NCBI RefSeq assembly: GCF_900637975.1
Contig: NZ_LR134477.1
Span: 744,001 to 808,000, forward strand
DNA length: 64,000 bases
Source: Actinomyces viscosus
GTDB taxonomy: Bacteria; Actinomycetota; Actinomycetes; Actinomycetales; Actinomycetaceae
Direction: 5' to 3'
This document shows, in pieces, positions 1 to 64,000 of the stretch. The notes under the pieces are model-generated. The model saw only the letters and a program-made list of their open reading frames with translations. It had not been told where the DNA came from and did not search any database. Within the stretch, counting starts at the first letter, position 1; each line of letters starts with the position of its first letter. The position numbers and the translations under genes are program-made.

Positions 1-1428
1 GTCAACCAGGACGGCGTCATCTCCTCCGACCCGCTGCCCTCCCAGGACCAGGACAAGAACAACTCCTCAGACTCCTGGATCACTGAGCAGCTCCTCTACG
101 ACGGCTACATGACCGACTGCTCCGACCCGAAGAACCTCACTGGTCAGACGCAGGACCCCAAGGTCGCCGTCATCTCCTGCTCCAAGGAGGCCGGTTCCCA
201 GCAGCACGGCGCCTACATCCTCGGCCCGGCCGAGATCACCGGCACCGAGCTCAAGAGCGCCAGCTCGGGCCTGGAGACCGACTCGCGGGGACAGGCCACC
301 AACAAGTGGGTCGTCTCGCTGGCCTTCAACCCCGACGGCACCAAGAAGTTCTCCGAGCTGTCCAAGCGCCTGCTGGCCTACCGTGACCAGGCCAGTGCCG
401 CCGGCACCCAGGGCGCTCAGTCCCAGCAGGCCCAGAACGACCAGGCCAAGGCCCAGTTCGCCATCGTCCTGGACGGTCTGACCATCATGGCCTCTGGCTT
501 CAATCAGGACGTCCACTCGCCGATCACCGACGGCCGGGTCCAGATCACCGGCGGCTTCAACCAGAACCAGGCCAACACGCTGGCCAACCAGCTCTCCTTC
601 GGCTCGCTGCCGCTGAGCTTCACGGTTCAGTCCGAGCAGCAGATCTCCGCCACCCTGGGCACCGAGCAGCTGCGCAACGGTCTGATCGCCGGACTCATCG
701 GCTTCGGACTCATCATCCTCTACCTGGCCTGGCAGTACCGCGGCCTGGCGGTGGTGGCCGTGGCCTCCCTGGTGGTGGCCGCCGCCGGCACCTACCTGGT
801 GATCGCCGCGCTGAGCGCCACCATGGGCTACCGCCTGTCCCTGGCGGGAGTGGCCGGACTCATCATCTCCATCGGCATCACGGTGGACTCCTTCATCATC
901 TACTTCGAACGCGTGCGCGACGAGGTGCGTCTGGGACGAACCCTGAAGACGGCCATCGATGAGGGGTGGAAGCACGCCAGGCGCACGATCCTCGTCTCCG
1001 ACGCCGTCAACCTCGTGGCCGCGATCGTGCTGTACTTCCTCGCCGTCGGCGGGGTGCAGGGCTTCGCCTTCACCCTGGGGGTCACCACCTGCGTGGACCT
1101 GGCCATCATCATCTTCTTCACCCACCCGTTCATGGAGTGGATCGTCCGCTTCCGCTTCTTCGGTGAGGGTCACCGGCTCTCGGGCCTGGACCCCGAGCAC
1201 CTCGGGGCGACGTCGTCGTCCACCTACGGCAAGGGGCGCGAGGCCGTGGCCGACCGTGTGGCCGGCTCCCTGGCTCGCCGCAAGGCTGAGGCCCGTAAGG
1301 CCGCCGAGAGCCCGGATGACAGCGCGGACGAGACTGCCGAGGAGGCAGCCGATGACGCGGCTGAGCAGGCGGAGGATGAGGCGGTCGATGCCACGGCCGG
1401 TGACGGAAAGGACGGTGAGACGAAGTGA
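1..1428 (+). CDS. secD: Protein translocase subunit SecD (5' end missing)
   Basis: The reading frame is already open at base 1, so the N-terminus lies outside the window; 475 residues are visible. SecD works with SecF as an RND-like, proton-driven accessory of SecYEG that helps pull exported proteins across the membrane. Visible are the periplasmic-type P1 domain, then the SecD/RND membrane region starting with the hydrophobic run around GLIAGLIGFGLIILYLAW, and further helices including SLAGVAGLIISIGITVDSFI, a conserved SecD stretch. The C-terminal tail is long, charged and Glu/Ala/Asp-rich, which is common in actinobacterial SecD. The stop overlaps the GTG start of secF by 4 bases, so the two are probably co-translated. 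Family call is secure. Confidence 0.96.
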   Translation, partial: VNQDGVISSDPLPSQDQDKNNSSDSWITEQLLYDGYMTDCSDPKNLTGQTQDPKVAVISCSKEAGSQQHGAYILGPAEITGTELKSASSGLETDSRGQATNKWVVSLAFNPDGTKKFSELSKRLLAYRDQASAAGTQGAQSQQAQNDQAKAQFAIVLDGLTIMASGFNQDVHSPITDGRVQITGGFNQNQANTLANQLSFGSLPLSFTVQSEQQISATLGTEQLRNGLIAGLIGFGLIILYLAWQYRGLAVVAVASLVVAAAGTYLVIAALSATMGYRLSLAGVAGLIISIGITVDSFIIYFERVRDEVRLGRTLKTAIDEGWKHARRTILVSDAVNLVAAIVLYFLAVGGVQGFAFTLGVTTCVDLAIIIFFTHPFMEWIVRFRFFGEGHRLSGLDPEHLGATSSSTYGKGREAVADRVAGSLARRKAEARKAAESPDDSADETAEEAADDAAEQAEDEAVDATAGDGKDGETK

Positions 1429-2528
1429 AGTCTCTCGCCACGCTCGGTAACGAGCTCTACTCGGGCAAGACGTCCATCCCCTTCGTCGCTAAGCGACGGC
1501 TCTGGTACCTCATCGCGGTCGTTGTCATCGCCGGCTCGGCCACGCTCTTGGCCACCGTGGGACTCACTCCCGGTATCGACTTCAAGGGCGGATCGGAGAT
1601 CACGGTGACGGGCCTGTCCTCACCCTCGGAGCACCCCGCCAACGAGGTCCTGTCCAAGGACGACCTCACGGCCGGCTCGTCGGTGACGACCATGGGCTCG
1701 TCCTCGGTGCGCGTGCAGACCAGCCAGCTGAGCAAGGAGCGCCTCGACTCGTTGGCCAGCGAGCTCGCCACCGCCTACAAGACCGACGCCTCCAACGTCT
1801 CGGCCACGACCGTGGGACCGACCTGGTCCTCCGACGTCACCAAGAAGGCCGCCCGCGGCCTGGTCCTGTTCTTCGTCTTCGTCGGACTGCTCATCTGGGC
1901 CTACTTCCGTACCTGGAAGATGGCCGTGGCGGCCCTGCTGGCCCTGTGCCACGACATCGTCGTCACGGTGGGCATCTACGCGCTGTCCGGCTTCGAGGTC
2001 ACCCCGGCCACGATCATCGGTGTGCTGACGATCCTGGGGTACTCCCTCTATGACACGGTGGTGGTCTTCGACAAGATCCGTGAGAACACCGACGGCTTCG
2101 AGGCCCAGAGCCGATCGACCTACGCCGAGCTCGCCAACCTCGCGGTCAACCAGACCTTCATCCGCTCGATCAACACCTCGGTGGTCGGCGTGCTGCCGGT
2201 GGCCTCGCTCCTGATCGTCGGTGCCTTCATCCTGGGCGCCGGCACGCTGCGCGACATCGCCCTGACCCTGTTCATCGGCATGATCGCGGGCACCCTGTCC
2301 TCGATCTTCCTGGCTACCCCGCTGCTGGTGGACCTGCGCTCCCGCGAGAAGACCATCAAGGAGCAGGCTGCCAGGGTGGCGGCCGCGCGCCAGCAGCGCC
2401 GCGAGGAGGCCGGCGACGACGTCGAGGAGCTGGCTAAGATTGACGCGGCTCCGGCAGCCTCGCCCGTCACCCCTGGCCACCACCTCGGTGTGGCGGCTCA
2501 GCCCAAGAGGAAGAAGAAGCGCAGATGA
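1425..2528 (+). CDS. secF: Protein translocase subunit SecF
   Basis: Partner of SecD in the SecDF complex at the cytoplasmic membrane. 367 residues from GTG 1425, which overlaps the end of secD. It has the N-terminal transmembrane helix, the conserved GIDFKGGSEI motif, then a membrane block including ATIIGVLTILGYSLYDTVVVFDKI and a late helix around GMIAGTLSSIFLATPLL. The tail is basic (QPKRKKKRR), typical of a positive-inside cytoplasmic end. Length is normal for SecF in actinobacteria. The stop overlaps the apt start (ATGA). Confidence 0.96.
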   Translation: MKSLATLGNELYSGKTSIPFVAKRRLWYLIAVVVIAGSATLLATVGLTPGIDFKGGSEITVTGLSSPSEHPANEVLSKDDLTAGSSVTTMGSSSVRVQTSQLSKERLDSLASELATAYKTDASNVSATTVGPTWSSDVTKKAARGLVLFFVFVGLLIWAYFRTWKMAVAALLALCHDIVVTVGIYALSGFEVTPATIIGVLTILGYSLYDTVVVFDKIRENTDGFEAQSRSTYAELANLAVNQTFIRSINTSVVGVLPVASLLIVGAFILGAGTLRDIALTLFIGMIAGTLSSIFLATPLLVDLRSREKTIKEQAARVAAARQQRREEAGDDVEELAKIDAAPAASPVTPGHHLGVAAQPKRKKKRR

Positions 2529-3082
2529 CCACCTCCGTGGCCCACTCCGAGACGGTTCCCGAGTCGTTGACCAGGCTGGTCATGAGCCACCTGCGGGAGA
2601 TCCCCGACTTCCCCGAGCCCGGGGTCCTCTTTCGGGACATCACCCCGCTCCTGGCTGACGGCCAGGCCTTCGCCGAGCTCGTCGACGGACTGGCCGACCA
2701 CTACCGCGGTCGGATCGACGCCGTGGCGGGCCTGGAGTCTCGCGGATTCATCCTGGCCGCGCCGCTGGCGGTCAGGCTCGGCATCGGCATGATCACCGTG
2801 CGCAAGGGCGGCAAGCTGCCCGGTCCGGTCATCGGTGTGGACTACTCCCTGGAGTACGGCACGGCCCGTATGGAGCTGCGTCCCGAGACGGTGACCCGGG
2901 GCTCTCGCGTCCTCGTGATCGACGACGTGCTGGCCACCGGGGGAACGGCTGCGGCGTCCATCTCCCTCATCGAGCAGGCCGGCGCCACGGTGGAGGCCAT
3001 CTGCATGCTTCTGGAGCTGGCCGACCTCGGCGGTCGACGCCAGCTCCAGGGGCGCGAGGTCGACTCGATCGTCATCTTCTGA
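2525..3082 (+). CDS. apt: Adenine phosphoribosyltransferase
   Basis: Cytoplasmic purine salvage enzyme that converts adenine and PRPP to AMP and pyrophosphate. 185 residues, the usual length. The N-terminal signature FPEPGVLFRDITPLL and the PRPP-binding loop VLVIDDVLATGGTAAA (residues about 130-145) are both present. ATG 2525 overlaps the secF stop, and the secDF-apt-relA order is common in actinobacteria, which supports both the start and the identity. Confidence 0.96.
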   Translation: MTTSVAHSETVPESLTRLVMSHLREIPDFPEPGVLFRDITPLLADGQAFAELVDGLADHYRGRIDAVAGLESRGFILAAPLAVRLGIGMITVRKGGKLPGPVIGVDYSLEYGTARMELRPETVTRGSRVLVIDDVLATGGTAAASISLIEQAGATVEAICMLLELADLGGRRQLQGREVDSIVIF

Positions 3083-3214
3083 GACGGGAACGGATCCCAG
3101 ACCGTCCGCCCGGGTCGTGGCGATGACTGATTGTCCTGCGGCGGTGCGCCGTTTAAGGGCGCGACACCGGGGGCGTACCGGCAGCGCCGGCGGGCCTGCG
3201 CGCGCAGGCCGCTA

Positions 3215-3220
3215 TATGAT
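3215..3220 (+). promoter_or_regulatory. Candidate -10 box of a leaderless relA promoter
   Basis: TATGAT lies 6 bases before ATG 3227, the spacing expected when transcription starts at the start codon. There is no Shine-Dalgarno sequence before that ATG, which fits a leaderless mRNA. No convincing -35 box is visible in the GC-rich sequence upstream. Confidence 0.5.
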
Positions 3221-3226
3221 GCGTCA

Positions 3227-5554
<2,328 letters not shown>

Positions 5555-5558
5555 CTGC

Positions 5559-6155
5559 CTACGAGGCGCTCGGCATGACCGCCTCGATGATGCGTTGGGC
5601 CCGAGGACAGCCCCGGCTGGCAGCGCCCCGACAGTGGTTGAGCGTCAGCAGCAGGAGGACCCGGCTGATCCCGTGGTCACGGGCGGTCATGATGGCCCGG
5701 ACGGCGTCCACCGGAGGTCCCAGACGGGCGACGTCGACGGCGGCTCGGGCGATGGTCGCACAGGTGACGCCGTTGATCACGGTGGTGTCGGAGCGGGGCA
5801 GACCGCCGCGCCTGGTCACCAGGTAGGACAGCCGGCTTCGACGTCCTCCGGGCAGGCAGACCTCCAGGATGGTCGGTGGCGGTCCACCGGCGTGCACCCA
5901 CAGGGCGGTGCTCGCCAGGAGCACGCCCTGGCAGGGGAGAGCGGCGGTGACGGCCTGCAGGCGCCCCTCGGTCGAGCGCAGGAGGTCGGCCGGCTGCAGG
6001 TTGCCCAGGACGCTGACCAGCAGCCGGGAGTCGAGCCCGGCGCACCGCAGCACCTGCATGTCCTGGGGCGGAAGCGTTCCCAGAACAGGGGAGAGGGGAC
6101 GAGCGGACAGATGGGCCACTGCGGCGTGACCCGGCACCGGGACGAAACGAGCCAT
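5559..6155 (-). CDS. Hypothetical protein, AbiEi-antitoxin-like C-terminal region
   Basis: 198 residues from ATG 6155, which is preceded by a GA-rich possible ribosome site; the frame is open further upstream, but that extension runs into the MerR promoter. The second half (SDTTVINGVTCATIARAAVDVARLGPPVDAVRAI followed by a helical end with ALLTL-like leucines) resembles the actinobacterial proteins often labelled type IV toxin-antitoxin AbiEi-like or DUF559-associated: a short strand region, then a helical bundle. No nuclease motif is visible and no toxin partner is adjacent, so a functioning toxin-antitoxin role is unproven. The gene converges on relA with a 4-base gap. Confidence 0.6.
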   Translation of the reverse strand: MARFVPVPGHAAVAHLSARPLSPVLGTLPPQDMQVLRCAGLDSRLLVSVLGNLQPADLLRSTEGRLQAVTAALPCQGVLLASTALWVHAGGPPPTILEVCLPGGRRSRLSYLVTRRGGLPRSDTTVINGVTCATIARAAVDVARLGPPVDAVRAIMTARDHGISRVLLLLTLNHCRGAASRGCPRAQRIIEAVMPSAS

Positions 6156-6234
6156 ATCCCATCGTGGGCTATTCCCCGTGCCCAGCGCCACAGCAAACCG
6201 GCTGCCTGTGGATAACCTCGTCGTTGGGGCGAAC

Positions 6235-6268
6235 TTGACCCTCACGTAGCGTGAGGCGCCAAGATAAT
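6235..6268 (+). promoter_or_regulatory. MerR-type promoter with dyad operator
   Basis: TTGACC (6235-6240) is followed by an inverted repeat, CCTCACG (6240-6246) TAG CGTGAGG (6250-6256), and then CAAGAT/GATAAT (6260-6268). A dyad inside an over-long 19-22 base spacer is the hallmark of promoters activated by MerR/TipAL proteins. It lies about 60 bases before the MerR gene at 6330, so autoregulation is the simplest reading. Confidence 0.8.
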
Positions 6269-6329
6269 CGGCAGGCACCAAGGTGCTGACGGAACAAGGC
6301 AACGACTGACGTAGGAGGCCGAGGGAGGC

Positions 6330-7229
6330 ATGGTGACGGGGTCCGGGCAGGAGCACGGCGGCCGCGGGACACTCGATGCTGCGGCTGATACCGCGGTTGA
6401 CGCAGGTATCGACGCCGATGCTGGCAGGGTGCATGACGGCGAGGACATCGCGATGACGGTCGGTGAGGTCTCAACCCTCCTGGGCGTCAGTGTCCGAGCA
6501 CTGCACCACTGGGACGCCTCCGGGCTGGTGTCCCCGTCCCGGCGCAGTGACGCTGGCTACCGTCTCTACTGCGAGGCGGACGTCATGCGCATCCAGCAGG
6601 TCCTCGTCTACCGGCAGACAGGCATGACTCTGGCCGACATCAAGGAGGTCCTCGACGATCCGGACACGGATGCCATCACCCACCTGCGCCGCCAGCGCGA
6701 GATTCTTCAAGGACAGGTCTCCCACCTGCAGCGGATGCTCCGTTCCATTGACACGGTCATGGAGATACAGCTGCTGGGGGCAAGGATCTCCGTGGCCGAG
6801 ATGGTGAAGATCTGGGGGACCGACTGGGATCCGGTGTACATCGAGGAGGCTCATACCCGCTGGGGCGATACGGAGGAGTGGGCCGAGTCCGCCCGCCGCA
6901 AGGCCCGGATGTCGCGCAGTGACTGGGAACGGGCCCACGAGGAGACGGTAGCCCTGGAGGCCGCGCTGGTGGAGGCGATGCGCAGCGGCGTCGAACCGGG
7001 TAGCGCTGAGGCCAACGCCCTGGCCCAGTGGCACCGCCGGGACCTCAACCGGTGGTTCGCGGTCTCCATCTCCAAGCAGGTGCTCATTGCGCGCAACTAC
7101 GTCGCGGACGAACGCTACGCCCGCTACTACGACAAGCGCGCGCCGGGGCTGGCCGCCTGGCTCAAGGACGTCATCGATGCCGGCGCGCAGTCCGAGGGCG
7201 TGGATCCGGCGACCGCCACCTGGGAGTAG
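6330..7229 (+). CDS. MerR-family regulator with TipAS drug-recognition domain (TipAL-like)
   Basis: Transcription activator of the TipAL type. From ATG 6453 the sequence has the MerR winged HTH (MTVGEVSTLLGVSVRALHHWD, then GYRLY), a dimerisation coiled coil with an LRRQREIL-like stretch, and a C-terminal TipAS-like helical domain (DWERAHEE... YARYYDKRAPGLAAWLKD), which in TipA binds thiopeptide antibiotics. ATG 6330, with AGGAGG-like bases upstream, gives 299 residues with a 41-residue acidic, low-complexity extension; ATG 6453 gives 258. The dyad promoter at 6235-6268 is the probable target. The ligand is unknown. Confidence 0.88.
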   Translation: MVTGSGQEHGGRGTLDAAADTAVDAGIDADAGRVHDGEDIAMTVGEVSTLLGVSVRALHHWDASGLVSPSRRSDAGYRLYCEADVMRIQQVLVYRQTGMTLADIKEVLDDPDTDAITHLRRQREILQGQVSHLQRMLRSIDTVMEIQLLGARISVAEMVKIWGTDWDPVYIEEAHTRWGDTEEWAESARRKARMSRSDWERAHEETVALEAALVEAMRSGVEPGSAEANALAQWHRRDLNRWFAVSISKQVLIARNYVADERYARYYDKRAPGLAAWLKDVIDAGAQSEGVDPATATWE

Positions 7230-7267
7230 GAGTCCTTCTGGCTCAGGGCCGGCAAGATCGGACACGA

Positions 7268-7305
7268 GGCGGGGGCCGACACCGGACATGGTGTCGGCCC
7301 CCGCC
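7268..7305. terminator. Bidirectional hairpin terminator
   Basis: A perfect 16-base stem (GGCGGGGGCCGACACC and its complement) with a 6-base loop lies between the convergent MerR gene and the DUF349 gene. There is no clear U-tract, as is usual for terminators in high-GC actinobacteria. Confidence 0.75.
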
Positions 7306-7358
7306 GTGGCTTGGCGATTACCCGGCAGGCTCCTGAAGAGCCGCGGAGCGTCGGTCGC

Positions 7359-9020
7359 TCAGGCCTTGGCCGAGCGCAGCACCTGCTCGAGCCATGCGCG
7401 GCGCGCCGTCAGCGCGGCCTCGGCCTCGGCGACCTTCTTGGCGTCACCGGCGGCCTGGGCCGCAGCCAGGTCCTTCTCCAGGCCGGCGATCGCGTCCTGG
7501 AGCTGACCGGCCAGGCCCTCGGCGCGCGCCTTGGTCTCCGGGTCGGTGCGGCGCCACTCGGCGTTCTCGGCCTCACGGATCGCGTCCTCGACGGCGCGCA
7601 TACGGCCCTCGATCCGGCGCACGGCTCCGCGCGGGACCCGGCCGGCCTCCTCCCAAGCGTCCTGGATGGGGCGCAGAGCCTTCTTGGCGGCCTTGACGTC
7701 CTCGACCGGCAGGAGCGCCTCGGCCTTGGCCACCAGGGCCTCCTTGACCTTGAGGTTCTCGGCGAACTCGGCGTCGACGGCCTCGTCCTTGGCACGGCGG
7801 GCGTCGTAGAAGACCTGCTGGGCGGCCCGGAAACGGGCCCACAGGGCGTCGTCCTCCTTGCGGGAGGCACGCCCGGCCTTCTTCCACTCGGCGAGCAGGT
7901 CGCGGTACTTGGCGGAGGTGCCAGCCCAGTCGGTGGAGCTCTGCATCTCCTCGGCGCGCTTGATGAGCGCCTCCTTGGCGGCGCGCACCTGTGCCTGCTT
8001 GGCGTCCAGCTCGCTGAAGAACTGGCGGCGGTGGCGGTCGAAGGTGGTGCGGGCGTGGGAGAAGCGCTTCCACAGACCGTCCTCGGTAGGGCGGTCCAGG
8101 CGCGGACCCCGCCGCTGCGCCGCCTTCCAGGACTCGAGCAGCTCACGCAACTCGGCGCCGGAGTTCTTCCACTGCGTACGGGCCGGGTCCTGCTCGGCAA
8201 TGGCCTCAGCACGCTCGACGATTACGGTGCGCTCCTTGAGCGCCTGCTCCTTGGCGGCGGCGCGCTCAGCGGCCACGGCCTCACGGCGCTCGGCGGCCAC
8301 GGCCTTGAGAGCGGCGAAGCGGGCCCGCAGCCCCTCCAGGTCACCGACGGCGGCCGGCTCGGTGAGGGACTCGGAGATGGAGGACAGGGTCGTGTCGATC
8401 TCACGCACGCTGAGCTGGGGCAGGCGGGTGGCGAACAGGTCAATGGTCGCCTTGAGGTCCAGGTAGCGGCGCACGTAGAAGGCCATCGCCTCGGCGATGG
8501 GAGCATCGGGGAACTGACCGACCTCGCGCTCGGCGCCGCCGTCCTGGACGTAGACCCGGCCCTCGCCGTCCACGCGTCCCCACTTGGCGGCGTCCATCGC
8601 CTCCTGCGGGTCGACAGCGGGCTCTGCGGACGCCACCGAAGCCGCGGCCGGGGCGGGGACCTCGGCGGGAGTCGGCGTGGCACCCTCCTGCTCGGTCTCG
8701 GTCGACTGCGTCGCCTCAGCCGGCTGCCCGGACGGGGCGGAGTCCTCGGAAGCGGTAGAGGCCGACCCGTCGGAGGAGGCCTGGGCGGGCTCCTCGGCAG
8801 GCGCACTCTCGGGCGCGCTGGGCTCGGACTCCTTCGGGGCCTCGACGTCGGCCGTCGAGTCGGTGACGGGGGAGGAACCGGCATCGGGTGCCTGCTCCGT
8901 CGGGGTCGGCGCCGCCGACTCGTCGAGGTCAGTCGGCTGGTCGGCCGGCTCAGTGCTGGCCTGGTTGGCCTGGGTGGGCTGGGTGTCAGGCCGGTTGTCG
9001 GGCTGGTTCCGCTCAGTCAC
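7359..9020 (-). CDS. DUF349 domain-containing protein
   Basis: 553 residues from GTG 9020, chosen because AAGGAG sits 6 bases upstream; ATG 9035 would add five residues. The first ~190 residues are a low-complexity Ala/Glu/Ser/Pro/Thr tail without a signal peptide, probably disordered. The rest consists of DUF349 repeats, seen as recurring W-K-(N)-S/A... LW.RF..A...F...R blocks (for example TEDGLWKRFSHARTTFDRHR and DALWARFRAAQQVFYDARR) separated by charged coiled-coil helices. DUF349 proteins are widespread in actinobacteria; their biochemical role is not settled. Monocistronic. Confidence 0.88.
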   Translation of the reverse strand: MTERNQPDNRPDTQPTQANQASTEPADQPTDLDESAAPTPTEQAPDAGSSPVTDSTADVEAPKESEPSAPESAPAEEPAQASSDGSASTASEDSAPSGQPAEATQSTETEQEGATPTPAEVPAPAAASVASAEPAVDPQEAMDAAKWGRVDGEGRVYVQDGGAEREVGQFPDAPIAEAMAFYVRRYLDLKATIDLFATRLPQLSVREIDTTLSSISESLTEPAAVGDLEGLRARFAALKAVAAERREAVAAERAAAKEQALKERTVIVERAEAIAEQDPARTQWKNSGAELRELLESWKAAQRRGPRLDRPTEDGLWKRFSHARTTFDRHRRQFFSELDAKQAQVRAAKEALIKRAEEMQSSTDWAGTSAKYRDLLAEWKKAGRASRKEDDALWARFRAAQQVFYDARRAKDEAVDAEFAENLKVKEALVAKAEALLPVEDVKAAKKALRPIQDAWEEAGRVPRGAVRRIEGRMRAVEDAIREAENAEWRRTDPETKARAEGLAGQLQDAIAGLEKDLAAAQAAGDAKKVAEAEAALTARRAWLEQVLRSAKA

Positions 9021-9035
9021 GGGATGCTCCTTCAT

Positions 9036-9439
9036 GGGTTGACGGGGAGGGAGCAGGATGACCGCTCCGTTCCGTTCGCGCCCGGCCGTCGGGCCGGGTG
9101 GTGGTGACGTGCCGTCGGAGGACGGCAGTGCCGAGAGTCTACGTTCCCGCGGGCGGCAATCACCATCCTTGGCCCCACCGATTTCAGTTGATTCGTTGAT
9201 CTCTGACCTCCCCGGTAGATGACCCGGTACCGAAGTCGTGCACCATGTCAGCAACCGGCGCTGCCAGGCCCTGTTGCGAAAGCACGATGAGGCATCCGTG
9301 TGTTCGTAGGGTAGGTCGCGCGGTCGTACCCTCGACCGCGCGACACAAGGTACGACCGTGACGGGTCACGTGCCTTGCCACGGCTCCGATGAGATCCCCG
9401 CAGGCCCAGTTTCGTGACACGACCCAGTAGACTGTGGCC
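9036..9439. other. Intergenic region between divergent DUF349 and ABC-F genes
   Basis: 404 bases with no supported gene. It should hold the promoter of the DUF349 gene and the upstream control region of the ABC-F gene. The main structured element is the hairpin at 9315-9344. Confidence 0.6.
9315..9344. other. Perfect 12-bp inverted repeat (operator or terminator)
   Basis: GTCGCGCGGTCG, a 6-base loop, then its exact complement. It lies about 85 bases upstream of the ABC-F leader -10 box, with no U-tract. It could be a regulator-binding palindrome, a terminator acting on upstream antisense transcription, or part of a longer attenuator. Confidence 0.5.
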
Positions 9440-9496
9440 ATGCTCGTCTGACTCGCCCCGGTCCGTTACCCCGGCTCATGTCAAGGACGAGTCATG
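9428..9496 (+). promoter_or_regulatory. Leader-peptide attenuator of the ABC-F gene
   Basis: TAGACT (9428-9433) is a -10 box placed for transcription to begin at about the ATG at 9440. The leader codes for Met-Leu-Val-stop. CTCGTC (9443-9448) and the adjacent TGACTCG (9449-9455) can each pair with the segment GGACGAGTCA (9485-9494) that covers the ABC-F ribosome site and start codon. This is the geometry of drug-induced translational attenuation: a ribosome stalled on the leader would free the downstream start. Confidence 0.65.
9440..9451 (+). CDS. Three-residue leader peptide (MLV)
   Basis: ATG-CTC-GTC-TGA, immediately downstream of a -10 box and 43 bases before the ABC-F start. Very short uORFs are known in front of ribosome-targeting antibiotic resistance genes. 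Its coding capacity is only inferred from position and from the RNA pairing it controls. Confidence 0.5.
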   Translation: MLV

Positions 9497-11080
9497 CCTG
9501 CGATCAGCTTCTCCCACACCTCTGAACCCTTGTTGGAGAACATCAGTCTCACGGTCTCCGACGGGGAGCGCGTCTGCGTCGTCGGCCCCAACGGATCGGG
9601 GAAGTCAACGCTTCTGCGTCTGGCGACCGGCGAGCTGTCTGCCGACCGGGGGATTGTCACCGTTCTCGAGAACTGCGTCCCACCGGTAGCTGACCTGTCG
9701 GAGTCGATCGATGCCTACCTCGACGCCGCCTGCGGTGAGCCCCTGAACGCGCTTGACCGCCTCGAGATCCTGAACGAGGCCATTGCCAAGGCCGGGCCAG
9801 TACCCGGTTCCCTCGCCGAGGAGTACGACTCCTTGCTGGCCCGGCTTGAGACGCTGGACGCCTGGAACCTGCCGACCAGGCGAGCCGAGGCCCTGACCGG
9901 GCTGGGGCTGAAGCGGGTATCCACCGACCGTCCTGTCTCCTCCCTGTCTCCGGGGCAGCGCGGACGGCTGGAGATCGCCGCCCTGCTCCTTTCGGCGGGT
10001 CAGGCGCTGGTGCTTGACGAGCCGACCAACCATCTGGATGCCGACGGCTCCGACTATCTGGGCCGAATGATGACCCAGTGGCCGGGTCCGGTCCTGTTCA
10101 CCTCACACGATCGCGCCTTCATCGACACCGTGGCCACCGCCATCGTCGACCTGGACACGGCTCCCTGGCAGGCACTGGCTACCGTAGCCGGGGACGGGGA
10201 AGCCATCGGAGCCTACAGATGCGCGGGACGATACAGCGACTACCTCGTGGACAAGGCGAACGCCCGGGCCTCCCACCGCAGTCTCCACCAACGCCAGCAG
10301 GCGCAACGGCGCAGCCTCACACGTCACCGCCAGGAGTCCGAGACGATCGGGCACAGGGGAGCGGCACCTCGGACAGAGGTCCGTATGGCCAGGAAGTTCT
10401 ATGCCGACCGGGCCCAGCGTGTCTCCACCCGACGCCAGACCCAGGATGATCGACGGCTGGAGGCGCTCGCCGAGACCGAGGTGCGCAGACCTCGTTCCTA
10501 CGGCCTGCAGCTGCGTCTGGCCGCACCGGTGTCGCCGCGTGGGATGGCGGTGTCGGCCAGGGCAGCCGCTGTACCGGGGCGCCTTGCGCCGGTCACGGTC
10601 GATGTCATGGCCGGTGAGCACCTGCTGATCACCGGCGCCAACGGGGCCGGCAAGTCCACGTTCCTGACCTGGCTGGCCACTGGCACGGCGCCCGCGGAGG
10701 GATCCTGTGGCACCCTGACGGCCTCCGGCTCAGTCTTCCGGGTACCCCAGCACCTGCCCAAGCCCGGCGACCCTGGGATCGATGAATCCGTCTGGACCGG
10801 AGGTGTGGGGGAACAGGGCAAGGGGATCCTGCACCCGCAGTTATGGAACCGCCCGATCAGTGAGCTCTCCGACGGCAACCAGCGCCGCGCCCAGCTGGCT
10901 CTGGCCGCTGCAGCCGTGCCCGAGGTGCTCGCCATCGACGAGCCCACGAACTATCTGGACCTGGAGGCCCTGGAGATGCTCGAGACCGCCCTGAAGTCCT
11001 GGACGGGCACGCTCATCGTCGCCAGCCACGACCGCTGGCTGATCTCGCACTGGTGGGGGCGACGGCTTCACCTGGGGTGA
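9494..11080 (+). CDS. ABC-F family ATPase, probable ribosome-protection protein
   Basis: 528 residues with two ABC ATPase domains in one chain and no transmembrane segments, which defines ABC-F proteins; these bind the ribosomal E site and, in the ARE subgroup, dislodge antibiotics. First site: GPNGSGKST (about residue 34), signature LSPGQRGR, Walker B VLDEPTNHLDADG. Second site: GANGAGKST (about 378), signature LSDGNQRR, Walker B AIDEPTNYLDLE. Between them is a basic linker rich in Arg and Gln. The attenuator-like leader supports a resistance role over a housekeeping EttA-type role. Which drug class is involved cannot be read from the sequence. Confidence 0.88.
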   Translation: MPAISFSHTSEPLLENISLTVSDGERVCVVGPNGSGKSTLLRLATGELSADRGIVTVLENCVPPVADLSESIDAYLDAACGEPLNALDRLEILNEAIAKAGPVPGSLAEEYDSLLARLETLDAWNLPTRRAEALTGLGLKRVSTDRPVSSLSPGQRGRLEIAALLLSAGQALVLDEPTNHLDADGSDYLGRMMTQWPGPVLFTSHDRAFIDTVATAIVDLDTAPWQALATVAGDGEAIGAYRCAGRYSDYLVDKANARASHRSLHQRQQAQRRSLTRHRQESETIGHRGAAPRTEVRMARKFYADRAQRVSTRRQTQDDRRLEALAETEVRRPRSYGLQLRLAAPVSPRGMAVSARAAAVPGRLAPVTVDVMAGEHLLITGANGAGKSTFLTWLATGTAPAEGSCGTLTASGSVFRVPQHLPKPGDPGIDESVWTGGVGEQGKGILHPQLWNRPISELSDGNQRRAQLALAAAAVPEVLAIDEPTNYLDLEALEMLETALKSWTGTLIVASHDRWLISHWWGRRLHLG

Positions 11081-11163
11081 AAGGCGGCGGATTCCTCCCG
11101 CTTCTCCCCGCTGCCTCTCGTCCACCGCCCGCGGCCCGCTACCGATCCCAGTAGGCTGGGAGC

Positions 11164-11979
11164 ATGATCCTGGAGCGCACCATCGCACCCGTGTTCGCAG
11201 CCAACTGCTACGTCCTGGCCGCAGGCCCCGGCGAGCCCGCCCTCGTCGTCGACCCGGGAGCCGGTTCCGTCCGCGGCGCCCTGGCCCTCCTACGATCCAA
11301 CCGCCTCACCCTGGGCGCGATCCTGCTCACCCACGGTCACGCCGACCACGTGTGGGACACCCAGTCCCTCATTGAGGCCGCCCACGCAGAGGGGCTGCTC
11401 ACCAGCGACGACGCCGTCGACGTGCCGGTCTACGTCCCCGAGCCCGACCGCTACCGCCTCGAGGACCCTGACACCACGACCGGTATCAGCTCAGGCGGCA
11501 TGACCTTCGCCGACATGGCCGGCACCCCGTGGCGGATGCCGGCGGACATCCGGCTCTTCCCCGGGGAGGGCTTCTCCCGCGCCGTCGAGCTCGTCCCCGG
11601 TATCGCCTTGCAGGCGATACCCGCGCCCGGTCACTCGGAGGGCTCGACCCTGTTCTTCCTCGAGGCCCGGTTGGCGGACAACGCCCTGCTCTATGAGGCC
11701 GAGGTCATCGAGGACGACCCCTCCACCGCCGACGAGGAGCGCACCTACCTCATGGCCCTCGACGGCGACGTCATCTTCAAGGGATCCGTCGGCCGTACCG
11801 ACCTGCCCGGCGGGGACCAGGTGCAGATGCTCGGCACCCTGCGGTTCCTGGCCAGCGCCATCGACCCGGCCACGGTCCTGCTGCCCGGGCACGGTGCGGT
11901 GACCACCATGGAGCACGAGTACCACGGCAACCCCTACCTCGCCGAGGCCAAGGTCCGCGGCGGGGACCTCAAGGCCTGA
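11164..11979 (+). CDS. MBL-fold metallo-hydrolase (glyoxalase II-like)
   Basis: 271 residues. The zinc motif THGHADHVWD (HxHxDH) is at about residue 57; later ligands are in PAPGHSEGS and LLPGHGAVTTM, the order seen in hydroxyacylglutathione hydrolase-like proteins. Substrate unknown; in thiol-different actinobacteria such proteins are thought to act on other thioesters or related compounds. A -10-like TAGGCT (11152-11157) ends 6 bases before the ATG, which suggests a leaderless transcript. Confidence 0.88.
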   Translation: MILERTIAPVFAANCYVLAAGPGEPALVVDPGAGSVRGALALLRSNRLTLGAILLTHGHADHVWDTQSLIEAAHAEGLLTSDDAVDVPVYVPEPDRYRLEDPDTTTGISSGGMTFADMAGTPWRMPADIRLFPGEGFSRAVELVPGIALQAIPAPGHSEGSTLFFLEARLADNALLYEAEVIEDDPSTADEERTYLMALDGDVIFKGSVGRTDLPGGDQVQMLGTLRFLASAIDPATVLLPGHGAVTTMEHEYHGNPYLAEAKVRGGDLKA

Positions 11980-12024
11980 TGGACGGTGCGCCAGCGCGCC
12001 GCCCGTCATGACACAATGCGGACC

Positions 12025-13461
12025 ATGGCACAGGTACGACAAGCTCTCTCCTCACTGTCCGGCTTCCCCGAGTGGCTCCCCGCGGGCCACATCGTCGAGC
12101 AGCACTTCGTCGACATCCTGCGCCGAACCTTCGAGCTCCATGGCTTCAGCGGCATCGAGACCCGCGCCGTCGAGCCGCTGGCCGAGCTGACGAAGAAGGG
12201 GGAGACCTCCAAGGAGGTCTACCTCCTCAACCGCCTGCAGGCGGACCCCGGAGAGTCCGACGCCGAGACGGACCCGCGCAAGCAGCTGGGTCTCCACTTC
12301 GACCTGACCGTCCCCTTCGCCCGCTACGTCGTCGACAACGCCGGACTGCTCACCTTCCCGTTCAAGCGCTACCAGATCCAGAAGGTCTGGCGCGGCGAGC
12401 GCCCCCAGGAGGGTCGCTTCCGCGAGTTCATCCAGGCTGACATCGACATCGTCGGCGACGGCGCCCTGCCGCTCTACCACGACGTCGAGGTCCCTCTCAT
12501 CATGCACGAGGCGCTCAGCGCCCTGCCGGTGCCGGCGGTCACCATCCACGTCTCCAACCGCAAGGTGGCCCAGGGCTTCTACCAGTCGATCGGCATCGAC
12601 TCGAGCCGGCTCATCGAGGTTCTGCGCGTCGTCGACAAGCTCGACAAGATCGGCCCCGAGAAGGTCGCCGCCGAGCTCACCCAGAGCGTCGGCGCGAGCG
12701 CGCAGCAGGCGGCGCAGGCCCTCAGGCTGGCCACCATCACCGGAACCGATGGACAGGACGTCTCCGGTCAGGTCCTGCGGGCCCTGGCCGGGGCCGAGCC
12801 CACCGAGCTCCTGGAGGAGGGGCTGGCCGAGCTGACCGCCCTGCTCGAGGCCGCCGGCCGGCGCCGCCCCGGCGCCGTCGTCGCCGACCTCAAGATCGCC
12901 CGCGGGCTGGACTACTACACCGGCACCGTCTACGAGTCCTTCATGGCCGGTCACGAGGACCTCGGCTCGGTGTGCTCCGGCGGCCGCTACGACTCCCTGG
13001 CCACCAACGGCAAGCGCACCTTCCCCGGCGTGGGCATCTCCATCGGCCTGTCACGGCTCCTGGCCCGCGTCATCGGCGAGGGACTCGTGGAGGTCAGCCG
13101 CCCCGTGCCCACGGTGGTCCTCGTGGCGGTCACCGATGAGGACCACCGCACCGCCTCCGACGCGATCGCCGACGCGCTGCGCGCCCGTGGTATCAGTGCC
13201 GATGTCGCGCCCAGCGCCGCCAAGTTCGGCAAGCAGATCAAGGCCGCGGACAAGCGCTCCATCCCCTTCGTGTGGTTCCCGGGAGCCGACGGGGCACCGG
13301 ACTCGGTCAAGGACATCCGCTCCGGCGAGCAGGTTGAGGCCGACGCCGCCACCTGGAGGCCGCCCAGTGCCGACGTCGCCCCGCAGGTGACGGTCAGCCC
13401 CGGCGTGGTCGGCGCTGCCGCCGGTAGCCGGACCGGCTCAGAGGCCGACTCAGCCTCATGA
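12025..13461 (+). CDS. hisS: Histidyl-tRNA synthetase
   Basis: Class II aminoacyl-tRNA synthetase that charges tRNA-His. 478 residues from ATG 12025; a CACAAT -10-like box ends 7 bases upstream, so the mRNA is probably leaderless and the 13-residue open extension is not coding. Visible motifs: RYQIQKVWRGERPQEGRFREF-type motif 2, histidine-specific RGLDYYTGTVYE (about residue 293) and motif 3 GVGISIGLSRL, followed by the anticodon-binding domain. The extreme C-terminus has an Ala/Gly/Ser-rich extension. The stop overlaps the next start (ATGA). Confidence 0.96.
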   Translation: MAQVRQALSSLSGFPEWLPAGHIVEQHFVDILRRTFELHGFSGIETRAVEPLAELTKKGETSKEVYLLNRLQADPGESDAETDPRKQLGLHFDLTVPFARYVVDNAGLLTFPFKRYQIQKVWRGERPQEGRFREFIQADIDIVGDGALPLYHDVEVPLIMHEALSALPVPAVTIHVSNRKVAQGFYQSIGIDSSRLIEVLRVVDKLDKIGPEKVAAELTQSVGASAQQAAQALRLATITGTDGQDVSGQVLRALAGAEPTELLEEGLAELTALLEAAGRRRPGAVVADLKIARGLDYYTGTVYESFMAGHEDLGSVCSGGRYDSLATNGKRTFPGVGISIGLSRLLARVIGEGLVEVSRPVPTVVLVAVTDEDHRTASDAIADALRARGISADVAPSAAKFGKQIKAADKRSIPFVWFPGADGAPDSVKDIRSGEQVEADAATWRPPSADVAPQVTVSPGVVGAAAGSRTGSEADSAS

Positions 13462-15251
13462 CCGAGAGTCGGGGCGAGCCCAGCAGCACCCAGAAGGTCC
13501 AGCAGGCGACCAGAGCACTGTCCGCGCTGCGGGACAGCCTGACCGCCCTGTCGATGCCCTACGTCCTGCAGGGAACGGCCGCCGCCTCGGACAAGGCCAC
13601 GCTCATCCGCGACCAGCTCGGCGACTACATCCTGCCGCGCCTGGCCAGCCTGGACGCACCTCTGCTGGCCGTGGTCGGCGGCTCCACCGGAGCGGGCAAG
13701 TCCACCCTCGTCTCCTCGCTCGTGCGCCGACACGTGGCCAGGGCCTCTGCGATCCGTCCCACCACGCGACGCCCCCTGCTGCTGCACGCGCCGACGGACG
13801 CCGCCTGGTTCGACACCGACCGGGTCCTGGGCTCCCTGTCGCGCCTGCGCGTGGCCCCCGACGCCCCCGCGAGCCCACCCACGGACCACACGCCCCGAGA
13901 GCTCGAGCTGCGCTCATGTGATGGACTTCCCGCAGGGCTGGCGATCGTGGACGCCCCCGACGTCGACTCCGTGGTCGAGGACAACCGGGACCTGGCCGCC
14001 ACCCTTCTGGCCGGTGCGGACCTGTGGATCTTCGTGACCACGGCAGCCCGCTATGCCGACGCCGTTCCCTGGGAGCACCTGAGGGCCGCGGCACAGCGGC
14101 ACATCACCGTTGCCATCGTCCTGGATCGGGTGCCGGACGGTGCGCAGAGCGAGGTGGAGGCCGACCTGCGGCATCGGCTCGTGGCGGCGAACCTGGGCGA
14201 GGCCCCCGTCTTCACGGTTCCCGAGACCGCCCTGGACGACGACGGCTTCCTGCCCGAGTCCTGCGTCTCGCCGGTGCGCCAGTGGCTGGGCGCCCTGGCC
14301 TCCGACGCGGCCGCCAGGCAGGACATCGCCCACCGCAGCCTGACCGGCGCCATCGGTGCCGTCCTGGCGCAGAGCGAGCTGCTCGCCGTCGAGCTGGACT
14401 CCCAGGAGGCTGAGCACGCCGAGCTCCGCCGCGCGGCTACCTCCGAGCACGACGACGCCCTGGAGCGCGTCATCGAGGCCACCGAGGACGGCTCCATGCT
14501 GCACGGTGAGGTGCTGGCCCGCTGGCAGGAGTTCGTGGGAACTGGTGACCTGTTCCGGTCGCTGGAGGTCCAGGTGGGCCGGGTACGCGACCGTATCACC
14601 TCCCTTCTGCGAGGACGCCCGGCCCCGGCCAAGCGCGTGGAGCAGGCGATCGGCTCGTCGCTGGTCGAGCTCATCGTCGCCGAGTCCCAACGTGCCTGTC
14701 TGGCCACGGAACGCTCCTGGCGGCGCGCTGGAACCTCCCAGCAGGCCCTCAACCGCGCCCTGGCGGAGGTACCGACCCAGACCGGGCTCGAGGTCATCGC
14801 CGCTGCTCTCGTCCACGACTGGCAGCGAGAGGTGCTCACGCTCATCCGAGCCGAGGGAGCCGACAAGCGGCTCACCGCCCGTCTGCTGTCCCTGGGAGTC
14901 AATGGCGCCGGCGTCGTCCTCATGATCCTCGTCTTCGCTCACACCGGAGGCCTGACCGGAGGAGAGGTGGGCATCGCGGGAGGCACGGCCATCCTGGCCC
15001 AGCGGGTCCTGGAGGCCGTCTTCGGGGACCAGGCGATGCGCGGCATGACCAAGCGGGCCCGGGAGGACCTCACCAAGCGTGCCACCGCCCTGTTCGCCAA
15101 TCAGGCCAAGTGCTTCACCGATGCCCTCCCGGATCCGGCACCCAGCGCGAACACGCTGCGAGAGCAGCTTCAGGCCTGTCAGGAGGCGGCGACCTCGCTG
15201 CGCACCACGCCCGCCCGCAGCCGTCGGCCGGCCGGGAGGAGGGCCCGGTGA
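13458..15251 (+). CDS. Dynamin/YfjP-like GTPase, first of a pair
   Basis: 597 residues. P-loop GGSTGAGKST (about residue 74), a following conserved TTRRP switch I stretch, and a G3-type DAPDVDSV; no clear NKxD G4 is visible (VLDRV instead). The C-terminal part carries a Gly-rich hydrophobic hairpin (GAGVVLMILVFAHTGGL... GIAGGTAILAQRVL) that could insert into membrane, a trait of bacterial dynamin-like proteins. It overlaps both hisS and the second GTPase. The process served is unknown; paired genes of this kind occur widely in actinobacteria. Confidence 0.82.
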   Translation: MTESRGEPSSTQKVQQATRALSALRDSLTALSMPYVLQGTAAASDKATLIRDQLGDYILPRLASLDAPLLAVVGGSTGAGKSTLVSSLVRRHVARASAIRPTTRRPLLLHAPTDAAWFDTDRVLGSLSRLRVAPDAPASPPTDHTPRELELRSCDGLPAGLAIVDAPDVDSVVEDNRDLAATLLAGADLWIFVTTAARYADAVPWEHLRAAAQRHITVAIVLDRVPDGAQSEVEADLRHRLVAANLGEAPVFTVPETALDDDGFLPESCVSPVRQWLGALASDAAARQDIAHRSLTGAIGAVLAQSELLAVELDSQEAEHAELRRAATSEHDDALERVIEATEDGSMLHGEVLARWQEFVGTGDLFRSLEVQVGRVRDRITSLLRGRPAPAKRVEQAIGSSLVELIVAESQRACLATERSWRRAGTSQQALNRALAEVPTQTGLEVIAAALVHDWQREVLTLIRAEGADKRLTARLLSLGVNGAGVVLMILVFAHTGGLTGGEVGIAGGTAILAQRVLEAVFGDQAMRGMTKRAREDLTKRATALFANQAKCFTDALPDPAPSANTLREQLQACQEAATSLRTTPARSRRPAGRRAR

Positions 15252-16972
15252 CGACCGACAGCTCCGGAGCCACTGGCCTCGCCCCCGTTCTCGAGGACCT
15301 GGAGCGGGCCGTCGACCTGGGGGAGCAGCTCGGCCTGCGAGACGAGCTCACCCGGGTTCGGGACGTCCTCGCGCAGGCCTCTCACCGCCGGCGCCTGGCC
15401 CCGGAGACCACGGTGGCCGCCCTGCTCGGGGCGACCGGGTCGGGCAAGTCCAGTCTTACCAACGCCCTGACCGGCGCCGAGGTGTCCCGCACCGCTCGCA
15501 CCCGTCCGACCACCACCCAGCCGCTCGCCGTCGTCCCGGACACCGTCGCCCAGGAGGCCACCGAGCTGCTGGACTGGCTCGGCATCGGCCAGCGGGTGGG
15601 TACTGGCGGAGGCTGGGAGCTGGGTGAGGCCACGGTGCTGGTCGACCTGCCCGATATCGACTCCGACGAGCCGGCGCACCGCGATATCGCTGAGCGCATG
15701 GCGGGCAAGGTCGATGTCCTGGTGTGGGTGCTCGATCCGGAGAAGTACGCCGACGGCGTCGTCCATCGTGACTTCCTCATCCCTATGGCGGCGCACGCCG
15801 AGATCATGGTCGTCGCGCTCAACCAGGTGGATCGGCTCGATGCCGAGGGCCGGGACGCCGTGCTCGCCGACCTGAGAAGGATTCTGCAACGAGAGGGACT
15901 GGAAGACACCCCAGTCGTCCCCGTCAGCGCCCGCAGCGGTGAAGGTGTTGCGACCCTGGCCCGTACCATCGCCTCGGTGGCCTCCGACCGCCTGGCTAGC
16001 GCTCGCAGCCTAGCAGCCCATGCCCGGCGCGCCGCCGAGGAGTTGGGAACCCGGACGGGACTCACTGCTCCGGTTCCCCTGGCTGCCGGCGAGCGGCGAC
16101 CATCTGACCCTCAGGCTCAGCGGTCGCAGCAGGCCCTGACCGCTCTCAGGCAGGCGGCTGCCAGGGTGGCTGGAATCGACGTCGTCACACAGGCGGTGGA
16201 GGGAACCGACCGGCACCGTGCCCACACTCGGGTCGGCTGGTTCTGGCTGCGGTGGATCGAGCGACTACGACGAGACCCGCTGCGGGCACTCCATCTGGGA
16301 GCCGGGCGTCAGTCCTCTCCTGAGGGCGATACTGCCGGTCGTTCTGACGGCGACCTGGGGCGCGGAGTGGTTGACCTCAGCTCCCTGCCGCCCGCCGGGC
16401 CGGCAGCGACAGGCAACCTGCGCAGTGCGGCGCACCTCTACGCGCAGGCAGCCAGCACGGAGCTGCCGGACGATCTGGCGACGCAAACCGTCTTGCGCAG
16501 CGACCAGCGCGCCGACAACCTTGCCGTTCCCCTGGACAAGGCGGTGTCCGGGGTGGACTACGGCGCCGCACGTCGCCCGGTCTGGTGGGCTCTGGCCAAT
16601 GTGCTGCAGTGGGTGATGGCGCTGACCGCGCTGGTCGGCGGATTGTGGCTGGCGGCAGTTCGAGTCCTGGAGGACTACCTCCTGCTGATCGCTGTCGATG
16701 TCCCCCGCTGGGGGAGAGTTCCCTGGCCCACCATCCTCCTGCTTGGTGGCCTGCTGATCGGGTTGGTACTGGCCGGCCTGGGAACGCTCCTGGCCCGGCT
16801 CCAGGCCAGACGTCACAGCAGGCAGGTGGCCCGACTCCTGCGCCGAGCCACAGACGAGGTCATCGACACCGAACTCATCGAGCCACTTGGGGCTGAGATA
16901 CGCGAATGGGTGGAGCTCGCACAGATTCTGGGACGAATCACCCGACGTGACACCACCGCTCTCACGTCCTGA
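15248..16972 (+). CDS. Membrane-associated GTPase, second of a pair
   Basis: 574 residues from GTG 15248, overlapping the previous stop by 4 bases with GGAGGAG upstream. P-loop GATGSGKSS (about residue 61), switch I RTRPTTTQP, G3 DLPDIDSDE and G4 NQVD are all present, so unlike its partner it keeps a recognisable G4. Two transmembrane helices lie near the C-terminus (ALTALVGGLWLAAVRVL and ILLLGGLLIGLVLAGLGTLL). Co-translation with the first GTPase suggests a hetero-oligomeric membrane-remodelling or envelope function. Not assignable further. Confidence 0.82.
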   Translation: MTTDSSGATGLAPVLEDLERAVDLGEQLGLRDELTRVRDVLAQASHRRRLAPETTVAALLGATGSGKSSLTNALTGAEVSRTARTRPTTTQPLAVVPDTVAQEATELLDWLGIGQRVGTGGGWELGEATVLVDLPDIDSDEPAHRDIAERMAGKVDVLVWVLDPEKYADGVVHRDFLIPMAAHAEIMVVALNQVDRLDAEGRDAVLADLRRILQREGLEDTPVVPVSARSGEGVATLARTIASVASDRLASARSLAAHARRAAEELGTRTGLTAPVPLAAGERRPSDPQAQRSQQALTALRQAAARVAGIDVVTQAVEGTDRHRAHTRVGWFWLRWIERLRRDPLRALHLGAGRQSSPEGDTAGRSDGDLGRGVVDLSSLPPAGPAATGNLRSAAHLYAQAASTELPDDLATQTVLRSDQRADNLAVPLDKAVSGVDYGAARRPVWWALANVLQWVMALTALVGGLWLAAVRVLEDYLLLIAVDVPRWGRVPWPTILLLGGLLIGLVLAGLGTLLARLQARRHSRQVARLLRRATDEVIDTELIEPLGAEIREWVELAQILGRITRRDTTALTS

Positions 16973-17046
16973 TGTCATTTATGTGTGGTAGCAGAGCCTG
17001 AGAAGATGCGAGTTCCGAGCCGGTCCCCGTCCAGCGGCCGGAAGGA

Positions 17047-17724
17047 TCACCGAGGCCGACGGCGGAGCCGGCCGGTGCGGCGGGCCCACAACCCCAGGCC
17101 CGCCGCCAGGACGATGGCGTTGGGAATGATGCCCACCATCGGGGGGACGTCTAAGACCGAGCGGAGGAGCGCCTCGTCCAGGAACCAGAAGTAGTAGGGG
17201 AGGTGCCACAGGCTCCAGATCATTCCGACGATGAGCCAGACCCAGGGGTCGGGCAGCTGTCGGCCAATGAGCGCGGGCGTCAGGTAGCCGCGCCAGGCGC
17301 CCTCCTCAGCGACGTTCTTGAGCACGATCCCCGGCAAGCCTGCGGCCACCGCGCCTCCGAATGCTCCTAGTCCGGCGGGGGTCAGCCATCCCGCGGCCCA
17401 ACCGATGGCGATGGTGAGGGCGAAGGACAGCGGGAAGACGGCGAGTGCCACGCCATAGGCCCGCAGCCTGCCCGGTAGCCACGAAGCGGCGTAGGAACGG
17501 CGCAGCGACGGGTCGCTCAGAGCCATGACGGCACCGGTCAGGAGCGGCGTCATGATCCAGATGAGGCTACCCAGTGAGGCCATGGAGTGGGGGTCGCCGC
17601 GGGCGTTGTTGACGAGGAGTCCGATCCAGCCGGAGCTGAGAGCGACGATGCTGAAAATGACGAGACGGATGGCGGAGCTTGCGGCAGCGGCGCCGCTGGG
17701 GCGAGGTGTGCATGCCATGGTCAT
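17047..17724 (-). CDS. CPBP-family intramembrane metalloprotease
   Basis: About 225 residues, with several transmembrane helices. The motif EEGAWRGYL is the CPBP/Rce1 glutamate motif, and a later helix has HLPYYF, supplying the second-site His. Such proteins cleave or modify peptides within the membrane; bacterial relatives are linked to bacteriocin immunity and prenyl-protein processing. Start uncertain: ATG 17724 and ATG 17718 both lack a ribosome site, and a TTG at 17754 is also possible. It follows the PadR gene by 53 bases and may be its target. Confidence 0.8.
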   Translation of the reverse strand: MTMACTPRPSGAAAASSAIRLVIFSIVALSSGWIGLLVNNARGDPHSMASLGSLIWIMTPLLTGAVMALSDPSLRRSYAASWLPGRLRAYGVALAVFPLSFALTIAIGWAAGWLTPAGLGAFGGAVAAGLPGIVLKNVAEEGAWRGYLTPALIGRQLPDPWVWLIVGMIWSLWHLPYYFWFLDEALLRSVLDVPPMVGIIPNAIVLAAGLGLWARRTGRLRRRPR

Positions 17725-17758
17725 ACTATGCAATGCAACTAGTGGACGTTGCAAGTAT
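17723..17758. promoter_or_regulatory. Inverted repeat upstream of the CPBP gene
   Basis: TGCAAC (17734-17739) and GTTGCA (17748-17753) form an 8-spaced dyad, flanked by ATACT (17723-17727) and AGTAT (17754-17758). It sits between the PadR gene and the CPBP gene, so it is a plausible PadR operator or promoter element. Confidence 0.4.
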
Positions 17759-17777
17759 GGATAGTTGGTGACCTCTC

Positions 17778-18356
17778 TCAGCGGGACTCCCCATCAGCGG
17801 TTTCGTCCTTCTCAGGGCTATCAGGTCGCGTCCTGGCGGCGTCGGCGGCAACGGCCCGCCGGGTCCGGGCGACCCACTCCAGTTGGGTCTTCGTGCCGTC
17901 GATCCCGAAACGGAGGACTGCGGCCTTCATGGCGGTGTCGAGATCCACCACGTCGATGTCGATCGCCTCCAGGGCCTCAAGTTCATCGCGGAACCTCTCC
18001 TCGGCCTCGGTGAGGATCTCATCGACCTTCTCATGGCCCAGGCGGGCGGCGAAGAAGACGCGCGCCAGCAGAGGATCCTTATCCGTTTGGGGCTCGAGCG
18101 GGCTCGCCAGCCAGGCATCGAGCTCGGCGCGGCCCGACTCCGTCAGGCTGTGCACTCGTCGATCCGGTCGCCCGCTCTGAGGAATGACCTGTGTCGATAT
18201 TGCGCCATCGGCCTCAAGGCGGTCGAGGGTGCGATAGACCTGGGACTGGTCGGCGTACCAGAAGTAGACGATCGAGCTGTTGAACGCCCGGTTGAGGTCG
18301 TAGCCGCTCTGCGGGGCATGGGACAGCAGCCCGAGGATGGCATGTCTGAGTCTCAT
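17778..18356 (-). CDS. PadR-family transcriptional regulator
   Basis: 192 residues from ATG 18356. N-terminal winged helix with MRLRHAILGLLSHAPQSGYDLNRAF and YRTLDRLEADGAI, typical of PadR, followed by the Vir_C-like helical C-terminal dimerisation region (DEILTEAEERFRDELEALEAI). A CATACT -10 box ends 8 bases before the ATG on this strand, so the mRNA is probably leaderless; the open frame further upstream is not needed. Probably controls the CPBP gene behind it and itself. Ligand unknown. Confidence 0.88.
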   Translation of the reverse strand: MRLRHAILGLLSHAPQSGYDLNRAFNSSIVYFWYADQSQVYRTLDRLEADGAISTQVIPQSGRPDRRVHSLTESGRAELDAWLASPLEPQTDKDPLLARVFFAARLGHEKVDEILTEAEERFRDELEALEAIDIDVVDLDTAMKAAVLRFGIDGTKTQLEWVARTRRAVAADAARTRPDSPEKDETADGESR

Positions 18357-18411
18357 GCAGTCACAGTATGCGAGGAACCCTTCCGGGGTGCTGATCGTCT
18401 CGCCCGGGATG

Positions 18412-18449
18412 CTGGTAGGGGTGGCAGCGTGCGCTGCCACCCCTACCAG
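18412..18449 (-). terminator. Terminator of the DEAD-box helicase gene
   Basis: Perfect 17-base stem (CTGGTAGGGGTGGCAGC and its complement) with a GTGC loop, starting 20 bases after the helicase stop and ending before the PadR promoter. Confidence 0.8.
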
Positions 18450-18469
18450 GTCAATGAGCTTTCAGGTGC

Positions 18470-21040
18470 TCAGCGATCGCCGCGTCCTCCTCGGAAGCCG
18501 CCTCGGTGATCACCCCGGTTACCGCCAAAGCGGTTCTGGTTACGGTCGCCATAGCCGCGGCTGTTTCCACGGTCGCCCCGGTCCTCACGCCGACCCCGGA
18601 AGCCGTCGCGGTCGCCGCGGCGGTCGTCCCACCGGCGGTTGTCACGGCGATCGCCGCGATCCGAACGGTCATAGCCGCCTCTGCCACCGCGTCCGTCACG
18701 GTCCCTCCAACCACGGTCACCGTCATCGCGGCGGTCGTCATGGCGGGGCCGGAATCCGCGGTCCGACCGTCCCGACCTCTCGCCGCGCTCACCGCGGTCC
18801 TCCCAGTCGCGCCGCTTGGGGCGACGCTCCCCGCCGTTGGGGCCGGACCAGCCGTGGCCCGGGCCCTCGTCGGGGCGGATCCGCAGTTCGCGACCGGCGA
18901 AGGTCGCCCGCCCCATGACGGAGAGCTGCTCGGGGCTCAGGTCGGCATAGATCGTCACCAGTGAGAAGGACTGGAGGATATCGATCTTGCCGATGTCGGA
19001 GCCCTCAATGCCGCCCTCGTTGGCCAGGGCGCCAACGATCGCGCCGGGAAGGACCCGGTCGCGGTGGCCCACCTCGATCCGGTACACGGTCCCGGGACCC
19101 TCGTGCTCGCGGCGCCCGGAGCGCGCGGCCGAACGGCGTCCTTCGCCTCGGTCCCCACGGTCGGAGCGACGGTTCTTCTCGCGTCCGCCCTCGAAGGAGG
19201 CCGACAGGAAGGTCCCCTCGGAGTCCAGGTTCTCCTCCCGGCGCGCACGCTGGGGACGCTCGCCGCGGTCGCGGTCCTCCCGCCTGCGCGGTCCCTCATC
19301 ACCTACGGCCAGGGCCAGCAGCGTGGCCGCCAGCTCCTCGACGTCGATGTCCAGCTCCCGGGCGGAGCTACTCACCAGCGGCAGGTACATGTCCAGGCGG
19401 CCGCGCTCGTGGCGGGCAGCGGCCTTGGACAGCAGCTTGCGCGCCCGGTGCTCGGAGACATCGGCGGGGGAGGGCAGGGTGATCTCCTCCAGCCGGCTGC
19501 CGGTGAGGCGCTCGATCTGGCGGAGCTTGCCCTTCTCCTTGGGAGTCAGGAAGGTGACGGCCTCACCGTGGCGGCCGGCGCGCCCTGTACGACCGATGCG
19601 GTGCACGTAGGCCTCGGCCTCGCGGGGCACGTCGAAGTTGACGACCAGTCCGATACGGTCCACGTCCAGCCCTCGGGCAGCCACGTCGGTTGCCACCAGC
19701 ACGTCGAGGGTGCCGGCGCGTAGACGCTCGACCAGGCGCTCGCGCTCACGCTGGGGGACGTCACCGGAGATCGCGGCGGCCTGGATGCCTCGGCCGGCCA
19801 GCTCGATAGCCACGTCCTCGGCCGTGGACTTGGTTCGCACGAAGACGATGGCGGCCTCGGCGTCGGTGACGGCCAGGACGCGGGAGACGGCGCCGATCTT
19901 GTGGCGGAAGGGAACCACCGCGTAGGTCTGGTGCACGGTGGCGACGGTGGACGCCGGCCGCGAGACCTCGACCTGGACGGGCTCGTGAAGGTGCTGACGC
20001 GCCACGGCCTGGATGGCCGGAGGCATCGTCGCGGAGAACAGGGCGGTGCGACGCTCGGTGGGAAGAGACTCCGCGATCGTCTCGACGTCCTCGGCGAAGC
20101 CCATGCGCAGCATCTCATCGGCCTCGTCCAGGACGAAGTAGCGCACGTCATCGAGCTGAAGAGCGCCCTTGTCGATGAGGTCGATGACGCGTCCGGGGGT
20201 ACCGACAACGACCTGGGCGCCGCCCTTGAGCGCACCGATCTGGGGGCCGTAGGGGGCGCCCCCGTAGACGGCCACCACGTCCAGGCCCCGGGAGCGGGCG
20301 GCCATATCGGTGATGGCCTCGGCGCTCTGGAGGGCGAGCTCGCGGGTGGGGGCCAGGACAAGGGCCTGGACCACGCTGTCGCGCGAGTCGACGGCGTCCA
20401 GGAGCGGCAGCCCGAAGGCCGCCGTCTTACCGGTTCCGGTCTGGGCGACGCCGACGACGTCACGGCCGGCGAGCAAGACCGGGATCGCCTCCTTCTGGAT
20501 GGCGGTCGGGGTCACGAAGCCCATGTCGGTGACGGCCTTGAGCAGGTCACCGGGAAGTCCCAGGTCGGCGAAGGTGATCTCGTCGTCCTGCCGGTCCTCT
20601 GGCGCCTGGTGCTTGTCCTTCGGCGTGGTGGTGCCCTCGCGGTCGTCCTGCTGGCGGTCACCGGAGTCAGCGTCGGAGTCGATGAAGGGGGTGTGACCGT
20701 CAACCTCGTCCTCATCGACGTCGACACCGTCGTCCTCATCGGAGTCGTCAACCTCGTCCTCCGGGTCGGCCTCGGGGCGGTCCCGGTCGACGTCGTCGGC
20801 CTCGTCCTCGTGGTCGACGTCCTCAGGGTCCTCCGGGGAGTCTGAGGAGGCGGGGGTGGCGAAGTCCTCGGGAGAGGATGCGGCGTCGTCGGAGTGGTGC
20901 GGCGCGGCGACAGTCTCCTGGGCCGCCTGACCGCCGGAGAGCTCGGCGGAGAAGAGGGCGTCGAGGCTGAGCGGACCGCTGCTCTCGCTGCCCTGAGCGT
21001 CGTCTGAGGTACCGGGTGCAGTACTGCTGGAGTGAGTCAT
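18470..21040 (-). CDS. DEAD-box ATP-dependent RNA helicase with acidic N-arm and RG-rich tail (DeaD/CsdA-like)
   Basis: 856 residues from ATG 21040; the frame stays open 45 residues upstream without a better start. RNA helicase involved in ribosome assembly and mRNA turnover. Order: a ~160-residue acidic, probably disordered arm (DEDDGVDVDEDEVD), Q motif GFVTPTAIQ, motif I AQTGTGKT, DEAD box VLDEADEML, SAT, and motif VI HRIGRTGRAGR, then a DbpA/CsdA-type RNA-binding domain (VYRIEVGHRDRVLPGAIVGA) and a ~170-residue Arg/Gly/Asp-rich tail. Such tails bind RNA and favour phase separation in other organisms. A strong terminator follows. Confidence 0.94.
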   Translation of the reverse strand: MTHSSSTAPGTSDDAQGSESSGPLSLDALFSAELSGGQAAQETVAAPHHSDDAASSPEDFATPASSDSPEDPEDVDHEDEADDVDRDRPEADPEDEVDDSDEDDGVDVDEDEVDGHTPFIDSDADSGDRQQDDREGTTTPKDKHQAPEDRQDDEITFADLGLPGDLLKAVTDMGFVTPTAIQKEAIPVLLAGRDVVGVAQTGTGKTAAFGLPLLDAVDSRDSVVQALVLAPTRELALQSAEAITDMAARSRGLDVVAVYGGAPYGPQIGALKGGAQVVVGTPGRVIDLIDKGALQLDDVRYFVLDEADEMLRMGFAEDVETIAESLPTERRTALFSATMPPAIQAVARQHLHEPVQVEVSRPASTVATVHQTYAVVPFRHKIGAVSRVLAVTDAEAAIVFVRTKSTAEDVAIELAGRGIQAAAISGDVPQRERERLVERLRAGTLDVLVATDVAARGLDVDRIGLVVNFDVPREAEAYVHRIGRTGRAGRHGEAVTFLTPKEKGKLRQIERLTGSRLEEITLPSPADVSEHRARKLLSKAAARHERGRLDMYLPLVSSSARELDIDVEELAATLLALAVGDEGPRRREDRDRGERPQRARREENLDSEGTFLSASFEGGREKNRRSDRGDRGEGRRSAARSGRREHEGPGTVYRIEVGHRDRVLPGAIVGALANEGGIEGSDIGKIDILQSFSLVTIYADLSPEQLSVMGRATFAGRELRIRPDEGPGHGWSGPNGGERRPKRRDWEDRGERGERSGRSDRGFRPRHDDRRDDGDRGWRDRDGRGGRGGYDRSDRGDRRDNRRWDDRRGDRDGFRGRREDRGDRGNSRGYGDRNQNRFGGNRGDHRGGFRGGRGDR

Positions 21041-21345
21041 GAAGTTTTCCCATATCTGTCCCCTTGAAGTGAATGGGGACTGCGGCGGAGTGTGGGGGAG
21101 GACCTTTTGTCCTCCGCTCTTTGCCGTACCTGGCCCACCACACTCGCCCGCATCCGGACTGGCCGAATGACTCATGGGCTAACACGCACAGACTCACGGG
21201 ATGCTCTTGCCGCACATCAGGTGCTGCAGGACCCGAACGGGGTCAACAGGGCACGGATCGCTCCTGCACCCAGGCTACGGGAGGATCAGCAGCATGCCTC
21301 CCCCTCACGGGCCGGATCACAGGTGAGGTCCGTCTCGCGACTCGC
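21041..21345. other. Intergenic region before the helicase gene
   Basis: 305 bases between the ABC importer ATPase stop and the helicase start, both on the - strand. It should contain the helicase promoter and 5' leader. A short imperfect CCTCAC/GTGAGG dyad is seen near 21300-21325; no gene, RNA or clear riboswitch is supported. Confidence 0.5.
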
Positions 21346-22227
21346 TCAGCGGCCCAGGAGAGCGAGAATCCGTCGCCGCAGCTCACGGTGCTCGTCGGCC
21401 GAATCGTCGTGAGCGGGCACCTCGATGTCGGCGACGATGTGCGCAGGCCGCTCGGACAGGACGATGACCCGGTTGGACAGGCGCAGGGCCTCGTCGACGT
21501 CGTGGGTGACCAGGATGGCGGTGAAGCGCTGGGACTCCCAGAGCTTGATGATCTCGTCCTGGAGCTGGAGGCGGGTCAGCGCGTCGAGCTTGCCCAGGGG
21601 CTCGTCCAGGAGGAACAGCCGGGGCCGGTTGACCAGGGCCCGGGCGAGCGAGGCCCGCTGGGCCATGCCGCCCGAGAGGGTGGAGGGGTAGGCCTCGGCG
21701 AAGTCCCGTAGTCCCACGACCTGCAGGGCTGCCTCCACCCGGCGCTGGTCGCGCTCCAGGCGGTCTCTCGCCTCGGGGCCCAGGGCGACGTTGTCGCGCA
21801 CCGTCCTCCAGGGAAGGAGCGTGGCGTCCTGGAAGGCCAGGGCACGCAGCGGTGACGGGCCGGTCACGGGCTTGGAGTCGACCTCCACGCTGCCCTCGAC
21901 CGGTTGCTCCAGCCCGGCCAGCAGTCGCAGGATCGTTGACTTGCCGCAGCCGGAGGGCCCGACCAAGGAGACGAACTCACCGGGGGAGACTGTCAGGTCG
22001 ATGTCGTCGAGCACGGGGAGCTGGTCCGGCTTGGCCGCCTCGGCCTCATAGCGCGCCCTCGCAGCGGGAGACACGCGTCGAAGCAGGAAGTGGAGCCAGC
22101 CATGATCCAGGTCGCGGGACAGGGGGTAGCGGTGCGAGACGCCCTGGAGCTCGACCCGCGCACCGCGGGGGACGGTCGGGTCCGGAGCCTGTGGAACGCT
22201 CTCGACTGTTGCGGAACCGGTAGGCAT
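21346..22227 (-). CDS. ABC importer ATP-binding protein (nitrate/sulfonate/taurine type)
   Basis: 293 residues. Walker A GPSGCGKST, signature LSGGMAQRASLARAL, Walker B LFLLDEPLGKLDALTR and H-loop THDVDEA are all intact and match the SsuB/TauB/NrtD group. The N-terminus has a short extension with RYPLSRDLDHGWLHF. It is the last gene of a substrate-binding protein, permease, ATPase operon with gaps of 6 and 3 bases. Substrate not readable from the ATPase. Confidence 0.92.
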   Translation of the reverse strand: MPTGSATVESVPQAPDPTVPRGARVELQGVSHRYPLSRDLDHGWLHFLLRRVSPAARARYEAEAAKPDQLPVLDDIDLTVSPGEFVSLVGPSGCGKSTILRLLAGLEQPVEGSVEVDSKPVTGPSPLRALAFQDATLLPWRTVRDNVALGPEARDRLERDQRRVEAALQVVGLRDFAEAYPSTLSGGMAQRASLARALVNRPRLFLLDEPLGKLDALTRLQLQDEIIKLWESQRFTAILVTHDVDEALRLSNRVIVLSERPAHIVADIEVPAHDDSADEHRELRRRILALLGR

Positions 22228-22230
22228 CGG

Positions 22231-23298
22231 TCACCACCTCACAAGGTTCTGCTGCCATGCCAGCAGCGAGGAGCGGATCTTGAACAGCAGCACCATGAGC
22301 GTGCGGCAGAAGGCCACCAGGATGATGAGTCCCACGTACATCCTGGGATAGTCGGCCCACCCCTTGACCCAGTTGATGTACCAGGCCAGGCCCTTGTCGA
22401 CGCCGGTCAGCTCGGCCGTCATCAGGGCGGCGAGCGAGGTTCCCAGACCCGTGAACAATCCGGTGAGCATGTCCGGCAGGGCCGAGGGCACGGCCACCCG
22501 CCTGATGAGGAAGAGCTCATCGGCTCCCAGCGTGCGGGCCATGTCGATATAGTCGCGGCGCACTGAGCGAACACCCGCACGAGTCATGGTGGCCATGGGG
22601 AACCAGGCGCCGAAGCCGACGATGAAGGCCGCGGAGGCGTACGTCGTCGGAAGCAGCAGCAACGCCAGTGGAAGGAGCGAGGCCGCGGGAACAGGCCCGA
22701 TGGTCTGCAGGAGCGGGTGGAGCCAGTAGTCGGCGCGCCTCGACCAGCCCATGAGCAGGCCCGTGAGGAACCCCAGTAGCGACCCCACCGAGTACCCGAT
22801 GACGAAGAGCAGCGCGGAGGCGCCCAGGCAGCTGAGCAGCAGCCTCCAGTCGCCGGCGAAGGAGGCGATGAGCACCTCCGGGGCGGCGAAGTACGGGGGT
22901 GTGAGCAGCCCGAGCTTGGAGGTCGTCAGCTGCCAGACAATGAACCACACGCCGGCGGCGTTGATCCAGGGCAGGAAGTGCGCCAATGACCTGGCCGCCG
23001 ACGACGCCGGCAGGCTCCGGGCCGCCGCCACCCACCCCAGCAGCGCGATCAGCCAGGCGCCGGCGAGGACGAGTACCGGCGTGGTTGATGCCCGCCGGAG
23101 CAGGTCCGCGTCTGGGAGGGCGACGACGATGACCAGATAGACCAGCCACAGCAACAGGGCCGTCGTGCTCCAGAGCGATGTCGGAGAGGTGCGATGACGT
23201 GCTGGTTCCTTGCGCACGGCCGGCGAGGATCCCGGTTTGCGACGGTTGTCGTCGGAGTGCGCGGCTGTTACGGCCGTGGGCGTGACGTCGGTAGGCAT
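22231..23298 (-). CDS. ABC importer permease (SsuC/TauC-like)
   Basis: 355 residues with a hydrophilic N-terminal ~45 residues and about seven transmembrane helices. The EAA-like cytoplasmic loop appears as DMARTLGADELFLIRRVAVPSALPDML, placing it in the BPD transport family. It is longer at the N-terminus than SsuC, with two extra helices before the core. Forms the membrane channel for the binding protein at 23305-24459. Confidence 0.9.
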   Translation of the reverse strand: MPTDVTPTAVTAAHSDDNRRKPGSSPAVRKEPARHRTSPTSLWSTTALLLWLVYLVIVVALPDADLLRRASTTPVLVLAGAWLIALLGWVAAARSLPASSAARSLAHFLPWINAAGVWFIVWQLTTSKLGLLTPPYFAAPEVLIASFAGDWRLLLSCLGASALLFVIGYSVGSLLGFLTGLLMGWSRRADYWLHPLLQTIGPVPAASLLPLALLLLPTTYASAAFIVGFGAWFPMATMTRAGVRSVRRDYIDMARTLGADELFLIRRVAVPSALPDMLTGLFTGLGTSLAALMTAELTGVDKGLAWYINWVKGWADYPRMYVGLIILVAFCRTLMVLLFKIRSSLLAWQQNLVRW

Positions 23299-23304
23299 TC
23301 TCGA

Positions 23305-24459
23305 TCAGTCCTTGATGCCGAGATCGGCGATGACTGCGTCCGTCAGCCTCTGGGCGGAGACGTCGGACTGAATGAAGCCGGTTCCCTTGAACTTCTCGAT
23401 GCCCGGCTCGATCGCGGCGCGGAACCTGGACGCCGAGGCCTTGAACCCGTAGGTCTTGAGCACCCGGACGACGACGTCCTGGTCCGCGGCGACGTAGTCG
23501 TTGTCGACCTCGAGCTTGGCGATCTCCTCGATGTGGTCCGGCACGTAGGCCGAGCCCTTCATCCACGCCTCCGTCAGGGCCTTGGCCTCCTTGGGCTGCT
23601 TCTTGACGAAGTCGCCGTTGAGGGCCACCGAGCAGCAGAACTCCTCGGCGTCGTTGTTGGCCAGCTCTCGGGCCGTGCCATTGAAGACGGGGAGCAGTGG
23701 TGCGGGATCAGAGCCCATGATGGCGTCCACCTGACCATCGGCCAGGGCGGTCCCCAGGGAGTCGGCGTCGACCGTGCGCCAGGTGATGTCGCCTCCGTCC
23801 GGGTTGACGTTGATGCCGGCCTCGGACAGTCCGATCGCGAAGTAGGCGAAGGCCGATGACGACAGCGACGGAACGCCGATCGTGGTTCCTTTGAGGTCGG
23901 CCAGGCTCTGATAAGGGGCGTCGTTGTTCACCACCAGACGCAGGCAGCCGGCGTGAAGACCCGCGGTAAGCCTGGCATTGAGCCCGTTGTAGATCGGCTC
24001 CAGCCAGGAGAAGAAGATTCCCGGAGCGCCGATGTACTTGCCCGCACCGACGCCGTCCTTGGTGTCCTCGGTCTGCTGGGTGCGCGCGAGCGTCACCTTC
24101 AGCCCCGCGTCGTCGAAGAAGCCCTGGTGGTAGGCGGCGTACAGCGGCGCGGCGCAGATGTCGCCGCCGATCACCAGCGGTAGTGCCTCATGGGCCCCGA
24201 TCACCCCTTGGTTGGTGCGCCTGATCGTCAGGTACGCACCGGCGCCGACCACCGCGGCGGCGGCCAGACCGCCGACCGTCAGCAGCGTGCGTCTGGACGG
24301 CCCACTGCGGCGAGGGGTCTCAGTGTCCGTAGTGCTCGGGTCATCATCGTCCGCGGCAAGAATCTGCGCCGCGTTCTCGGCAGTGACCTCGTCCTTCTCA
24401 GGGGTGCCGGAATCTGACGAGGATGAGTCGGAGGAGGGCGAGGGAACGGTCTTCGACAT
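23305..24459 (-). CDS. ABC importer substrate-binding protein (NMT1/TauA-like)
   Basis: 384 residues. A ~55-residue Ser/Asp/Glu-rich leader precedes GPSRRTLLTVGGLAAAAVVGAGAYL, a twin-arginine-like signal or membrane anchor; no lipobox Cys is seen, so the protein may stay N-terminally anchored or be Tat-exported. The rest has the periplasmic-binding fold of the nitrate/sulfonate/thiamine-precursor group (PLVIGGDICAAPLYAAYHQGFFDDAGLKV). ATG 24459 has AGGAG 7 bases upstream. The ligand could be a sulfonate, nitrate or another small anion; sequence alone does not decide. Confidence 0.88.
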   Translation of the reverse strand: MSKTVPSPSSDSSSSDSGTPEKDEVTAENAAQILAADDDDPSTTDTETPRRSGPSRRTLLTVGGLAAAAVVGAGAYLTIRRTNQGVIGAHEALPLVIGGDICAAPLYAAYHQGFFDDAGLKVTLARTQQTEDTKDGVGAGKYIGAPGIFFSWLEPIYNGLNARLTAGLHAGCLRLVVNNDAPYQSLADLKGTTIGVPSLSSSAFAYFAIGLSEAGINVNPDGGDITWRTVDADSLGTALADGQVDAIMGSDPAPLLPVFNGTARELANNDAEEFCCSVALNGDFVKKQPKEAKALTEAWMKGSAYVPDHIEEIAKLEVDNDYVAADQDVVVRVLKTYGFKASASRFRAAIEPGIEKFKGTGFIQSDVSAQRLTDAVIADLGIKD

Positions 24460-24957
24460 GGTGTCTCCTATAAAAGGGAGGGAGAGGAAATGAGGACAGG
24501 ATGCTGGTACGGCAATGGTCCGTGGGAGCGGCCGAACACGGGCGATGGGCTCTTAGCCGAGCATTCAGGTCACTCGGAGGCACGGGGCCTGAGAAACAGT
24601 CGTGCAGGACCCGCGGCACGCTCTCTGGCGCAGACTTCCGGATCGTGATCCCCGATCCTGCGCCGCAGGAACTCCAGGGCTGTCGGCCTCTACCGAGGCA
24701 TCATCGCGATACCAGGTGACAACGGCACACTGGGCGGGAGATCAACAAGGCCGACAACAACAGCACATTCGCATGCCACACATGACCGCGAGCGCCCGTG
24801 CGCCGGGGGCGGTGGTGGTTGTCAGAGCGATGCGCGTCATGCGCAGCACCCTACGCCACACTGCCCGGAAGAATGCAAGTTCATTACTTATCGCCGGCTC
24901 ATCTCGTGCGGGCGGTGCTGAGACAGAGATGGGTGAGAGGCCGGTAGGCTCGCCGGT
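24460..24957. other. Intergenic region between divergent ABC importer and esterase genes
   Basis: 498 bases without a supported gene. Near 24460-24480 lies the ribosome site of the binding-protein gene. Near 24945-24950 TAGGCT is a likely -10 box for the esterase gene at 24958, giving a leaderless GTG. I searched both strands by eye for SAM, TPP and cobalamin riboswitch motifs and found no convincing one. Confidence 0.5.
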
Positions 24958-26328
24958 GTGAGCGCTACAGGTCCTGATGACGCTCCAGCCCGAGAAGTCC
25001 GGTGGCGAGAGCTGACGCCGACCCCGGTGGCACCGGAGGGCGGTCTGCTTCGTGTGACTCCGTCCTGGTGGCCGCAGCGGCCCGACGACGACGCCCTGTC
25101 GGCCGCAGCGGCCAGCGGCACCCCGGTACTGGGGCGGACCCGCCTCGTTGACGGCGTCGCGATGCGTGAGGCGACCTTCCTGTGGCAGGACGACCGGCAG
25201 CACGGCCCCAGTCCCAGCGTTCTCATCCATCTCAACACGCTGACGGACAACCATCGCACCCATATCGCGCCGGCGCTCGCCACCCGGGTTCCCTCGACCC
25301 GCTGGTGGGCGCTTCACGTCCTGCTGCCGGAGGACGGCCTTGTGGGCTACCGGATCGTTGTGACTCGTGACCCGTTGCCCGATGACGCCGGGGCCCGGCG
25401 GGAGTGCTGGAAGCAGGTTCATGCCCGAGGGTGTCCCGATGCCTTCAGTCCGCATCGCCTGCACGACGGATTCGGATTCGTCTCCACCCTGTGGGAGGGG
25501 CCGGGGGCGCTCACCCACCGGGAGTGGGCGGTGGCACGGCCTGAGAGCGGTGCGGTAACCGGCGACGGAGGCTATGGGTGCGGTGTTGAGCTCGGTGGGG
25601 TGGCGCTCGATGGCTTCGATGCCTCCGGCGACGTCCCGCGGCGGGTCACTCTGTGGCGGAGGAGCTCCGTCGCCGGAAGTCCGGGAGCCGGGGCAGGGGA
25701 GGAGCAGGGCGGAGAGCGCGGGTTGCTGGTTCTGCTCGACGGTGAGATCTGGCGTCGTCACGACGTCGTGCGCCGGCTTGGCGCCCGGGCGGCTCTTTGG
25801 GACCTGCTGCTCATCGACTCCGGGGACCTGGCCATGCGTGCGCGTGACCTGGGGGATCCGCACCGCAGCAGGGAGCTGCTGACCCGGTGCATTGAGGCGG
25901 CTCAGAGTGACCGGCCGCGGTGGAGTCCCCAAAGGGTGGTGGTGGCCGGTCAGTCGCTGGGTGGCGTGGCGGCAGCGGATCTTGCCCTGCACCGGCCCCA
26001 TATCGCCGGCCGAGCCATTGCCCAGTCGGCGTCCTTCTGGCTGGGGTCGGGGCTGCGAGGCGAGGGCGAGGGGGCGCTTCTGGCGTGGCTGCGCCGCCGG
26101 GCCGGTCAGGAGCCGTCTGAACCGCTGTCGGCGCGGCTGGTGGTTCAGTGCGGGGTGCATGAGGGCGTTCTGCGGCAGGGTGCGCACGCGTTTGCGGAGC
26201 TTCTTGCGGCCGAGGGGGCTCTGATCGAGTACCGCGAGGAGCGCGGTGGCCACGACTACGCCTGGTGGCGTCATGGGCTGTCCCGGGGGCTCGATGCTCA
26301 TGAACAGGACATTCGTCCTAAGCTGTGA
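24958..26328 (+). CDS. Enterochelin esterase-like alpha/beta hydrolase
   Basis: 456 residues with an N-terminal all-beta domain and a C-terminal esterase domain, the architecture of Fes/IroD-type enterochelin esterases, which hydrolyse ferric catechol siderophore to release iron in the cytoplasm. Catalytic Ser in GQSLGG (about residue 331) and His in GHDYAWWRHGL (about 431). There is no signal peptide. The DtxR-type box just downstream (26409) points to an iron-linked neighbourhood, although no such box is seen in front of this gene itself. Other carboxylesterase functions remain possible. Confidence 0.82.
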   Translation: MSATGPDDAPAREVRWRELTPTPVAPEGGLLRVTPSWWPQRPDDDALSAAAASGTPVLGRTRLVDGVAMREATFLWQDDRQHGPSPSVLIHLNTLTDNHRTHIAPALATRVPSTRWWALHVLLPEDGLVGYRIVVTRDPLPDDAGARRECWKQVHARGCPDAFSPHRLHDGFGFVSTLWEGPGALTHREWAVARPESGAVTGDGGYGCGVELGGVALDGFDASGDVPRRVTLWRRSSVAGSPGAGAGEEQGGERGLLVLLDGEIWRRHDVVRRLGARAALWDLLLIDSGDLAMRARDLGDPHRSRELLTRCIEAAQSDRPRWSPQRVVVAGQSLGGVAAADLALHRPHIAGRAIAQSASFWLGSGLRGEGEGALLAWLRRRAGQEPSEPLSARLVVQCGVHEGVLRQGAHAFAELLAAEGALIEYREERGGHDYAWWRHGLSRGLDAHEQDIRPKL

Positions 26329-26408
26329 TGGGACCACAGCGGAGCCTGTCAAGGTGAGTGTCATCGCACTGAACACGAAATAAATAATGATAACGTCGCG
26401 ATTGTCGC

Positions 26409-26422
26409 TTAGGTTCACCTAA
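26409..26422 (+). promoter_or_regulatory. DtxR/IdeR-type iron box
   Basis: TTAGGTTCACCTAA matches 12 of the first 14 positions of the DtxR consensus (TTAGGTTAGCCTAA...). It lies about 15 bases downstream of a GATAAC -10-like hexamer (26389-26394) and 86 bases before the start codon of the propeller protein, a good place for iron-dependent repression. Confidence 0.75.
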
Positions 26423-26508
26423 GTTGGTGGCCGGTGACCGGGCGCAGTGCAGCGCGCCCGTCCCCGATCGTCCCGGACGTGGTTCCGGGCTAGCTCACGG
26501 AGGTACTT

Positions 26509-28137
26509 ATGGACCGTCGTCACCCTCACCCCCCTCTATCCGATCCCACCGCATCGCCCACGTCCTCTCATCCGCGTCGGTCGCGTCTGACGCGAGCCGG
26601 GGCGCTCGCCTCCGCAGCCGTGCTGAGCCTGACCGGCCTCATTGGGAGTGCCGCCCACGCTGCCGACGAGACCCCGGGACCCACGGTGAGTTCTACGGCC
26701 ACTGCGGCAAGCAAAACGTCGTCAACACCCGTCGCCGCTGCGGACGCCCAGGCCGACGCCTCCGGAATCGACGTCAACGCCCCGGTGACCCCGGTGCCCG
26801 GAACCACCGGTGAGCCCGGAAGCGTCACCGGCGTCGAGTCCTCCATCGCGCCCGGCCTCTATCAGACCGCCTACTCGCCGAGCAGGAACTCCCTGTACGT
26901 GACCTCGGCCGTGGGTCGTCCACCCGTCACGCAGTCCTCGCTGATCAAGCTCGACGCCGACACGCTCGCCTACCAGAAGCACGTCGTTCCCGAGGTGGAC
27001 CCGACGGCAACGGGTCGAGACGGCAAGCCGCTCGAAGGAGCCCGCTACGCCGTCTACGGAGTGGCCGTTGACGACGAGCACGGCACCGTCTGGGTCACCA
27101 ACACCCGGCAGAGCACCGTGGCCGTCTACGACGCCGACACGCTCGCACTCGTCAAGCAGTTCGACAAGGACATCGTGTCCCACAGCCGCGACGTCATCAT
27201 CGACGCCGCGCGGGACCGCGCCTACGTCAGCAGCGCCCGCTCCAACAAGATCGCGGTGTTCGACACGTCGACCAACACCCAGCTGGCCGACATCACCGTG
27301 GGCCAGGACGCAGACGACTTCAGCCCCATGTCCCTGGCCCTCGACGAGGCCTCAGGGACCCTGGTCACAGTGTCGGCCTCCAGCGCCAAGGCCGCACTCA
27401 TCGATGTCGCCTCCGGCGCCGTGACCGAGGTGGCTCTGCCGGCCGGTGCCTCACGCGCCTCGGGCGTTGCCTACAACGCGGCGACCGGACGGATCTACGT
27501 CGCCAGCCAGGGCTCTGGGGATCTCGTCGTCGTCGAAAAGGACGGGACGGTTGTCAACCAGGTCGTCACCGCAACCGGCCTGAAGGACGCTGAGGGTAAG
27601 GACATCTCCTCAGGTGCGCTCAACGTGGCGCTGGACCCGGCCGGCTCGTTGGTCTACGTCACCAACCGCAATGCCGGCACCATCACCGTCCACGATCTCG
27701 ACGGAAGGATCAAGCAAACGATCGACGCCGGCCGCAACCCCAACCACGTTGAGTACGACGGACGGGGAAATGTCTACGCCGTCAACAAGGGCGGCAGCCG
27801 CGACGGCAGCACGAAGAACGACTACGTGCAGCGCTTCTCCGTCGTCGCAGCGCCGACGACGGCTCCCGAGCCCACGGCAAGCAGCTCCGTCGCTGTGCCC
27901 ACGACCGAGGCGAGCGCTCCCAGTGCGAGCTCGTCTGTGGACGCCCAGAGCGCCCGTGGTGTTGAGAGCACTGGGACTCAAGGCCCCGGCGCCGCTGCGG
28001 TAGCGGCCGCCGGTTCCAATGCTGCCAGCGGCACGACGGGCCTGGCCAGCACAGGTGCCTCGTGGGGAGGCGGCGTCCTGGCGGTCGTCCTTCTGACTGG
28101 CGGGGTGCTGCTGGTACGTGCACGTCGTCGCGTCTGA
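26509..28137 (+). CDS. YncE-like beta-propeller surface protein, sortase-anchored (LAxTG)
   Basis: 542 residues, with GGAGG 7 bases before the ATG. The N-terminal signal peptide (RAGALASAAVLSLTGLIGSAAHA) is followed by a seven-blade-type repeat region with recurring YVT.....V.V.D..T motifs (YVTNRNAGTITVHDLDG), like YncE. A Ser/Thr/Ala-rich spacer leads to LASTG (residues 512-516), a hydrophobic helix and RARRRV, the signature of a sortase substrate of the LAxTG class. An iron box precedes the gene. YncE of E. coli is also iron-repressed, which makes a role in metal-limited growth plausible; the ligand is not known. Confidence 0.88.
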   Translation: MDRRHPHPPLSDPTASPTSSHPRRSRLTRAGALASAAVLSLTGLIGSAAHAADETPGPTVSSTATAASKTSSTPVAAADAQADASGIDVNAPVTPVPGTTGEPGSVTGVESSIAPGLYQTAYSPSRNSLYVTSAVGRPPVTQSSLIKLDADTLAYQKHVVPEVDPTATGRDGKPLEGARYAVYGVAVDDEHGTVWVTNTRQSTVAVYDADTLALVKQFDKDIVSHSRDVIIDAARDRAYVSSARSNKIAVFDTSTNTQLADITVGQDADDFSPMSLALDEASGTLVTVSASSAKAALIDVASGAVTEVALPAGASRASGVAYNAATGRIYVASQGSGDLVVVEKDGTVVNQVVTATGLKDAEGKDISSGALNVALDPAGSLVYVTNRNAGTITVHDLDGRIKQTIDAGRNPNHVEYDGRGNVYAVNKGGSRDGSTKNDYVQRFSVVAAPTTAPEPTASSSVAVPTTEASAPSASSSVDAQSARGVESTGTQGPGAAAVAAAGSNAASGTTGLASTGASWGGGVLAVVLLTGGVLLVRARRRV

Positions 28138-28213
28138 TCGGCCACCGTCCGCCTCAGGCTAACGGGCCTGATGGACCTGATGGATCTGAGTCGGAGGGGT
28201 GGTGCGATCAACT

Positions 28214-28256
28214 GCTGGGGCCGTTCAACGCGGATCATGCGTTGAACGGCCCCAGC
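28214..28256 (+). terminator. Strong hairpin terminator after the propeller gene
   Basis: Perfect 18-base stem (GCTGGGGCCGTTCAACGC and its complement) with a 7-base loop, starting 76 bases after the stop. No U-tract. Confidence 0.85.
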
Positions 28257-28604
28257 CGCATCCACAATAAAACCGTGATGGAACTGAAACCTGGGCAACA
28301 GCATGATCACGCGCCCCGATTTATCGTTACCAACTCAAGAGTTTCCGCAGTGATTTCGGAAATGAATGATCTCAGTCCGACCGATTGTCGGGTTACTGCT
28401 GTGTATACTTGATCAGGAATCGACGTCGCAGGCGATGTTTTCTGGAGATAGAGGATTCTTAGAGGGGAGTAGTGCGTCTATCATCGTTTGCGAAAGGCGG
28501 TCGTATCCGTTGATCGGTGCGTTCCTTTCCTCATTGTCCTCAGTGAACGGCTGTGGACCACATGAGTAAGTCCACCTGTCCCTGCCCATGAACGAGACCA
28601 CTTG
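28257..28604 (+). promoter_or_regulatory. AT-richer promoter and leader region of the repeat-rich surface gene
   Basis: 348 bases that are clearly more AT-rich than the surroundings. TATACT (28404-28409) is a good -10 hexamer, giving a leader of roughly 190 bases. No gene is supported within it. Confidence 0.5.
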
Positions 28605-30995
28605 ATGCACTACGCTCAGCGGCTGCTTGCTTCCCGCCCCTCCACCAGGCTCGGCGCACGCGCGATTCTTGGCGTTCTGACCGCCTGCGGTGTTCTGATG
28701 AGCACCGCAGGTGTTGCTGCCATGCCTCTTCTCACCGGGAACGAGGTCGTCAGCGATGCCGGAGCGACAACCGACTGCCATCCTGCTGCCTCCCTGAACT
28801 ACCCCGAGGGACAGTCCAAGCCCGAGTACGTGGTCCCCGTCTACGAGACGGGTTTCGGAGTCGGCATCGACGCCGTCCTGACCGGTTGGTGCCACGACGG
28901 CGGGAGAATGCTGTCGGACCCTAAGGTCACCGTCAACGTCATTGACGGGGGCACGGTGTCCTCCTACCTCATTCCCCGATTCAAGGTCGAGCTCGATCCA
29001 GAGATTGGGGGCGGAGAGCAGAACGCGTTCGTCCCTACGGAGCTTCTCGTCAAGGCCGTACGGGATGCAACGGGTGATGCTGCTTGGGAGGTCGGCTCCA
29101 GGCTCTTCAGCCTCACGTACACCAGCGGGACGTTCAGCGCTACGACGGGCATGTTCTCCTTCGTCAAGCAGGACCCCGACGTCGTCAACCCCTCGTCCCC
29201 GGAACCAACACCCGAGCCCACCTCGGAGCCGACGACTGGCCCGACGCAGGAGCCCACCCCCGAGCCGGGCACCGAACCGACACAGGAGCCGTCCGCAGAA
29301 CCGACCAGCGAGCCCACGGCCGAACCAACCGCAGAACCGACCACCGAACCAACCACCGAGCCCACGGCCGAACCGACGCAGGAGCCGAGTGAGGAGCCGT
29401 CTCCAACGCCGTCACCGTCATCATCGCCTGAGCCGACGCCGACCGCCGCCCCCACCGAGTCCGCCAGACCGGACCCTGCACCGACTCCATCAGCAGGCCC
29501 GACGCCGTCGACGACTCCGACGAACGAGACCTGTGCGCCGAAGCCGACCGTCACGGTCCTCAACCCCGACGGCTCGGACCCCAGGAACGGTGATCCTGCG
29601 TACCAGCCCGAGCACAGCATCAGAGTCTCCGGCAGCGGCTGGTGCGAGAACGGAGCAGCGATCGACGGCGACAGGACGATCGAGGTCAAGCTGGTCGTCT
29701 ACAGCGGCTACGTCATTCCACGGACGGCCTCGGTGCCCGTCACCTTCAGCAACGGGGCCTTCAGTGCCCAGCTCGCCCTGTCCTCCCTGTACGCCGGGAC
29801 GGATCTTGCGACGAACCGCTACTACCTCCAGATCTCGCCGATAGGCTCCGCGCAGAGCGGCGTTACCAACATCTTCAGCTACGAGGCGCCGGCAGCGCCG
29901 GAGCCGACCCCGGCTCCGACTCCGACGGCCGTTCCCACACCAACCCCGACCCGGAAGCCGACAGCGGAGCCCTCTGCCTCCGCCTCGCCGTCGCCCACCC
30001 GGACGGCCGACCCGACTCCTGTCCCCTCTCCGACTCCCTCCACCGAGCCGGGTCCCGAGCCGTCTGCGTCTCCGCTTCCGTCCACCGGGCCCTCAGCCGC
30101 TCCCTCCGCTCAGCCCACGCAGTCGGCCCGTCCGGCACCGACGTCGGACCACGCAACAACCTCACCGGACGGGGCGGCCCCCGGCCGTCGGGGAAACACT
30201 TCCAACACTGGGTCGGACACCGGTGGGCCGAGTAACGATGCAGGTGGAAACGGCCCTGACGGAGGTGGGGCCCGGAATGCCTCGGGTACAGGAACGTCTG
30301 AGACGGGTTCCTCACCCGCGGGTGCCCCGGCCCAGTCCAGAGCCGACCGGACTCGGACTCAGAACGGTGCCCGTGACGATGACACCGCCCCCTCCGATTC
30401 GCAGGACCCTGAGCCCCCAGTGCAGGCCTCTGCCGAGGCGAGCGCCTCTGAGGACCGCACGGCCCGTCCCGACCGCAACCCCGTGCCTCCAGTGACCAGC
30501 GCCGCGCAGCTGAGTGCGGACAACGCCGGTTCCCTGTCCGGGTCGCGCCAGGGCAACATCGTCAACCTCGTGCTCCCCAAGGCCAAGGCCTCGGCGGGGG
30601 AGTGGGTGTCGGTCTTCGTCTTCCCCGGAGCCACGACCAAGGGCTGGGTGCAGGTCGATGAGGCCAACAGCGTCTCCATCGACATCTCGTCATTCGAGTC
30701 CGGATCCTACGAGCTGGCGGTGGCCGATCGCGACAACAGCCTTCTGGGGTGGGCGAAGCTGGAGATCACCTCGGCGTCCTTCGATCCTCGAAGCCCGGCG
30801 CAGGCTCAGCTGCTGACCTTCCCGGACAAGGACGCTCCCACCTCCATGGGGCTCAGTGCCAACGACATGCTCCTGGGAGGTGCTGGCGGACTGCTGGTCA
30901 TCGGCGCAGGCAGCCTGCTGGTCGCCGCACGCTCAGGACTGCCGCTTCGCGCACCGCGCGTTCTTCGACGACTGCGGATCTTGCGCAGGCGCTGA
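28605..30995 (+). CDS. Large secreted surface protein with Pro/Thr/Glu repeat stalks
   Basis: 796 residues from ATG 28605 (a TTG codon directly before it is an alternative). Signal peptide around ILGVLTACGVLMSTAGVAA. Two related Cys-containing beta domains (from CHPAASLNYPEG... GWCHDGG and CAPKPTVTVLNPDG... GSGWCENGA) are each followed by a stalk of EPT, TPTP or PSP repeats. A final globular part (VNLVLPKAKASAGEWVSVFVFPG) precedes a C-terminal helix (LLGGAGGLLVIGAGSLLVAA) and an Arg-rich end. No LPxTG is visible before the helix, so it may be membrane-anchored. Probably an adhesin-like or envelope protein. Confidence 0.82.
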   Translation: MHYAQRLLASRPSTRLGARAILGVLTACGVLMSTAGVAAMPLLTGNEVVSDAGATTDCHPAASLNYPEGQSKPEYVVPVYETGFGVGIDAVLTGWCHDGGRMLSDPKVTVNVIDGGTVSSYLIPRFKVELDPEIGGGEQNAFVPTELLVKAVRDATGDAAWEVGSRLFSLTYTSGTFSATTGMFSFVKQDPDVVNPSSPEPTPEPTSEPTTGPTQEPTPEPGTEPTQEPSAEPTSEPTAEPTAEPTTEPTTEPTAEPTQEPSEEPSPTPSPSSSPEPTPTAAPTESARPDPAPTPSAGPTPSTTPTNETCAPKPTVTVLNPDGSDPRNGDPAYQPEHSIRVSGSGWCENGAAIDGDRTIEVKLVVYSGYVIPRTASVPVTFSNGAFSAQLALSSLYAGTDLATNRYYLQISPIGSAQSGVTNIFSYEAPAAPEPTPAPTPTAVPTPTPTRKPTAEPSASASPSPTRTADPTPVPSPTPSTEPGPEPSASPLPSTGPSAAPSAQPTQSARPAPTSDHATTSPDGAAPGRRGNTSNTGSDTGGPSNDAGGNGPDGGGARNASGTGTSETGSSPAGAPAQSRADRTRTQNGARDDDTAPSDSQDPEPPVQASAEASASEDRTARPDRNPVPPVTSAAQLSADNAGSLSGSRQGNIVNLVLPKAKASAGEWVSVFVFPGATTKGWVQVDEANSVSIDISSFESGSYELAVADRDNSLLGWAKLEITSASFDPRSPAQAQLLTFPDKDAPTSMGLSANDMLLGGAGGLLVIGAGSLLVAARSGLPLRAPRVLRRLRILRRR

Positions 30996-31072
30996 AGGGG
31001 AGCAGCAGGAGATCGTCAATGGCGTCGTCAAAGAGGCAGAATGCGCAGCCGCTCGGAGGAGGTGAGAAACAA

Positions 31073-31858
31073 GTGACCCGGTTGACTCAGTTCATCACCC
31101 GGTGCGCTCGGCGTGCGCCGGGGGCCCGACGCCGGACCCTTGTCCGGCACCTCGAGCTACCGCGCATGCTCGTCATCGTCTGCTCCGTCCTGCTCGCCTC
31201 CCTGGTAGCGCTGGTCTCCACGAACCCTGCTGCCAGGGCCGACACCAAGACCGACCCGTCCACCACGGGAACCGCCTCGACCGTCAGTCCATCGACGGTC
31301 GCCGTCGGAGGAACGATCATGTACACGGTCTCGGGCTTTCCCGGCGGTGTGACGGTTCAGGTGCTCATCGACGACGGCGCACTGGTTACCTCCCAGGCCC
31401 CCGAGGCCGAGGTGGTCACGACGATCACGATCAAGCAGGACGGCACGGCCTCCGGGTCCTTCGAGCTGCCCGAGTATGTTGAGCAGGGAAACCACTGGCT
31501 CCGGTTCCGGGTCTCCGGGGTTCAGGGGATGAGCCCTCAGGAGGGCAACGCGGCCGACTACACCAACAAGAGTCCCTACTTCACCGTCTCAGGTGTCACC
31601 GTCATCGGAGGAGCCGCCCCTCCCACCGTTCCGCCGGCACCGACGCCACCGCCGCGCCAGGTTGCCGCCACAGGTGGGGCGAACGGTTCGGGCGCCTCCG
31701 GCATCCAGGCCGCTGGACCGGGAGGCGAGCCGGCCGGTTTCCCGATCATCGGTACCTCCATCCTCGTGCTCAGCATGATCCTCGTGGTGCTGTCGGTGCT
31801 CGTGGCGGTCAACCGGCGCAGAATGGCGGCCTACCAGCGTCGTCGGGTCGTGGCCTGA
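31073..31858 (+). CDS. Secreted membrane-anchored surface protein
   Basis: 261 residues from GTG 31073, chosen because GGAGGAGGTGAG lies 7 bases upstream; ATG 31019 is the alternative. Basic N-terminus, then signal peptide LVIVCSVLLASLVALVSTNPAARA. A single Ig-like beta domain begins with TVSPSTVAVGGTIMYTVSGFPGG, then a Pro/Gly spacer, a C-terminal helix (IIGTSILVLSMILVVLSVLVAV) and a basic tail. ATGG occurs before the helix but no standard sortase motif. The same topology and strand as the gene 77 bases upstream suggest they are one unit. Confidence 0.78.
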   Translation: MTRLTQFITRCARRAPGARRRTLVRHLELPRMLVIVCSVLLASLVALVSTNPAARADTKTDPSTTGTASTVSPSTVAVGGTIMYTVSGFPGGVTVQVLIDDGALVTSQAPEAEVVTTITIKQDGTASGSFELPEYVEQGNHWLRFRVSGVQGMSPQEGNAADYTNKSPYFTVSGVTVIGGAAPPTVPPAPTPPPRQVAATGGANGSGASGIQAAGPGGEPAGFPIIGTSILVLSMILVVLSVLVAVNRRRMAAYQRRRVVA

Positions 31859-31868
31859 CCCAGACTGA

Positions 31869-31901
31869 GTCACTTCCCGGTCACTTCCCGGTCACTTCCC
31901 G
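31869..31901. repeat. 11-bp tandem repeat, three copies
   Basis: GTCACTTCCCG repeated three times without interruption, 10 bases after the surface protein gene and about 140 bases upstream of aspS. Function unknown; it could vary in copy number between strains. Confidence 0.85.
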
Positions 31902-32039
31902 TGCGGCTGGGCAGCGGCTGCGGCTCCGCCTGACGCCCGAGCGCCGGGCGCCTTGTAAACTGCCGCCGGCGCCCACCCGTCTCGTGGTGCGCCCCGACGG
32001 GTACCGGTTCAGTGCCCCACACGGAAGGAACCCAGCACC

Positions 32040-33857
32040 GTGCTGCGAACTCGTAACGCAGGCTCCCTGCGCGCCTCAGACATCGGCCAGGTCGTCACTC
32101 TCACCGGATGGGTGGACCGACGGCGTGACCACGGAGGCGTGGCCTTCATCGACCTGCGGGACGCCTCGGGCATCGCCCAGGTCGTCATCCGCGAGGAGGT
32201 CGCCCACGACCTGCGCGCCGAGTACGTCCTGGCCGTCACCGGTGAGGTGAGCGCCCGGCCCGAGGGCAACGCCAACCCGAACCTGCCCACCGGCGAGATC
32301 GAGGTGGTCGTCTCCGACGTCGAGATCCTCAACGCCTCCGCCCCACTGCCCTTCCAGGTCTCCGACCACGCCGAGGACGCCGGACAGGTCGGCGAGGAGG
32401 CGCGCCTGCGCTACCGCTACCTCGATCTGCGGCGCAGCGCCATGCAGCACGCCATCCGTCTGCGCGCCAAGGTCAGCCAGGCCGCCCGCAAGGTCCTGGA
32501 CTCCCACGACTTCGTCGAGATCGAGACGCCGACCCTGACCCGCTCCACCCCGGAAGGAGCCCGCGACTTCCTCGTCCCGGCCCGTCTGGCACCGGGGTCC
32601 TGGTACGCCCTGCCGCAGAGCCCGCAGCTGTTCAAGCAGCTTCTCATGGTCGCAGGCATGGAGCGCTACTACCAGATCGCCCGCTGCTACCGCGACGAGG
32701 ACTTCCGCGCCGACCGCCAGCCGGAGTTCACCCAGCTCGACGTGGAGATGAGCTTCGTCGAGCAGGACGACGTCATCGCCGTCGCCGAGGACGTGCTGCG
32801 CGAGGTCTGGGCGCTCATCGGCTACGACCTGCCCACCCCCATCGCGCGCATGACCTACCACGACGCGATGGAGAAGTACGGCTCGGACAAGCCCGACCTG
32901 CGCTTCGGCTGCGAGCTGGTGGACCTGACCGAGTACTTCAAGGACACCACCTTCCGCGTCTTCCAGAACCCCTACGTGGGCGCCGTCGTCATGCCCGGAG
33001 GAGCCTCCCAGTCACGGCGCACCTTCGATGCCTGGCAGGAGTGGGCCAAGCAGCGCGGAGCCAAGGGCCTGGCCTACGTCACCGTTGCCGAGGACGGGAC
33101 CCTCGGCGGCCCCGTCGCCAAGAACATCACCGACGCCGAGCGGGCCGGCCTGGCCCAGGCCGCCGGCGCCGAGCCAGGCGACTGCATCTTCTTCGCCGCA
33201 GGCCCCGTGGACTCCTCTCGCGCCCTGCTGGGCGCCGCCCGCCTGGAGATCGGCAAGCGCTGCGGTTTCATCAACGATGATGAGTGGTCCTTCGTGTGGG
33301 TCGTGGACGCCCCCCTGTTCAAGCCCTCCGCCGAGGCCCGCGCCGACGGCGACGTGGCCCTGGGCAAGTCCGCCTGGACCGCGGTCCACCACGCCTTCAC
33401 CTCGCCCAAACCAGAGTGCCTGGAGACCTTCGACACCGACCCGGGAGGCGCCCTGGCCTACGCCTACGACATCGTGTGCAACGGCAACGAGATCGGCGGC
33501 GGCTCTATCCGTATCCACCGCAGCGACGTCCAGGAGCGCGTCTTCAACGTCATGGGGATCGGCGAGCAGGAGGCCCAAGAGAAGTTCGGCTTCCTGCTGG
33601 ACGCCTTCAAGTTCGGCGCCCCGCCGCACGGCGGCATCGCCTTCGGTTGGGACCGCATCGTCTCCCTACTGACCAGGGCCGACTCCATCCGCGACGTCAT
33701 CGCCTTCCCCAAGTCCGGCGGCGGCTTCGACCCGCTGACCGAGGCTCCCGCCCCGATCACGCCCGAGCAGCGCAAGGAGGCCGGGGTCGACGCCGTCCCG
33801 GACGACGAGTCCGGCTCTGCGGTGCGGGGCAAAGAGGACGGGATGAAGCAGAGCTGA
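32040..33857 (+). CDS. aspS: Aspartyl-tRNA synthetase
   Basis: Class II synthetase charging tRNA-Asp. 605 residues from GTG 32040 with GGAAGGA upstream. N-terminal OB-fold anticodon domain ([23 protein letters not shown]), motif 2 [21 protein letters not shown], the bacterial GAD insertion, and motif 3 [14 protein letters not shown]. Normal length for bacterial AspRS. Ends with a short charged tail. Whether it is discriminating or also charges tRNA-Asn cannot be told here. Confidence 0.95.
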
Positions 33858-33897
33858 GTTCGCAGGTCGCGTCCGCCCTTCGCCTACACTCGATGAG

Positions 33898-34671
33898 GTG
33901 ACGATGCTTGCGCTGCACGAGTGGGGTGCTCCGGCGGATCCGCCGCTGCTCTTAGTCCACGGCCTGACTGAATCGGCTACCGCCTGGCCTGACGCTGTAG
34001 CACGCTGGTCCTCCCGGTATCACGTCCTCGCAATCGATCAGCGGGGGCACGGGGCATCCCCGCGGTGGGACGACGAGACGCTGGCCCGGGCGCCGCAGAC
34101 TATGCAAGAGGACCTTGAGAAGACGTTGGCCCTGTTCTCGGAGCCGCCGGTCGTCGTGGCGCACAGCCTGGGAGGGCTCATGTCGCTGCGGGTGAGCGTC
34201 GCCTGGCCCGAGCTGGTTCGGGCACTGGTCCTGGAGGACGTCGCGCGTCCCACCGGGCACTGGGCCCCGGCCCCCTGGTTCGTGGAGCATCAGGAGCGGT
34301 TCCTGGACGCCTTCGCCGACGGCGGCGCGGCCGAGCGGGAACGGATGAGGCGCGAGACCTCATGGAGCGAATCCGAGATCGAGGGCTGGGCCGCGTGCAA
34401 GAGGCGGGTCGACCGCCGTTATATCCGCGAGGGCACCTATCTCGGCGAGGCCGACCTCGTCAGCGCGATCAACCGGCTGAGGATACCGACGCTCTACCTG
34501 GCACCCCGCCGCGGCGACATGGCTCCTGACCCCTCTGAGGTGACCAATCCGCTCGTGCGTTTGGTGCTGCTCGACGGCGTAGGCCACTGCGTGCGGCGGG
34601 ACGCCCCGGAGGCCTACCACGGGCTGGTCGATCCCTTCATCGAGGCGGTCTTCGCCGGCACCGGCCGGTAA
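33898..34671 (+). CDS. Alpha/beta hydrolase
   Basis: 257 residues from GTG 33898; TACACT (33884-33889) ends 8 bases upstream, so a leaderless mRNA is likely. Oxyanion motif HGLTESATAW, nucleophile elbow AHSLGGLMSL (Ser about residue 85), acid around LAPRRGDMAPD and catalytic His in DGVGHCVRRD. Cytoplasmic, substrate unknown. Its 3' end is the last intact core-type gene before the insertion-sequence region. Confidence 0.85.
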   Translation: MTMLALHEWGAPADPPLLLVHGLTESATAWPDAVARWSSRYHVLAIDQRGHGASPRWDDETLARAPQTMQEDLEKTLALFSEPPVVVAHSLGGLMSLRVSVAWPELVRALVLEDVARPTGHWAPAPWFVEHQERFLDAFADGGAAERERMRRETSWSESEIEGWAACKRRVDRRYIREGTYLGEADLVSAINRLRIPTLYLAPRRGDMAPDPSEVTNPLVRLVLLDGVGHCVRRDAPEAYHGLVDPFIEAVFAGTGR

Positions 34672-34689
34672 CCCGCCCCTGGGCCTGAA

Positions 34690-35330
34690 CTGTTTCAGAG
34701 TCTTGCGGTTCGTGGTGGTTCTGGTGCGTCGCACCCGCCGCCCATGTCCGGTGTCAACCGAGGAGGTGGACGGGACGTTCTTCCACGGCAGGGCTTTGAG
34801 AGTGCGGTGCAGGGTCTTCTGGTTGCCCAGAGGCGTGAGAAGGTAGTGGCTACCCCGCTGAGTGATCCACTCGGCGGTATCGATCTGGGTATGCATGGCG
34901 TCGGCGGTGACCACGGCCCCGTCCAGGTCGAGGGGCTCGAGCAGGTCCGGTAGGGCGGGGACCTCTGGTTGGACTTGTTCGCCACTCGCTCCCGGGTCAG
35001 GACTGTGCCGGTGGCGTGGTCCAGGACCGGCAGGAGATGAGGCGCCGACGCCTGCCCCTGGCGGGGGCCGCGCATGGTCTTGCCGTCCACCGCGACCACT
35101 CTGCGGCTGGCGATGGTGCCGGTACGCGTGCAGAACCAGGACCTCAGGCGGGTGTTGAGGCCTGTGGGATCCAGGTTCCGCAGGACCCGTCGGATGGTGG
35201 ACTCCAAGGGCGGGGCCTGTCCCGCGGCCAGGCCCCGGGACCACAGGTCAGCAGCGGTCAGGTCGGTGGTGTGCTCCTCTATCGGTGTCAGGCTGCGACA
35301 TCTGGCTGTCACTACCGCCACGCAGGCTCC
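34690..35330 (-). pseudogene. ISAs1-family transposase, 3' portion (interrupted, frameshifted)
   Basis: Read on the - strand, GACVAVVTARCRSLTPIEEH... STIRRVLRNLDPTGL and VVAVDGKTMRG are typical of ISAs1-type DDE transposases. Near 34970 the frame shifts; the continuation is GAVVTADAMHTQ and GSHYLLTPLGNQ, which carries the second catalytic Asp. The C-terminus is missing, ending close to the hydrolase gene. The 5' portion of the same gene lies at 36854-37071, on the far side of the IS3 insertion. Confidence 0.82.
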
Positions 35331-35356
35331 TACACCATCATCAGCGTCCAGTTTTC

Positions 35357-36843
35357 TGTGTAAGCGTTTTACAGGTAGGGGTTGATTCTGTCAAGCCCCG
35401 GGTTTTGTGGAGGCTGGTTTATCTGGTTCCGGTGGTTGCCGGTTGTGATTGTTCCTGGCGGTGGTGGTCGTGGTTGGTGTCGGGCGCCCAGGCGGCTTCG
35501 TGCTCGGCGGGGGTTCGCATCCCGATGGCGGAGTGTGGCCGGGTGGTGCCCACCCAGTGGACCCACTCGGCGGTGGCAACCACGGGCGGCGTCGATGTCC
35601 TGCCAGGGCCCCTGGCCTAAGGATGAGCTCGGCCTTGTACAGCGAGTTGAGCGCCTCGGCCAGAGCAAAGCCGAAAGGAGGTCCCCCTTAGAGCCTACAG
35701 AGGCGACCGCCTCGCACTCGGCCAGAGCCTGCCCATAGCGAATGGACCGGTACTGCACCCCACGGTCGGAGTGGTGCACCAGGCCCGTCAGGTCAGCCCC
35801 GGCTCGTTTCCGCTGCCAGACGGCCATCTGAAGGGCGCCGGCGGCCAGGTCGGTGCACACTGGCCGGTAGGTGGTCTGCCAGCCGATGATCCTCCGGGAG
35901 TACACGTCGGTCACGAAAGCCACATAGACCCACCCGGAGAACGTACGCACGTAGGTGATGTCGGCGACCCACAGCTCGTTCGGCCTGAACGCGCTGAAAT
36001 GCCTTTTGACGAGGTCGGCCGGGCACTGCTCTCGCGGCGCGCTGCGCGTGGTGCGCGGGGACCTGGCGCGGCGGACGCCGCGCAGGCCCAGGTCTGCCAT
36101 GAGGCGTTCGACGGTGCACCGGGCCACGTGACCGGCACCGTGACGCTCGGCGGCCTCGGGTCGGCCCCGCATCACGTGCATCTTGCGGGCCCCCAGCACC
36201 GAGTAGCTGGTTCTTGTGGACCCTGGATATCTCCGTCTTGAGGGTCCTTGTCGCGCAGGCCCCTGGCACTAGGAGGCCGGCTACGGCGAGCGTGAGTCAG
36301 GTGCTCGGGGCGATCTGCACACCAGCCTCGCTGAGCGTGGCGCAGATCGGCCAGGCCCCGAACTCCTCCTTCTTGGTCTCGATGTACTGGCAGATCAACG
36401 GGATGGGCGCTCACACTCCGCCGCGATAGACAAGCTGACGCGCTCTTCAGGATCGCGTTGGCTCTTCGCAGCTCTCGGACTTCTTTCTCTAGCTCCTTGA
36501 TCCGCTGTGCCTCGTCGGTGGTGGTTCCCGGCCTCAGACCACCATCGACCTGGGCCTTCTTGACCCAGGTGCGCAGAACCTCGGGGTGGACACCCAGCTC
36601 CTCGCCGATCCGACGGATCGCACCCTTGGCCCGCGCCGGGTCAGCCAACGCGTCCAACGCCATCCTCGTAGCTCGCTCACGCAGCTCATCGGGATACTTC
36701 CTTAAGTCCCATGACAGTGATCCTTCCGTGTCATCACTGCCTCCAACAAACCCGGGACGATTCATCCCCGCCCACCAGCAGGCGCCCTGTTGTCATCATC
36801 AGTAGCAGTCATCAGTGTCAGTCCTTCCACAAGGGCTTACACA
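35357..36843 (-). mobile_element. IS3-family element, copy A, inserted in an ISAs1 transposase gene
   Basis: Ends show a TGTGTAAGC terminal match in inverted orientation (starting 35357 and ending 36843). CAGGCTCC occurs on both outer sides (35323-35330 and 36854-36861) and may be a target duplication or retained target sequence. It carries orfA/orfB-type transposase reading frames on the - strand. A second copy lies inverted at 61209-62629. Confidence 0.8.
35383..36765 (-). pseudogene. IS3-family transposase orfA/orfB of copy A, decayed
   Basis: orfA part: RKYPDELRERATRMALDAL, HTH GEELGVHPEVLRTWVKKAQVD, then leucine-zipper-like IKELEKEVRELRRANAIL. orfB part: VERLMADLGLRGVRR, rve core with WVADITYVRTFSGWVYVAFV and HHSDRGVQYRSIRYG (two catalytic Asp), and C-terminal NTTRPHSAIG-type end. 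At least three frame changes in orfB (near 36200-36270, 35680 and 35560) exceed the single programmed frameshift expected, and the last catalytic Glu segment is out of frame. Probably inactive. Confidence 0.82.
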
Positions 36844-36853
36844 AACCATTGAA

Positions 36854-37071
36854 CAGGCTCCCGTCACGGCCAGGAACAGGACCGTGGGTGGGGCGTGCGC
36901 CACGCCCCGCCGATCGCGGGGGTCGGTCATGTTCCTGAGAACCTGGGCCAGGGGCTGGCGCGACAGGACGGTCGTGGTGGAGGACGATATCAGCGCGGGC
37001 TCCCAAGACGAAGGGATGACTAGACACCACTCATCGTCCCTACGGGACCTGCGCCTCTGTTCCAGCGACAC
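36854..37071 (-). pseudogene. ISAs1-family transposase, 5' portion
   Basis: GTG 37071 opens a frame with QPLAQVLRNMTDPRDRRGVAHAPPT and VLFLAVTGAC, the characteristic N-terminus of ISAs1-type transposases. It stops at the IS3 junction; the rest resumes at GACVAVVTA near 35330. The gene is therefore split by IS3 copy A. Confidence 0.8.
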
Positions 37072-37130
37072 ACCATCCCCGCCAAACCAACTCAGCCGCC
37101 CTCACCCACCAACTTTGCCGACCCCTGCCC
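37021..37130 (-). repeat. ISAs1 end repeat, left copy
   Basis: About 106 bases that reappear almost identically and inverted at 60728-60833, and in shorter, more diverged form at 61104-61200. These repeats mark both borders of the biosynthetic cluster. Confidence 0.85.
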
Positions 37131-37239
37131 CTACACCCCTTTGACTGATCTCGGCCCTGGCCTGCACCAGGAAACCCACTTCCCATGCCCACCACGGTCC
37201 ACAGACTTCGCGGGCAGTCCTGATGAGTCTCGTCAGATA

Positions 37240-37275
37240 TTTGCCAAATGTTAGTTTGGACCCTAATCTATACGT
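37240..37275 (+). promoter_or_regulatory. AT-rich promoter region of the cluster's first gene
   Basis: CCAAATGTTAGTTTGG (about 37242-37257) is a 5-bp dyad, followed by TAATCTATACG just before GTG 37276. The A/T-rich character is unusual for this window and fits a promoter, but the exact hexamers are uncertain. Confidence 0.45.
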
Positions 37276-37989
37276 GTGAATTCCAGTTCGGGCAGGTGGG
37301 GTGACGTCAAGTCGGAGCTCTGCGGTACAACGGGTGGGCGGCCGATCGGCCTGCCACATCGTGTTGTGCCGTCCATCGAGTACGCGGAGGTCACTGGCGG
37401 GGCGCTGACCGCTCAGGTCTGGCACGGTCCGCTCCGGCGGCGGCGGACCTCCCATGGGTGTAGTCCGTTGCCCTGGATCCTGGCTGAGTGCATCGGGTGC
37501 GCTGAGTCCGAGTTGCTCGTCACTCGTCACGCATGCCGGGCGTGTGGCAGCGCAGAGCACGGGCGGCCTGTGCTCGTCGCTTCACCAGCGCATCCGCATG
37601 GGGCGCAGATTTCGATTTCCTATGCCCGGGATACCGATCGCTATGTCCTCGCATTGTCGACGGCGGATATCGGTGTGGATACGGCTGACGCGTTGACTCC
37701 TGACATATGTGCCCGGTTGCGTAGAACGCTGACCGAGCCCGATCGGCTCTTTGTCGATGCAGCTCCCGTTGCAGTGCAACCAGATCTGGTCCTTAAAGCG
37801 TGGGTTGCGCGCGAAGCCTACCTCAAGGCCAAAGGAGTCGGCCTTACCGCTGGATGGCGCCAGCTCTCCGTGCTGGCACCCCGAGCGTCGGGTAGGAAGA
37901 AAGTGTCAGAGATGTGGATGGTGCATGACATTTCTTTCGACTTTCAACCAGATTCTTCCTGCACCGTGATTGCACTTCGAGATTCTTAG
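37276..37989 (+). CDS. 4'-phosphopantetheinyl transferase (Sfp-type)
   Basis: 237 residues. Transfers phosphopantetheine from CoA to a carrier-protein serine. The key pieces are GRPVL... ISISYARDTDRYVLALS, the Mg-binding IGVDTAD (normally GxDxE; here D-T-A-D) and WVAREAYLKAKGVGL, the Sfp-family WxxKEAxxK motif with Arg-Glu. It is the first gene of the cluster and its likely target is the tandem carrier at 43495-44070. Start GTG 37276 has no clear ribosome site; the N-terminal ~50 residues are poorly conserved. 53 bases separate it from the next gene. Confidence 0.8.
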   Translation: MNSSSGRWGDVKSELCGTTGGRPIGLPHRVVPSIEYAEVTGGALTAQVWHGPLRRRRTSHGCSPLPWILAECIGCAESELLVTRHACRACGSAEHGRPVLVASPAHPHGAQISISYARDTDRYVLALSTADIGVDTADALTPDICARLRRTLTEPDRLFVDAAPVAVQPDLVLKAWVAREAYLKAKGVGLTAGWRQLSVLAPRASGRKKVSEMWMVHDISFDFQPDSSCTVIALRDS

Positions 37990-38042
37990 GTGTCAAACAT
38001 CGATCCGCTGTTAACTCGTTTTTCCATGAACAGGAGTACATT

Positions 38043-39356
38043 GTGAACACTGCGGATAGCGCCGACGTCTGTGTTGTCGGCCTGGGTTACGTCGGAGAGA
38101 CGATGGCTGCGGCCTTCTTGGATGCTGGGATGTCGGTGTTGGGGGTTGAGCGCAACGATGAGCGGCGTGAGGCTCTGCAATCCGGACGAGCCCCAATCCA
38201 GGAACCTGGGGTTAACGAGGTCCTGGTCGCGGCGGATGACCGCTTCACCGTGGTTGCGTCCCTTGCTGACGCACCCTTACCCAAAAATATCGTACTGTGC
38301 GTGGGTACTCCGGTAAACCACGCAAGCGGTCATCCTGAGATCATGCTGGACCAGCTCACGGCTGCTATTGAGGACCTGGCGCTAATGATGACCGAGGACC
38401 ATTTGGTCGTCGTCCGCAGCACGGTACCGATCGGTACCTGCGACCGACTGGTGGTGCCAGCGCTGTCTGAGAAAATCGACAATCCTCTAGTAGCGATGTG
38501 CCCGGAGCGCACGATTCAGGGCAAGGCATTGCACGAGATCCGTACCTTACCTCAGGTCATCGGTGCGGCGTCGCCAGAATCGTTCGATCGTGCAGTTAAG
38601 CTTTTCCGAGCGGTCGCTCCCTGCCAGACTTTGGTGTCGTGCCTGGCCGCAGCTGAGGCTGTGAAGCTGTTCTGCAATGCGCACACCGATCTCATTTACG
38701 CTTTCGGCAATCAGGTAGCCCGTGCGTCCGAATCGCTAGGAATCGACGCATACGAGGTCATCACCTCCGCGAACATCGGCTATCCCCGTCCAGACCTGCA
38801 GCATCCCGGATATGTGGGCGGCAGTTGCCTGACAAAGGACCCCTATATGCTTCTTCAATCGCTGCGTGGCGTCGGCTACGAGCCGTCCCTGACGCGGGCG
38901 GCTCGCGCACTCAACGAGGACGTGCCCGGATGGGCAGTGGACACGGTTCTGGACGAGCTTGCCGGTGCTGGGGTGGTCCCCACCGACGCTCGGATCGCCG
39001 TCCTCGGCCTGGCCTACAAGGGCGATCCAAGAACCGACGACGTCCGCGGTGCGGCATACCCTGCCGTCCTTGAGCGGCTCCGCGAGCGAGGGGTCGGCGA
39101 GATTCGGCTCCACGACAACGTGGTGTCCCTGCCCGAGGAGTCTCGACCGGACATGGCTCAGATGGCCGACGTCCGCGATGCGGCATATGGCTGCCACGCA
39201 TTGATCATTCTTAATAACCAGGTCGAGTACCGCAAGTTGCCGTTGGACGAGCTCGCCGCAGTGATGGCCGAGCCGCGTGTCGTCTATGACCTGTGGAGCG
39301 TCGTCGACCCCAGTACCTCGGGTGCTGTGACCCTGCGGAGGTTTGGCCGTGGCTGA
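38043..39356 (+). CDS. UDP-glucose/GDP-mannose dehydrogenase family protein (WecC-like)
   Basis: 437 residues from GTG 38043 with AGGAG 8 bases upstream. Oxidises C6 of a nucleotide sugar to a uronic acid in two NAD-dependent steps. Rossmann VVGLGYVGE (about residue 11), CPERTIQGKALHEIRTLPQVIGA, which resembles the UDP-ManNAc dehydrogenase subgroup, catalytic Cys in GGSCLTKDPYML (about 259-261), and C-terminal VLGLAYKGDPRTDDVR. It overlaps the next gene by 8 bases. Supplies a sugar acid, probably an N-acetylhexosaminuronate, to the pathway; exact substrate inferred only. Confidence 0.9.
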   Translation: MNTADSADVCVVGLGYVGETMAAAFLDAGMSVLGVERNDERREALQSGRAPIQEPGVNEVLVAADDRFTVVASLADAPLPKNIVLCVGTPVNHASGHPEIMLDQLTAAIEDLALMMTEDHLVVVRSTVPIGTCDRLVVPALSEKIDNPLVAMCPERTIQGKALHEIRTLPQVIGAASPESFDRAVKLFRAVAPCQTLVSCLAAAEAVKLFCNAHTDLIYAFGNQVARASESLGIDAYEVITSANIGYPRPDLQHPGYVGGSCLTKDPYMLLQSLRGVGYEPSLTRAARALNEDVPGWAVDTVLDELAGAGVVPTDARIAVLGLAYKGDPRTDDVRGAAYPAVLERLRERGVGEIRLHDNVVSLPEESRPDMAQMADVRDAAYGCHALIILNNQVEYRKLPLDELAAVMAEPRVVYDLWSVVDPSTSGAVTLRRFGRG

Positions 39357-40323
39357 ACGAAAGATTCTGATCACCGGCGGTGCTGGTTTCATCGGGCTAC
39401 ACGTGGCCCGTCACCTCGTGGATGAGGCAGAAGTATGGATGGTCGACAACTTCAGCCGCGGCCAGCAGGATGCAGAGTTCGATGCTGTCGCCAATCGGTG
39501 CATCAAGGTCGAAGCCGACCTTACAGTACCCGGTGCGCTTAACGACTTGCCCCGCGACTTCACCGAGATCATCCACCTGGCTGCTGTTGTGGGCGTACAG
39601 GCCGCCAACACCGAGCCCTACCGCGTGTTCACGACCAACGTCGACTCCACATCCACGGTGGTCAGGTTTGCGGCTGAGCAGACCGGTGCGAGTCTGCTCT
39701 TCGCCAGCACCAGTGAAGTCTACGCGCAAAGCGCTGCAGTAGGGCTCGCAACGATTCCTACTCCGGAGTCAGTACCGATCCTCATGACGGACCTCGCTCA
39801 GTATCGTGCATCATACTCCCGCTCCAAGGTGGTCGGGGAATCATTGGTCCACTACGCGGCGGCGGCATTCGGCTTCCCGGCTGTCATCATCCGACCCCAC
39901 AATATCTACGGCCCGCGTATGGGGCATGCGCATGTCATACCGCAGTTTATCGACCGCGCGCTTGAGCGGATGGACCCGTTTCCTATGTACGGTGGAGACC
40001 AGGTCCGCGCGTTCTGCTACATCGACGACGCGGTGACGGCTATCAGCAGGCTGCTGACGGCACCGATGGAGCCGGGGCAGGTTGTCACTGTTAACGTCGG
40101 CAATGGCCAGGAACCGGTCGAGATGGCTGAGATAGCGCGTCGAGTCTGCCGCATCGCTGGCTACGAGCCCATGTTTGTTGAGCATGGTGCCCCCGATAAC
40201 TCGCCGGAGCGTCGCCAGCCCGACACAACGCTGCTTGCCGAGCTGACCGGGTTCGTACCAGGAGTAGACCTTGACGAGGGCATCACCTCCACCTTCGCCT
40301 GGTACGCGGAGCGCCGAGCATGA
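39349..40323 (+). CDS. NAD-dependent sugar epimerase/dehydratase
   Basis: 324 residues from GTG 39349 (CGGAGG 7 bases upstream; a TTG at 39343 is less likely). Extended short-chain dehydrogenase with GGAGFIGLHVARHL, the catalytic region STSEVYAQ (Ser/Thr) and Y-x3-K in ASYSRSKVVGE, plus IRPHNIYGPRMG, typical of nucleotide-sugar 4-epimerases and related decarboxylases. Together with the dehydrogenase upstream it could interconvert uronic acid sugars. Overlaps the glycosyltransferase start (ATGA). Confidence 0.88.
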   Translation: MAERKILITGGAGFIGLHVARHLVDEAEVWMVDNFSRGQQDAEFDAVANRCIKVEADLTVPGALNDLPRDFTEIIHLAAVVGVQAANTEPYRVFTTNVDSTSTVVRFAAEQTGASLLFASTSEVYAQSAAVGLATIPTPESVPILMTDLAQYRASYSRSKVVGESLVHYAAAAFGFPAVIIRPHNIYGPRMGHAHVIPQFIDRALERMDPFPMYGGDQVRAFCYIDDAVTAISRLLTAPMEPGQVVTVNVGNGQEPVEMAEIARRVCRIAGYEPMFVEHGAPDNSPERRQPDTTLLAELTGFVPGVDLDEGITSTFAWYAERRA

Positions 40324-41363
40324 AGATCTTCTTCGTCCTCAGCGGTTACCGTCCGTATATTGGAGGCGCCGAGCAGCAGACTCGATGCCTTGCCGACGAA
40401 CTGTGCTCGATGGGGCACATCGTCGAGCTCCTCGTCGTCGACCAAGGGAAGGCGACGGGCGACGCTCTGGAATCGCTCTCGGCCCAGTTCTCTGGCCCCG
40501 CTCGTCCCGATGTAGTCCATCTTGTGGACTCCGTCGATGGGGCACTGGTTGACGGGACATGCTCGCTGGTGCGCGAGCACGGCGGAACGCTGGTCTACAC
40601 ACCCGCCACCGACCAGTCTCTCTGGGGCGACTCGGAGACCGTGTGGCGTGCGATTCGTGAGGCTGACTTGGTGCTCGCGATGAACGAGACCGAGCAGAGA
40701 GCCCTCGCCGCGGTGCGTAGCTCAGGGGTCGAGTGCATCGAGCAAGGCGGCGACTTGGGCGAAGGAACCTACGATCTGCGTGCTGAACTCGGCATACCCA
40801 CCGGTGCTCCGGTTCTGCTTTTCGTGGGGCGCAAGATGGCCTCAAAGGGGTATGCGGCGCTCGTTCAGGCTGGTCCAATCATCTGGGACTCGCGCCCGGA
40901 TACCCGGCTGGTCTTCGTGGGACCAGCAGTGGACACCGACGCCGAGGTTCTGATCAGTCAGCTCGGGGATCCACGGGTCATCGACCTGGGCGTCGTTTCG
41001 GAAAAGATAAAGACCGCGGCATACGAGATGAGCACGATAGTGTGCTTGCCCTCCCGTGCGGACGTTTTTCCGATGGTCATTGTCGAGGCTTGGGCGGCAC
41101 GGCGTCCTTTGCTCCTCGGACCTTTCGATGGAGGGAAGTGCTTTATTGAAGAGGGAGTCGCCCTCGCGTGCGGGGACACGCCCGGCACGGTTGCGGCTAG
41201 TGCGGTCCATCTCCTCGACCACCCGGATATGGCCGAGGAACTTGCGGATCGGGGCTATGCGCGCTATCTCGGGCGACACTCATGGTCAGCGGTCGCTCGC
41301 CAGCATCTCGATCTCTACTCGCGGGTGGTCTTCACCCCCTCACACCAGGGAACAGGAATATGA
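40320..41363 (+). CDS. GT4-type glycosyltransferase
   Basis: 347 residues. GT-B fold: N-terminal FVLSGYRPYIGGAEQQTRCLADEL, a Gly-rich acceptor loop common in GT4 enzymes, and C-terminal LLFVGRKMASKGYAALVQA with the LPSRADVFPMVIVEAWA donor motif (E-x7-E related). No signal or membrane segment. It probably attaches the sugar made by the two preceding enzymes to the growing product. Acceptor not predictable. Confidence 0.88.
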   Translation: MKIFFVLSGYRPYIGGAEQQTRCLADELCSMGHIVELLVVDQGKATGDALESLSAQFSGPARPDVVHLVDSVDGALVDGTCSLVREHGGTLVYTPATDQSLWGDSETVWRAIREADLVLAMNETEQRALAAVRSSGVECIEQGGDLGEGTYDLRAELGIPTGAPVLLFVGRKMASKGYAALVQAGPIIWDSRPDTRLVFVGPAVDTDAEVLISQLGDPRVIDLGVVSEKIKTAAYEMSTIVCLPSRADVFPMVIVEAWAARRPLLLGPFDGGKCFIEEGVALACGDTPGTVAASAVHLLDHPDMAEELADRGYARYLGRHSWSAVARQHLDLYSRVVFTPSHQGTGI

Positions 41364-43495
41364 TTCGCGGCGTCGTTATCGCTGGCGGGCTAGGTACCCG
41401 GCTGGCTGGTTACAGTGCATCTCCCAAGCCGTTGGTCGAGGTCAATGGCAAGCCCATGCTCAGGAGGGTGCTTGAGTGTCAAGCAGAATTGGGAATTACC
41501 GAAGTCACCCTGATACTGGGGCACCGCCACGCGGAAGTGCTCGAGGCTACGCTCTCCTGGGATCTGCCCATGGCGCTCCACAGCGTTGTTGAAGAACAGC
41601 CGCTGGGCACCGCAGGAGGCTTATCCCTTATAGGCGCTCATGGCTGTCCCACGCTGGTGATGAACACGGACGTGATGATCCGGCCCAGCGAGGCGGCGCG
41701 CCTCATCGACGACCACCGCTGCGAGTCGTCCGCGGCCAGCGCTTTGGTCCACGAGGTCCAGTGGACACTCCCCTACGGGTCGGTGATCGTGGGCGACCGC
41801 TGCCGCCAGATCCTGTCGATCACGGAGAAACCCTCGCAGCAGCATCTGGTTCTGACCGGTGTTTATGTCCTCGACGACCGCGTCCTCGGCCTGATCCCAC
41901 CCGGGCAGCGCTACGACATGCCTCGGCTCCTCCTCGACGCTGTGGCAAAGGGGCATCCGGTGCGTGCGGTGCGGACCACAGGTGAGTGGTTCGACGTGGG
42001 CACCCCGGATACTCTTCGTCAGGCCGAGCAAGTTGTCGGCCCGGAGCCATCCTCCGTGGGTGGGAGTCCGGTGACTGGACCACCTGTACAGAGCCTTGGT
42101 CGTATACTGACCGACGCTGTAGCCACCGCCCCAGATCGCGCGGCGTTGGTCGCCAATGGTGAGTCTCTCACCTATCAACAGTTGGACGAGGCTGTCCAGC
42201 AGCGTAGCGAGGCGCTTCTGGCAAGCGGTGTCGTACCGGGTGACGTCGTTCTGGTCGACGGTGCTGCCAACTTCGAGTTCGTGATCTCAGCCTGGTCGGT
42301 GTGGACGGTTGGAGCTGCCCTGGCCGTCGCCCACCCCGGATGCGCTCCCGTCGAGCTGGAGCGCCTTCGCCAGCTGGTGCGGCCACGCGTCGAGCTACGG
42401 GGTAAGGGTTCCTTTGCTGCGGAAACTGGGGGGACTGCGGGGGTTACGGCACCGGAGGTCCAGCTGCGCGATCCCGCTCTGGTCGTCGCGACATCGGGCT
42501 CAACTGGGGAACCAAAGGCGGTCGTTTGTCCCCTTTCGCAGGTGTGGTTCAGTCTCGACGCCATCCAGGAGCGGCTGGGTTATCGCGATGACGACATTGT
42601 GCTCCTAACCCTTCCCATGGCCTTTGACTACGGGCTCTACCAGCTGTTGCTGGCGGCTCGTGTGGCGGCGACCGTGGTACTGCGGTCCCCGGACAACCTC
42701 TTGTCGCTCGCCAATGACGTCGAGCGATATAAGGCCACGGTCGTGCCAGGTACGCCGTCGATTCTGAGGGCCTTGGCGCGAACGTGGTGCAGGCGTCCCC
42801 GCGCAGGACACGTCCGCCTCCTCACAAACACTGGCGAGAGGCTCGACGAGGCAGTTCAACAGCAGATTGCCATGGCGTTCCCGGGGGCTGCGATGGCCCT
42901 CATGTACGGCATCACCGAGTGCAAGCGCATATCGATCGAGGTAGTTCCCGTTGAGGCTCTCCCTAAATCGACGTCTGGGTTCCCTTTGCGCGGCGTTTCC
43001 GTTCGAGTTGTAAATTCTCAGGGCGAGTCGGTGGCTGAGGGTGATGCAGGAGAAATTGTGGTGAGCGGCGGCAATCTGACTGACGGATATCTACGCGATC
43101 CCGATGCCACTGCGCGGCGATTTCGATGGGACATGCAAAACAACGTGCGCGAATTGTGGACCGGCGACTTCGGTCGCCTCATCGATGGCCGTGTTGTGGT
43201 CGAGCATCGTATCGACGGTCAGCGGAAACTCAACGGTGTTCGAGTAGAAGCGGGAGAAATCGAGCGAGCTGCTGAACTTGTGAGCGGAGTGGAGCGCGCA
43301 GTACTGGTACCTTTACCAGACAGCGACCCAGTTCTCGTCGTCATGGGGGTGGCGCGCGCGGAAGAGGTCCGAGCGGCACTGGAAGAACACCTCAACCGGG
43401 CCAAAATCCCGCGACGCGTGGAATCTGTTCCTGAGCTACCGCTCACACGTAACGGAAAGATTGCTGTCCCCGAACTAGTGACGAGGTTGAACTAA
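41360..43495 (+). CDS. Nucleotidyltransferase-adenylation domain fusion protein
   Basis: 711 residues from ATG 41360, overlapping the glycosyltransferase stop by 4 bases. Residues 1 to ~235 form a sugar-1-phosphate nucleotidyltransferase (AGGLGTRLAGY at residue 8, PKPLVEVNGKPMLRR, metal-binding NTDVM). Residues ~245-711 form an ANL adenylation domain: A3 ATSGSTGEPKAVV (about 376), A5 YGITECKR, A7 LWTGDFGRL, A8 GQRKLNGVRVEAGEIE, A10 catalytic Lys in LTRNGKIAV. All motifs needed for both activities look intact. NDP-sugar formation and amino/aryl acid activation in one chain is not an arrangement I recognise. There is no carrier domain in the protein; the next gene supplies two. Confidence 0.88.
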   Translation: MIRGVVIAGGLGTRLAGYSASPKPLVEVNGKPMLRRVLECQAELGITEVTLILGHRHAEVLEATLSWDLPMALHSVVEEQPLGTAGGLSLIGAHGCPTLVMNTDVMIRPSEAARLIDDHRCESSAASALVHEVQWTLPYGSVIVGDRCRQILSITEKPSQQHLVLTGVYVLDDRVLGLIPPGQRYDMPRLLLDAVAKGHPVRAVRTTGEWFDVGTPDTLRQAEQVVGPEPSSVGGSPVTGPPVQSLGRILTDAVATAPDRAALVANGESLTYQQLDEAVQQRSEALLASGVVPGDVVLVDGAANFEFVISAWSVWTVGAALAVAHPGCAPVELERLRQLVRPRVELRGKGSFAAETGGTAGVTAPEVQLRDPALVVATSGSTGEPKAVVCPLSQVWFSLDAIQERLGYRDDDIVLLTLPMAFDYGLYQLLLAARVAATVVLRSPDNLLSLANDVERYKATVVPGTPSILRALARTWCRRPRAGHVRLLTNTGERLDEAVQQQIAMAFPGAAMALMYGITECKRISIEVVPVEALPKSTSGFPLRGVSVRVVNSQGESVAEGDAGEIVVSGGNLTDGYLRDPDATARRFRWDMQNNVRELWTGDFGRLIDGRVVVEHRIDGQRKLNGVRVEAGEIERAAELVSGVERAVLVPLPDSDPVLVVMGVARAEEVRAALEEHLNRAKIPRRVESVPELPLTRNGKIAVPELVTRLN

Positions 43496-44070
43496 TGAGT
43501 TACCTGGCAAGCCAAAGAATCCAATTCCTGTCGGTCGTATCAAAACTGTCGTCAGGCGTTTCGACCGAGTCTCTTACGGATGATTCTCGATTATTTGACA
43601 TTGGTTTTGACTCAGCACGCAGTGTAGATCTTTTAATGGCTCTCGAAGATGAGTTTCAGGTCATTTTTGATGACAATGAGCTTGCTCTTGAAAATATGCA
43701 GACCGTCGGCGGAGTGTGGGATCTGCTTGCTCCCCATCTGACTACTCGACCACATCAAGAGGAGTCGAACATACCAGAGACATCTCTCACCGGGGCAACC
43801 AGCGTTGCGGAATTGGTGCGCATCGAGATGGCTACGTGTCTGCAAATGCCCGCGGCCGACCTTACGGATGACTCGGACTTCTTCGACTTAGGAGGACATT
43901 CTCTGATTGCGATCGCACTGGTCGAGGGGTTGTGTGGTCAGCTGCCACTGTCCGAGGACCAGACCCGTGAGGAGGCGGAGGGGGAGGTGCTCACTGCACT
44001 CTTCCTCACCCCGAGGCTGGCCGACTTCACTGCTGCCGTTGAGCGGATTGTTTCCGGGAGCCCAGAGTGA
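43495..44070 (+). CDS. Tandem acyl/peptidyl carrier protein
   Basis: 191 residues with two carrier domains. First: LFDIGFDSARSVDLL (attachment Ser about residue 40). Second: FFDLGGHSLIAIALV, a standard PCP motif (Ser about 136). They are joined by a ~25-residue polar linker. Both would be loaded with phosphopantetheine by the transferase at 37276. The two adenylating enzymes at 41360 and 48978 match two carriers in number. Three TTA leucine codons (33, 47 and 132) are present, rare in this GC-rich genome. Start overlaps the previous stop (TAATG). Confidence 0.88.
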   Translation: MSYLASQRIQFLSVVSKLSSGVSTESLTDDSRLFDIGFDSARSVDLLMALEDEFQVIFDDNELALENMQTVGGVWDLLAPHLTTRPHQEESNIPETSLTGATSVAELVRIEMATCLQMPAADLTDDSDFFDLGGHSLIAIALVEGLCGQLPLSEDQTREEAEGEVLTALFLTPRLADFTAAVERIVSGSPE

Positions 44071-45434
44071 ACCTCGTTGCATCGCTTCAGGACCAGATCG
44101 CGACCCAGGGACGGGCCCCGTTGACCGACCCGCAGATCGCGCTGTGGATTGCCGAGCGACGGGCTCCGGGGGCGGTCTGCATCTCTACATCGACCATGGC
44201 TCTGAGTGATCCGCTGCGGCCCGAGGTAATTACTGCGGCTCTGGATGATACGCTCAGGGAGCACCCCATGCTGCGGGCTTTCTTTGCGGTTAGCAGTCCA
44301 GGCGAGGTGCAGCAAGCCATCACCGATGTGGACTCCGTCCCGTGGATCGACCTCAGCGCCAGCGGTCCCACGTGCGCAACAGGGGTCGAGGCGGCAGCAT
44401 TGGCGTTCGCAGCCCCAATGAACCTGTCAACCGGCCAAATCATGCGGGCAGTCGGGTGGCGGACGCTGGAAAACGGGTATCGCCTCACCATCGAGACCCA
44501 TCACCTGGCGATCGATCAGCGATCGTGGGCATTCGTGGTATGGCCTACAGTGGCCCGACGTTATAACGCCAGAGTCACCGGGCGGAACGAGCCAGAGCCA
44601 GCACAAATCTCTTCGTTCTTTGAATACGCCCGGCAGCGGTTGCTGCAGCGCTCCGAGCAGCATTATCAGGAGCGGTGCGAGAACTTTGTACGAGGCACAT
44701 TGCTCAACTGTGTGACAGCTCCGTCCGCGACGCGCACCATACCGTCGGGCAATGTGGTCAGCGACCATGGTGCCCTCGGTATGCGGCGTGGTGACTTTGA
44801 GACTGCGTGCCGTTCCTTCGGCGTCTTCCCCTCCGCCGTGTACGCCATCGCCGTCGGTCTGGTGCTGGCGTGCCTAGAAATTGAACAGGTGGTAATGCTG
44901 CGCGTGTCGGACCGTCCACTGGACCACGACGCTCTCGTCGGGATGTACGCCAACGCACTGCCGCTCGATCTGACACCGGAGCCGGGTTGCACCTTGGGGC
45001 AGCACCGCACAACGGCGAGCAAGCGCATGGTCTCCCTGATGCGCAACCGCGACCTTGCGCTGAGAGACCTCGAGCATATGGCGCGCATGATCCATGGCCA
45101 CCGGGTAGCCCTGTCGAGGCCGTTGAGTGTCACCTATACGCCTTCGGATGACGTGGGTCCCCAGTTCGCAGGTGTCACCTGGAGTGTGCACGAGGAAGAT
45201 CCCGAGAGGTTCGTCACGGGTACTGACCTGCGGTTGTTTTCCGAGGCTGGTGAGCTCATGGCCAAGGTCAGTTGGCAGCCTGGAGGAGAAGACTCGGATG
45301 TTCTCGGCGCCTCCTTCCTGCGACTCATCGGCCCTGCGATGCAACTCGTCCTGGGACCCGATGGTCTGCCTGTTGCGCAACTGGTCGATCAGCTACGCCA
45401 GATGGCGGACGCCACTACGGAAAGTGTGCGATGA
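44067..45434 (+). CDS. Free-standing condensation-domain-like protein
   Basis: 455 residues from GTG 44067. NRPS condensation fold with LTDPQIALWIAERRAPGA near the N-terminus and the active-site HHLAIDQRS (about residue 145; HHxxxD is kept, the following Gly is Gln). The DFGWG-type latch is not obvious. Condensation domains join two carrier-bound acyl groups, or release a product onto a free amine or hydroxyl. As a separate protein beside a tandem carrier it probably works in trans. Overlaps both neighbours by 4 bases. Confidence 0.78.
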   Translation: MNLVASLQDQIATQGRAPLTDPQIALWIAERRAPGAVCISTSTMALSDPLRPEVITAALDDTLREHPMLRAFFAVSSPGEVQQAITDVDSVPWIDLSASGPTCATGVEAAALAFAAPMNLSTGQIMRAVGWRTLENGYRLTIETHHLAIDQRSWAFVVWPTVARRYNARVTGRNEPEPAQISSFFEYARQRLLQRSEQHYQERCENFVRGTLLNCVTAPSATRTIPSGNVVSDHGALGMRRGDFETACRSFGVFPSAVYAIAVGLVLACLEIEQVVMLRVSDRPLDHDALVGMYANALPLDLTPEPGCTLGQHRTTASKRMVSLMRNRDLALRDLEHMARMIHGHRVALSRPLSVTYTPSDDVGPQFAGVTWSVHEEDPERFVTGTDLRLFSEAGELMAKVSWQPGGEDSDVLGASFLRLIGPAMQLVLGPDGLPVAQLVDQLRQMADATTESVR

Positions 45435-47200
45435 GCACGATGGATCGCTCGCGTACCGACCAGTGGTTCCGGGAGTGGGCCCGACCTTACCTGCTAGCCC
45501 ACCGGGGCTGGCTTGCGACATACGCCGTTGTTGCCATACTCGGACAGGTTGCCGCTGCCGGCGTCCCGTGGCTTACTGGATCGGCCGTAAATATCGCGGT
45601 CGGGTCGGACACATCCATGTCACTGACCCGTATCGCTCTACTCCTGCTCACCCTCATCGTTGTTTCCGGATGCCTCGGGATTCTGCAGGTCGTCATCGCC
45701 GAAACGTTATCGACAACCACCGCACGCGATACACGGGACACGCTCTTTCGAGGAATCTTGCGTCGCGGTCAGGGACGGAGTTCGTTCTCGCCAGGAGACC
45801 TCACAGCGCGGCAGATCGGCGATTCCGTCGAGGTGGGGCTGCTCGTATCTCCGGGTGGTGACCTCCTCGTCGAGGTGGTATTAGGGGCACTGGTTCCCTT
45901 GATTTTCATCACCCTGATCAGCCCTCAACTTCTACTGATGCCACTAGTCTTCTGCGCACTCTTCTGGTGGACGATGGCAGCACACACCCGACGACTCAGC
46001 GGGGTGTCGGCCGATGAGCGGGCGCTCAACGGTGAACTGAACAACACGGTCGCCGAGACGCTAGGCTCGATGCAAACCCAGATCCTCACTGGAGCGTCGG
46101 TCGCATCGGTCAACCGGGTGCTCGAGATGGCTGAGGCCTATCGTGACACGGCTACTCGACAGCATAAGAACAATGCGCGTTTTATACCTGCGCTGGTTTT
46201 CGTCGTAATGATGCTGCTGGCCGCTGGGCACTCGCTGGTGTTGCTGCACCGTGGGGACATTTCACCGGGTGCGGCGGTGTCCTTCATGGGACTCTTTGCT
46301 GCCTTTCGCGGGGCGCTGCAGACGGGCTCCGCCTCGACCGGATTCATTAACGCAGGAAGGGCCGCCGCACGTCGCGTATGGGAGGTACTCCTAGACCTGC
46401 GCGGTGCTCGGGGCGGGGGAGACGGTCAGGCGGTCGCTGGCGACCTTCTGTTCGAAGGGGTCACGGTGCGATTTGGTGGCCGGACCGTGCTGGACCATAT
46501 CGACTTGCACGTTCCAGCTGGCACCCACCTGGCCCTTCTTGGGTCCACCGGCAGCGGGAAGTCGACCTTCGCCCGACTGATCACAGGTGAACTGTTGCCC
46601 GATGAGGGGGGCGTGCTGATCGACGGGATCCCTTCCGGTGACCTCGCTACAGACGCCTCGGTGTCCCGGGTCGCCGTTGTGCCCCAACAGACGCACCTCT
46701 TCTCACGAACGATCGGGGAAAACATCGCTCTCGGCGCGCATGAAACCGATTCAGCCTCCATCAGAGCGGCCGCACGCAGGGCGTGCCTGGACGATTTCCT
46801 CGAGACGTTGCCTGCTGGCCTGGGAACCCAAGTCGCCGAGGCGGGCTTGACGTTATCGGGAGGGCAGCGGCAGCGCATCGGTCTTGCTCGTGCACTGATC
46901 ACGCACCCTGCCATCCTGGTGCTTGATGATTGGACCTCTGCGGTGGACCCGCAGACGGCGGAAAGCCTGCGCGCCGTCATACGTACCGAGCCCCGACCAA
47001 CGGTAATCGAGATCACTAACCGGGTTACTGACGCGATAGAGGCCGAACTGGTGATCATCCTGCACCGAGGTGCGGTGATCGCCATGGGCACGCCAGGAGA
47101 GCTGAAAGAGAACTCGGCCATCTATCGCCGGCTCCTGGCTTCGACCCAGGTGAGAGCTGCGGACACATCGTCGATCGGAGCCGCATCATGGGACTTCTAG
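45431..47200 (+). CDS. ABC exporter half-transporter with degenerate ATP site
   Basis: 589 residues from ATG 45431, overlapping the condensation gene stop (ATGA). Six-helix type I exporter membrane domain, then an ATPase domain: Walker A GSTGSGKST (about 371), signature LSGGQRQR, Walker B VLDDWTS (Asp in place of the catalytic Glu) and ITNRV in place of the usual H-loop ITHR. Loss of Glu and His marks this as the degenerate half of a heterodimeric exporter. Pairs with the next gene, which it overlaps by 13 bases. Confidence 0.9.
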   Translation: MSTMDRSRTDQWFREWARPYLLAHRGWLATYAVVAILGQVAAAGVPWLTGSAVNIAVGSDTSMSLTRIALLLLTLIVVSGCLGILQVVIAETLSTTTARDTRDTLFRGILRRGQGRSSFSPGDLTARQIGDSVEVGLLVSPGGDLLVEVVLGALVPLIFITLISPQLLLMPLVFCALFWWTMAAHTRRLSGVSADERALNGELNNTVAETLGSMQTQILTGASVASVNRVLEMAEAYRDTATRQHKNNARFIPALVFVVMMLLAAGHSLVLLHRGDISPGAAVSFMGLFAAFRGALQTGSASTGFINAGRAAARRVWEVLLDLRGARGGGDGQAVAGDLLFEGVTVRFGGRTVLDHIDLHVPAGTHLALLGSTGSGKSTFARLITGELLPDEGGVLIDGIPSGDLATDASVSRVAVVPQQTHLFSRTIGENIALGAHETDSASIRAAARRACLDDFLETLPAGLGTQVAEAGLTLSGGQRQRIGLARALITHPAILVLDDWTSAVDPQTAESLRAVIRTEPRPTVIEITNRVTDAIEAELVIILHRGAVIAMGTPGELKENSAIYRRLLASTQVRAADTSSIGAASWDF

Positions 47201-48978
47201 ACACACTCGAGACGGAGGTGCCCGGGACGACATACGGAGAGGTGACCCTCGTTCGCCGCGTGGCGCGTGAGATACACGAGGACCGGAGGTGGCTGCTCAT
47301 TGCAGGAGCCCTCGGGCTACTGGCTGGCCTGGCGAACGCTGCTCTACCGTTTCTCACCACTGCTGCTCTTGACGCGGCGGTGGCCAACCGCGGCACGACC
47401 CGGGTCCTCGTGCTGCTGGCTATCGGTGCGCTCGTGGGGAGCACCGGCTGGTTGCTCGGCGTCGTCAGTGGCGGATTGGCAGGTGCTGCCTCGGAAAATC
47501 TGGTACTCCAGTTGCGCCGCTCCCTTCTCCAAGCGTTCCCTGAGAAGGGGCTCGCCTTCTTCCAATCGCACGCAACGGGCAACCTCGCGTCACGCGTAGT
47601 GGTAGACACCGCTCAGGTGGGGGGCATAATCCGCACGATAGTGGGAGCTCTCAGTGATACTACGCTAGTTATCAGCCTATCAGTCGTCCTGTTCGTGATC
47701 GATTTAGAGCTCGGTGCCGTGACGCTTGCGCTCGGTGCGCTCATCTGCGCGATCACTTTCATGTTCCGCAAGGTAAGCCGTATCTACGCCCGACGTATGG
47801 CGCAGTCCACCGGTGCGCTTGCGGGTCACGTCTTCGAGATCACGGCAGGTGCCGAGGTGATCCGGTCGTTCGGTGCAGAAACGTTGGCCGAACGCGAGTT
47901 CGACGAACTGCACAGCAGGTGGTACCAGGTGACGCTCGCCGTGAACAGGCTATTTAGTGGGATCTTCCCCGCACTGGTTGCCCTGACCGGTTGTGCCACT
48001 GTGGCCGTTGTGGCTGTCGGCGGCCCGAGGGTTGCGGACGGCAGCCTGGTCCTGTCGACATGGTTCCTCTTCCTCCAGTGCGTCGCCCTGTTCTGGGGGC
48101 CGATCACCGGCCTATCCTCGGTGTGGAGCTCCGTGCAATCCGGTCTGGCCTCTGCCGAGCGAGTCTTCTCGGTGATCGACGAACAGCCTCAGGGGCTGCT
48201 CACTGGCACTGTGGTGCCCGAGGAGTTGAAGGGCCGAATCGAAGTGGACAACGTGTCCTTCCGGTATGCCGGTGCGGCTGACGACCAACTCCACAACGTT
48301 TCCCTGTCGGTCGAGACAGGGGAGCGGATCGCTATCGTCGGACCGACGGGTGCTGGCAAGACCACCTTGCTCAAGCTGCTCCTCGGGGCGTTCGGCAACT
48401 ACCGCGGCGACATCCGGTTCGTGGGGATCGAGCTGCGGAACATCGACCCAGCCGCCTTGCGTCGGGGTATCGGGGTGGTCACTCAGGAGGTCTACCTATT
48501 TGAGGGGTCCGTCGCGGACAACATCGCAGCCGGCCTCCCAGGGGCGACTCGGGAGCAGGTGGAAGCGGTCTGTTCCCGGCTAGCTGGCGGCGACTGGGTG
48601 ACGTTGTTCGATGAGGGGCTCGACACCAAGCTCCAGCAGAATGGTGCGCAGCTGTCGGCCGGGCAACGCCAGCTCATCGTCCTGGCGCGCGTGCTGCTCG
48701 AGGACCCGGACATCCTCGTGCTCGACGAACCCACCTCCAACCTCGACCCCTTGACCGATTGGAGCGTGCAACAGGCGCTGAGTGACGCCTCCCGCGGGAG
48801 GACCTGCATCATGGTCGCCCACCGGCCCCAGACGTTGTACTGGGTGGACCGCGTGGTCGTTATTCGGAACGGCACTGTCGAGGCACAGGGCCACGTCAAC
48901 GAGGTCAAGGTCAGGGACGAGGACCTCGCAGGAGCCCCGCTTGCTGGTCCCGGTAGTTCGCCGTCGGAAGGCACGTGA
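47188..48978 (+). CDS. ABC exporter half-transporter, catalytically complete
   Basis: 596 residues from ATG 47188, with GGAG 7-8 bases upstream. Membrane domain followed by an ATPase with Walker A GPTGAGKTT (about 386), signature LSAGQRQL, Walker B VLDEPTSNLDP and H-loop VAHRP, all intact. Forms a heterodimer with the degenerate half encoded just upstream and most likely exports the cluster product. Could also provide self-protection. Confidence 0.92.
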   Translation: MGLLDTLETEVPGTTYGEVTLVRRVAREIHEDRRWLLIAGALGLLAGLANAALPFLTTAALDAAVANRGTTRVLVLLAIGALVGSTGWLLGVVSGGLAGAASENLVLQLRRSLLQAFPEKGLAFFQSHATGNLASRVVVDTAQVGGIIRTIVGALSDTTLVISLSVVLFVIDLELGAVTLALGALICAITFMFRKVSRIYARRMAQSTGALAGHVFEITAGAEVIRSFGAETLAEREFDELHSRWYQVTLAVNRLFSGIFPALVALTGCATVAVVAVGGPRVADGSLVLSTWFLFLQCVALFWGPITGLSSVWSSVQSGLASAERVFSVIDEQPQGLLTGTVVPEELKGRIEVDNVSFRYAGAADDQLHNVSLSVETGERIAIVGPTGAGKTTLLKLLLGAFGNYRGDIRFVGIELRNIDPAALRRGIGVVTQEVYLFEGSVADNIAAGLPGATREQVEAVCSRLAGGDWVTLFDEGLDTKLQQNGAQLSAGQRQLIVLARVLLEDPDILVLDEPTSNLDPLTDWSVQQALSDASRGRTCIMVAHRPQTLYWVDRVVVIRNGTVEAQGHVNEVKVRDEDLAGAPLAGPGSSPSEGT

Positions 48979-50201
48979 TGAAACTCGAATTGACCGGCTC
49001 ACTGACCGACGCACATGGCACAATGAACGCGGATGAGTTGACCACGTTGGTGGCTTCGCGAAGCCCGTCACCCGGTACTCCGTCGATCGTGCCTGCCTCG
49101 GGAGACCGAGATGCCGTCGTCGACCTGATCGCTGTCCTCGCGGTCGGTGGATGTGCTGTGCCCGTCGACCCACAGTCATCGGCTGAGGACCAGGCCGAGC
49201 TCGCTACCCGGCTCGGTTTGTCAAGCGGCCATGATATGCCTGACCTCACTAGTACGGCGCTTGTGCTGTCCAGCTCCGGATCGAACGGTCGGCCCAAACT
49301 CGTGCGGCACAGCCTCGACTCGACGCTCGTCGGAGTGGCGGTCTACCGGCAGCGTTTCGGCATCACACCGGACGACGTGGTGTTGCTCGCCGTACCATGG
49401 TGTCACTCGTTCGGTCTCATCGCCGGCCTACTCACGGCGGTGTCGTCAGGGGCACGTGTGGTCGTCCTTCCCCGGATCACTCCGCCAGCGGTCCATGAGG
49501 CGGTGGCGCGTGAAAACGCGACCGTTCTGCTGTGCACGCCCCTGCTCGTGGACCTGCTGGTGCGCACGGCATCAGCTGCGTCATACCGTGGCCTACGCGT
49601 CGCGATCAGTTCTGGTTCCCCCCTGTCTGCCAGCCGTCGTGACGCGTTCGAGAGCCGGTTCGGGTGCAGGGTCGTCCAGGCTTACGGGTCGACGGAGACA
49701 GGCGTGCTTGCGATCGAAGGCGATCTCCCATGCTCGGGTCACTTGGGTCCGCTGGTGGACGGGGTCGAAGCACGTTGTGAGGCTGACGGTACCTTGATGG
49801 TAAGGACGCCGGGGCTCTTCCAGGGCTACGTGGGTGCGCCAGCGTGCGATCGGAGGGGGTACTACGACACAGGTGACATTGCGGTCTGCGAGCCCGACGG
49901 CTGCATCACACTGCAGGCTCGGAAAAGGACGTTCATCAACGTCGGAGGTAAGAAGGTCAACCCGTCCCGGGTCGCCGACATCCTCACTGCTCACCCAGCG
50001 GTCGTGCAGGCGCGGGTGTTTGGGATGGACGCTGGCGAGGAGCAAGTTGTGGGCGCCGAGGTGGCTGCCGAGGGAGTCACCGTTGCTGAGCTGTTGACCC
50101 ATTGCCGGGAAAGGCTTCTTTCGTACGAGGTTCCTTGTACTGTGCGGATCACGCGGTCCCTACCGACCGGTGGTCTAGATAAGGTGAGGGCAGACGCGTG
50201 A
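48978..50201 (+). CDS. Compact AMP-forming acyl/amino-acid ligase
   Basis: 407 residues, about 100 fewer than a full ANL enzyme; the shortage is at the N-terminus. Core motifs are present: A3 SSSGSNGRPKLV (unusual Ser/Asn), WCHSFGLIAG, A5 YGSTETG, A7 YYDTGDIAV, A8 RKRTFINVGGKKVNP, and LPTGGLDKV with a likely catalytic Lys. The similarity is closer to benzoate/fatty acyl-CoA or acyl-ACP ligases than to NRPS A domains. Likely loads one of the two carriers. Start ATG 48978 (TGATG overlap) has GGAAGG 7 bases upstream; GTG 48975 is the alternative. Confidence 0.85.
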   Translation: MKLELTGSLTDAHGTMNADELTTLVASRSPSPGTPSIVPASGDRDAVVDLIAVLAVGGCAVPVDPQSSAEDQAELATRLGLSSGHDMPDLTSTALVLSSSGSNGRPKLVRHSLDSTLVGVAVYRQRFGITPDDVVLLAVPWCHSFGLIAGLLTAVSSGARVVVLPRITPPAVHEAVARENATVLLCTPLLVDLLVRTASAASYRGLRVAISSGSPLSASRRDAFESRFGCRVVQAYGSTETGVLAIEGDLPCSGHLGPLVDGVEARCEADGTLMVRTPGLFQGYVGAPACDRRGYYDTGDIAVCEPDGCITLQARKRTFINVGGKKVNPSRVADILTAHPAVVQARVFGMDAGEEQVVGAEVAAEGVTVAELLTHCRERLLSYEVPCTVRITRSLPTGGLDKVRADA

Positions 50202-50206
50202 TCCCT

Positions 50207-50938
50207 CTAGCCCCTGGTCACGCGCAGCTCGCAGACGTAGCCGAGTCGGTCTTCTACCTCGACCAGATCTATCCGGCTGATGTCTGCGAGCCGAGGAAGC
50301 ACGAGCAGCATCTGATGACTGCTCGAAGGGGTCTCCGGACCGATAATCTGCAGCTCACCACCGACCCTGAGGCTTCTTCTTCCGATCATCGTAGTGTCAC
50401 GCTGCACAGTGACCGGCTCCATCGTGAGTCCGCCTTCCGCGTGCGCGCTTACCTCGGCGATGACCAACGAGTCGACCGAGGGACCAGCTGCGCGGTCGTG
50501 CGGGTAGACGACCTGCTCCATCGACACCACCGCGACGTGGCCGAAGGCGCCCTGGGCACACCAGCCCTGAGCGACCTGCAGAGCTACGAACAGGGTAGCC
50601 CGGCCAATGGCCGCCACCGACGCGAGTGTTGCCTCCGAGCCGAGCCGGTGCAGAAGGTAGGGGCCCGGCAGAAGGTTCTCGTTGCTGTCCGGTTGCGCGG
50701 TCGCCAGCACGATCGCATCGGCGCGCGAGAGCCAGGGAGCCAGCTCGACCGCAGCGTCGGCCAGATCTACGAATCGCGTGGCAGTCTCCCGTCCCGGGAG
50801 GCCGGACGGCATCTGCGGCAGGTCGGCAGCGTCATACGGACTCACCGCTTTTGCGGGCGTAAGCGCCAGGCCTCCAAGCAGTTCGGCCAGAGGTTTTCCA
50901 GCACAACTGGTCAACGAATTCAGGTACGTGGGTCCCAC
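50207..50938 (-). CDS. Thiolase-fold (KAS III-like) protein lacking the catalytic Cys
   Basis: 243 residues on the strand opposite to the surrounding operon. The stretch SRADAIVLATAQPDSNENLLPG, LGSEATLASVAAIGRATLFVAL and HVAVVSMEQV aligns by eye to the 58360-59301 KAS III-like protein (VTHVVAARTN, LACASGLGAL, ATCLVVAGEP), but the Cys position is replaced (VAAIGRATL). It is also shorter, with no His/Asn region. The GTG start follows a TACACT -10 box. A non-catalytic partner or scaffold for the other KAS III-like protein is one reading; a relic is another. Confidence 0.65.
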   Translation of the reverse strand: MGPTYLNSLTSCAGKPLAELLGGLALTPAKAVSPYDAADLPQMPSGLPGRETATRFVDLADAAVELAPWLSRADAIVLATAQPDSNENLLPGPYLLHRLGSEATLASVAAIGRATLFVALQVAQGWCAQGAFGHVAVVSMEQVVYPHDRAAGPSVDSLVIAEVSAHAEGGLTMEPVTVQRDTTMIGRRSLRVGGELQIIGPETPSSSHQMLLVLPRLADISRIDLVEVEDRLGYVCELRVTRG

Positions 50939-50992
50939 AGCAGACAGTGTAAAGCGGTTGGCCTATCGTCTAAGCGACGGAAAGGTGAGGCG
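50939..50992. promoter_or_regulatory. Divergent promoter region inside the cluster
   Basis: On the - strand TTAGAC and TACACT (about 16-17 bases apart) precede GTG 50938 for a leaderless message. The + strand holds a GGAAAGGTGAGG ribosome site before ATG 50993. The only real break in the coupled + strand series is here. Confidence 0.5.
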
Positions 50993-52204
50993 ATGACGGT
51001 ACATGATGGAAGAACGACGGGTATCGACCTCTACGGTCCCACAGTGGGCGACATGGAGGCAGAGGCGGCTGCCCAGGTGATCCGCTCGGGACGACTGTCC
51101 CAGGGTACTCAGGTGGCTGAGGTCGAAGCCACAGTGGCCGAGCTAATGGGAGCTCAGGTCGTCGCGGTCAGCAGCGGATCGGCCGCGCTAGACGTCGTGA
51201 TACACATGCTGGACATGCAACCCGGAGACGAGGTCATCATGCCGTCGTTGACGTTCGCGGCTGGCGCGGCGTCTGTGCTGCGGCGACGTGGTGTTCCGCG
51301 CTTTGTCGACGTGGTGTCGCCGGAGCACCCGGTGCTGTCGTATGACGCAGTGAGCGCCGCGCTCACCGAGCGTACCCGTGCCGTGGTCACCATGCACTAC
51401 GGCGGATACCCGGCGATTGGCCAGGCGCTAGTCGAGACGTGCCGGTCCGCCGGTGTACCTCTGATCGAGGACTCTGCTCACGCCTTTGCTACCCCTAATA
51501 AGCTGGGTGTGCTCGGGGCGATTGGGGACCTGGGCATCCTCAGCACGTTCGCTACCAAGAACGTGACAAGCGCTGAAGGGGGTTTCGTCGTGGCCCGGAA
51601 CCCTGAGCACTTCGAGCGCGCTCATCGCCTCCGCAACCACGGTTACGCCCCCGGACGGGGGGCCAGGAACTGGGGAGAAAACGACGGTGGGGATTCCCAA
51701 GAGCTACGCCTTTGGGCAGATGCTAGAGGGGTGCGCATGCGGTACGACATCATGGAGGCTGGTTTCAACTACCGTATGTCGGACGTGCACGCGGCCGTCC
51801 TGGCCGGGCAGCTGCGGCGGCGCGAGGCGGACCAGCACCGTCGGGAGCGCGTCGTCCTGCGCTATCGTAAGAACCTCGCCAGTACCGAGCAGGTGGTGCC
51901 CATATGCCGCGATGTCCCTGTGGAAAGCTCTGGCTTGCACCTCATGGTGGCGATCTGTTCCTCGAGCGAGCTGCGAGACAATGTCACTGCTGCGCTGGAC
52001 GAGGCTGGGATCGGGTGGGCGTTGCACTACCCACCGACCCACCTGCTCTCAGCATTCGAGCATCTTGCACCGGTTGACTCCTTGCCGCAGACAATGGCGG
52101 TTGCCCGGCGCGCGGTGTCCCTGCCGCTGCACTCCACTCTGACCGAGGCTCATGTCGACCGAGTCTGCGAGGTCGTGCTATCGGCGGTGGAGGATCACGC
52201 CTGA
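50993..52204 (+). CDS. DegT/DnrJ/EryC1/StrS-family aminotransferase
   Basis: 403 residues from ATG 50993 (GGTGAGG upstream). PLP-dependent sugar aminotransferase: SSGSAALDVVIHML at the phosphate-binding turn, PSLTFAAGAASVLRRRGVPRFVDV, LIEDSAHAF (Asp binds the PLP nitrogen), and the Schiff-base Lys in TFATKNVTSAEGGF (about residue 188). Probably installs an amino group on a keto-sugar or cyclic polyol in the pathway. The frame is open 265 residues upstream but that part is antisense to the KAS III-like gene and is not coding. Confidence 0.92.
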   Translation: MTVHDGRTTGIDLYGPTVGDMEAEAAAQVIRSGRLSQGTQVAEVEATVAELMGAQVVAVSSGSAALDVVIHMLDMQPGDEVIMPSLTFAAGAASVLRRRGVPRFVDVVSPEHPVLSYDAVSAALTERTRAVVTMHYGGYPAIGQALVETCRSAGVPLIEDSAHAFATPNKLGVLGAIGDLGILSTFATKNVTSAEGGFVVARNPEHFERAHRLRNHGYAPGRGARNWGENDGGDSQELRLWADARGVRMRYDIMEAGFNYRMSDVHAAVLAGQLRRREADQHRRERVVLRYRKNLASTEQVVPICRDVPVESSGLHLMVAICSSSELRDNVTAALDEAGIGWALHYPPTHLLSAFEHLAPVDSLPQTMAVARRAVSLPLHSTLTEAHVDRVCEVVLSAVEDHA

Positions 52205-53901
52205 TGAGGTGCGTTATGGGAGTGACCTGGTTCGGTACAGGGGGCATCCACTGGCTGGATGAGCAGCAGCAGACAGAGTTGTACAAAGACGCTGTCACGA
52301 TGGTCCAGGCAGGACTTTCCGTGGTGCGTCTCTTCGTTCCGGCAGCGAATCTGATGGAGCAGCGGCTCCCAGCGACGATCGACCAGGTCCGTGCTGCTGT
52401 CGATGCCGCCCAAGCTGCGGGCTTATCCGTCATCATCTCGGCTCCGACATTCTGGATGAACGGTATGGTGCTTCCGCCCGCTGATCCTTCTGGGGTAGCA
52501 GTGTTCGAAAATGAGGCTTCGCTAGAACAAGCTGAGGCCATGCTGCGGGGGTTGGCCGCTGGCCTACGCGACTGCAGCCAGGCTCTTATCTACGACCTTG
52601 GGGACGAGATCTTTCACGCCCGCCGCTCGACAAACCTCCCCGTAGCGGCCGTGCGTCGATGGTTCAAGCGTATGACGTCGGCCGTCCGGTCGCAGGATTC
52701 TGGTGCGGTGGTCATGCAGTGCCATGACGCAGGTTGGGGCACCAACGCGGGCCGGCGCTGGCTGTTGGCTGCGAACCCCGTGGACCTCATCGGGGTCCAC
52801 GCCTTCCCGCTGTGGTCCCCGGTGCGTCTCGAGTCGCACGCGGATCGGCGGGCGACAATGCTGCTTCCTTTCCTCGTGGCAGTCGTGGCGGCCTGGCAGC
52901 GGGTGGTCGTCGATGAACTCACGTGCTACGGCGCGGGTGAGCCCGAGACGTTGAGATATGCGCGCGCCGTCATACCGGCCTGCATGGCGCGCGGCGCCGA
53001 GTCGGTATTATGGTGGTGCTACAAGGACATCGAGTCGAGGCGCCCGCCTTATACTGGCCGTCCCTCTGAGACCGACCGAGGACTCGTGCGCCGTGACGGT
53101 ACCCCTCGGACGGTATTCGAGACGATCCGCGAACTAGCTGCGGGGGAATTAATCGCCCCGCGTCGGGCGACTGCGGCACTAGTGCTGTCCGAGCCCAGTG
53201 ACGAGCGCCGGTCGTACCTATCACCGGGACTGGACCCGCTAGAGGCAGAATTCACCGCCCACGAAGCCCTGACTACTGCGCACATTGTGCACGACGTGTG
53301 CCGTCTCAATCAGGTAGATGGCTACGACTTCCTCGTCTGTCCAGGCATGACCGACGTATCGTTCGAGACCCAGGATATCCTCATGCGGCATGTTCGCGAC
53401 GGCGGTGATCTCCTCGTGTCGTTGGGGGGCAGTGCAGGCGAGATACCGGAAGAACTGCTGGATGGGTTGCGATGCGTGGACTTCCGGCGAGACCTCTCCG
53501 GTGTGTTCCAGATAGGCAAAGATGTCGCTGGTGAGGTATCCGTTCCGGAGCTCGCCGTCCTCGAAGGGGACGGGTGGTCTTCGATCGCTCATGTCGACAA
53601 TATCCCGGCCATGTGGTATCGCACTGTGGGAAATGGCCATATCGTTGTCATCCCATGGTGGCCTGAGGCGACAGTGGGCACTAGTACCCTCCGTGTGCTG
53701 TATGACGTTGCCCTCGCGCGTATGGGGCAGCGCAGTACCTGGAACCTTCCCGATGATGTGGAGGTGCTCGCTGTGAGCCTAAATGGGAGACCAGCACATC
53801 TACTGATCAACCATGACGACACCCGGGCTCATGAGTTGCCCGGCGTGGAGGTCCCGGCGTTGGGACCGCGGTACACGTTCGTCCTGGAGGCCGACGCATG
53901 A
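52204..53901 (+). CDS. Cytoplasmic glycoside hydrolase-like TIM barrel protein
   Basis: 565 residues with no signal peptide. A (beta/alpha)8-type domain with MGVTWFGTGGIHWLD, DLGDEIF (probable acid/base Glu, about residue 135) and VVVDELTCYGAGEP (probable nucleophile Glu, about 235) resembles GH5/GH42-type beta-glycosidases; the C-terminal part contains a GH42-trimerisation-like Rossmann domain (YDFLVCPGMTDVSFETQDILMRHVRDGGDLLVSLGG). An intracellular glycosidase in a biosynthetic operon could trim or transfer a sugar. Exact family uncertain. Coupled to both neighbours. Confidence 0.75.
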   Translation: MRCVMGVTWFGTGGIHWLDEQQQTELYKDAVTMVQAGLSVVRLFVPAANLMEQRLPATIDQVRAAVDAAQAAGLSVIISAPTFWMNGMVLPPADPSGVAVFENEASLEQAEAMLRGLAAGLRDCSQALIYDLGDEIFHARRSTNLPVAAVRRWFKRMTSAVRSQDSGAVVMQCHDAGWGTNAGRRWLLAANPVDLIGVHAFPLWSPVRLESHADRRATMLLPFLVAVVAAWQRVVVDELTCYGAGEPETLRYARAVIPACMARGAESVLWWCYKDIESRRPPYTGRPSETDRGLVRRDGTPRTVFETIRELAAGELIAPRRATAALVLSEPSDERRSYLSPGLDPLEAEFTAHEALTTAHIVHDVCRLNQVDGYDFLVCPGMTDVSFETQDILMRHVRDGGDLLVSLGGSAGEIPEELLDGLRCVDFRRDLSGVFQIGKDVAGEVSVPELAVLEGDGWSSIAHVDNIPAMWYRTVGNGHIVVIPWWPEATVGTSTLRVLYDVALARMGQRSTWNLPDDVEVLAVSLNGRPAHLLINHDDTRAHELPGVEVPALGPRYTFVLEADA

Positions 53902-54761
53902 GTAACCCTGTTGTGACCGACGCACACCTCCATCTCGGAGACCGCTCGAGCGGCTTCGAAGAGCGGATGTGGCTCGACCTGTGCTGCGGGGCAGGGGACC
54001 GGGTCAACGCTCCGAACGACCCCGGCTCGATCGTTGCCGAAATGAACCGAACAGGGGTGCACCGTGCGTGTTTGCTCGCCTTCGACACGCGTCCCAGAAC
54101 TGGGACGGTCGTGACTAATGAGTCGGTGCTCGCCGCCACGGAAGCGTACCCCACCCGATTCGTTCCCTATTTGTCCGCGCCTGCCGAGCCCGAGGGAGTT
54201 GCAGAGTGTGTAAGACTTATACGATGCCGTCCAGAAGTAGGCGGCGTGAAGCTCGCACCGGCCTACGCGGGTGTTTCACCGGCGGACCCGGTCTGGGACC
54301 CGATCTATGAACTCTGCGCCCGGCGGAGGATCCCTGCACTCGTACACCTGGGATTCACCCCTTCCACCGAGGCGTCCCCTCGCTTCGTCGCTCCGATGCT
54401 GCTAGAGGAGGCAGTGGCGAGATGGCCAGGCACGTTGTTCCAGGTGGCCCATGTCGGCAACCCTTGGACCTCGGTCACCATCGACCTGATGGCGCGGCAC
54501 GAGAACGTGTGGGCTGACCTGTCGATCTTCCTTGCGTTCCGTTCCGTTCCCGAAATCTCGTCAGTCATCAAAGCGGCTCTCGACCGCGAAGTGGCGGACC
54601 GGCTCTTGTTCGGCAGCGATTGGCCCTTCGGACCGATCACCGAGTCACTCGACCATCTTCACCAGGCGCTTGATGAGCTCGGCACTGCGGTCACCGAAGA
54701 CGTCCGGGTCGGATTGCTTGGCGATAATATCTTCCGCCTGCTCAACCAGAAAGGTTCATGA
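53898..54761 (+). CDS. Amidohydrolase 2-family metal-dependent hydrolase
   Basis: 287 residues. TIM-barrel hydrolase with DAHLHLG (residues 8-14) at strand 1, GGVKLAPAYAG, LVHLGF (metal His), VAHVGNPW and C-terminal GSDWPFG, the pattern of ACMSD-like decarboxylases and lactonases. The acting substrate is unknown; hydrolysis or decarboxylation of a pathway intermediate is likely. Overlaps the genes on both sides by 4 bases. Confidence 0.87.
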   Translation: MSNPVVTDAHLHLGDRSSGFEERMWLDLCCGAGDRVNAPNDPGSIVAEMNRTGVHRACLLAFDTRPRTGTVVTNESVLAATEAYPTRFVPYLSAPAEPEGVAECVRLIRCRPEVGGVKLAPAYAGVSPADPVWDPIYELCARRRIPALVHLGFTPSTEASPRFVAPMLLEEAVARWPGTLFQVAHVGNPWTSVTIDLMARHENVWADLSIFLAFRSVPEISSVIKAALDREVADRLLFGSDWPFGPITESLDHLHQALDELGTAVTEDVRVGLLGDNIFRLLNQKGS

Positions 54762-55807
54762 TGCACGCTCTTCGCATGGCTGGTCCCCGGCAGCTGGTCG
54801 TCGATCACGCCGCCCCCAGCCCGACTCCTGGCCCGCAGGACGCCGTAGTACGGGTATGGTACTCGTCCCTGTGCGGCACAGACTTGCATGCGCTGCGCGA
54901 CGAGCTCCCAGGCTTCCGCTGGGGCGGGATCAGCGGGCATGAGGCCGTAGGTGAGGTGGTGGCTGTCGGGGCAGAGGTCAAGCGGCGCCATCCGGGTGAC
55001 GTTGTTGTGGTCTCAGACGTGGTCGCCTGTGGGCAATGCAGGGCCTGTGAACGCGGCTACCACTATCAGTGTGACCGGGTAGGTCTGTTCGGCTACGGTA
55101 CTGTGGTCGGAGACATAGCGTACGACGGAACTCACGCGGAGTTTATGCGCGTCCCGTTTGCAGACACGGTGCTGGTGCCACTGCCAGAGGGCATCGACCC
55201 ACGAGTTGGGCTGCTGGCCGCGGATGCCCTTTCCACGGCATACCAGGCAGTAAAGGCTGCAGGGGTCGTTGAAGGTCACTCGTGCGCAGTTGTAGGAGCT
55301 GGGCCAGTCGGCCTGCTTTCCGCTTCCGTCGCTCGCGCGCTCGGGGCCGCTCGGGTTGTCGTCATTGATCCGATCCTCCGCCGTCGAGAGGTTGCCGCCC
55401 GTGAGGTGGCCGATGTGGCCTGGCACCCGGATGAGGCCGCAGACAATGGTGAAGTGTTCGACGCGTGCATTGAGGCTGTTGGCTCCAACGCCGCCCTACT
55501 CCAGTGTTGCCTGCTGGTCGGCCCGCATAGCGTCGTCAGCGTGGTCGGCTCGAACCCAAGCGAGGCGTCGCCCGTTCCGGCGACTCGCCTCTTCGCTCAG
55601 GAAGCTACGCTGCGCTGGGTGGTGGGTAACCCCATCCTTGCGGCGGGGCGGGCGTTGCGCCTAATGGCTCAGACCGCCACGGCTCCGACGTTTGTCTTCG
55701 ACTCGTCTTGCGAGCTCGTCCGGACACCACAGTTGCTCCCGGCTTTCGATGCGGGTGAACTCGTGAAGATACTCATACACAATGCCCCCGATGGAGGACG
55801 TCAATGA
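54758..55807 (+). CDS. Zinc-dependent alcohol dehydrogenase (MDR family)
   Basis: 349 residues. Catalytic-zinc Cys in LCGTDLHAL (about residue 39) and GHEAVGEVVAVG, structural-zinc cysteines in CGQCRACERGYHYQC, and NAD-binding VVGAGPVGLLSASVARALGA. Resembles threonine/sorbitol/inositol-type dehydrogenases. Together with the adjacent aldehyde dehydrogenase it could take an alcohol to an acid in two steps. ATG 54758 gives MM; 54761 is the alternative. Confidence 0.9.
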   Translation: MMHALRMAGPRQLVVDHAAPSPTPGPQDAVVRVWYSSLCGTDLHALRDELPGFRWGGISGHEAVGEVVAVGAEVKRRHPGDVVVVSDVVACGQCRACERGYHYQCDRVGLFGYGTVVGDIAYDGTHAEFMRVPFADTVLVPLPEGIDPRVGLLAADALSTAYQAVKAAGVVEGHSCAVVGAGPVGLLSASVARALGAARVVVIDPILRRREVAAREVADVAWHPDEAADNGEVFDACIEAVGSNAALLQCCLLVGPHSVVSVVGSNPSEASPVPATRLFAQEATLRWVVGNPILAAGRALRLMAQTATAPTFVFDSSCELVRTPQLLPAFDAGELVKILIHNAPDGGRQ

Positions 55808-57144
55808 TCACGGTGCTGGACCCCGGGCTGGGTGAGGTCGTGGGTGAGGTCGTGGAGACCCGCCCAGAGCAGCTGGCTGCTGTCGTAGACACGGCCCAGT
55901 CGGCGAGCCGCGAATGGTTGACGGTAGGAGTGGAGGAGCGTCGGACAATACTGCGTGAAATGACGCGGATATTGCGGCCGCACGCTGAATCACTCGCCAC
56001 CACGTTAACCCGTGAACAGGGTAAGCCACTGGCCGAGGCTCGCGCGGAGATTGCAATCTCGACCGGGTGGTTCGAGTCGCTGGCCAGCGTATCGATTGAG
56101 TCCGACAGTGGTCGAGAGCTTCCCCATCTCAAAGCTGAGGTGGCCCGTCGCCCAGTTGGGGTGGTTGGGTGCATCTCACCTGCCAACTTTCCGGTGACGT
56201 TGAGTGTCGTGAAGCTCGCTGCTTCGCTCCTCGCGGGCAATGCAGCCGTCGTGAAGCCCGCTCCGGAGACCCCGCTCGCCATTTCAAAGCTCATCAACCT
56301 TATTAGTCCGTTGGTGCCGGAGGGACTGGTATCTGTGGTTCACGGCAGCGGCGACCTTGGCGTAGCCATGGTCGAGTGCCGGGGCATTGATCGGATCTCC
56401 TACACCGGCAGCACAATGGCTGGTCGTGACGTCGCGGTGCGAGCCGCGCAGCGCCTGATGCCGGTTACTCTCGAGCTCGGCGGCAATGATGCGGCTATCC
56501 TCATGCCAGGAATCTCGGACGAGGCCGTGGAACGGGTGGCGCGCGCTGCGCTGGTCAACGCCGGTCAGTTCTGCTGCGCTGTGAAACGGGTCTATGTCAG
56601 CGAGTGCGACGAGCAGCGGGTGGCTGACGGCATACAGGCGTATCTCGACACGCTCTCGATGGGACATGGCCTGGACGCTAACACTACATTGGGTCCGCTG
56701 ACCAAGGCGGGCCAGGTGCGGACCCTCAACGAGCTACTGACAGATAGCGAGTTACGGGCAGCTCGTCTCAGCAAAGCGGTGCAAGTGCCCGATCAGGGGA
56801 ATTTCTTTGCTCCACGCGTCGTGCAGAAATTACCCGATGGAAGCCCGCTTGAGCTTCAGGAACAATTCGGGCCCGTCATACCTGTGATGACCTACCGCAC
56901 CGTCGACGAGGCAGTTGCTCGCGCCAATTCGACCGACTTCGGGCTGGGAGGATCCGTATGGGGCGAGGGAGCGCCGCAGATCGCTGATCGTCTCAACTGC
57001 GGAATCCGGTGGATTGACTCCCACGGCCTGCTCGGGCACACGGTGCCGTTTGCCGGACGCAAGAACTCGGGAATCGGAGTCGAGTACGACACGGCAGGCA
57101 TCGAGGAGTTCCGGCAGTTTCACGTCACGGTGAGGTCTCGATGA
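55804..57144 (+). CDS. NAD(P)-dependent aldehyde dehydrogenase
   Basis: 446 residues, slightly short of the usual 470-490. Cofactor region SPANFPVTLSVVKLAASLLAGNAAVVKPAPETP, base Glu in TLELGGNDA, catalytic Cys in VNAGQFCCAVKRVYV (about residue 257) and late EQFGPVIPVMTY. Belongs with succinate-semialdehyde/lactaldehyde-type enzymes. Supplies a carboxylic acid that one of the adenylating enzymes could then activate (inference). Confidence 0.92.
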   Translation: MITVLDPGLGEVVGEVVETRPEQLAAVVDTAQSASREWLTVGVEERRTILREMTRILRPHAESLATTLTREQGKPLAEARAEIAISTGWFESLASVSIESDSGRELPHLKAEVARRPVGVVGCISPANFPVTLSVVKLAASLLAGNAAVVKPAPETPLAISKLINLISPLVPEGLVSVVHGSGDLGVAMVECRGIDRISYTGSTMAGRDVAVRAAQRLMPVTLELGGNDAAILMPGISDEAVERVARAALVNAGQFCCAVKRVYVSECDEQRVADGIQAYLDTLSMGHGLDANTTLGPLTKAGQVRTLNELLTDSELRAARLSKAVQVPDQGNFFAPRVVQKLPDGSPLELQEQFGPVIPVMTYRTVDEAVARANSTDFGLGGSVWGEGAPQIADRLNCGIRWIDSHGLLGHTVPFAGRKNSGIGVEYDTAGIEEFRQFHVTVRSR

Positions 57145-58367
57145 CCTCCCGCGCGCTCAGTCCATTGGAGACGGAGGTCGTCGCGCGCTGGGGCACACCA
57201 GCATACCTCTACGACCTTGACGAGGTGCACCGTAGCTGCGCGCGATTGCGGGCAGCCCTGCCTGATGGCTCACGCGCCTACTACTCCCTCAAGGCGAACC
57301 CGCATCCCGATGTCGTCAGTGCCGTGGCCGACGCTGGCATGGACCTGGAGGTCTCGTCGCTGGGGGAATTGGCCGTTGCCGTTCGGTGCGAAGTGCCCGG
57401 GCGTGAGATTATTTACACCGGTCCTGGCAAGGACCGTCGCGAACTTAAAGCGGCGCTGCGTATAGGGGTACAAACCTTCTCGGTGGAGTCGGCGTGTCAA
57501 CTTGTAGACCTGGTGGACGCGGCGGCCAAGTACAGCGTGGGTCCGCGCATCCTGCTGAGAATCCACCTCATGGATGGGGCCTCCGGCGGGCTTCACATGT
57601 CAGGAGCTCCGAGTCAGTTCGGCATGTCCATCGGCGAGGCTGAACGTCTATTGGCGAACAGCGGTCTGGCGGAGCAGGTCGGGGGCGTGCACTTCTTTCC
57701 ATTGAGCAATGCACGTGACGCCGATGAGCTGATCTACAGCATGCGTTTGTCTATCGCAGCTGCTGCCAGACTCCAGGTCTGTGCTGGCCGACCGTTTGAG
57801 GAAATCGACCTGGGTGGAGGGTTCCCGGCACCCTTTGCGGAGACGGAGGAGGCTCACCTCTTGCCGGGCGTCTCGGAGGCGGTTACAGCCCAGCTCGACA
57901 GGTACGGGCTACCCGCAGGTGCCGTGTCGTTCGAGTCAGGGCGCTATGTTGCGGCCACCTGCGGTACCTTGCTGGCACGAGTCGTTGATGAGAAGGTCTC
58001 GGGAGGCAATCGCTTTGTTATCCTCGACACTGGCATCCATCACCTTGCTGGCCTGGCGGCAACTCGGCGCATGTTTCCGCGCGACGTCGCCATCCGCGCT
58101 TCGCATGAGATGCAGCTTGGTGCAGCTCGACAGTTCCTGGTGGGACCCTTGTGCACACCGGTCGACGTGCTCTCCAAACGGCGAGACCTCAGGGATCTCG
58201 CTGTTGGCGACGTCATTGCGGTGGATAACGTCGGCGCTTACGGTTTGACCGCGAGCCCGCTCGGGTTCCTCTCGCGTCCAACACCAGCAGAGGTCGTGAC
58301 GTCGGGAGGCGAGATTGTGTCGGCGACCCACATCTCTTTGGTCCGGGAGCCACTGCTCGATGCCTAG
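57141..58367 (+). CDS. PLP-dependent decarboxylase (LysA/BtrK-like, fold III)
   Basis: 408 residues. Alanine-racemase-like N-terminal barrel with the PLP Lys in AYYSLKANPHPDV (Lys 51), HFFPLSNARDADEL, EIDLGGGFPAPFAE and ESGRYVAATCG, and a C-terminal beta domain with GPLCTPVDVLSKRRDL and DNVGAYGLTASPLGFLS. Group IV decarboxylases act on diaminopimelate, ornithine or, in BtrK of butirosin synthesis, on an amino acid tethered to a carrier protein. The presence here of carrier, ligase and a BtrH-like protein favours the last option. Overlaps both neighbours. Confidence 0.88.
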   Translation: MTSRALSPLETEVVARWGTPAYLYDLDEVHRSCARLRAALPDGSRAYYSLKANPHPDVVSAVADAGMDLEVSSLGELAVAVRCEVPGREIIYTGPGKDRRELKAALRIGVQTFSVESACQLVDLVDAAAKYSVGPRILLRIHLMDGASGGLHMSGAPSQFGMSIGEAERLLANSGLAEQVGGVHFFPLSNARDADELIYSMRLSIAAAARLQVCAGRPFEEIDLGGGFPAPFAETEEAHLLPGVSEAVTAQLDRYGLPAGAVSFESGRYVAATCGTLLARVVDEKVSGGNRFVILDTGIHHLAGLAATRRMFPRDVAIRASHEMQLGAARQFLVGPLCTPVDVLSKRRDLRDLAVGDVIAVDNVGAYGLTASPLGFLSRPTPAEVVTSGGEIVSATHISLVREPLLDA

Positions 58368-59301
58368 GGCGCTTTCGTTACTAGAGGTCGCGTACGCCGT
58401 GCCTACGCGCATGCCAACGGCCCAAGAGCGCGTGCACGAGCTTGGGATTGCATCCGCCGAGCGGATGATGACGTCGCACTTCTTCGGTCTGGATCGCGTT
58501 CCGTTGCTGCAACAAGAGACGTATGGTGGTCTCGTCTCCGAAGCGTGCCGCGGTCTGGAGCGGCTGCCAGCACTGGCAGATACCGTAACCCACGTCGTTG
58601 CGGCCCGAACCAATCCGGTGATCCACTGGCAGGAGAGTCAGGAACTGCACGAGGCCTGTGCCGAGCTCGGTCTGATCGGGGCGACTGTACTCAGCACGAC
58701 GCAGCTGGCCTGCGCATCGGGACTGGGAGCGCTGTCTGTGGCCAATGCCCTACTGCCGGACGTGGAAGATGGTGCGACGTGTTTAGTCGTAGCGGGGGAA
58801 CCCATCCCCAACATTGGTTTCGCCTATATACCAGGAACGACGCTGATGAGCGAAGCGGTGAGCGTTGCATTGGTGCGCCGCTGTTCGTCCGGTGCACGCA
58901 TCGTGGACGATATTACCAGTGTGTGCGGGCAGTTTTTCGACGCAGAGCTGCCCGGTGGTCAGCTGTTGGCATTCCAGCAACGCTATCCCGTCGCAGTTAC
59001 CGAAGTCGTCCAACGTCTTGCCGAGCGTAATGATATCACGCTGGACGACGTCGAGATTTTCCTCCCGATGAACGTCAACACGTTGTCGTGGCGCCGGCTG
59101 GCAGCGCAGTGGGACGTTCCCGCCGAGCGTTTCTGGCTCGACAACGTGGCGCGCCTGGCCCATGCATATGGGGCTGACGTCTTTATCAACTACGCCGACG
59201 CACTGGCTGCCGGGCGGATCCGGGCCGGTGACTACGCTGTCGGGATCGCTACCGGACTTGGGGCAACCTTCAGTGCTGTTCTGCTGCAGCAGCAGGATTG
59301 A
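58360..59301 (+). CDS. KAS III-like acyltransferase/condensing enzyme
   Basis: 313 residues from ATG 58360. Thiolase fold with catalytic Cys 118 in TTQLACASGLGAL, followed by ATCLVVAGEPI and a C-terminal DNVARLAHAYGADVFINYADALAAGRI. The usual FabH PHQAN/GNTS pair is replaced (PMNVN and HAYGAD), as in KAS III relatives that transfer acyl groups to O/N acceptors or condense unusual starters. Working from carrier-bound acyl groups is likely. Its 3' end overlaps the convergent BtrH-like gene by 32 bases. Confidence 0.85.
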   Translation: MPRALSLLEVAYAVPTRMPTAQERVHELGIASAERMMTSHFFGLDRVPLLQQETYGGLVSEACRGLERLPALADTVTHVVAARTNPVIHWQESQELHEACAELGLIGATVLSTTQLACASGLGALSVANALLPDVEDGATCLVVAGEPIPNIGFAYIPGTTLMSEAVSVALVRRCSSGARIVDDITSVCGQFFDAELPGGQLLAFQQRYPVAVTEVVQRLAERNDITLDDVEIFLPMNVNTLSWRRLAAQWDVPAERFWLDNVARLAHAYGADVFINYADALAAGRIRAGDYAVGIATGLGATFSAVLLQQQD

Positions 59302-60453
59302 GTACTGGTGTGCCCGCAGGCGTGGTGCTCCACGGTGACGGTGGTAATACAAGGGTCATTGGATCGTGCTCAGGCATCCGCACGACCCGGGGCTGCAGAT
59401 CAGCGCACATGATGTCCAGGTGCTCGATCATCCGGACGACGACATCCAACTCGCGGGATCGCAACGTAGTGAGTTCGTCAGCGATGCGGTGCCCCCACTT
59501 GGGACTGCGGGCGAACGCCAGGAGCGATCGACTCCGAGTAGCATTGACACCCGACTCCAGCGCGGTCAGGTCATTGAGAATGCCATCCCAGGCCAGTTCC
59601 GGGGCAAGCCGCGCCAAACGTATGCCGCGCTGGTGCATGAGTTCGACGTGTTCCCGGAGCACCTGTAGGTGGCGAGGATCCTGTGGCGCCCTGCCGTCGG
59701 CGTAAGCGCGGAAGTATCCAGCGATCTCGTCATATCCTCCGATACCATACACCCGTATCCACGGCTCCATCGTCATACGGTAGTGCTCGGAAGTGTTCAG
59801 GCCCTGGGCGAACTCGGTCAAAGTCTGACGGATGAGCTCCAGATCGAGATCGTATGTCGCGTTGCCCTTGAGATGGTAGAGGACCAGGTCACGCGAACCG
59901 CCGTCCAATTCCCACCCGTGAGTGATCGCGGTCTTGAGCGCAGGTCCGTCAATTAGCGTGCGGTCAAATACCCCCCCCGCTCGTCGAACCCCGCCACCTC
60001 GAACTGAGACCCATCTGGGGTCGAGCCCACGACCAGCATGTCGTGGACGAAGTGCATGCGCTGGTAGTTGGGCCGTCGGGGGACGTAGAACTCGTCAGCA
60101 CTGAGGTAGACGTAGTAGCCACTTTGCACCTGCTCCGCGATGAATCCAGTAGGTGATGTTACCAACTCACGGACCCAGTCCCACGTCATCGAGTGACTCG
60201 TTAGGAAGGGGTTATCGCGGTAGTCGTATAGGAAGTGACAGAAAGGTACTGGGGCCATGTGATCCGGGTTGAAGCACGTCTGGATGAAGTTGCTCAAGAC
60301 CCAGTCTTGCGACTCGGGGCGCGTTTCGATAATCGCCAAAGGAAACGCATAAAACTGGTATGCCGATGCTGACGGCGGCACAACGAGCGGATGGCGTATC
60401 ATGGTATCTGCGGTGATGCGCTTGTCTGTGTCTGTGTCTGTGGAGGTCTTCAT
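59270..60453 (-). pseudogene. BtrH-like (butirosin H N-terminal family) protein, split by a frameshift in a G8 tract
   Basis: Start ATG 60453 (GGGAG upstream). The first frame ends at residue 166 (VAGFDERGGYLTAR-stop); with one extra G in the homopolymer at 59971-59978 the frame continues (GGVFDRTLIDGPALKTAIT) to 59270, giving about 394 residues. SGYYVYLSADEFYVPRR, MHFVHDMLVVG and VAGFDERG are the pattern I associate with BtrH_N-type proteins; BtrH transfers a carrier-bound aminoacyl group to an aminoglycoside. The C-terminal half is helical. Homopolymer error or phase variation could both produce the break. ACAGAC occurs three times in tandem near the N-terminus (TDTDTD). Confidence 0.7.
59971..59978. 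repeat. Homopolymer of eight C (G on the coding strand)
   Basis: Lies exactly at the frame break of the BtrH-like gene. Nine G, or six, restores one continuous reading frame. Confidence 0.9.
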
Positions 60454-60727
60454 GGTTCTCCCGTCCTGCTGGCCCTATGCGTTTTGAGTACGGCGAGCGG
60501 TCGTCGACGGTCAAGTCTTTTGTGACCAGTTTCAGTGTTGGTGTCTGTTTCGGGTGACTGGACAGACGATCATCGTGACCTTCTGGGTTAGTTAGATTGT
60601 GTCGCTGTCGTCGGTTGAAAGCAAGTCGATTCCGGTCGGCTCGTCTCAGCCCGTCCTGACGGGCCTGACGAATGGATGGTCCGCGTACCTGGTTGTACTG
60701 ATCGTGAGGGTTGGTTGAGGGTGCCCC
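60454..60727. other. Non-coding border sequence of the cluster
   Basis: About 270 bases upstream of the BtrH-like gene, AT-richer at its left end; it should contain that gene's promoter. Around 60688-60722 a stretch resembles bases 60833-60865 (the end of the IS481-type remnant), so insertion-sequence debris begins here. No gene supported. Confidence 0.5.
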
Positions 60728-60833
60728 AGGGGGTCGGCAGTTGGTGGGTGAGGGCGGCTGAGTTGGTTTGGCGGGGATGGTGTGTCGCTGGGACAGAGGC
60801 GCAGGTCCCGTAGGGACGATAAGTGGTGTCTAG
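60728..60833 (+). repeat. ISAs1 end repeat, right copy 1
   Basis: Almost identical, in inverted orientation, to 37021-37130. Contains the same GTG-TCG-CTG start region of an ISAs1-type transposase before diverging at GTGTCTAG. Confidence 0.85.
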
Positions 60834-60837
60834 TTGC

Positions 60838-61113
60838 ACTGATCGGGGAGGTTGGTTAGGCGGGTGATGGGTGGGTGGCCTTGGGTGGCGGTGTGGGGTC
60901 GGTGGTGATTGTAGAGGTGCAGCCATGCGGGTAGGGCCTGGCGGCGTTGGGTCTCGGAGTCGTAGTGGCGGGCCTAGGCCCAACCATCGGCCAGGGTGCG
61001 GTGGAAGCGCTCGATCTTGCCGTTGGTCTGGGATCGGTAGGGGCGGGTGCGCTTGGCCTTAACGCCCAGCTGCCGGCAGGCGGCTTGCCAGGCGTGTGAG
61101 CGGCAGGGGGTCG
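60838..61113 (-). pseudogene. IS481-type transposase C-terminal fragment
   Basis: On the - strand: RTRPYRSQTNGKIERFHRTLADGWA, an in-frame TAG, then ARHYDSETQRRQALPAWLHL and YNHHRPHTATQGHPPITRL. QTNGKIERFHRT is the typical DDE-Glu segment of IS481-type integrase cores. The N-terminal two-thirds is missing and a nonsense codon is present. Confidence 0.8.
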
Positions 61114-61200
61114 GCAAAGTCGGTGGGTGAGGGTGTCTGAGTTGGTTTGACGGGGGTGGTGTGTCGCTAGGACGGGGGCGCGGGCCCCCGTGAGCCTGTT
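61104..61200 (+). repeat. ISAs1 end repeat, right copy 2 (shortened)
   Basis: Diverged third copy of the 37021-37130 repeat. It jumps from the transposase start region directly to GTGAGCCTGTTCA at the IS3 junction, the same junction sequence as on the left border (GGGAGCCTGTTCA). Confidence 0.75.
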
Positions 61201-61208
61201 CAGTGGTT

Positions 61209-62629
61209 TGTGTAAGCCCTTGTGGAAGGACTGGCACTGATTGAATCGTCCCGGGTTTGTTGGAGGCAGTGATGACACGGAAGGATCACTGTCATGGGAC
61301 TTAAGGAAGTATCCCGATGAGCTGCGCGAGCGGGCCACGAGGACGGGCGTTGGAGGCACTGGCTGCCCCAGCACGGGCCAAGGGCGCGATCCGTCGGATC
61401 GGCGAGGAGCTGGGTGTCCACCCCGAGGTTCTGCGCTCCTGGGTCAAGAAGGCCCAGGTCGATGGTGGTCTGAGGCCGGGAACCACCACCGACGAGGCAC
61501 AGCGGATCAAGGAGCTAGAGAAAGAAGTCCGAGAGCTGCGAAGAGCCAACGCGATCCTGAAGAGCGCGTCAGCTTGTCTATCGCGGCGGAGTGTGAGCGC
61601 CCATCCCGTTGATCTGCCAGTACATCGAGGCCAAGAAGGAGGAGTTCGGGGCCTGGCCGATCTGCGCCACGCTCAGCGAGGCTGGTGTGCAGATCGCCCC
61701 GAGCACCTGACTCACGCTCGCCGTAGCCGTCCTCCATCAGCCAGGTCGTTGCGCGACGAGGCCCTCAAGGCGGAGATATCCAGGGTCCACAAGAACCAGC
61801 TACTCGGTGCTGGGGGCCCGCAAGATGCACGTGATGCGGGGCCGACCCGAGATTGCTGAGCGTCACGGTGCCGGTCACGTGGCCCGGTGCACCGTCGAAC
61901 GCCTCATGGCAGACCTGGGCCTGCGCGGCGTCCGCCGCGCCAAGTCGCCCAGGACGACCCGCTCGGCCCCCTCCGGACCGGTGTCCGGCCGACCTGGTCA
62001 GGCGCCACTTCGAGGCCTTCGCCCCGGGTGGGCTGTGGGTCGCCGACATTCCCCCGCAAGCGGGAGGTGCCCCCTCCTATGTACGCACCTTCTCCGGGTG
62101 GGTCTATGTGGCTTTCGTGACCGACGTGTACTCCCGGAGGATCATCGGCTGGCAGACCACCTACCGGCCAGTGTGCACCGACCTGGCCGCCGGCGCCCTT
62201 CAGATGGCCGTCTGGCAACGAAAGCGAACCGGGGCCGACCTGACGGGCCTGGTGCATCACTTGCGACCGCGGCGCGTAAGTACCGAGCCATCCGCTATGG
62301 GTAGGCCCTATCAGAGTGTAATGCCGTCGCCTCGGTGGGTTCCAAGGGGGACTCCTTTCGGCTTTACTCTGGCCGAGGCGCTCAACTCCTTATGCAAGGC
62401 CGAGCTCATCCGTAACCAGGGACCTTGGGAGGACATCGACGCCGCCCGTGCTCGCCACCGCCGAGTGGGTCCACTGGTACGGGCACCATCCGGCCACACT
62501 CCGCCATCGGCATGCGCACCCCCGCCGAGCACGAAGCCGCCTGGGCCCCCGACACCCACCACGACCACCACCGCCAGGAACAACCACAACCAACTAAACC
62601 AGCCTCCACAAAACCCGAGGCTTGACAAA
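61209..62629 (+). mobile_element. IS3-family element, copy B (3' truncated)
   Basis: Same element as copy A but inverted. Begins with TGTGTAAGCCCTTGTGGAAGG and can be followed to GGCTTGACA near 62629; the terminal ~25 bases present in copy A are absent, so the far inverted repeat is lost. Confidence 0.8.
61241..62625 (+). pseudogene. IS3-family transposase orfA/orfB of copy B, decayed
   Basis: orfA: RKYPDELRERATR then a shift near 61346 to AKGAIRRIGEELGVHPEVLRSWVKKAQVD and IKELEKEVRELRRANAIL. orfB: VERLMADLGLRGVRR, a small insertion near 62050 that separates WVADI from YVRTFSGWVYVAFV, the HHSDRGVQY site destroyed (LVHHLRP), and a displaced Glu segment. More decayed than copy A; not functional. 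Confidence 0.82.
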
Positions 62630-62822
62630 GATCCAGGATCACTTCGCCAAGGTCGGCCTCTTGTAACGATTAGTCACGATCCCTTGGTCTGTAGAGGCGA
62701 GGTTCTCGATGAACTCCACGGGCGTCCTCAGGATCACCGTGAACGACAGCATCGTCGGACCATCTCTCCTGCACATGAGGCGATCCGACGACGTCGTCTT
62801 GAGCAGATCCGAGGAGGACGAC

Positions 62823-63822
62823 GTGGGACGGCAGCCGACCACGGAGGACGTAGCCCGAAAGTGCGGTGTGTCGCGGGCCCTGGTGTCCATCGTCTTCCGG
62901 CAGGCACCGGGGACCTCCGAGGAGACTCGGGCCAAGGTCTTCGCGGCGGCGGAGAGAATCGGCTACCGGCACAACCTTATCGCCGCTCGCTGTCGCCTCC
63001 AGCACCGCCCGGACCTTCGGCGTCTTCATTCGACATGCGCAACGAGCTGACCGCCAACGTCTATGACGGCATCCAGACCGAGGCCGACGCCCGCAGTATC
63101 GGGCTGGTCACCGACGTCTCTGACCCCAGCGGCCTACGGAACGAGCGCACGATGCGCGAGCTCCGCGCTGCCAGGGGCGATGCCGTATTCCTCGTCCCCA
63201 CCGCTCTTCCCGGTGAGGAGCTGCGAGCCTTGAATGGCTCGGTGCCCACAATCTCCCTCACCCGGCGGATCGACGGTCTGGACTCCATCGTCGGCGATGA
63301 TCGAACGGGTGGAAAGCTGCTCACCGAACACCTCATGACCGTCATACTCGGCCCCACGTGGAGTCCTTTGGACCGTGTTCTCGGCTATGAGGAGGCAGGT
63401 CCTGGTCCCCGATCGCCACGGGTTACACGGCCGACAAGGTGAAGCGAGCCACCCGCGATCTGCTGTCCCGTAACGACGCGCACAGGCCGGCCGCCGCGAT
63501 CATGGCGCACAACGACATCGCCGCTTACACGGTTCTCGACGTCGCGGACTCTCTCGGGCTGGCCGTTCCCGACGACATCGCCGTCACTGGGTATGACAAC
63601 CTGTGCACCTCCGCCTCCAACCGTATGGACCTCACGAGTGCGGACCAGCACGCCGGGGAGCTCGGTCGACTCGGCGTGAGGACGGCCTGCAAACGGCTGG
63701 ACGAGCCCAGCGGCGAGCCAATGCTCAGCGTGCTGGAGCCCGACCTCGTGGTCCGAGGGTCGTCCGAGCCTCGCTCCGTCCCCGCGCACGGCGGGGCACG
63801 TGAGACCATTGCAGACTTATAA
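62823..63822 (+). pseudogene. LacI-family transcriptional regulator, frameshifted
   Basis: GTG 62823 after GAGGAGG. N-terminal HTH TTEDVARKCGVSRALVSIVF and AAERIGYRHN, then a shift near 62990; the sugar-binding domain continues as ANVYDGIQTEADARSIGLVTDV to LTEHLM near 63340, where sequence is lost or shifted again (RVLGYEEAG), and resumes as GYTADKVKRATRDLLSRND... IMAHNDIAAYTVLDVADSLG... TGYDN to 63822. A former regulator of a sugar locus, broken by at least two lesions next to IS3 copy B. Confidence 0.8.
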
Positions 63823-64000
63823 CCGGCCCAGGACGCAGGCGAATCCGCGATTGCCCGCGGCCCACTCCTCATCATTGGGACCAAGCGTGTTGATCGAGTA
63901 GCTGGTGGACAGGTCGAGTCCGTAGCGCTCCGCGTACTCGCTGGTGCAGGCGGCATTGACCTGAGGATCATCCGTCATGGCCTCGGAGGCGCTGGAGGCC
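63817..64000 (-). CDS. Septum-formation-type protein, C-terminal part (5' end outside window)
   Basis: The - strand is open from the window edge to TAA at 63817 (61 residues visible). NAACTSEYAERYGLDLSTSYS, GPNDEEWAAGNRGFACVLG resembles the Cys-containing C-terminal domain of actinobacterial septum formation/DUF4190-linked membrane proteins (conserved W..G.R...C). It overlaps the stop of the LacI pseudogene. Only the tail is visible, so the assignment is tentative. Confidence 0.55.
   Translation of the reverse strand, partial: ASSASEAMTDDPQVNAACTSEYAERYGLDLSTSYSINTLGPNDEEWAAGNRGFACVLGRL

Follow-up and report, generated by a model that had tools for sequence, protein, structure and literature searches.

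The window analysed here is a stretch of 64,000 nucleotides of the Actinomyces viscosus contig NZ_LR134477.1, and it carries a dense group of biosynthetic genes within an inserted block. The 20 open reading frames (ORFs) of the cluster were scanned with Pfam and NCBIfam and their coordinates were checked. Features are listed by position in the window, strand and basis of assignment.

34682..63769, no strand: inserted block (island), 29 kb; comparison with two close relatives
35389..36764, minus: left IS3-family element (HTH_Tnp_1 and rve); family and similarity matches
37276..37989, plus: PPTase (ACPS family); family scan and motif check
38043..39356, plus: UGD, NDP-sugar 6-dehydrogenase; GGSCLTKD motif, family scan
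39343..40323, plus: SDR, UDP-glucuronate-decarboxylase-like; STSEVY, YxxxK
40320..41363, plus: GT4 glycosyltransferase; family scan
41360..43495, plus: NT-A1, fusion of sugar-1-phosphate nucleotidyltransferase and VinN-type ligase; family scan, PDB match
43495..44070, plus: tandem carrier protein, two PP-binding stretches in one protein; CP1 GFDS, CP2 GGHS
44067..45434, plus: stand-alone condensation (C) domain; HHLAIDQ
45431..47200, plus: ABC exporter half 1; LSGGQ, Walker B LVLDDW
47188..48978, plus: ABC exporter half 2; LSAGQ, Walker B LVLDEP
48975..50201, plus: A2, short acyl-AMP ligase, oxalyl/malonyl-CoA-synthetase-like; lacks the amino-acid-binding Asp
50207..50938, minus: KSn, short KAS-III-like protein without catalytic Cys; family HMM, 97% relative
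50993..52204, plus: DegT/ArnB/TlmJ-like sugar aminotransferase; family scan, PDB matches
52204..53901, plus: GH5-like glycosidase-fold protein; weak match (E 5.3e-5; 23.3 bits, cut-off 23.5)
53898..54761, plus: Amidohydro_2 family enzyme; family scan
54758..55807, plus: Zn-dependent alcohol/polyol dehydrogenase (ADH); family scan
55804..57144, plus: aldehyde dehydrogenase (ALDH); family scan, motif check
57141..58367, plus: DC, BtrK/VinO-type PLP decarboxylase (Orn/DAP/Arg decarboxylase family); Lys51, Cys338
58360..59301, plus: KS3, KAS-III-like acyltransferase (KAS III C-terminal domain); Cys118, His268, Asp273
59270..59908, minus: BtrH-like acyltransferase, C-terminal half, read in a different frame; placed by eye and from its position, unmatched in Pfam
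59953..60453, minus: BtrH-like acyltransferase, N-terminal half; frame ends after the 8-G run, BtrH_N weak
61242..62627, plus: right IS3-family copy; 88% identical to and inverted relative to the left copy, open frames apparently broken

Families scoring above cut-off, and the presence of the expected motifs in those genes that were checked, amount to more than chance similarity, and all cluster genes except the BtrH-like one are open frames with intact motifs where these were checked (GT4 lay outside the check and the glycosidase pattern was uninformative). A previous, sequence-only reading of this DNA had named families that the scans bear out, but it misplaced the aminotransferase start, did not register the frame change in the BtrH-like gene and, listing a single KAS III, overlooked the second KAS-III-like gene (KSn, 50207-50938). 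The tight overlapping order it described holds for most plus-strand neighbours, which overlap by 1-14 bases, but is interrupted by the minus-strand KSn gene, which converges with A2 and diverges from DegT. Its remark that no megasynthase is present agrees with the 20 cluster ORFs, among which no multi-domain NRPS or PKS synthase was found, only free-standing domains, the largest protein measuring 711 aa.

The 668-aa aminotransferase previously read as one gene at 50198-52204 had to be abandoned. The DegT match starts only at residue 285, and the first ~265 residues lie over the opposite-strand gene at 50207-50938, making the N-terminal part of the supposed fusion antisense to KSn; the start lies near 50993, not at 50198. 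Codon-position GC does not discriminate between strands over 50207-50938, and it was unused for 50998-52204, 58364-59301 and 59298-59705, which are out of frame or hold no accepted gene.

The 29-kb block containing the cluster is missing from two close relatives. In G156 the match to the A. viscosus sequence ends at 34,681 and, after 1 base, starts again from 63,770; in G170 position 34,686 is followed by 130 unmatched bases and then by position 69,181. Because of this empty site the cluster does not belong to the chromosomal core, a placement that is thereby ruled out. Moreover, its GC content is below that of the surroundings, and its core DNA was present in one of the 49 species of the genus compared, namely its own (one genome comparison took in 200 family genomes).

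The BtrH-like gene is split over two minus-strand frames, with the switch at a GGGGGGGG run (eight G), a usual spot for sequencing error or phase variation. Since the gene is frame-broken, it is doubtful whether it has a role in this strain. Several features could be accommodated if the block were a decayed or scrambled mosaic assembled by IS3 elements and now without product: the IS copies on both flanks, one of them with broken frames; the BtrH-like gene in two frames; and the upstream junction of KSn, which is different in P0247 on visual comparison with the left edge of the island. Given the many IS elements around it and its broken BtrH-like gene, the cluster may be decaying. However, the remaining cluster genes are open with their checked motifs intact, a second record carries the NT-A1 fusion at 99% and a decarboxylase at 76% exists elsewhere, and the frame switch falls in a run prone to error or phase variation; a productless mosaic is hence considered unlikely.

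The sequence-only reading had also drawn an analogy to butirosin (btr), which has a BtrK-like decarboxylase and a BtrH-like gene in common with the cluster. The analogy is sound for the BtrK-like chemistry and, more loosely, for the opposed gene, which lies on the minus strand and matches BtrH_N weakly (E 1.6e-4; 22.3 bits, cut-off 29.7); it fails for the ligase, which is VinN-type, and for the BtrH-like gene itself, which is broken. A pathway placing an amino-acyl side chain onto an aminoglycoside via BtrH would moreover need an intact BtrH-type acyltransferase, and neither BtrJ-type ATP-grasp nor 2-deoxystreptamine genes were found in the 20 cluster ORFs by Pfam/NCBIfam. Such a pathway is very improbable, and butirosin as the parent pathway is ruled out by the ligase type and the broken gene. 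Butirosin presumably also differs in using another ligase, with no aminocyclitol genes among the cluster ORFs here.

The best-supported part of the cluster is a module for the carrier-bound assembly of a beta-amino acid. The top PDB match of DC is BtrK (E 1.7e-49), and Lys51 and Cys338, which we take to be the PLP lysine and the cysteine of the BtrK/VinO type, are kept in 80/80 relatives (best 80 of 552). The loci of these best 80 of 552 relatives were surveyed at E <= 1e-6 over ~10 kb on each side, some ending at contig ends: a VinN-type ligase lies near the decarboxylase in 78 of the 80 and a CP1 homologue within the fetched flanks in 22, and no relatives of the KAS III pair, UGD, GT4, the nucleotidyltransferase or the glycosidase were detectable. 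KS3 or KSn was matched in none of these 80 loci (E <= 1e-6), so the two sets of genes are usually found separately. The DTACS motif occurs in 32 of the best 80 of 552 loci, a crude motif count that does not amount to a PKS annotation.

The ligase half of NT-A1 has VinN (3WVN) as its top PDB match (E 4.4e-58, 200 bits), ahead of the best non-VinN chain (1.7e-47, 166 bits). Asp230, Ser299 and Arg331 of VinN correspond to Asp, Thr and Arg, so that two of the three are kept and Ser is changed to Thr; in the ligase relatives found in the best 80 of 552 decarboxylase loci, Asp and Arg are each present in 78/78, Thr in 77/78 and Ser in 1/78. The available parts of the published accounts link the substrate-recognition residues of VinN to beta-carboxyl activation of aspartate-type substrates (PMC7756342; PMC12186527). 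The fusion itself is rare: among 120 of 212 matches listed, from 7,994 candidates scored out of 5.8 billion proteins, only one other protein, 99% identical, joins nucleotidyltransferase and ligase, and the junction suggests a coupling between activation of the sugar and that of the amino-acyl unit. On these sequence relationships, ligase and decarboxylase together with the carrier should turn aspartate into a beta-alanyl-S-carrier. The PPTase would prime the tandem carrier; the ligase half of NT-A1 would adenylate L-aspartate (or a close analogue) at its side-chain carboxyl and load CP1, a pairing of carrier and ligase that is assumed; and the PLP enzyme DC would then strip the alpha-carboxyl on the carrier, giving beta-alanyl-S-CP1. 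All but the carrier pairing are well supported by the residues and families described.

Acyl transfer from the carrier may fall to a pair of KAS-III-like proteins. KS3 keeps Cys118 of the FabH triad, which we take to be Cys-His-Asn in KAS III condensing enzymes; Met237 stands for the FabH His and His268 for the Asn. The His of the PHxxN motif is kept in five of the six aligned relatives, and KS3 activity is not certain because Met replaces it. The loss of the FabH His/Asn pair disfavours KS3 as an ordinary condensing enzyme. With a family HMM built from three sequences, KSn scored best of the 306 ORFs of the window (E 1.2e-10; next ORF 0.16). A product 97% identical to it occurs elsewhere (P0247), and it has 123 relatives at E <= 0.001; those with names among 120 listed are labelled uncharacterized or hypothetical, and two carry a UniRef title of the beta-ketoacyl type. 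The predicted model of KSn is weak (mean pLDDT 58).

A KSn-family gene lies within ~3 kb of a strong KS3 relative in all four loci inspected (L092, L093, L109, L110). In two of 20 plasmid records with a KS3 match, L092 of S. decoyicus and L093 of A. vitis, the KS3 relative is one gene from a decarboxylase gene; in Gemmobacter fulvus it is ~0.4 kb from one, by coordinates only. A KS3 match at 1e-8 was registered in 13 of 396 genomes of the phylum, its own included, and was strong only in G403 and G306, where the relatives of KS3 and KSn have no decarboxylase match in the surrounding ~10 kb. KS3 and its short partner emerge as a conserved gene pair; relatives of the short partner are mostly annotated as hypothetical. 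We infer that KS3 is a KAS-III-like acyltransferase that transfers, without decarboxylation, a beta-alanyl or acyl-beta-alanyl group, with KSn probably as its non-catalytic partner.

The remaining genes are consistent with a second acyl unit, a sugar and export. In A2, Ser stands in place of the amine-binding Asp and Val in place of the Arg, and this ligase may activate a second, non-amino acid for CP2, perhaps produced by the ADH/ALDH pair; the C domain would couple the acyl units of CP1 and CP2. The SDR resembles UDP-glucuronate decarboxylase (1.2e-27), its top PDB match, 8vr2 (2e-36), bearing only a general name; judged by sequence, it may be an epimerase instead of a UXS/ArnA-like decarboxylase. 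DegT is closest to TlmJ (4.2e-49) and then ArnB (1.9e-43), and transamination of an SDR product by a PLP enzyme has precedent in the accessible part of one account (PMC10338323). The sugar genes fit a route to an NDP-4-aminopentose, in which UGD, the UXS/ArnA-like SDR and DegT would act together. NT, which matches several nucleotidyltransferase types, all far under the NCBIfam cut-offs, might provide the NDP-sugar precursor, GT4 would attach the sugar, and the two ABC halves, for which MsbA is the best profile, would export the product.

Genes of the UGD, SDR, GT4 and DegT types are common in surface glycan loci. Their presence, the MsbA profile and the matches of ligase and decarboxylase to ligase_PEP_1 and dCO2ase_PEP1 raise the reading of a surface glycan or lipid modification locus in which an envelope sugar receives the beta-alanyl or acyl group, perhaps like the exosortase-A-associated ligase/decarboxylase families. 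Nevertheless, the PEP1 matches are far under cut-off (186.6 of 592.35 bits for TIGR03098, 247 of 478.45 for TIGR03099), a stand-alone C domain with a KAS-III pair is unexpected in such a locus, and the scan of the 20 cluster ORFs turned up neither an initiating sugar-phosphate transferase nor a flippase, a polymerase or a second glycosyltransferase. A surface role is accordingly rather improbable, and a capsule or teichoic acid locus in particular is weakened by the missing core genes, with one GT4 only in the 20 ORFs.

The locus is best read, with a probability of about 60%, as a horizontally acquired pathway on free carriers for an exported, sugar-bearing beta-alanyl (pseudo-peptide) small molecule. 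The family scans support the previous notion that stand-alone carriers, sugar genes and an exporter make up a biosynthetic cluster here. Its combination of genes, then unrecognised, matched no named pathway in the literature searched, and none of 72,556 plasmid records matched its DNA closely. A bolder version is tentative and on the unlikely side: that the product is a new class of glycosylated beta-alanyl natural products, probably made in the human mouth, with the fused NT-A1 coupling sugar-nucleotide formation to aspartate activation and KS3/KSn forming the C-N bond. If true, KSn would be the first role-assigned member of a widespread unnamed family of non-catalytic partners, serving carrier-based amide assembly with ligases, ATP-grasp or synthetase-like activators. 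Already on the main reading, the VinN/BtrK beta-alanyl-carrier route would be extended beyond macrolactam PKSs and Burkholderia lipopeptides, and coupled to an amino-sugar pathway and a ligase fusion with one near-identical counterpart among 120 of 212 matches listed. Should the host be an oral Actinomyces, the compound might act among its neighbours in the mouth as a chemical signal or as a weapon. The predicted steps are open to assay with purified proteins.

By analogy, the nearest published logic found is the beta-alanyl-carrier assembly of the vicenistatin-type, bolagladin and AFC-BC11 pathways. Ligase, free carrier, decarboxylase and KAS-III-like acyltransferase(s) are encoded together here, so that the AFC/bolagladin-type set for discrete beta-alanyl assembly is present, and in the available parts of both accounts KAS-III-like proteins are proposed or shown to participate (PMC7756342; PMC12186527). 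With AFC-BC11 (afc) of Burkholderia, as far as the accessible description goes, the cluster shares a VinN-type ligase (AfcQ), free carrier (AfcK), PLP decarboxylase (AfcP), second acyl-AMP ligase (AfcA), KAS-III-like acyltransferases and a UDP-glycosyltransferase-type gene (afcM); that description presents afc as lacking C domains, whereas a stand-alone one occurs here, and mentions neither a UGD/UXS-like/DegT set nor an NT-ligase fusion, while the afc desaturases and citrate-derived acyl chain have no counterpart found here (PMC12186527). Bolagladin (bol) of Burkholderia gladioli, in the part of the account available, shares the VinN-like BolO, the carrier BolC, the BtrK-like BolN and the KAS III homologues BolM/BolP, but feeds an NRPS building a depsitetrapeptide and has an acyl-CoA dehydrogenase leading to dehydro-beta-alanine, both absent here (PMC7756342). 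As no acyl-CoA dehydrogenase family was found in the 20 cluster ORFs, the cluster is not placed in the dehydro-beta-alanine subtype of AFC and bolagladin. The beta-amino-acid starter cassette of vicenistatin and fluvirucin, in the portion of the source available, likewise consists of ligase, decarboxylase and stand-alone carrier (VinN/VinO/VinL), but feeds a modular PKS; here a PKS is absent, and sugar, C-domain and KAS III genes accompany the cassette (PMC11284099). Finally, the aminopentose routes of ArnA/ArnB, calicheamicin and AT2433, as partly available, share the passage from a UDP-sugar acid to a 4-keto-pentose and then PLP transamination, whereas here the predicted sugar would be made inside a beta-alanyl cluster (PMC10338323).

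The cluster is genuine, mobile and rare; its core chemistry is known, and the set of genes around that core is unusual. The window covers positions 744,001-808,000 of a single 3.49-Mb contig, and nearly all of the gene assignments proposed by the sequence-only reading were matched by Pfam and NCBIfam. The same reading did not recognise the combination from any named pathway. No described cluster with this gene set appeared among the papers listed by searches of open-licence PMC. The following features (window positions) are referred to in the text:

34363-35244, minus strand: DDE_Tnp_1 transposase-like ORF at the left insertion end, overlapping the adjoining hydrolase gene
37019-37125 and 60730-60834: 107-base stretch repeated in inverted orientation (96% identity), just within the island ends
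41360-43495: NT-A1, a nucleotidyltransferase (NT) fused to a VinN-type ligase (A1)
50207-50938, minus strand: KSn, a short cysteine-less KAS-III-like protein
58360-59301, plus strand: KS3, a KAS-III-like acyltransferase
about 59955-59985, minus strand: eight-G run at which the BtrH-like gene changes frame
62600-63442, downstream of the right IS3 copy: ORF that by eye resembles a broken LacI-type regulator fragment fused to transposase sequence

About 29 kb of this DNA is an insertion, since its flanks are nearly contiguous in the two relatives with the highest flank scores among the 58 searched, own genome aside. G156 matches up to 34,681 and, after one base, again from 63,770; G170 passes from 34,686 through 130 unmatched bases to 69,181. 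GC content is about 0.59-0.65 across 36-62 kb, against 0.64-0.71 outside, and the cluster is flanked by two inverted IS3-family copies sharing 88% identity over 1.4 kb. This element has 12 matches in the genome, a count that includes the copy used as query and several incomplete matches. Core DNA (41360-45430) is present in one of 49 genomes of the genus, its own; six others hold matches of 33-44 bases only. Some adenylation match occurs in 26 of 200 family genomes, own included, and no other match listed among these 200 exceeds 34% identity.

Some gene calls required revision. The GH5-like protein and the N-half of the BtrH-like protein do match their families, but weakly and below cut-off (E 5.3e-5 and 1.6e-4). 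The BtrH-like gene is split over two frames, switching at the eight-G run, for which sequencing error, lost function or a phase switch are the alternatives. The aminotransferase had been taken as a whole 668-aa ORF; its DegT match starts only at residue 285, the start codon is placed at 50993, and frames and homology assign 50207-50938 to KSn. Codon-position GC does not distinguish the two strands there. The database protein P0247 is 97% identical to KSn. In place of the window's DNA upstream of 50938 it has a leader that, on visual comparison, is similar to the left edge of the island (about 36.9-37.1 kb), which suggests that the cluster exists in rearranged form in another genome.

Among the sugar genes, UGD retains its Cys motif, and the best specifically named matches of the SDR are UDP-glucuronate decarboxylases. 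The SDR carries STSEVY, a motif linked to that family. The DegT enzyme is nearest to TlmJ and ArnB, and a 4-aminopentose is a plausible product. In the calicheamicin, AT2433 and ArnA routes, 4-keto-pentoses formed by decarboxylation of a UDP-sugar acid are transaminated (PMC10338323).

The NT half of NT-A1 matches several nucleotidyltransferase types, none above cut-off, and among the 120 listed of 212 fusion matches only P0001 (99%) has both domains. The second ligase, A2, resembles oxalyl/malonyl-CoA synthetases; in it Ser replaces the amine-binding Asp and Val replaces the Arg, which makes a non-amino-acid substrate likely. The condensation domain conserves HHxxxD. One ABC half has the Walker B Glu and the other Asp at the same place, an asymmetry found in heterodimeric exporters.

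The firmest part of the predicted pathway is the aspartate-to-beta-alanyl step. VinN is the nearest solved structure to the ligase half (4.4e-58); two of the three VinN residues reading the substrate's amino and carboxyl groups are conserved, and the third changes from Ser to Thr. Relatives of the ligase have Asp/Thr/Arg in 77 of 78 cases and Asp/Ser/Arg in one. AfcQ, a VinN-type enzyme, has been shown to activate L-Asp (PMC12186527). The PLP decarboxylase is nearest to BtrK; a 76% identical enzyme (P0122) on a 3,867-base contig may signal a related cluster elsewhere. Scanning genome contigs confirmed 552 decarboxylase loci, of which the best 80 were kept and their partners scored at E <= 1e-6. 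The ligase was present in 78, A2 matches in 66 (perhaps cross-matches to A1 relatives), the first carrier protein (CP1) in 22, each ABC half in 8, DegT in 6, SDR in 5, ADH in 2 and the C domain in 1. PPTase, UGD, GT4, NT, the second carrier (CP2), KSn, GH, Amidohydro_2, ALDH, KS3 and both BtrH halves were found in none of the 80. The ligase/decarboxylase cassette is thus common, and its partners here uncommon.

KS3 is only remotely similar to FabH (best 1.1e-5), and its relatives lie one gene from a decarboxylase gene in both plasmid records examined. A seven-sequence profile searched against the PDB returned FabH first, followed by ChlB3, DpsC and CerJ. Cys118, His268 and Asp273 are constant in all seven sequences. 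The FabH His position is Met in KS3 and His in five of the six others, and a His takes the place of the FabH Asn; these changes point toward acyl transfer rather than decarboxylative condensation.

The KSn family, for which the search gave 123 proteins at E <= 0.001, consists of proteins about 285 residues long. In S. decoyicus (L092), A. vitis (L093), L109 and L110 such proteins are encoded no more than about 3 kb from a KS3 relative; in the window the distance between KSn and KS3 is 7.4 kb. The KSn model has a mean pLDDT of 58, with blocks within residues 51-140 mostly at 69-86 and one at 60. Its four Foldseek matches below 0.001 are all ketosynthase/KAS-III chains, and a lower match is a 238-residue chain from the ApeO/ApeC ketosynthase-chain-length-factor structure. 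KS3 and KSn may form a heterodimer. Pairs of this type adjoin a PreAtp-grasp protein (L092), AMP ligases (L093, L109) and a synthetase-like protein matching below its cut-off (L110). The acyltransferase and its short partner recur with varied amino-acid activators in unrelated bacteria.

PMC12186527 reports that AfcL, KAS-III-like with Cys/His/Asp, loads beta-alanyl chains in vitro and hands them to lysyl-CoA.
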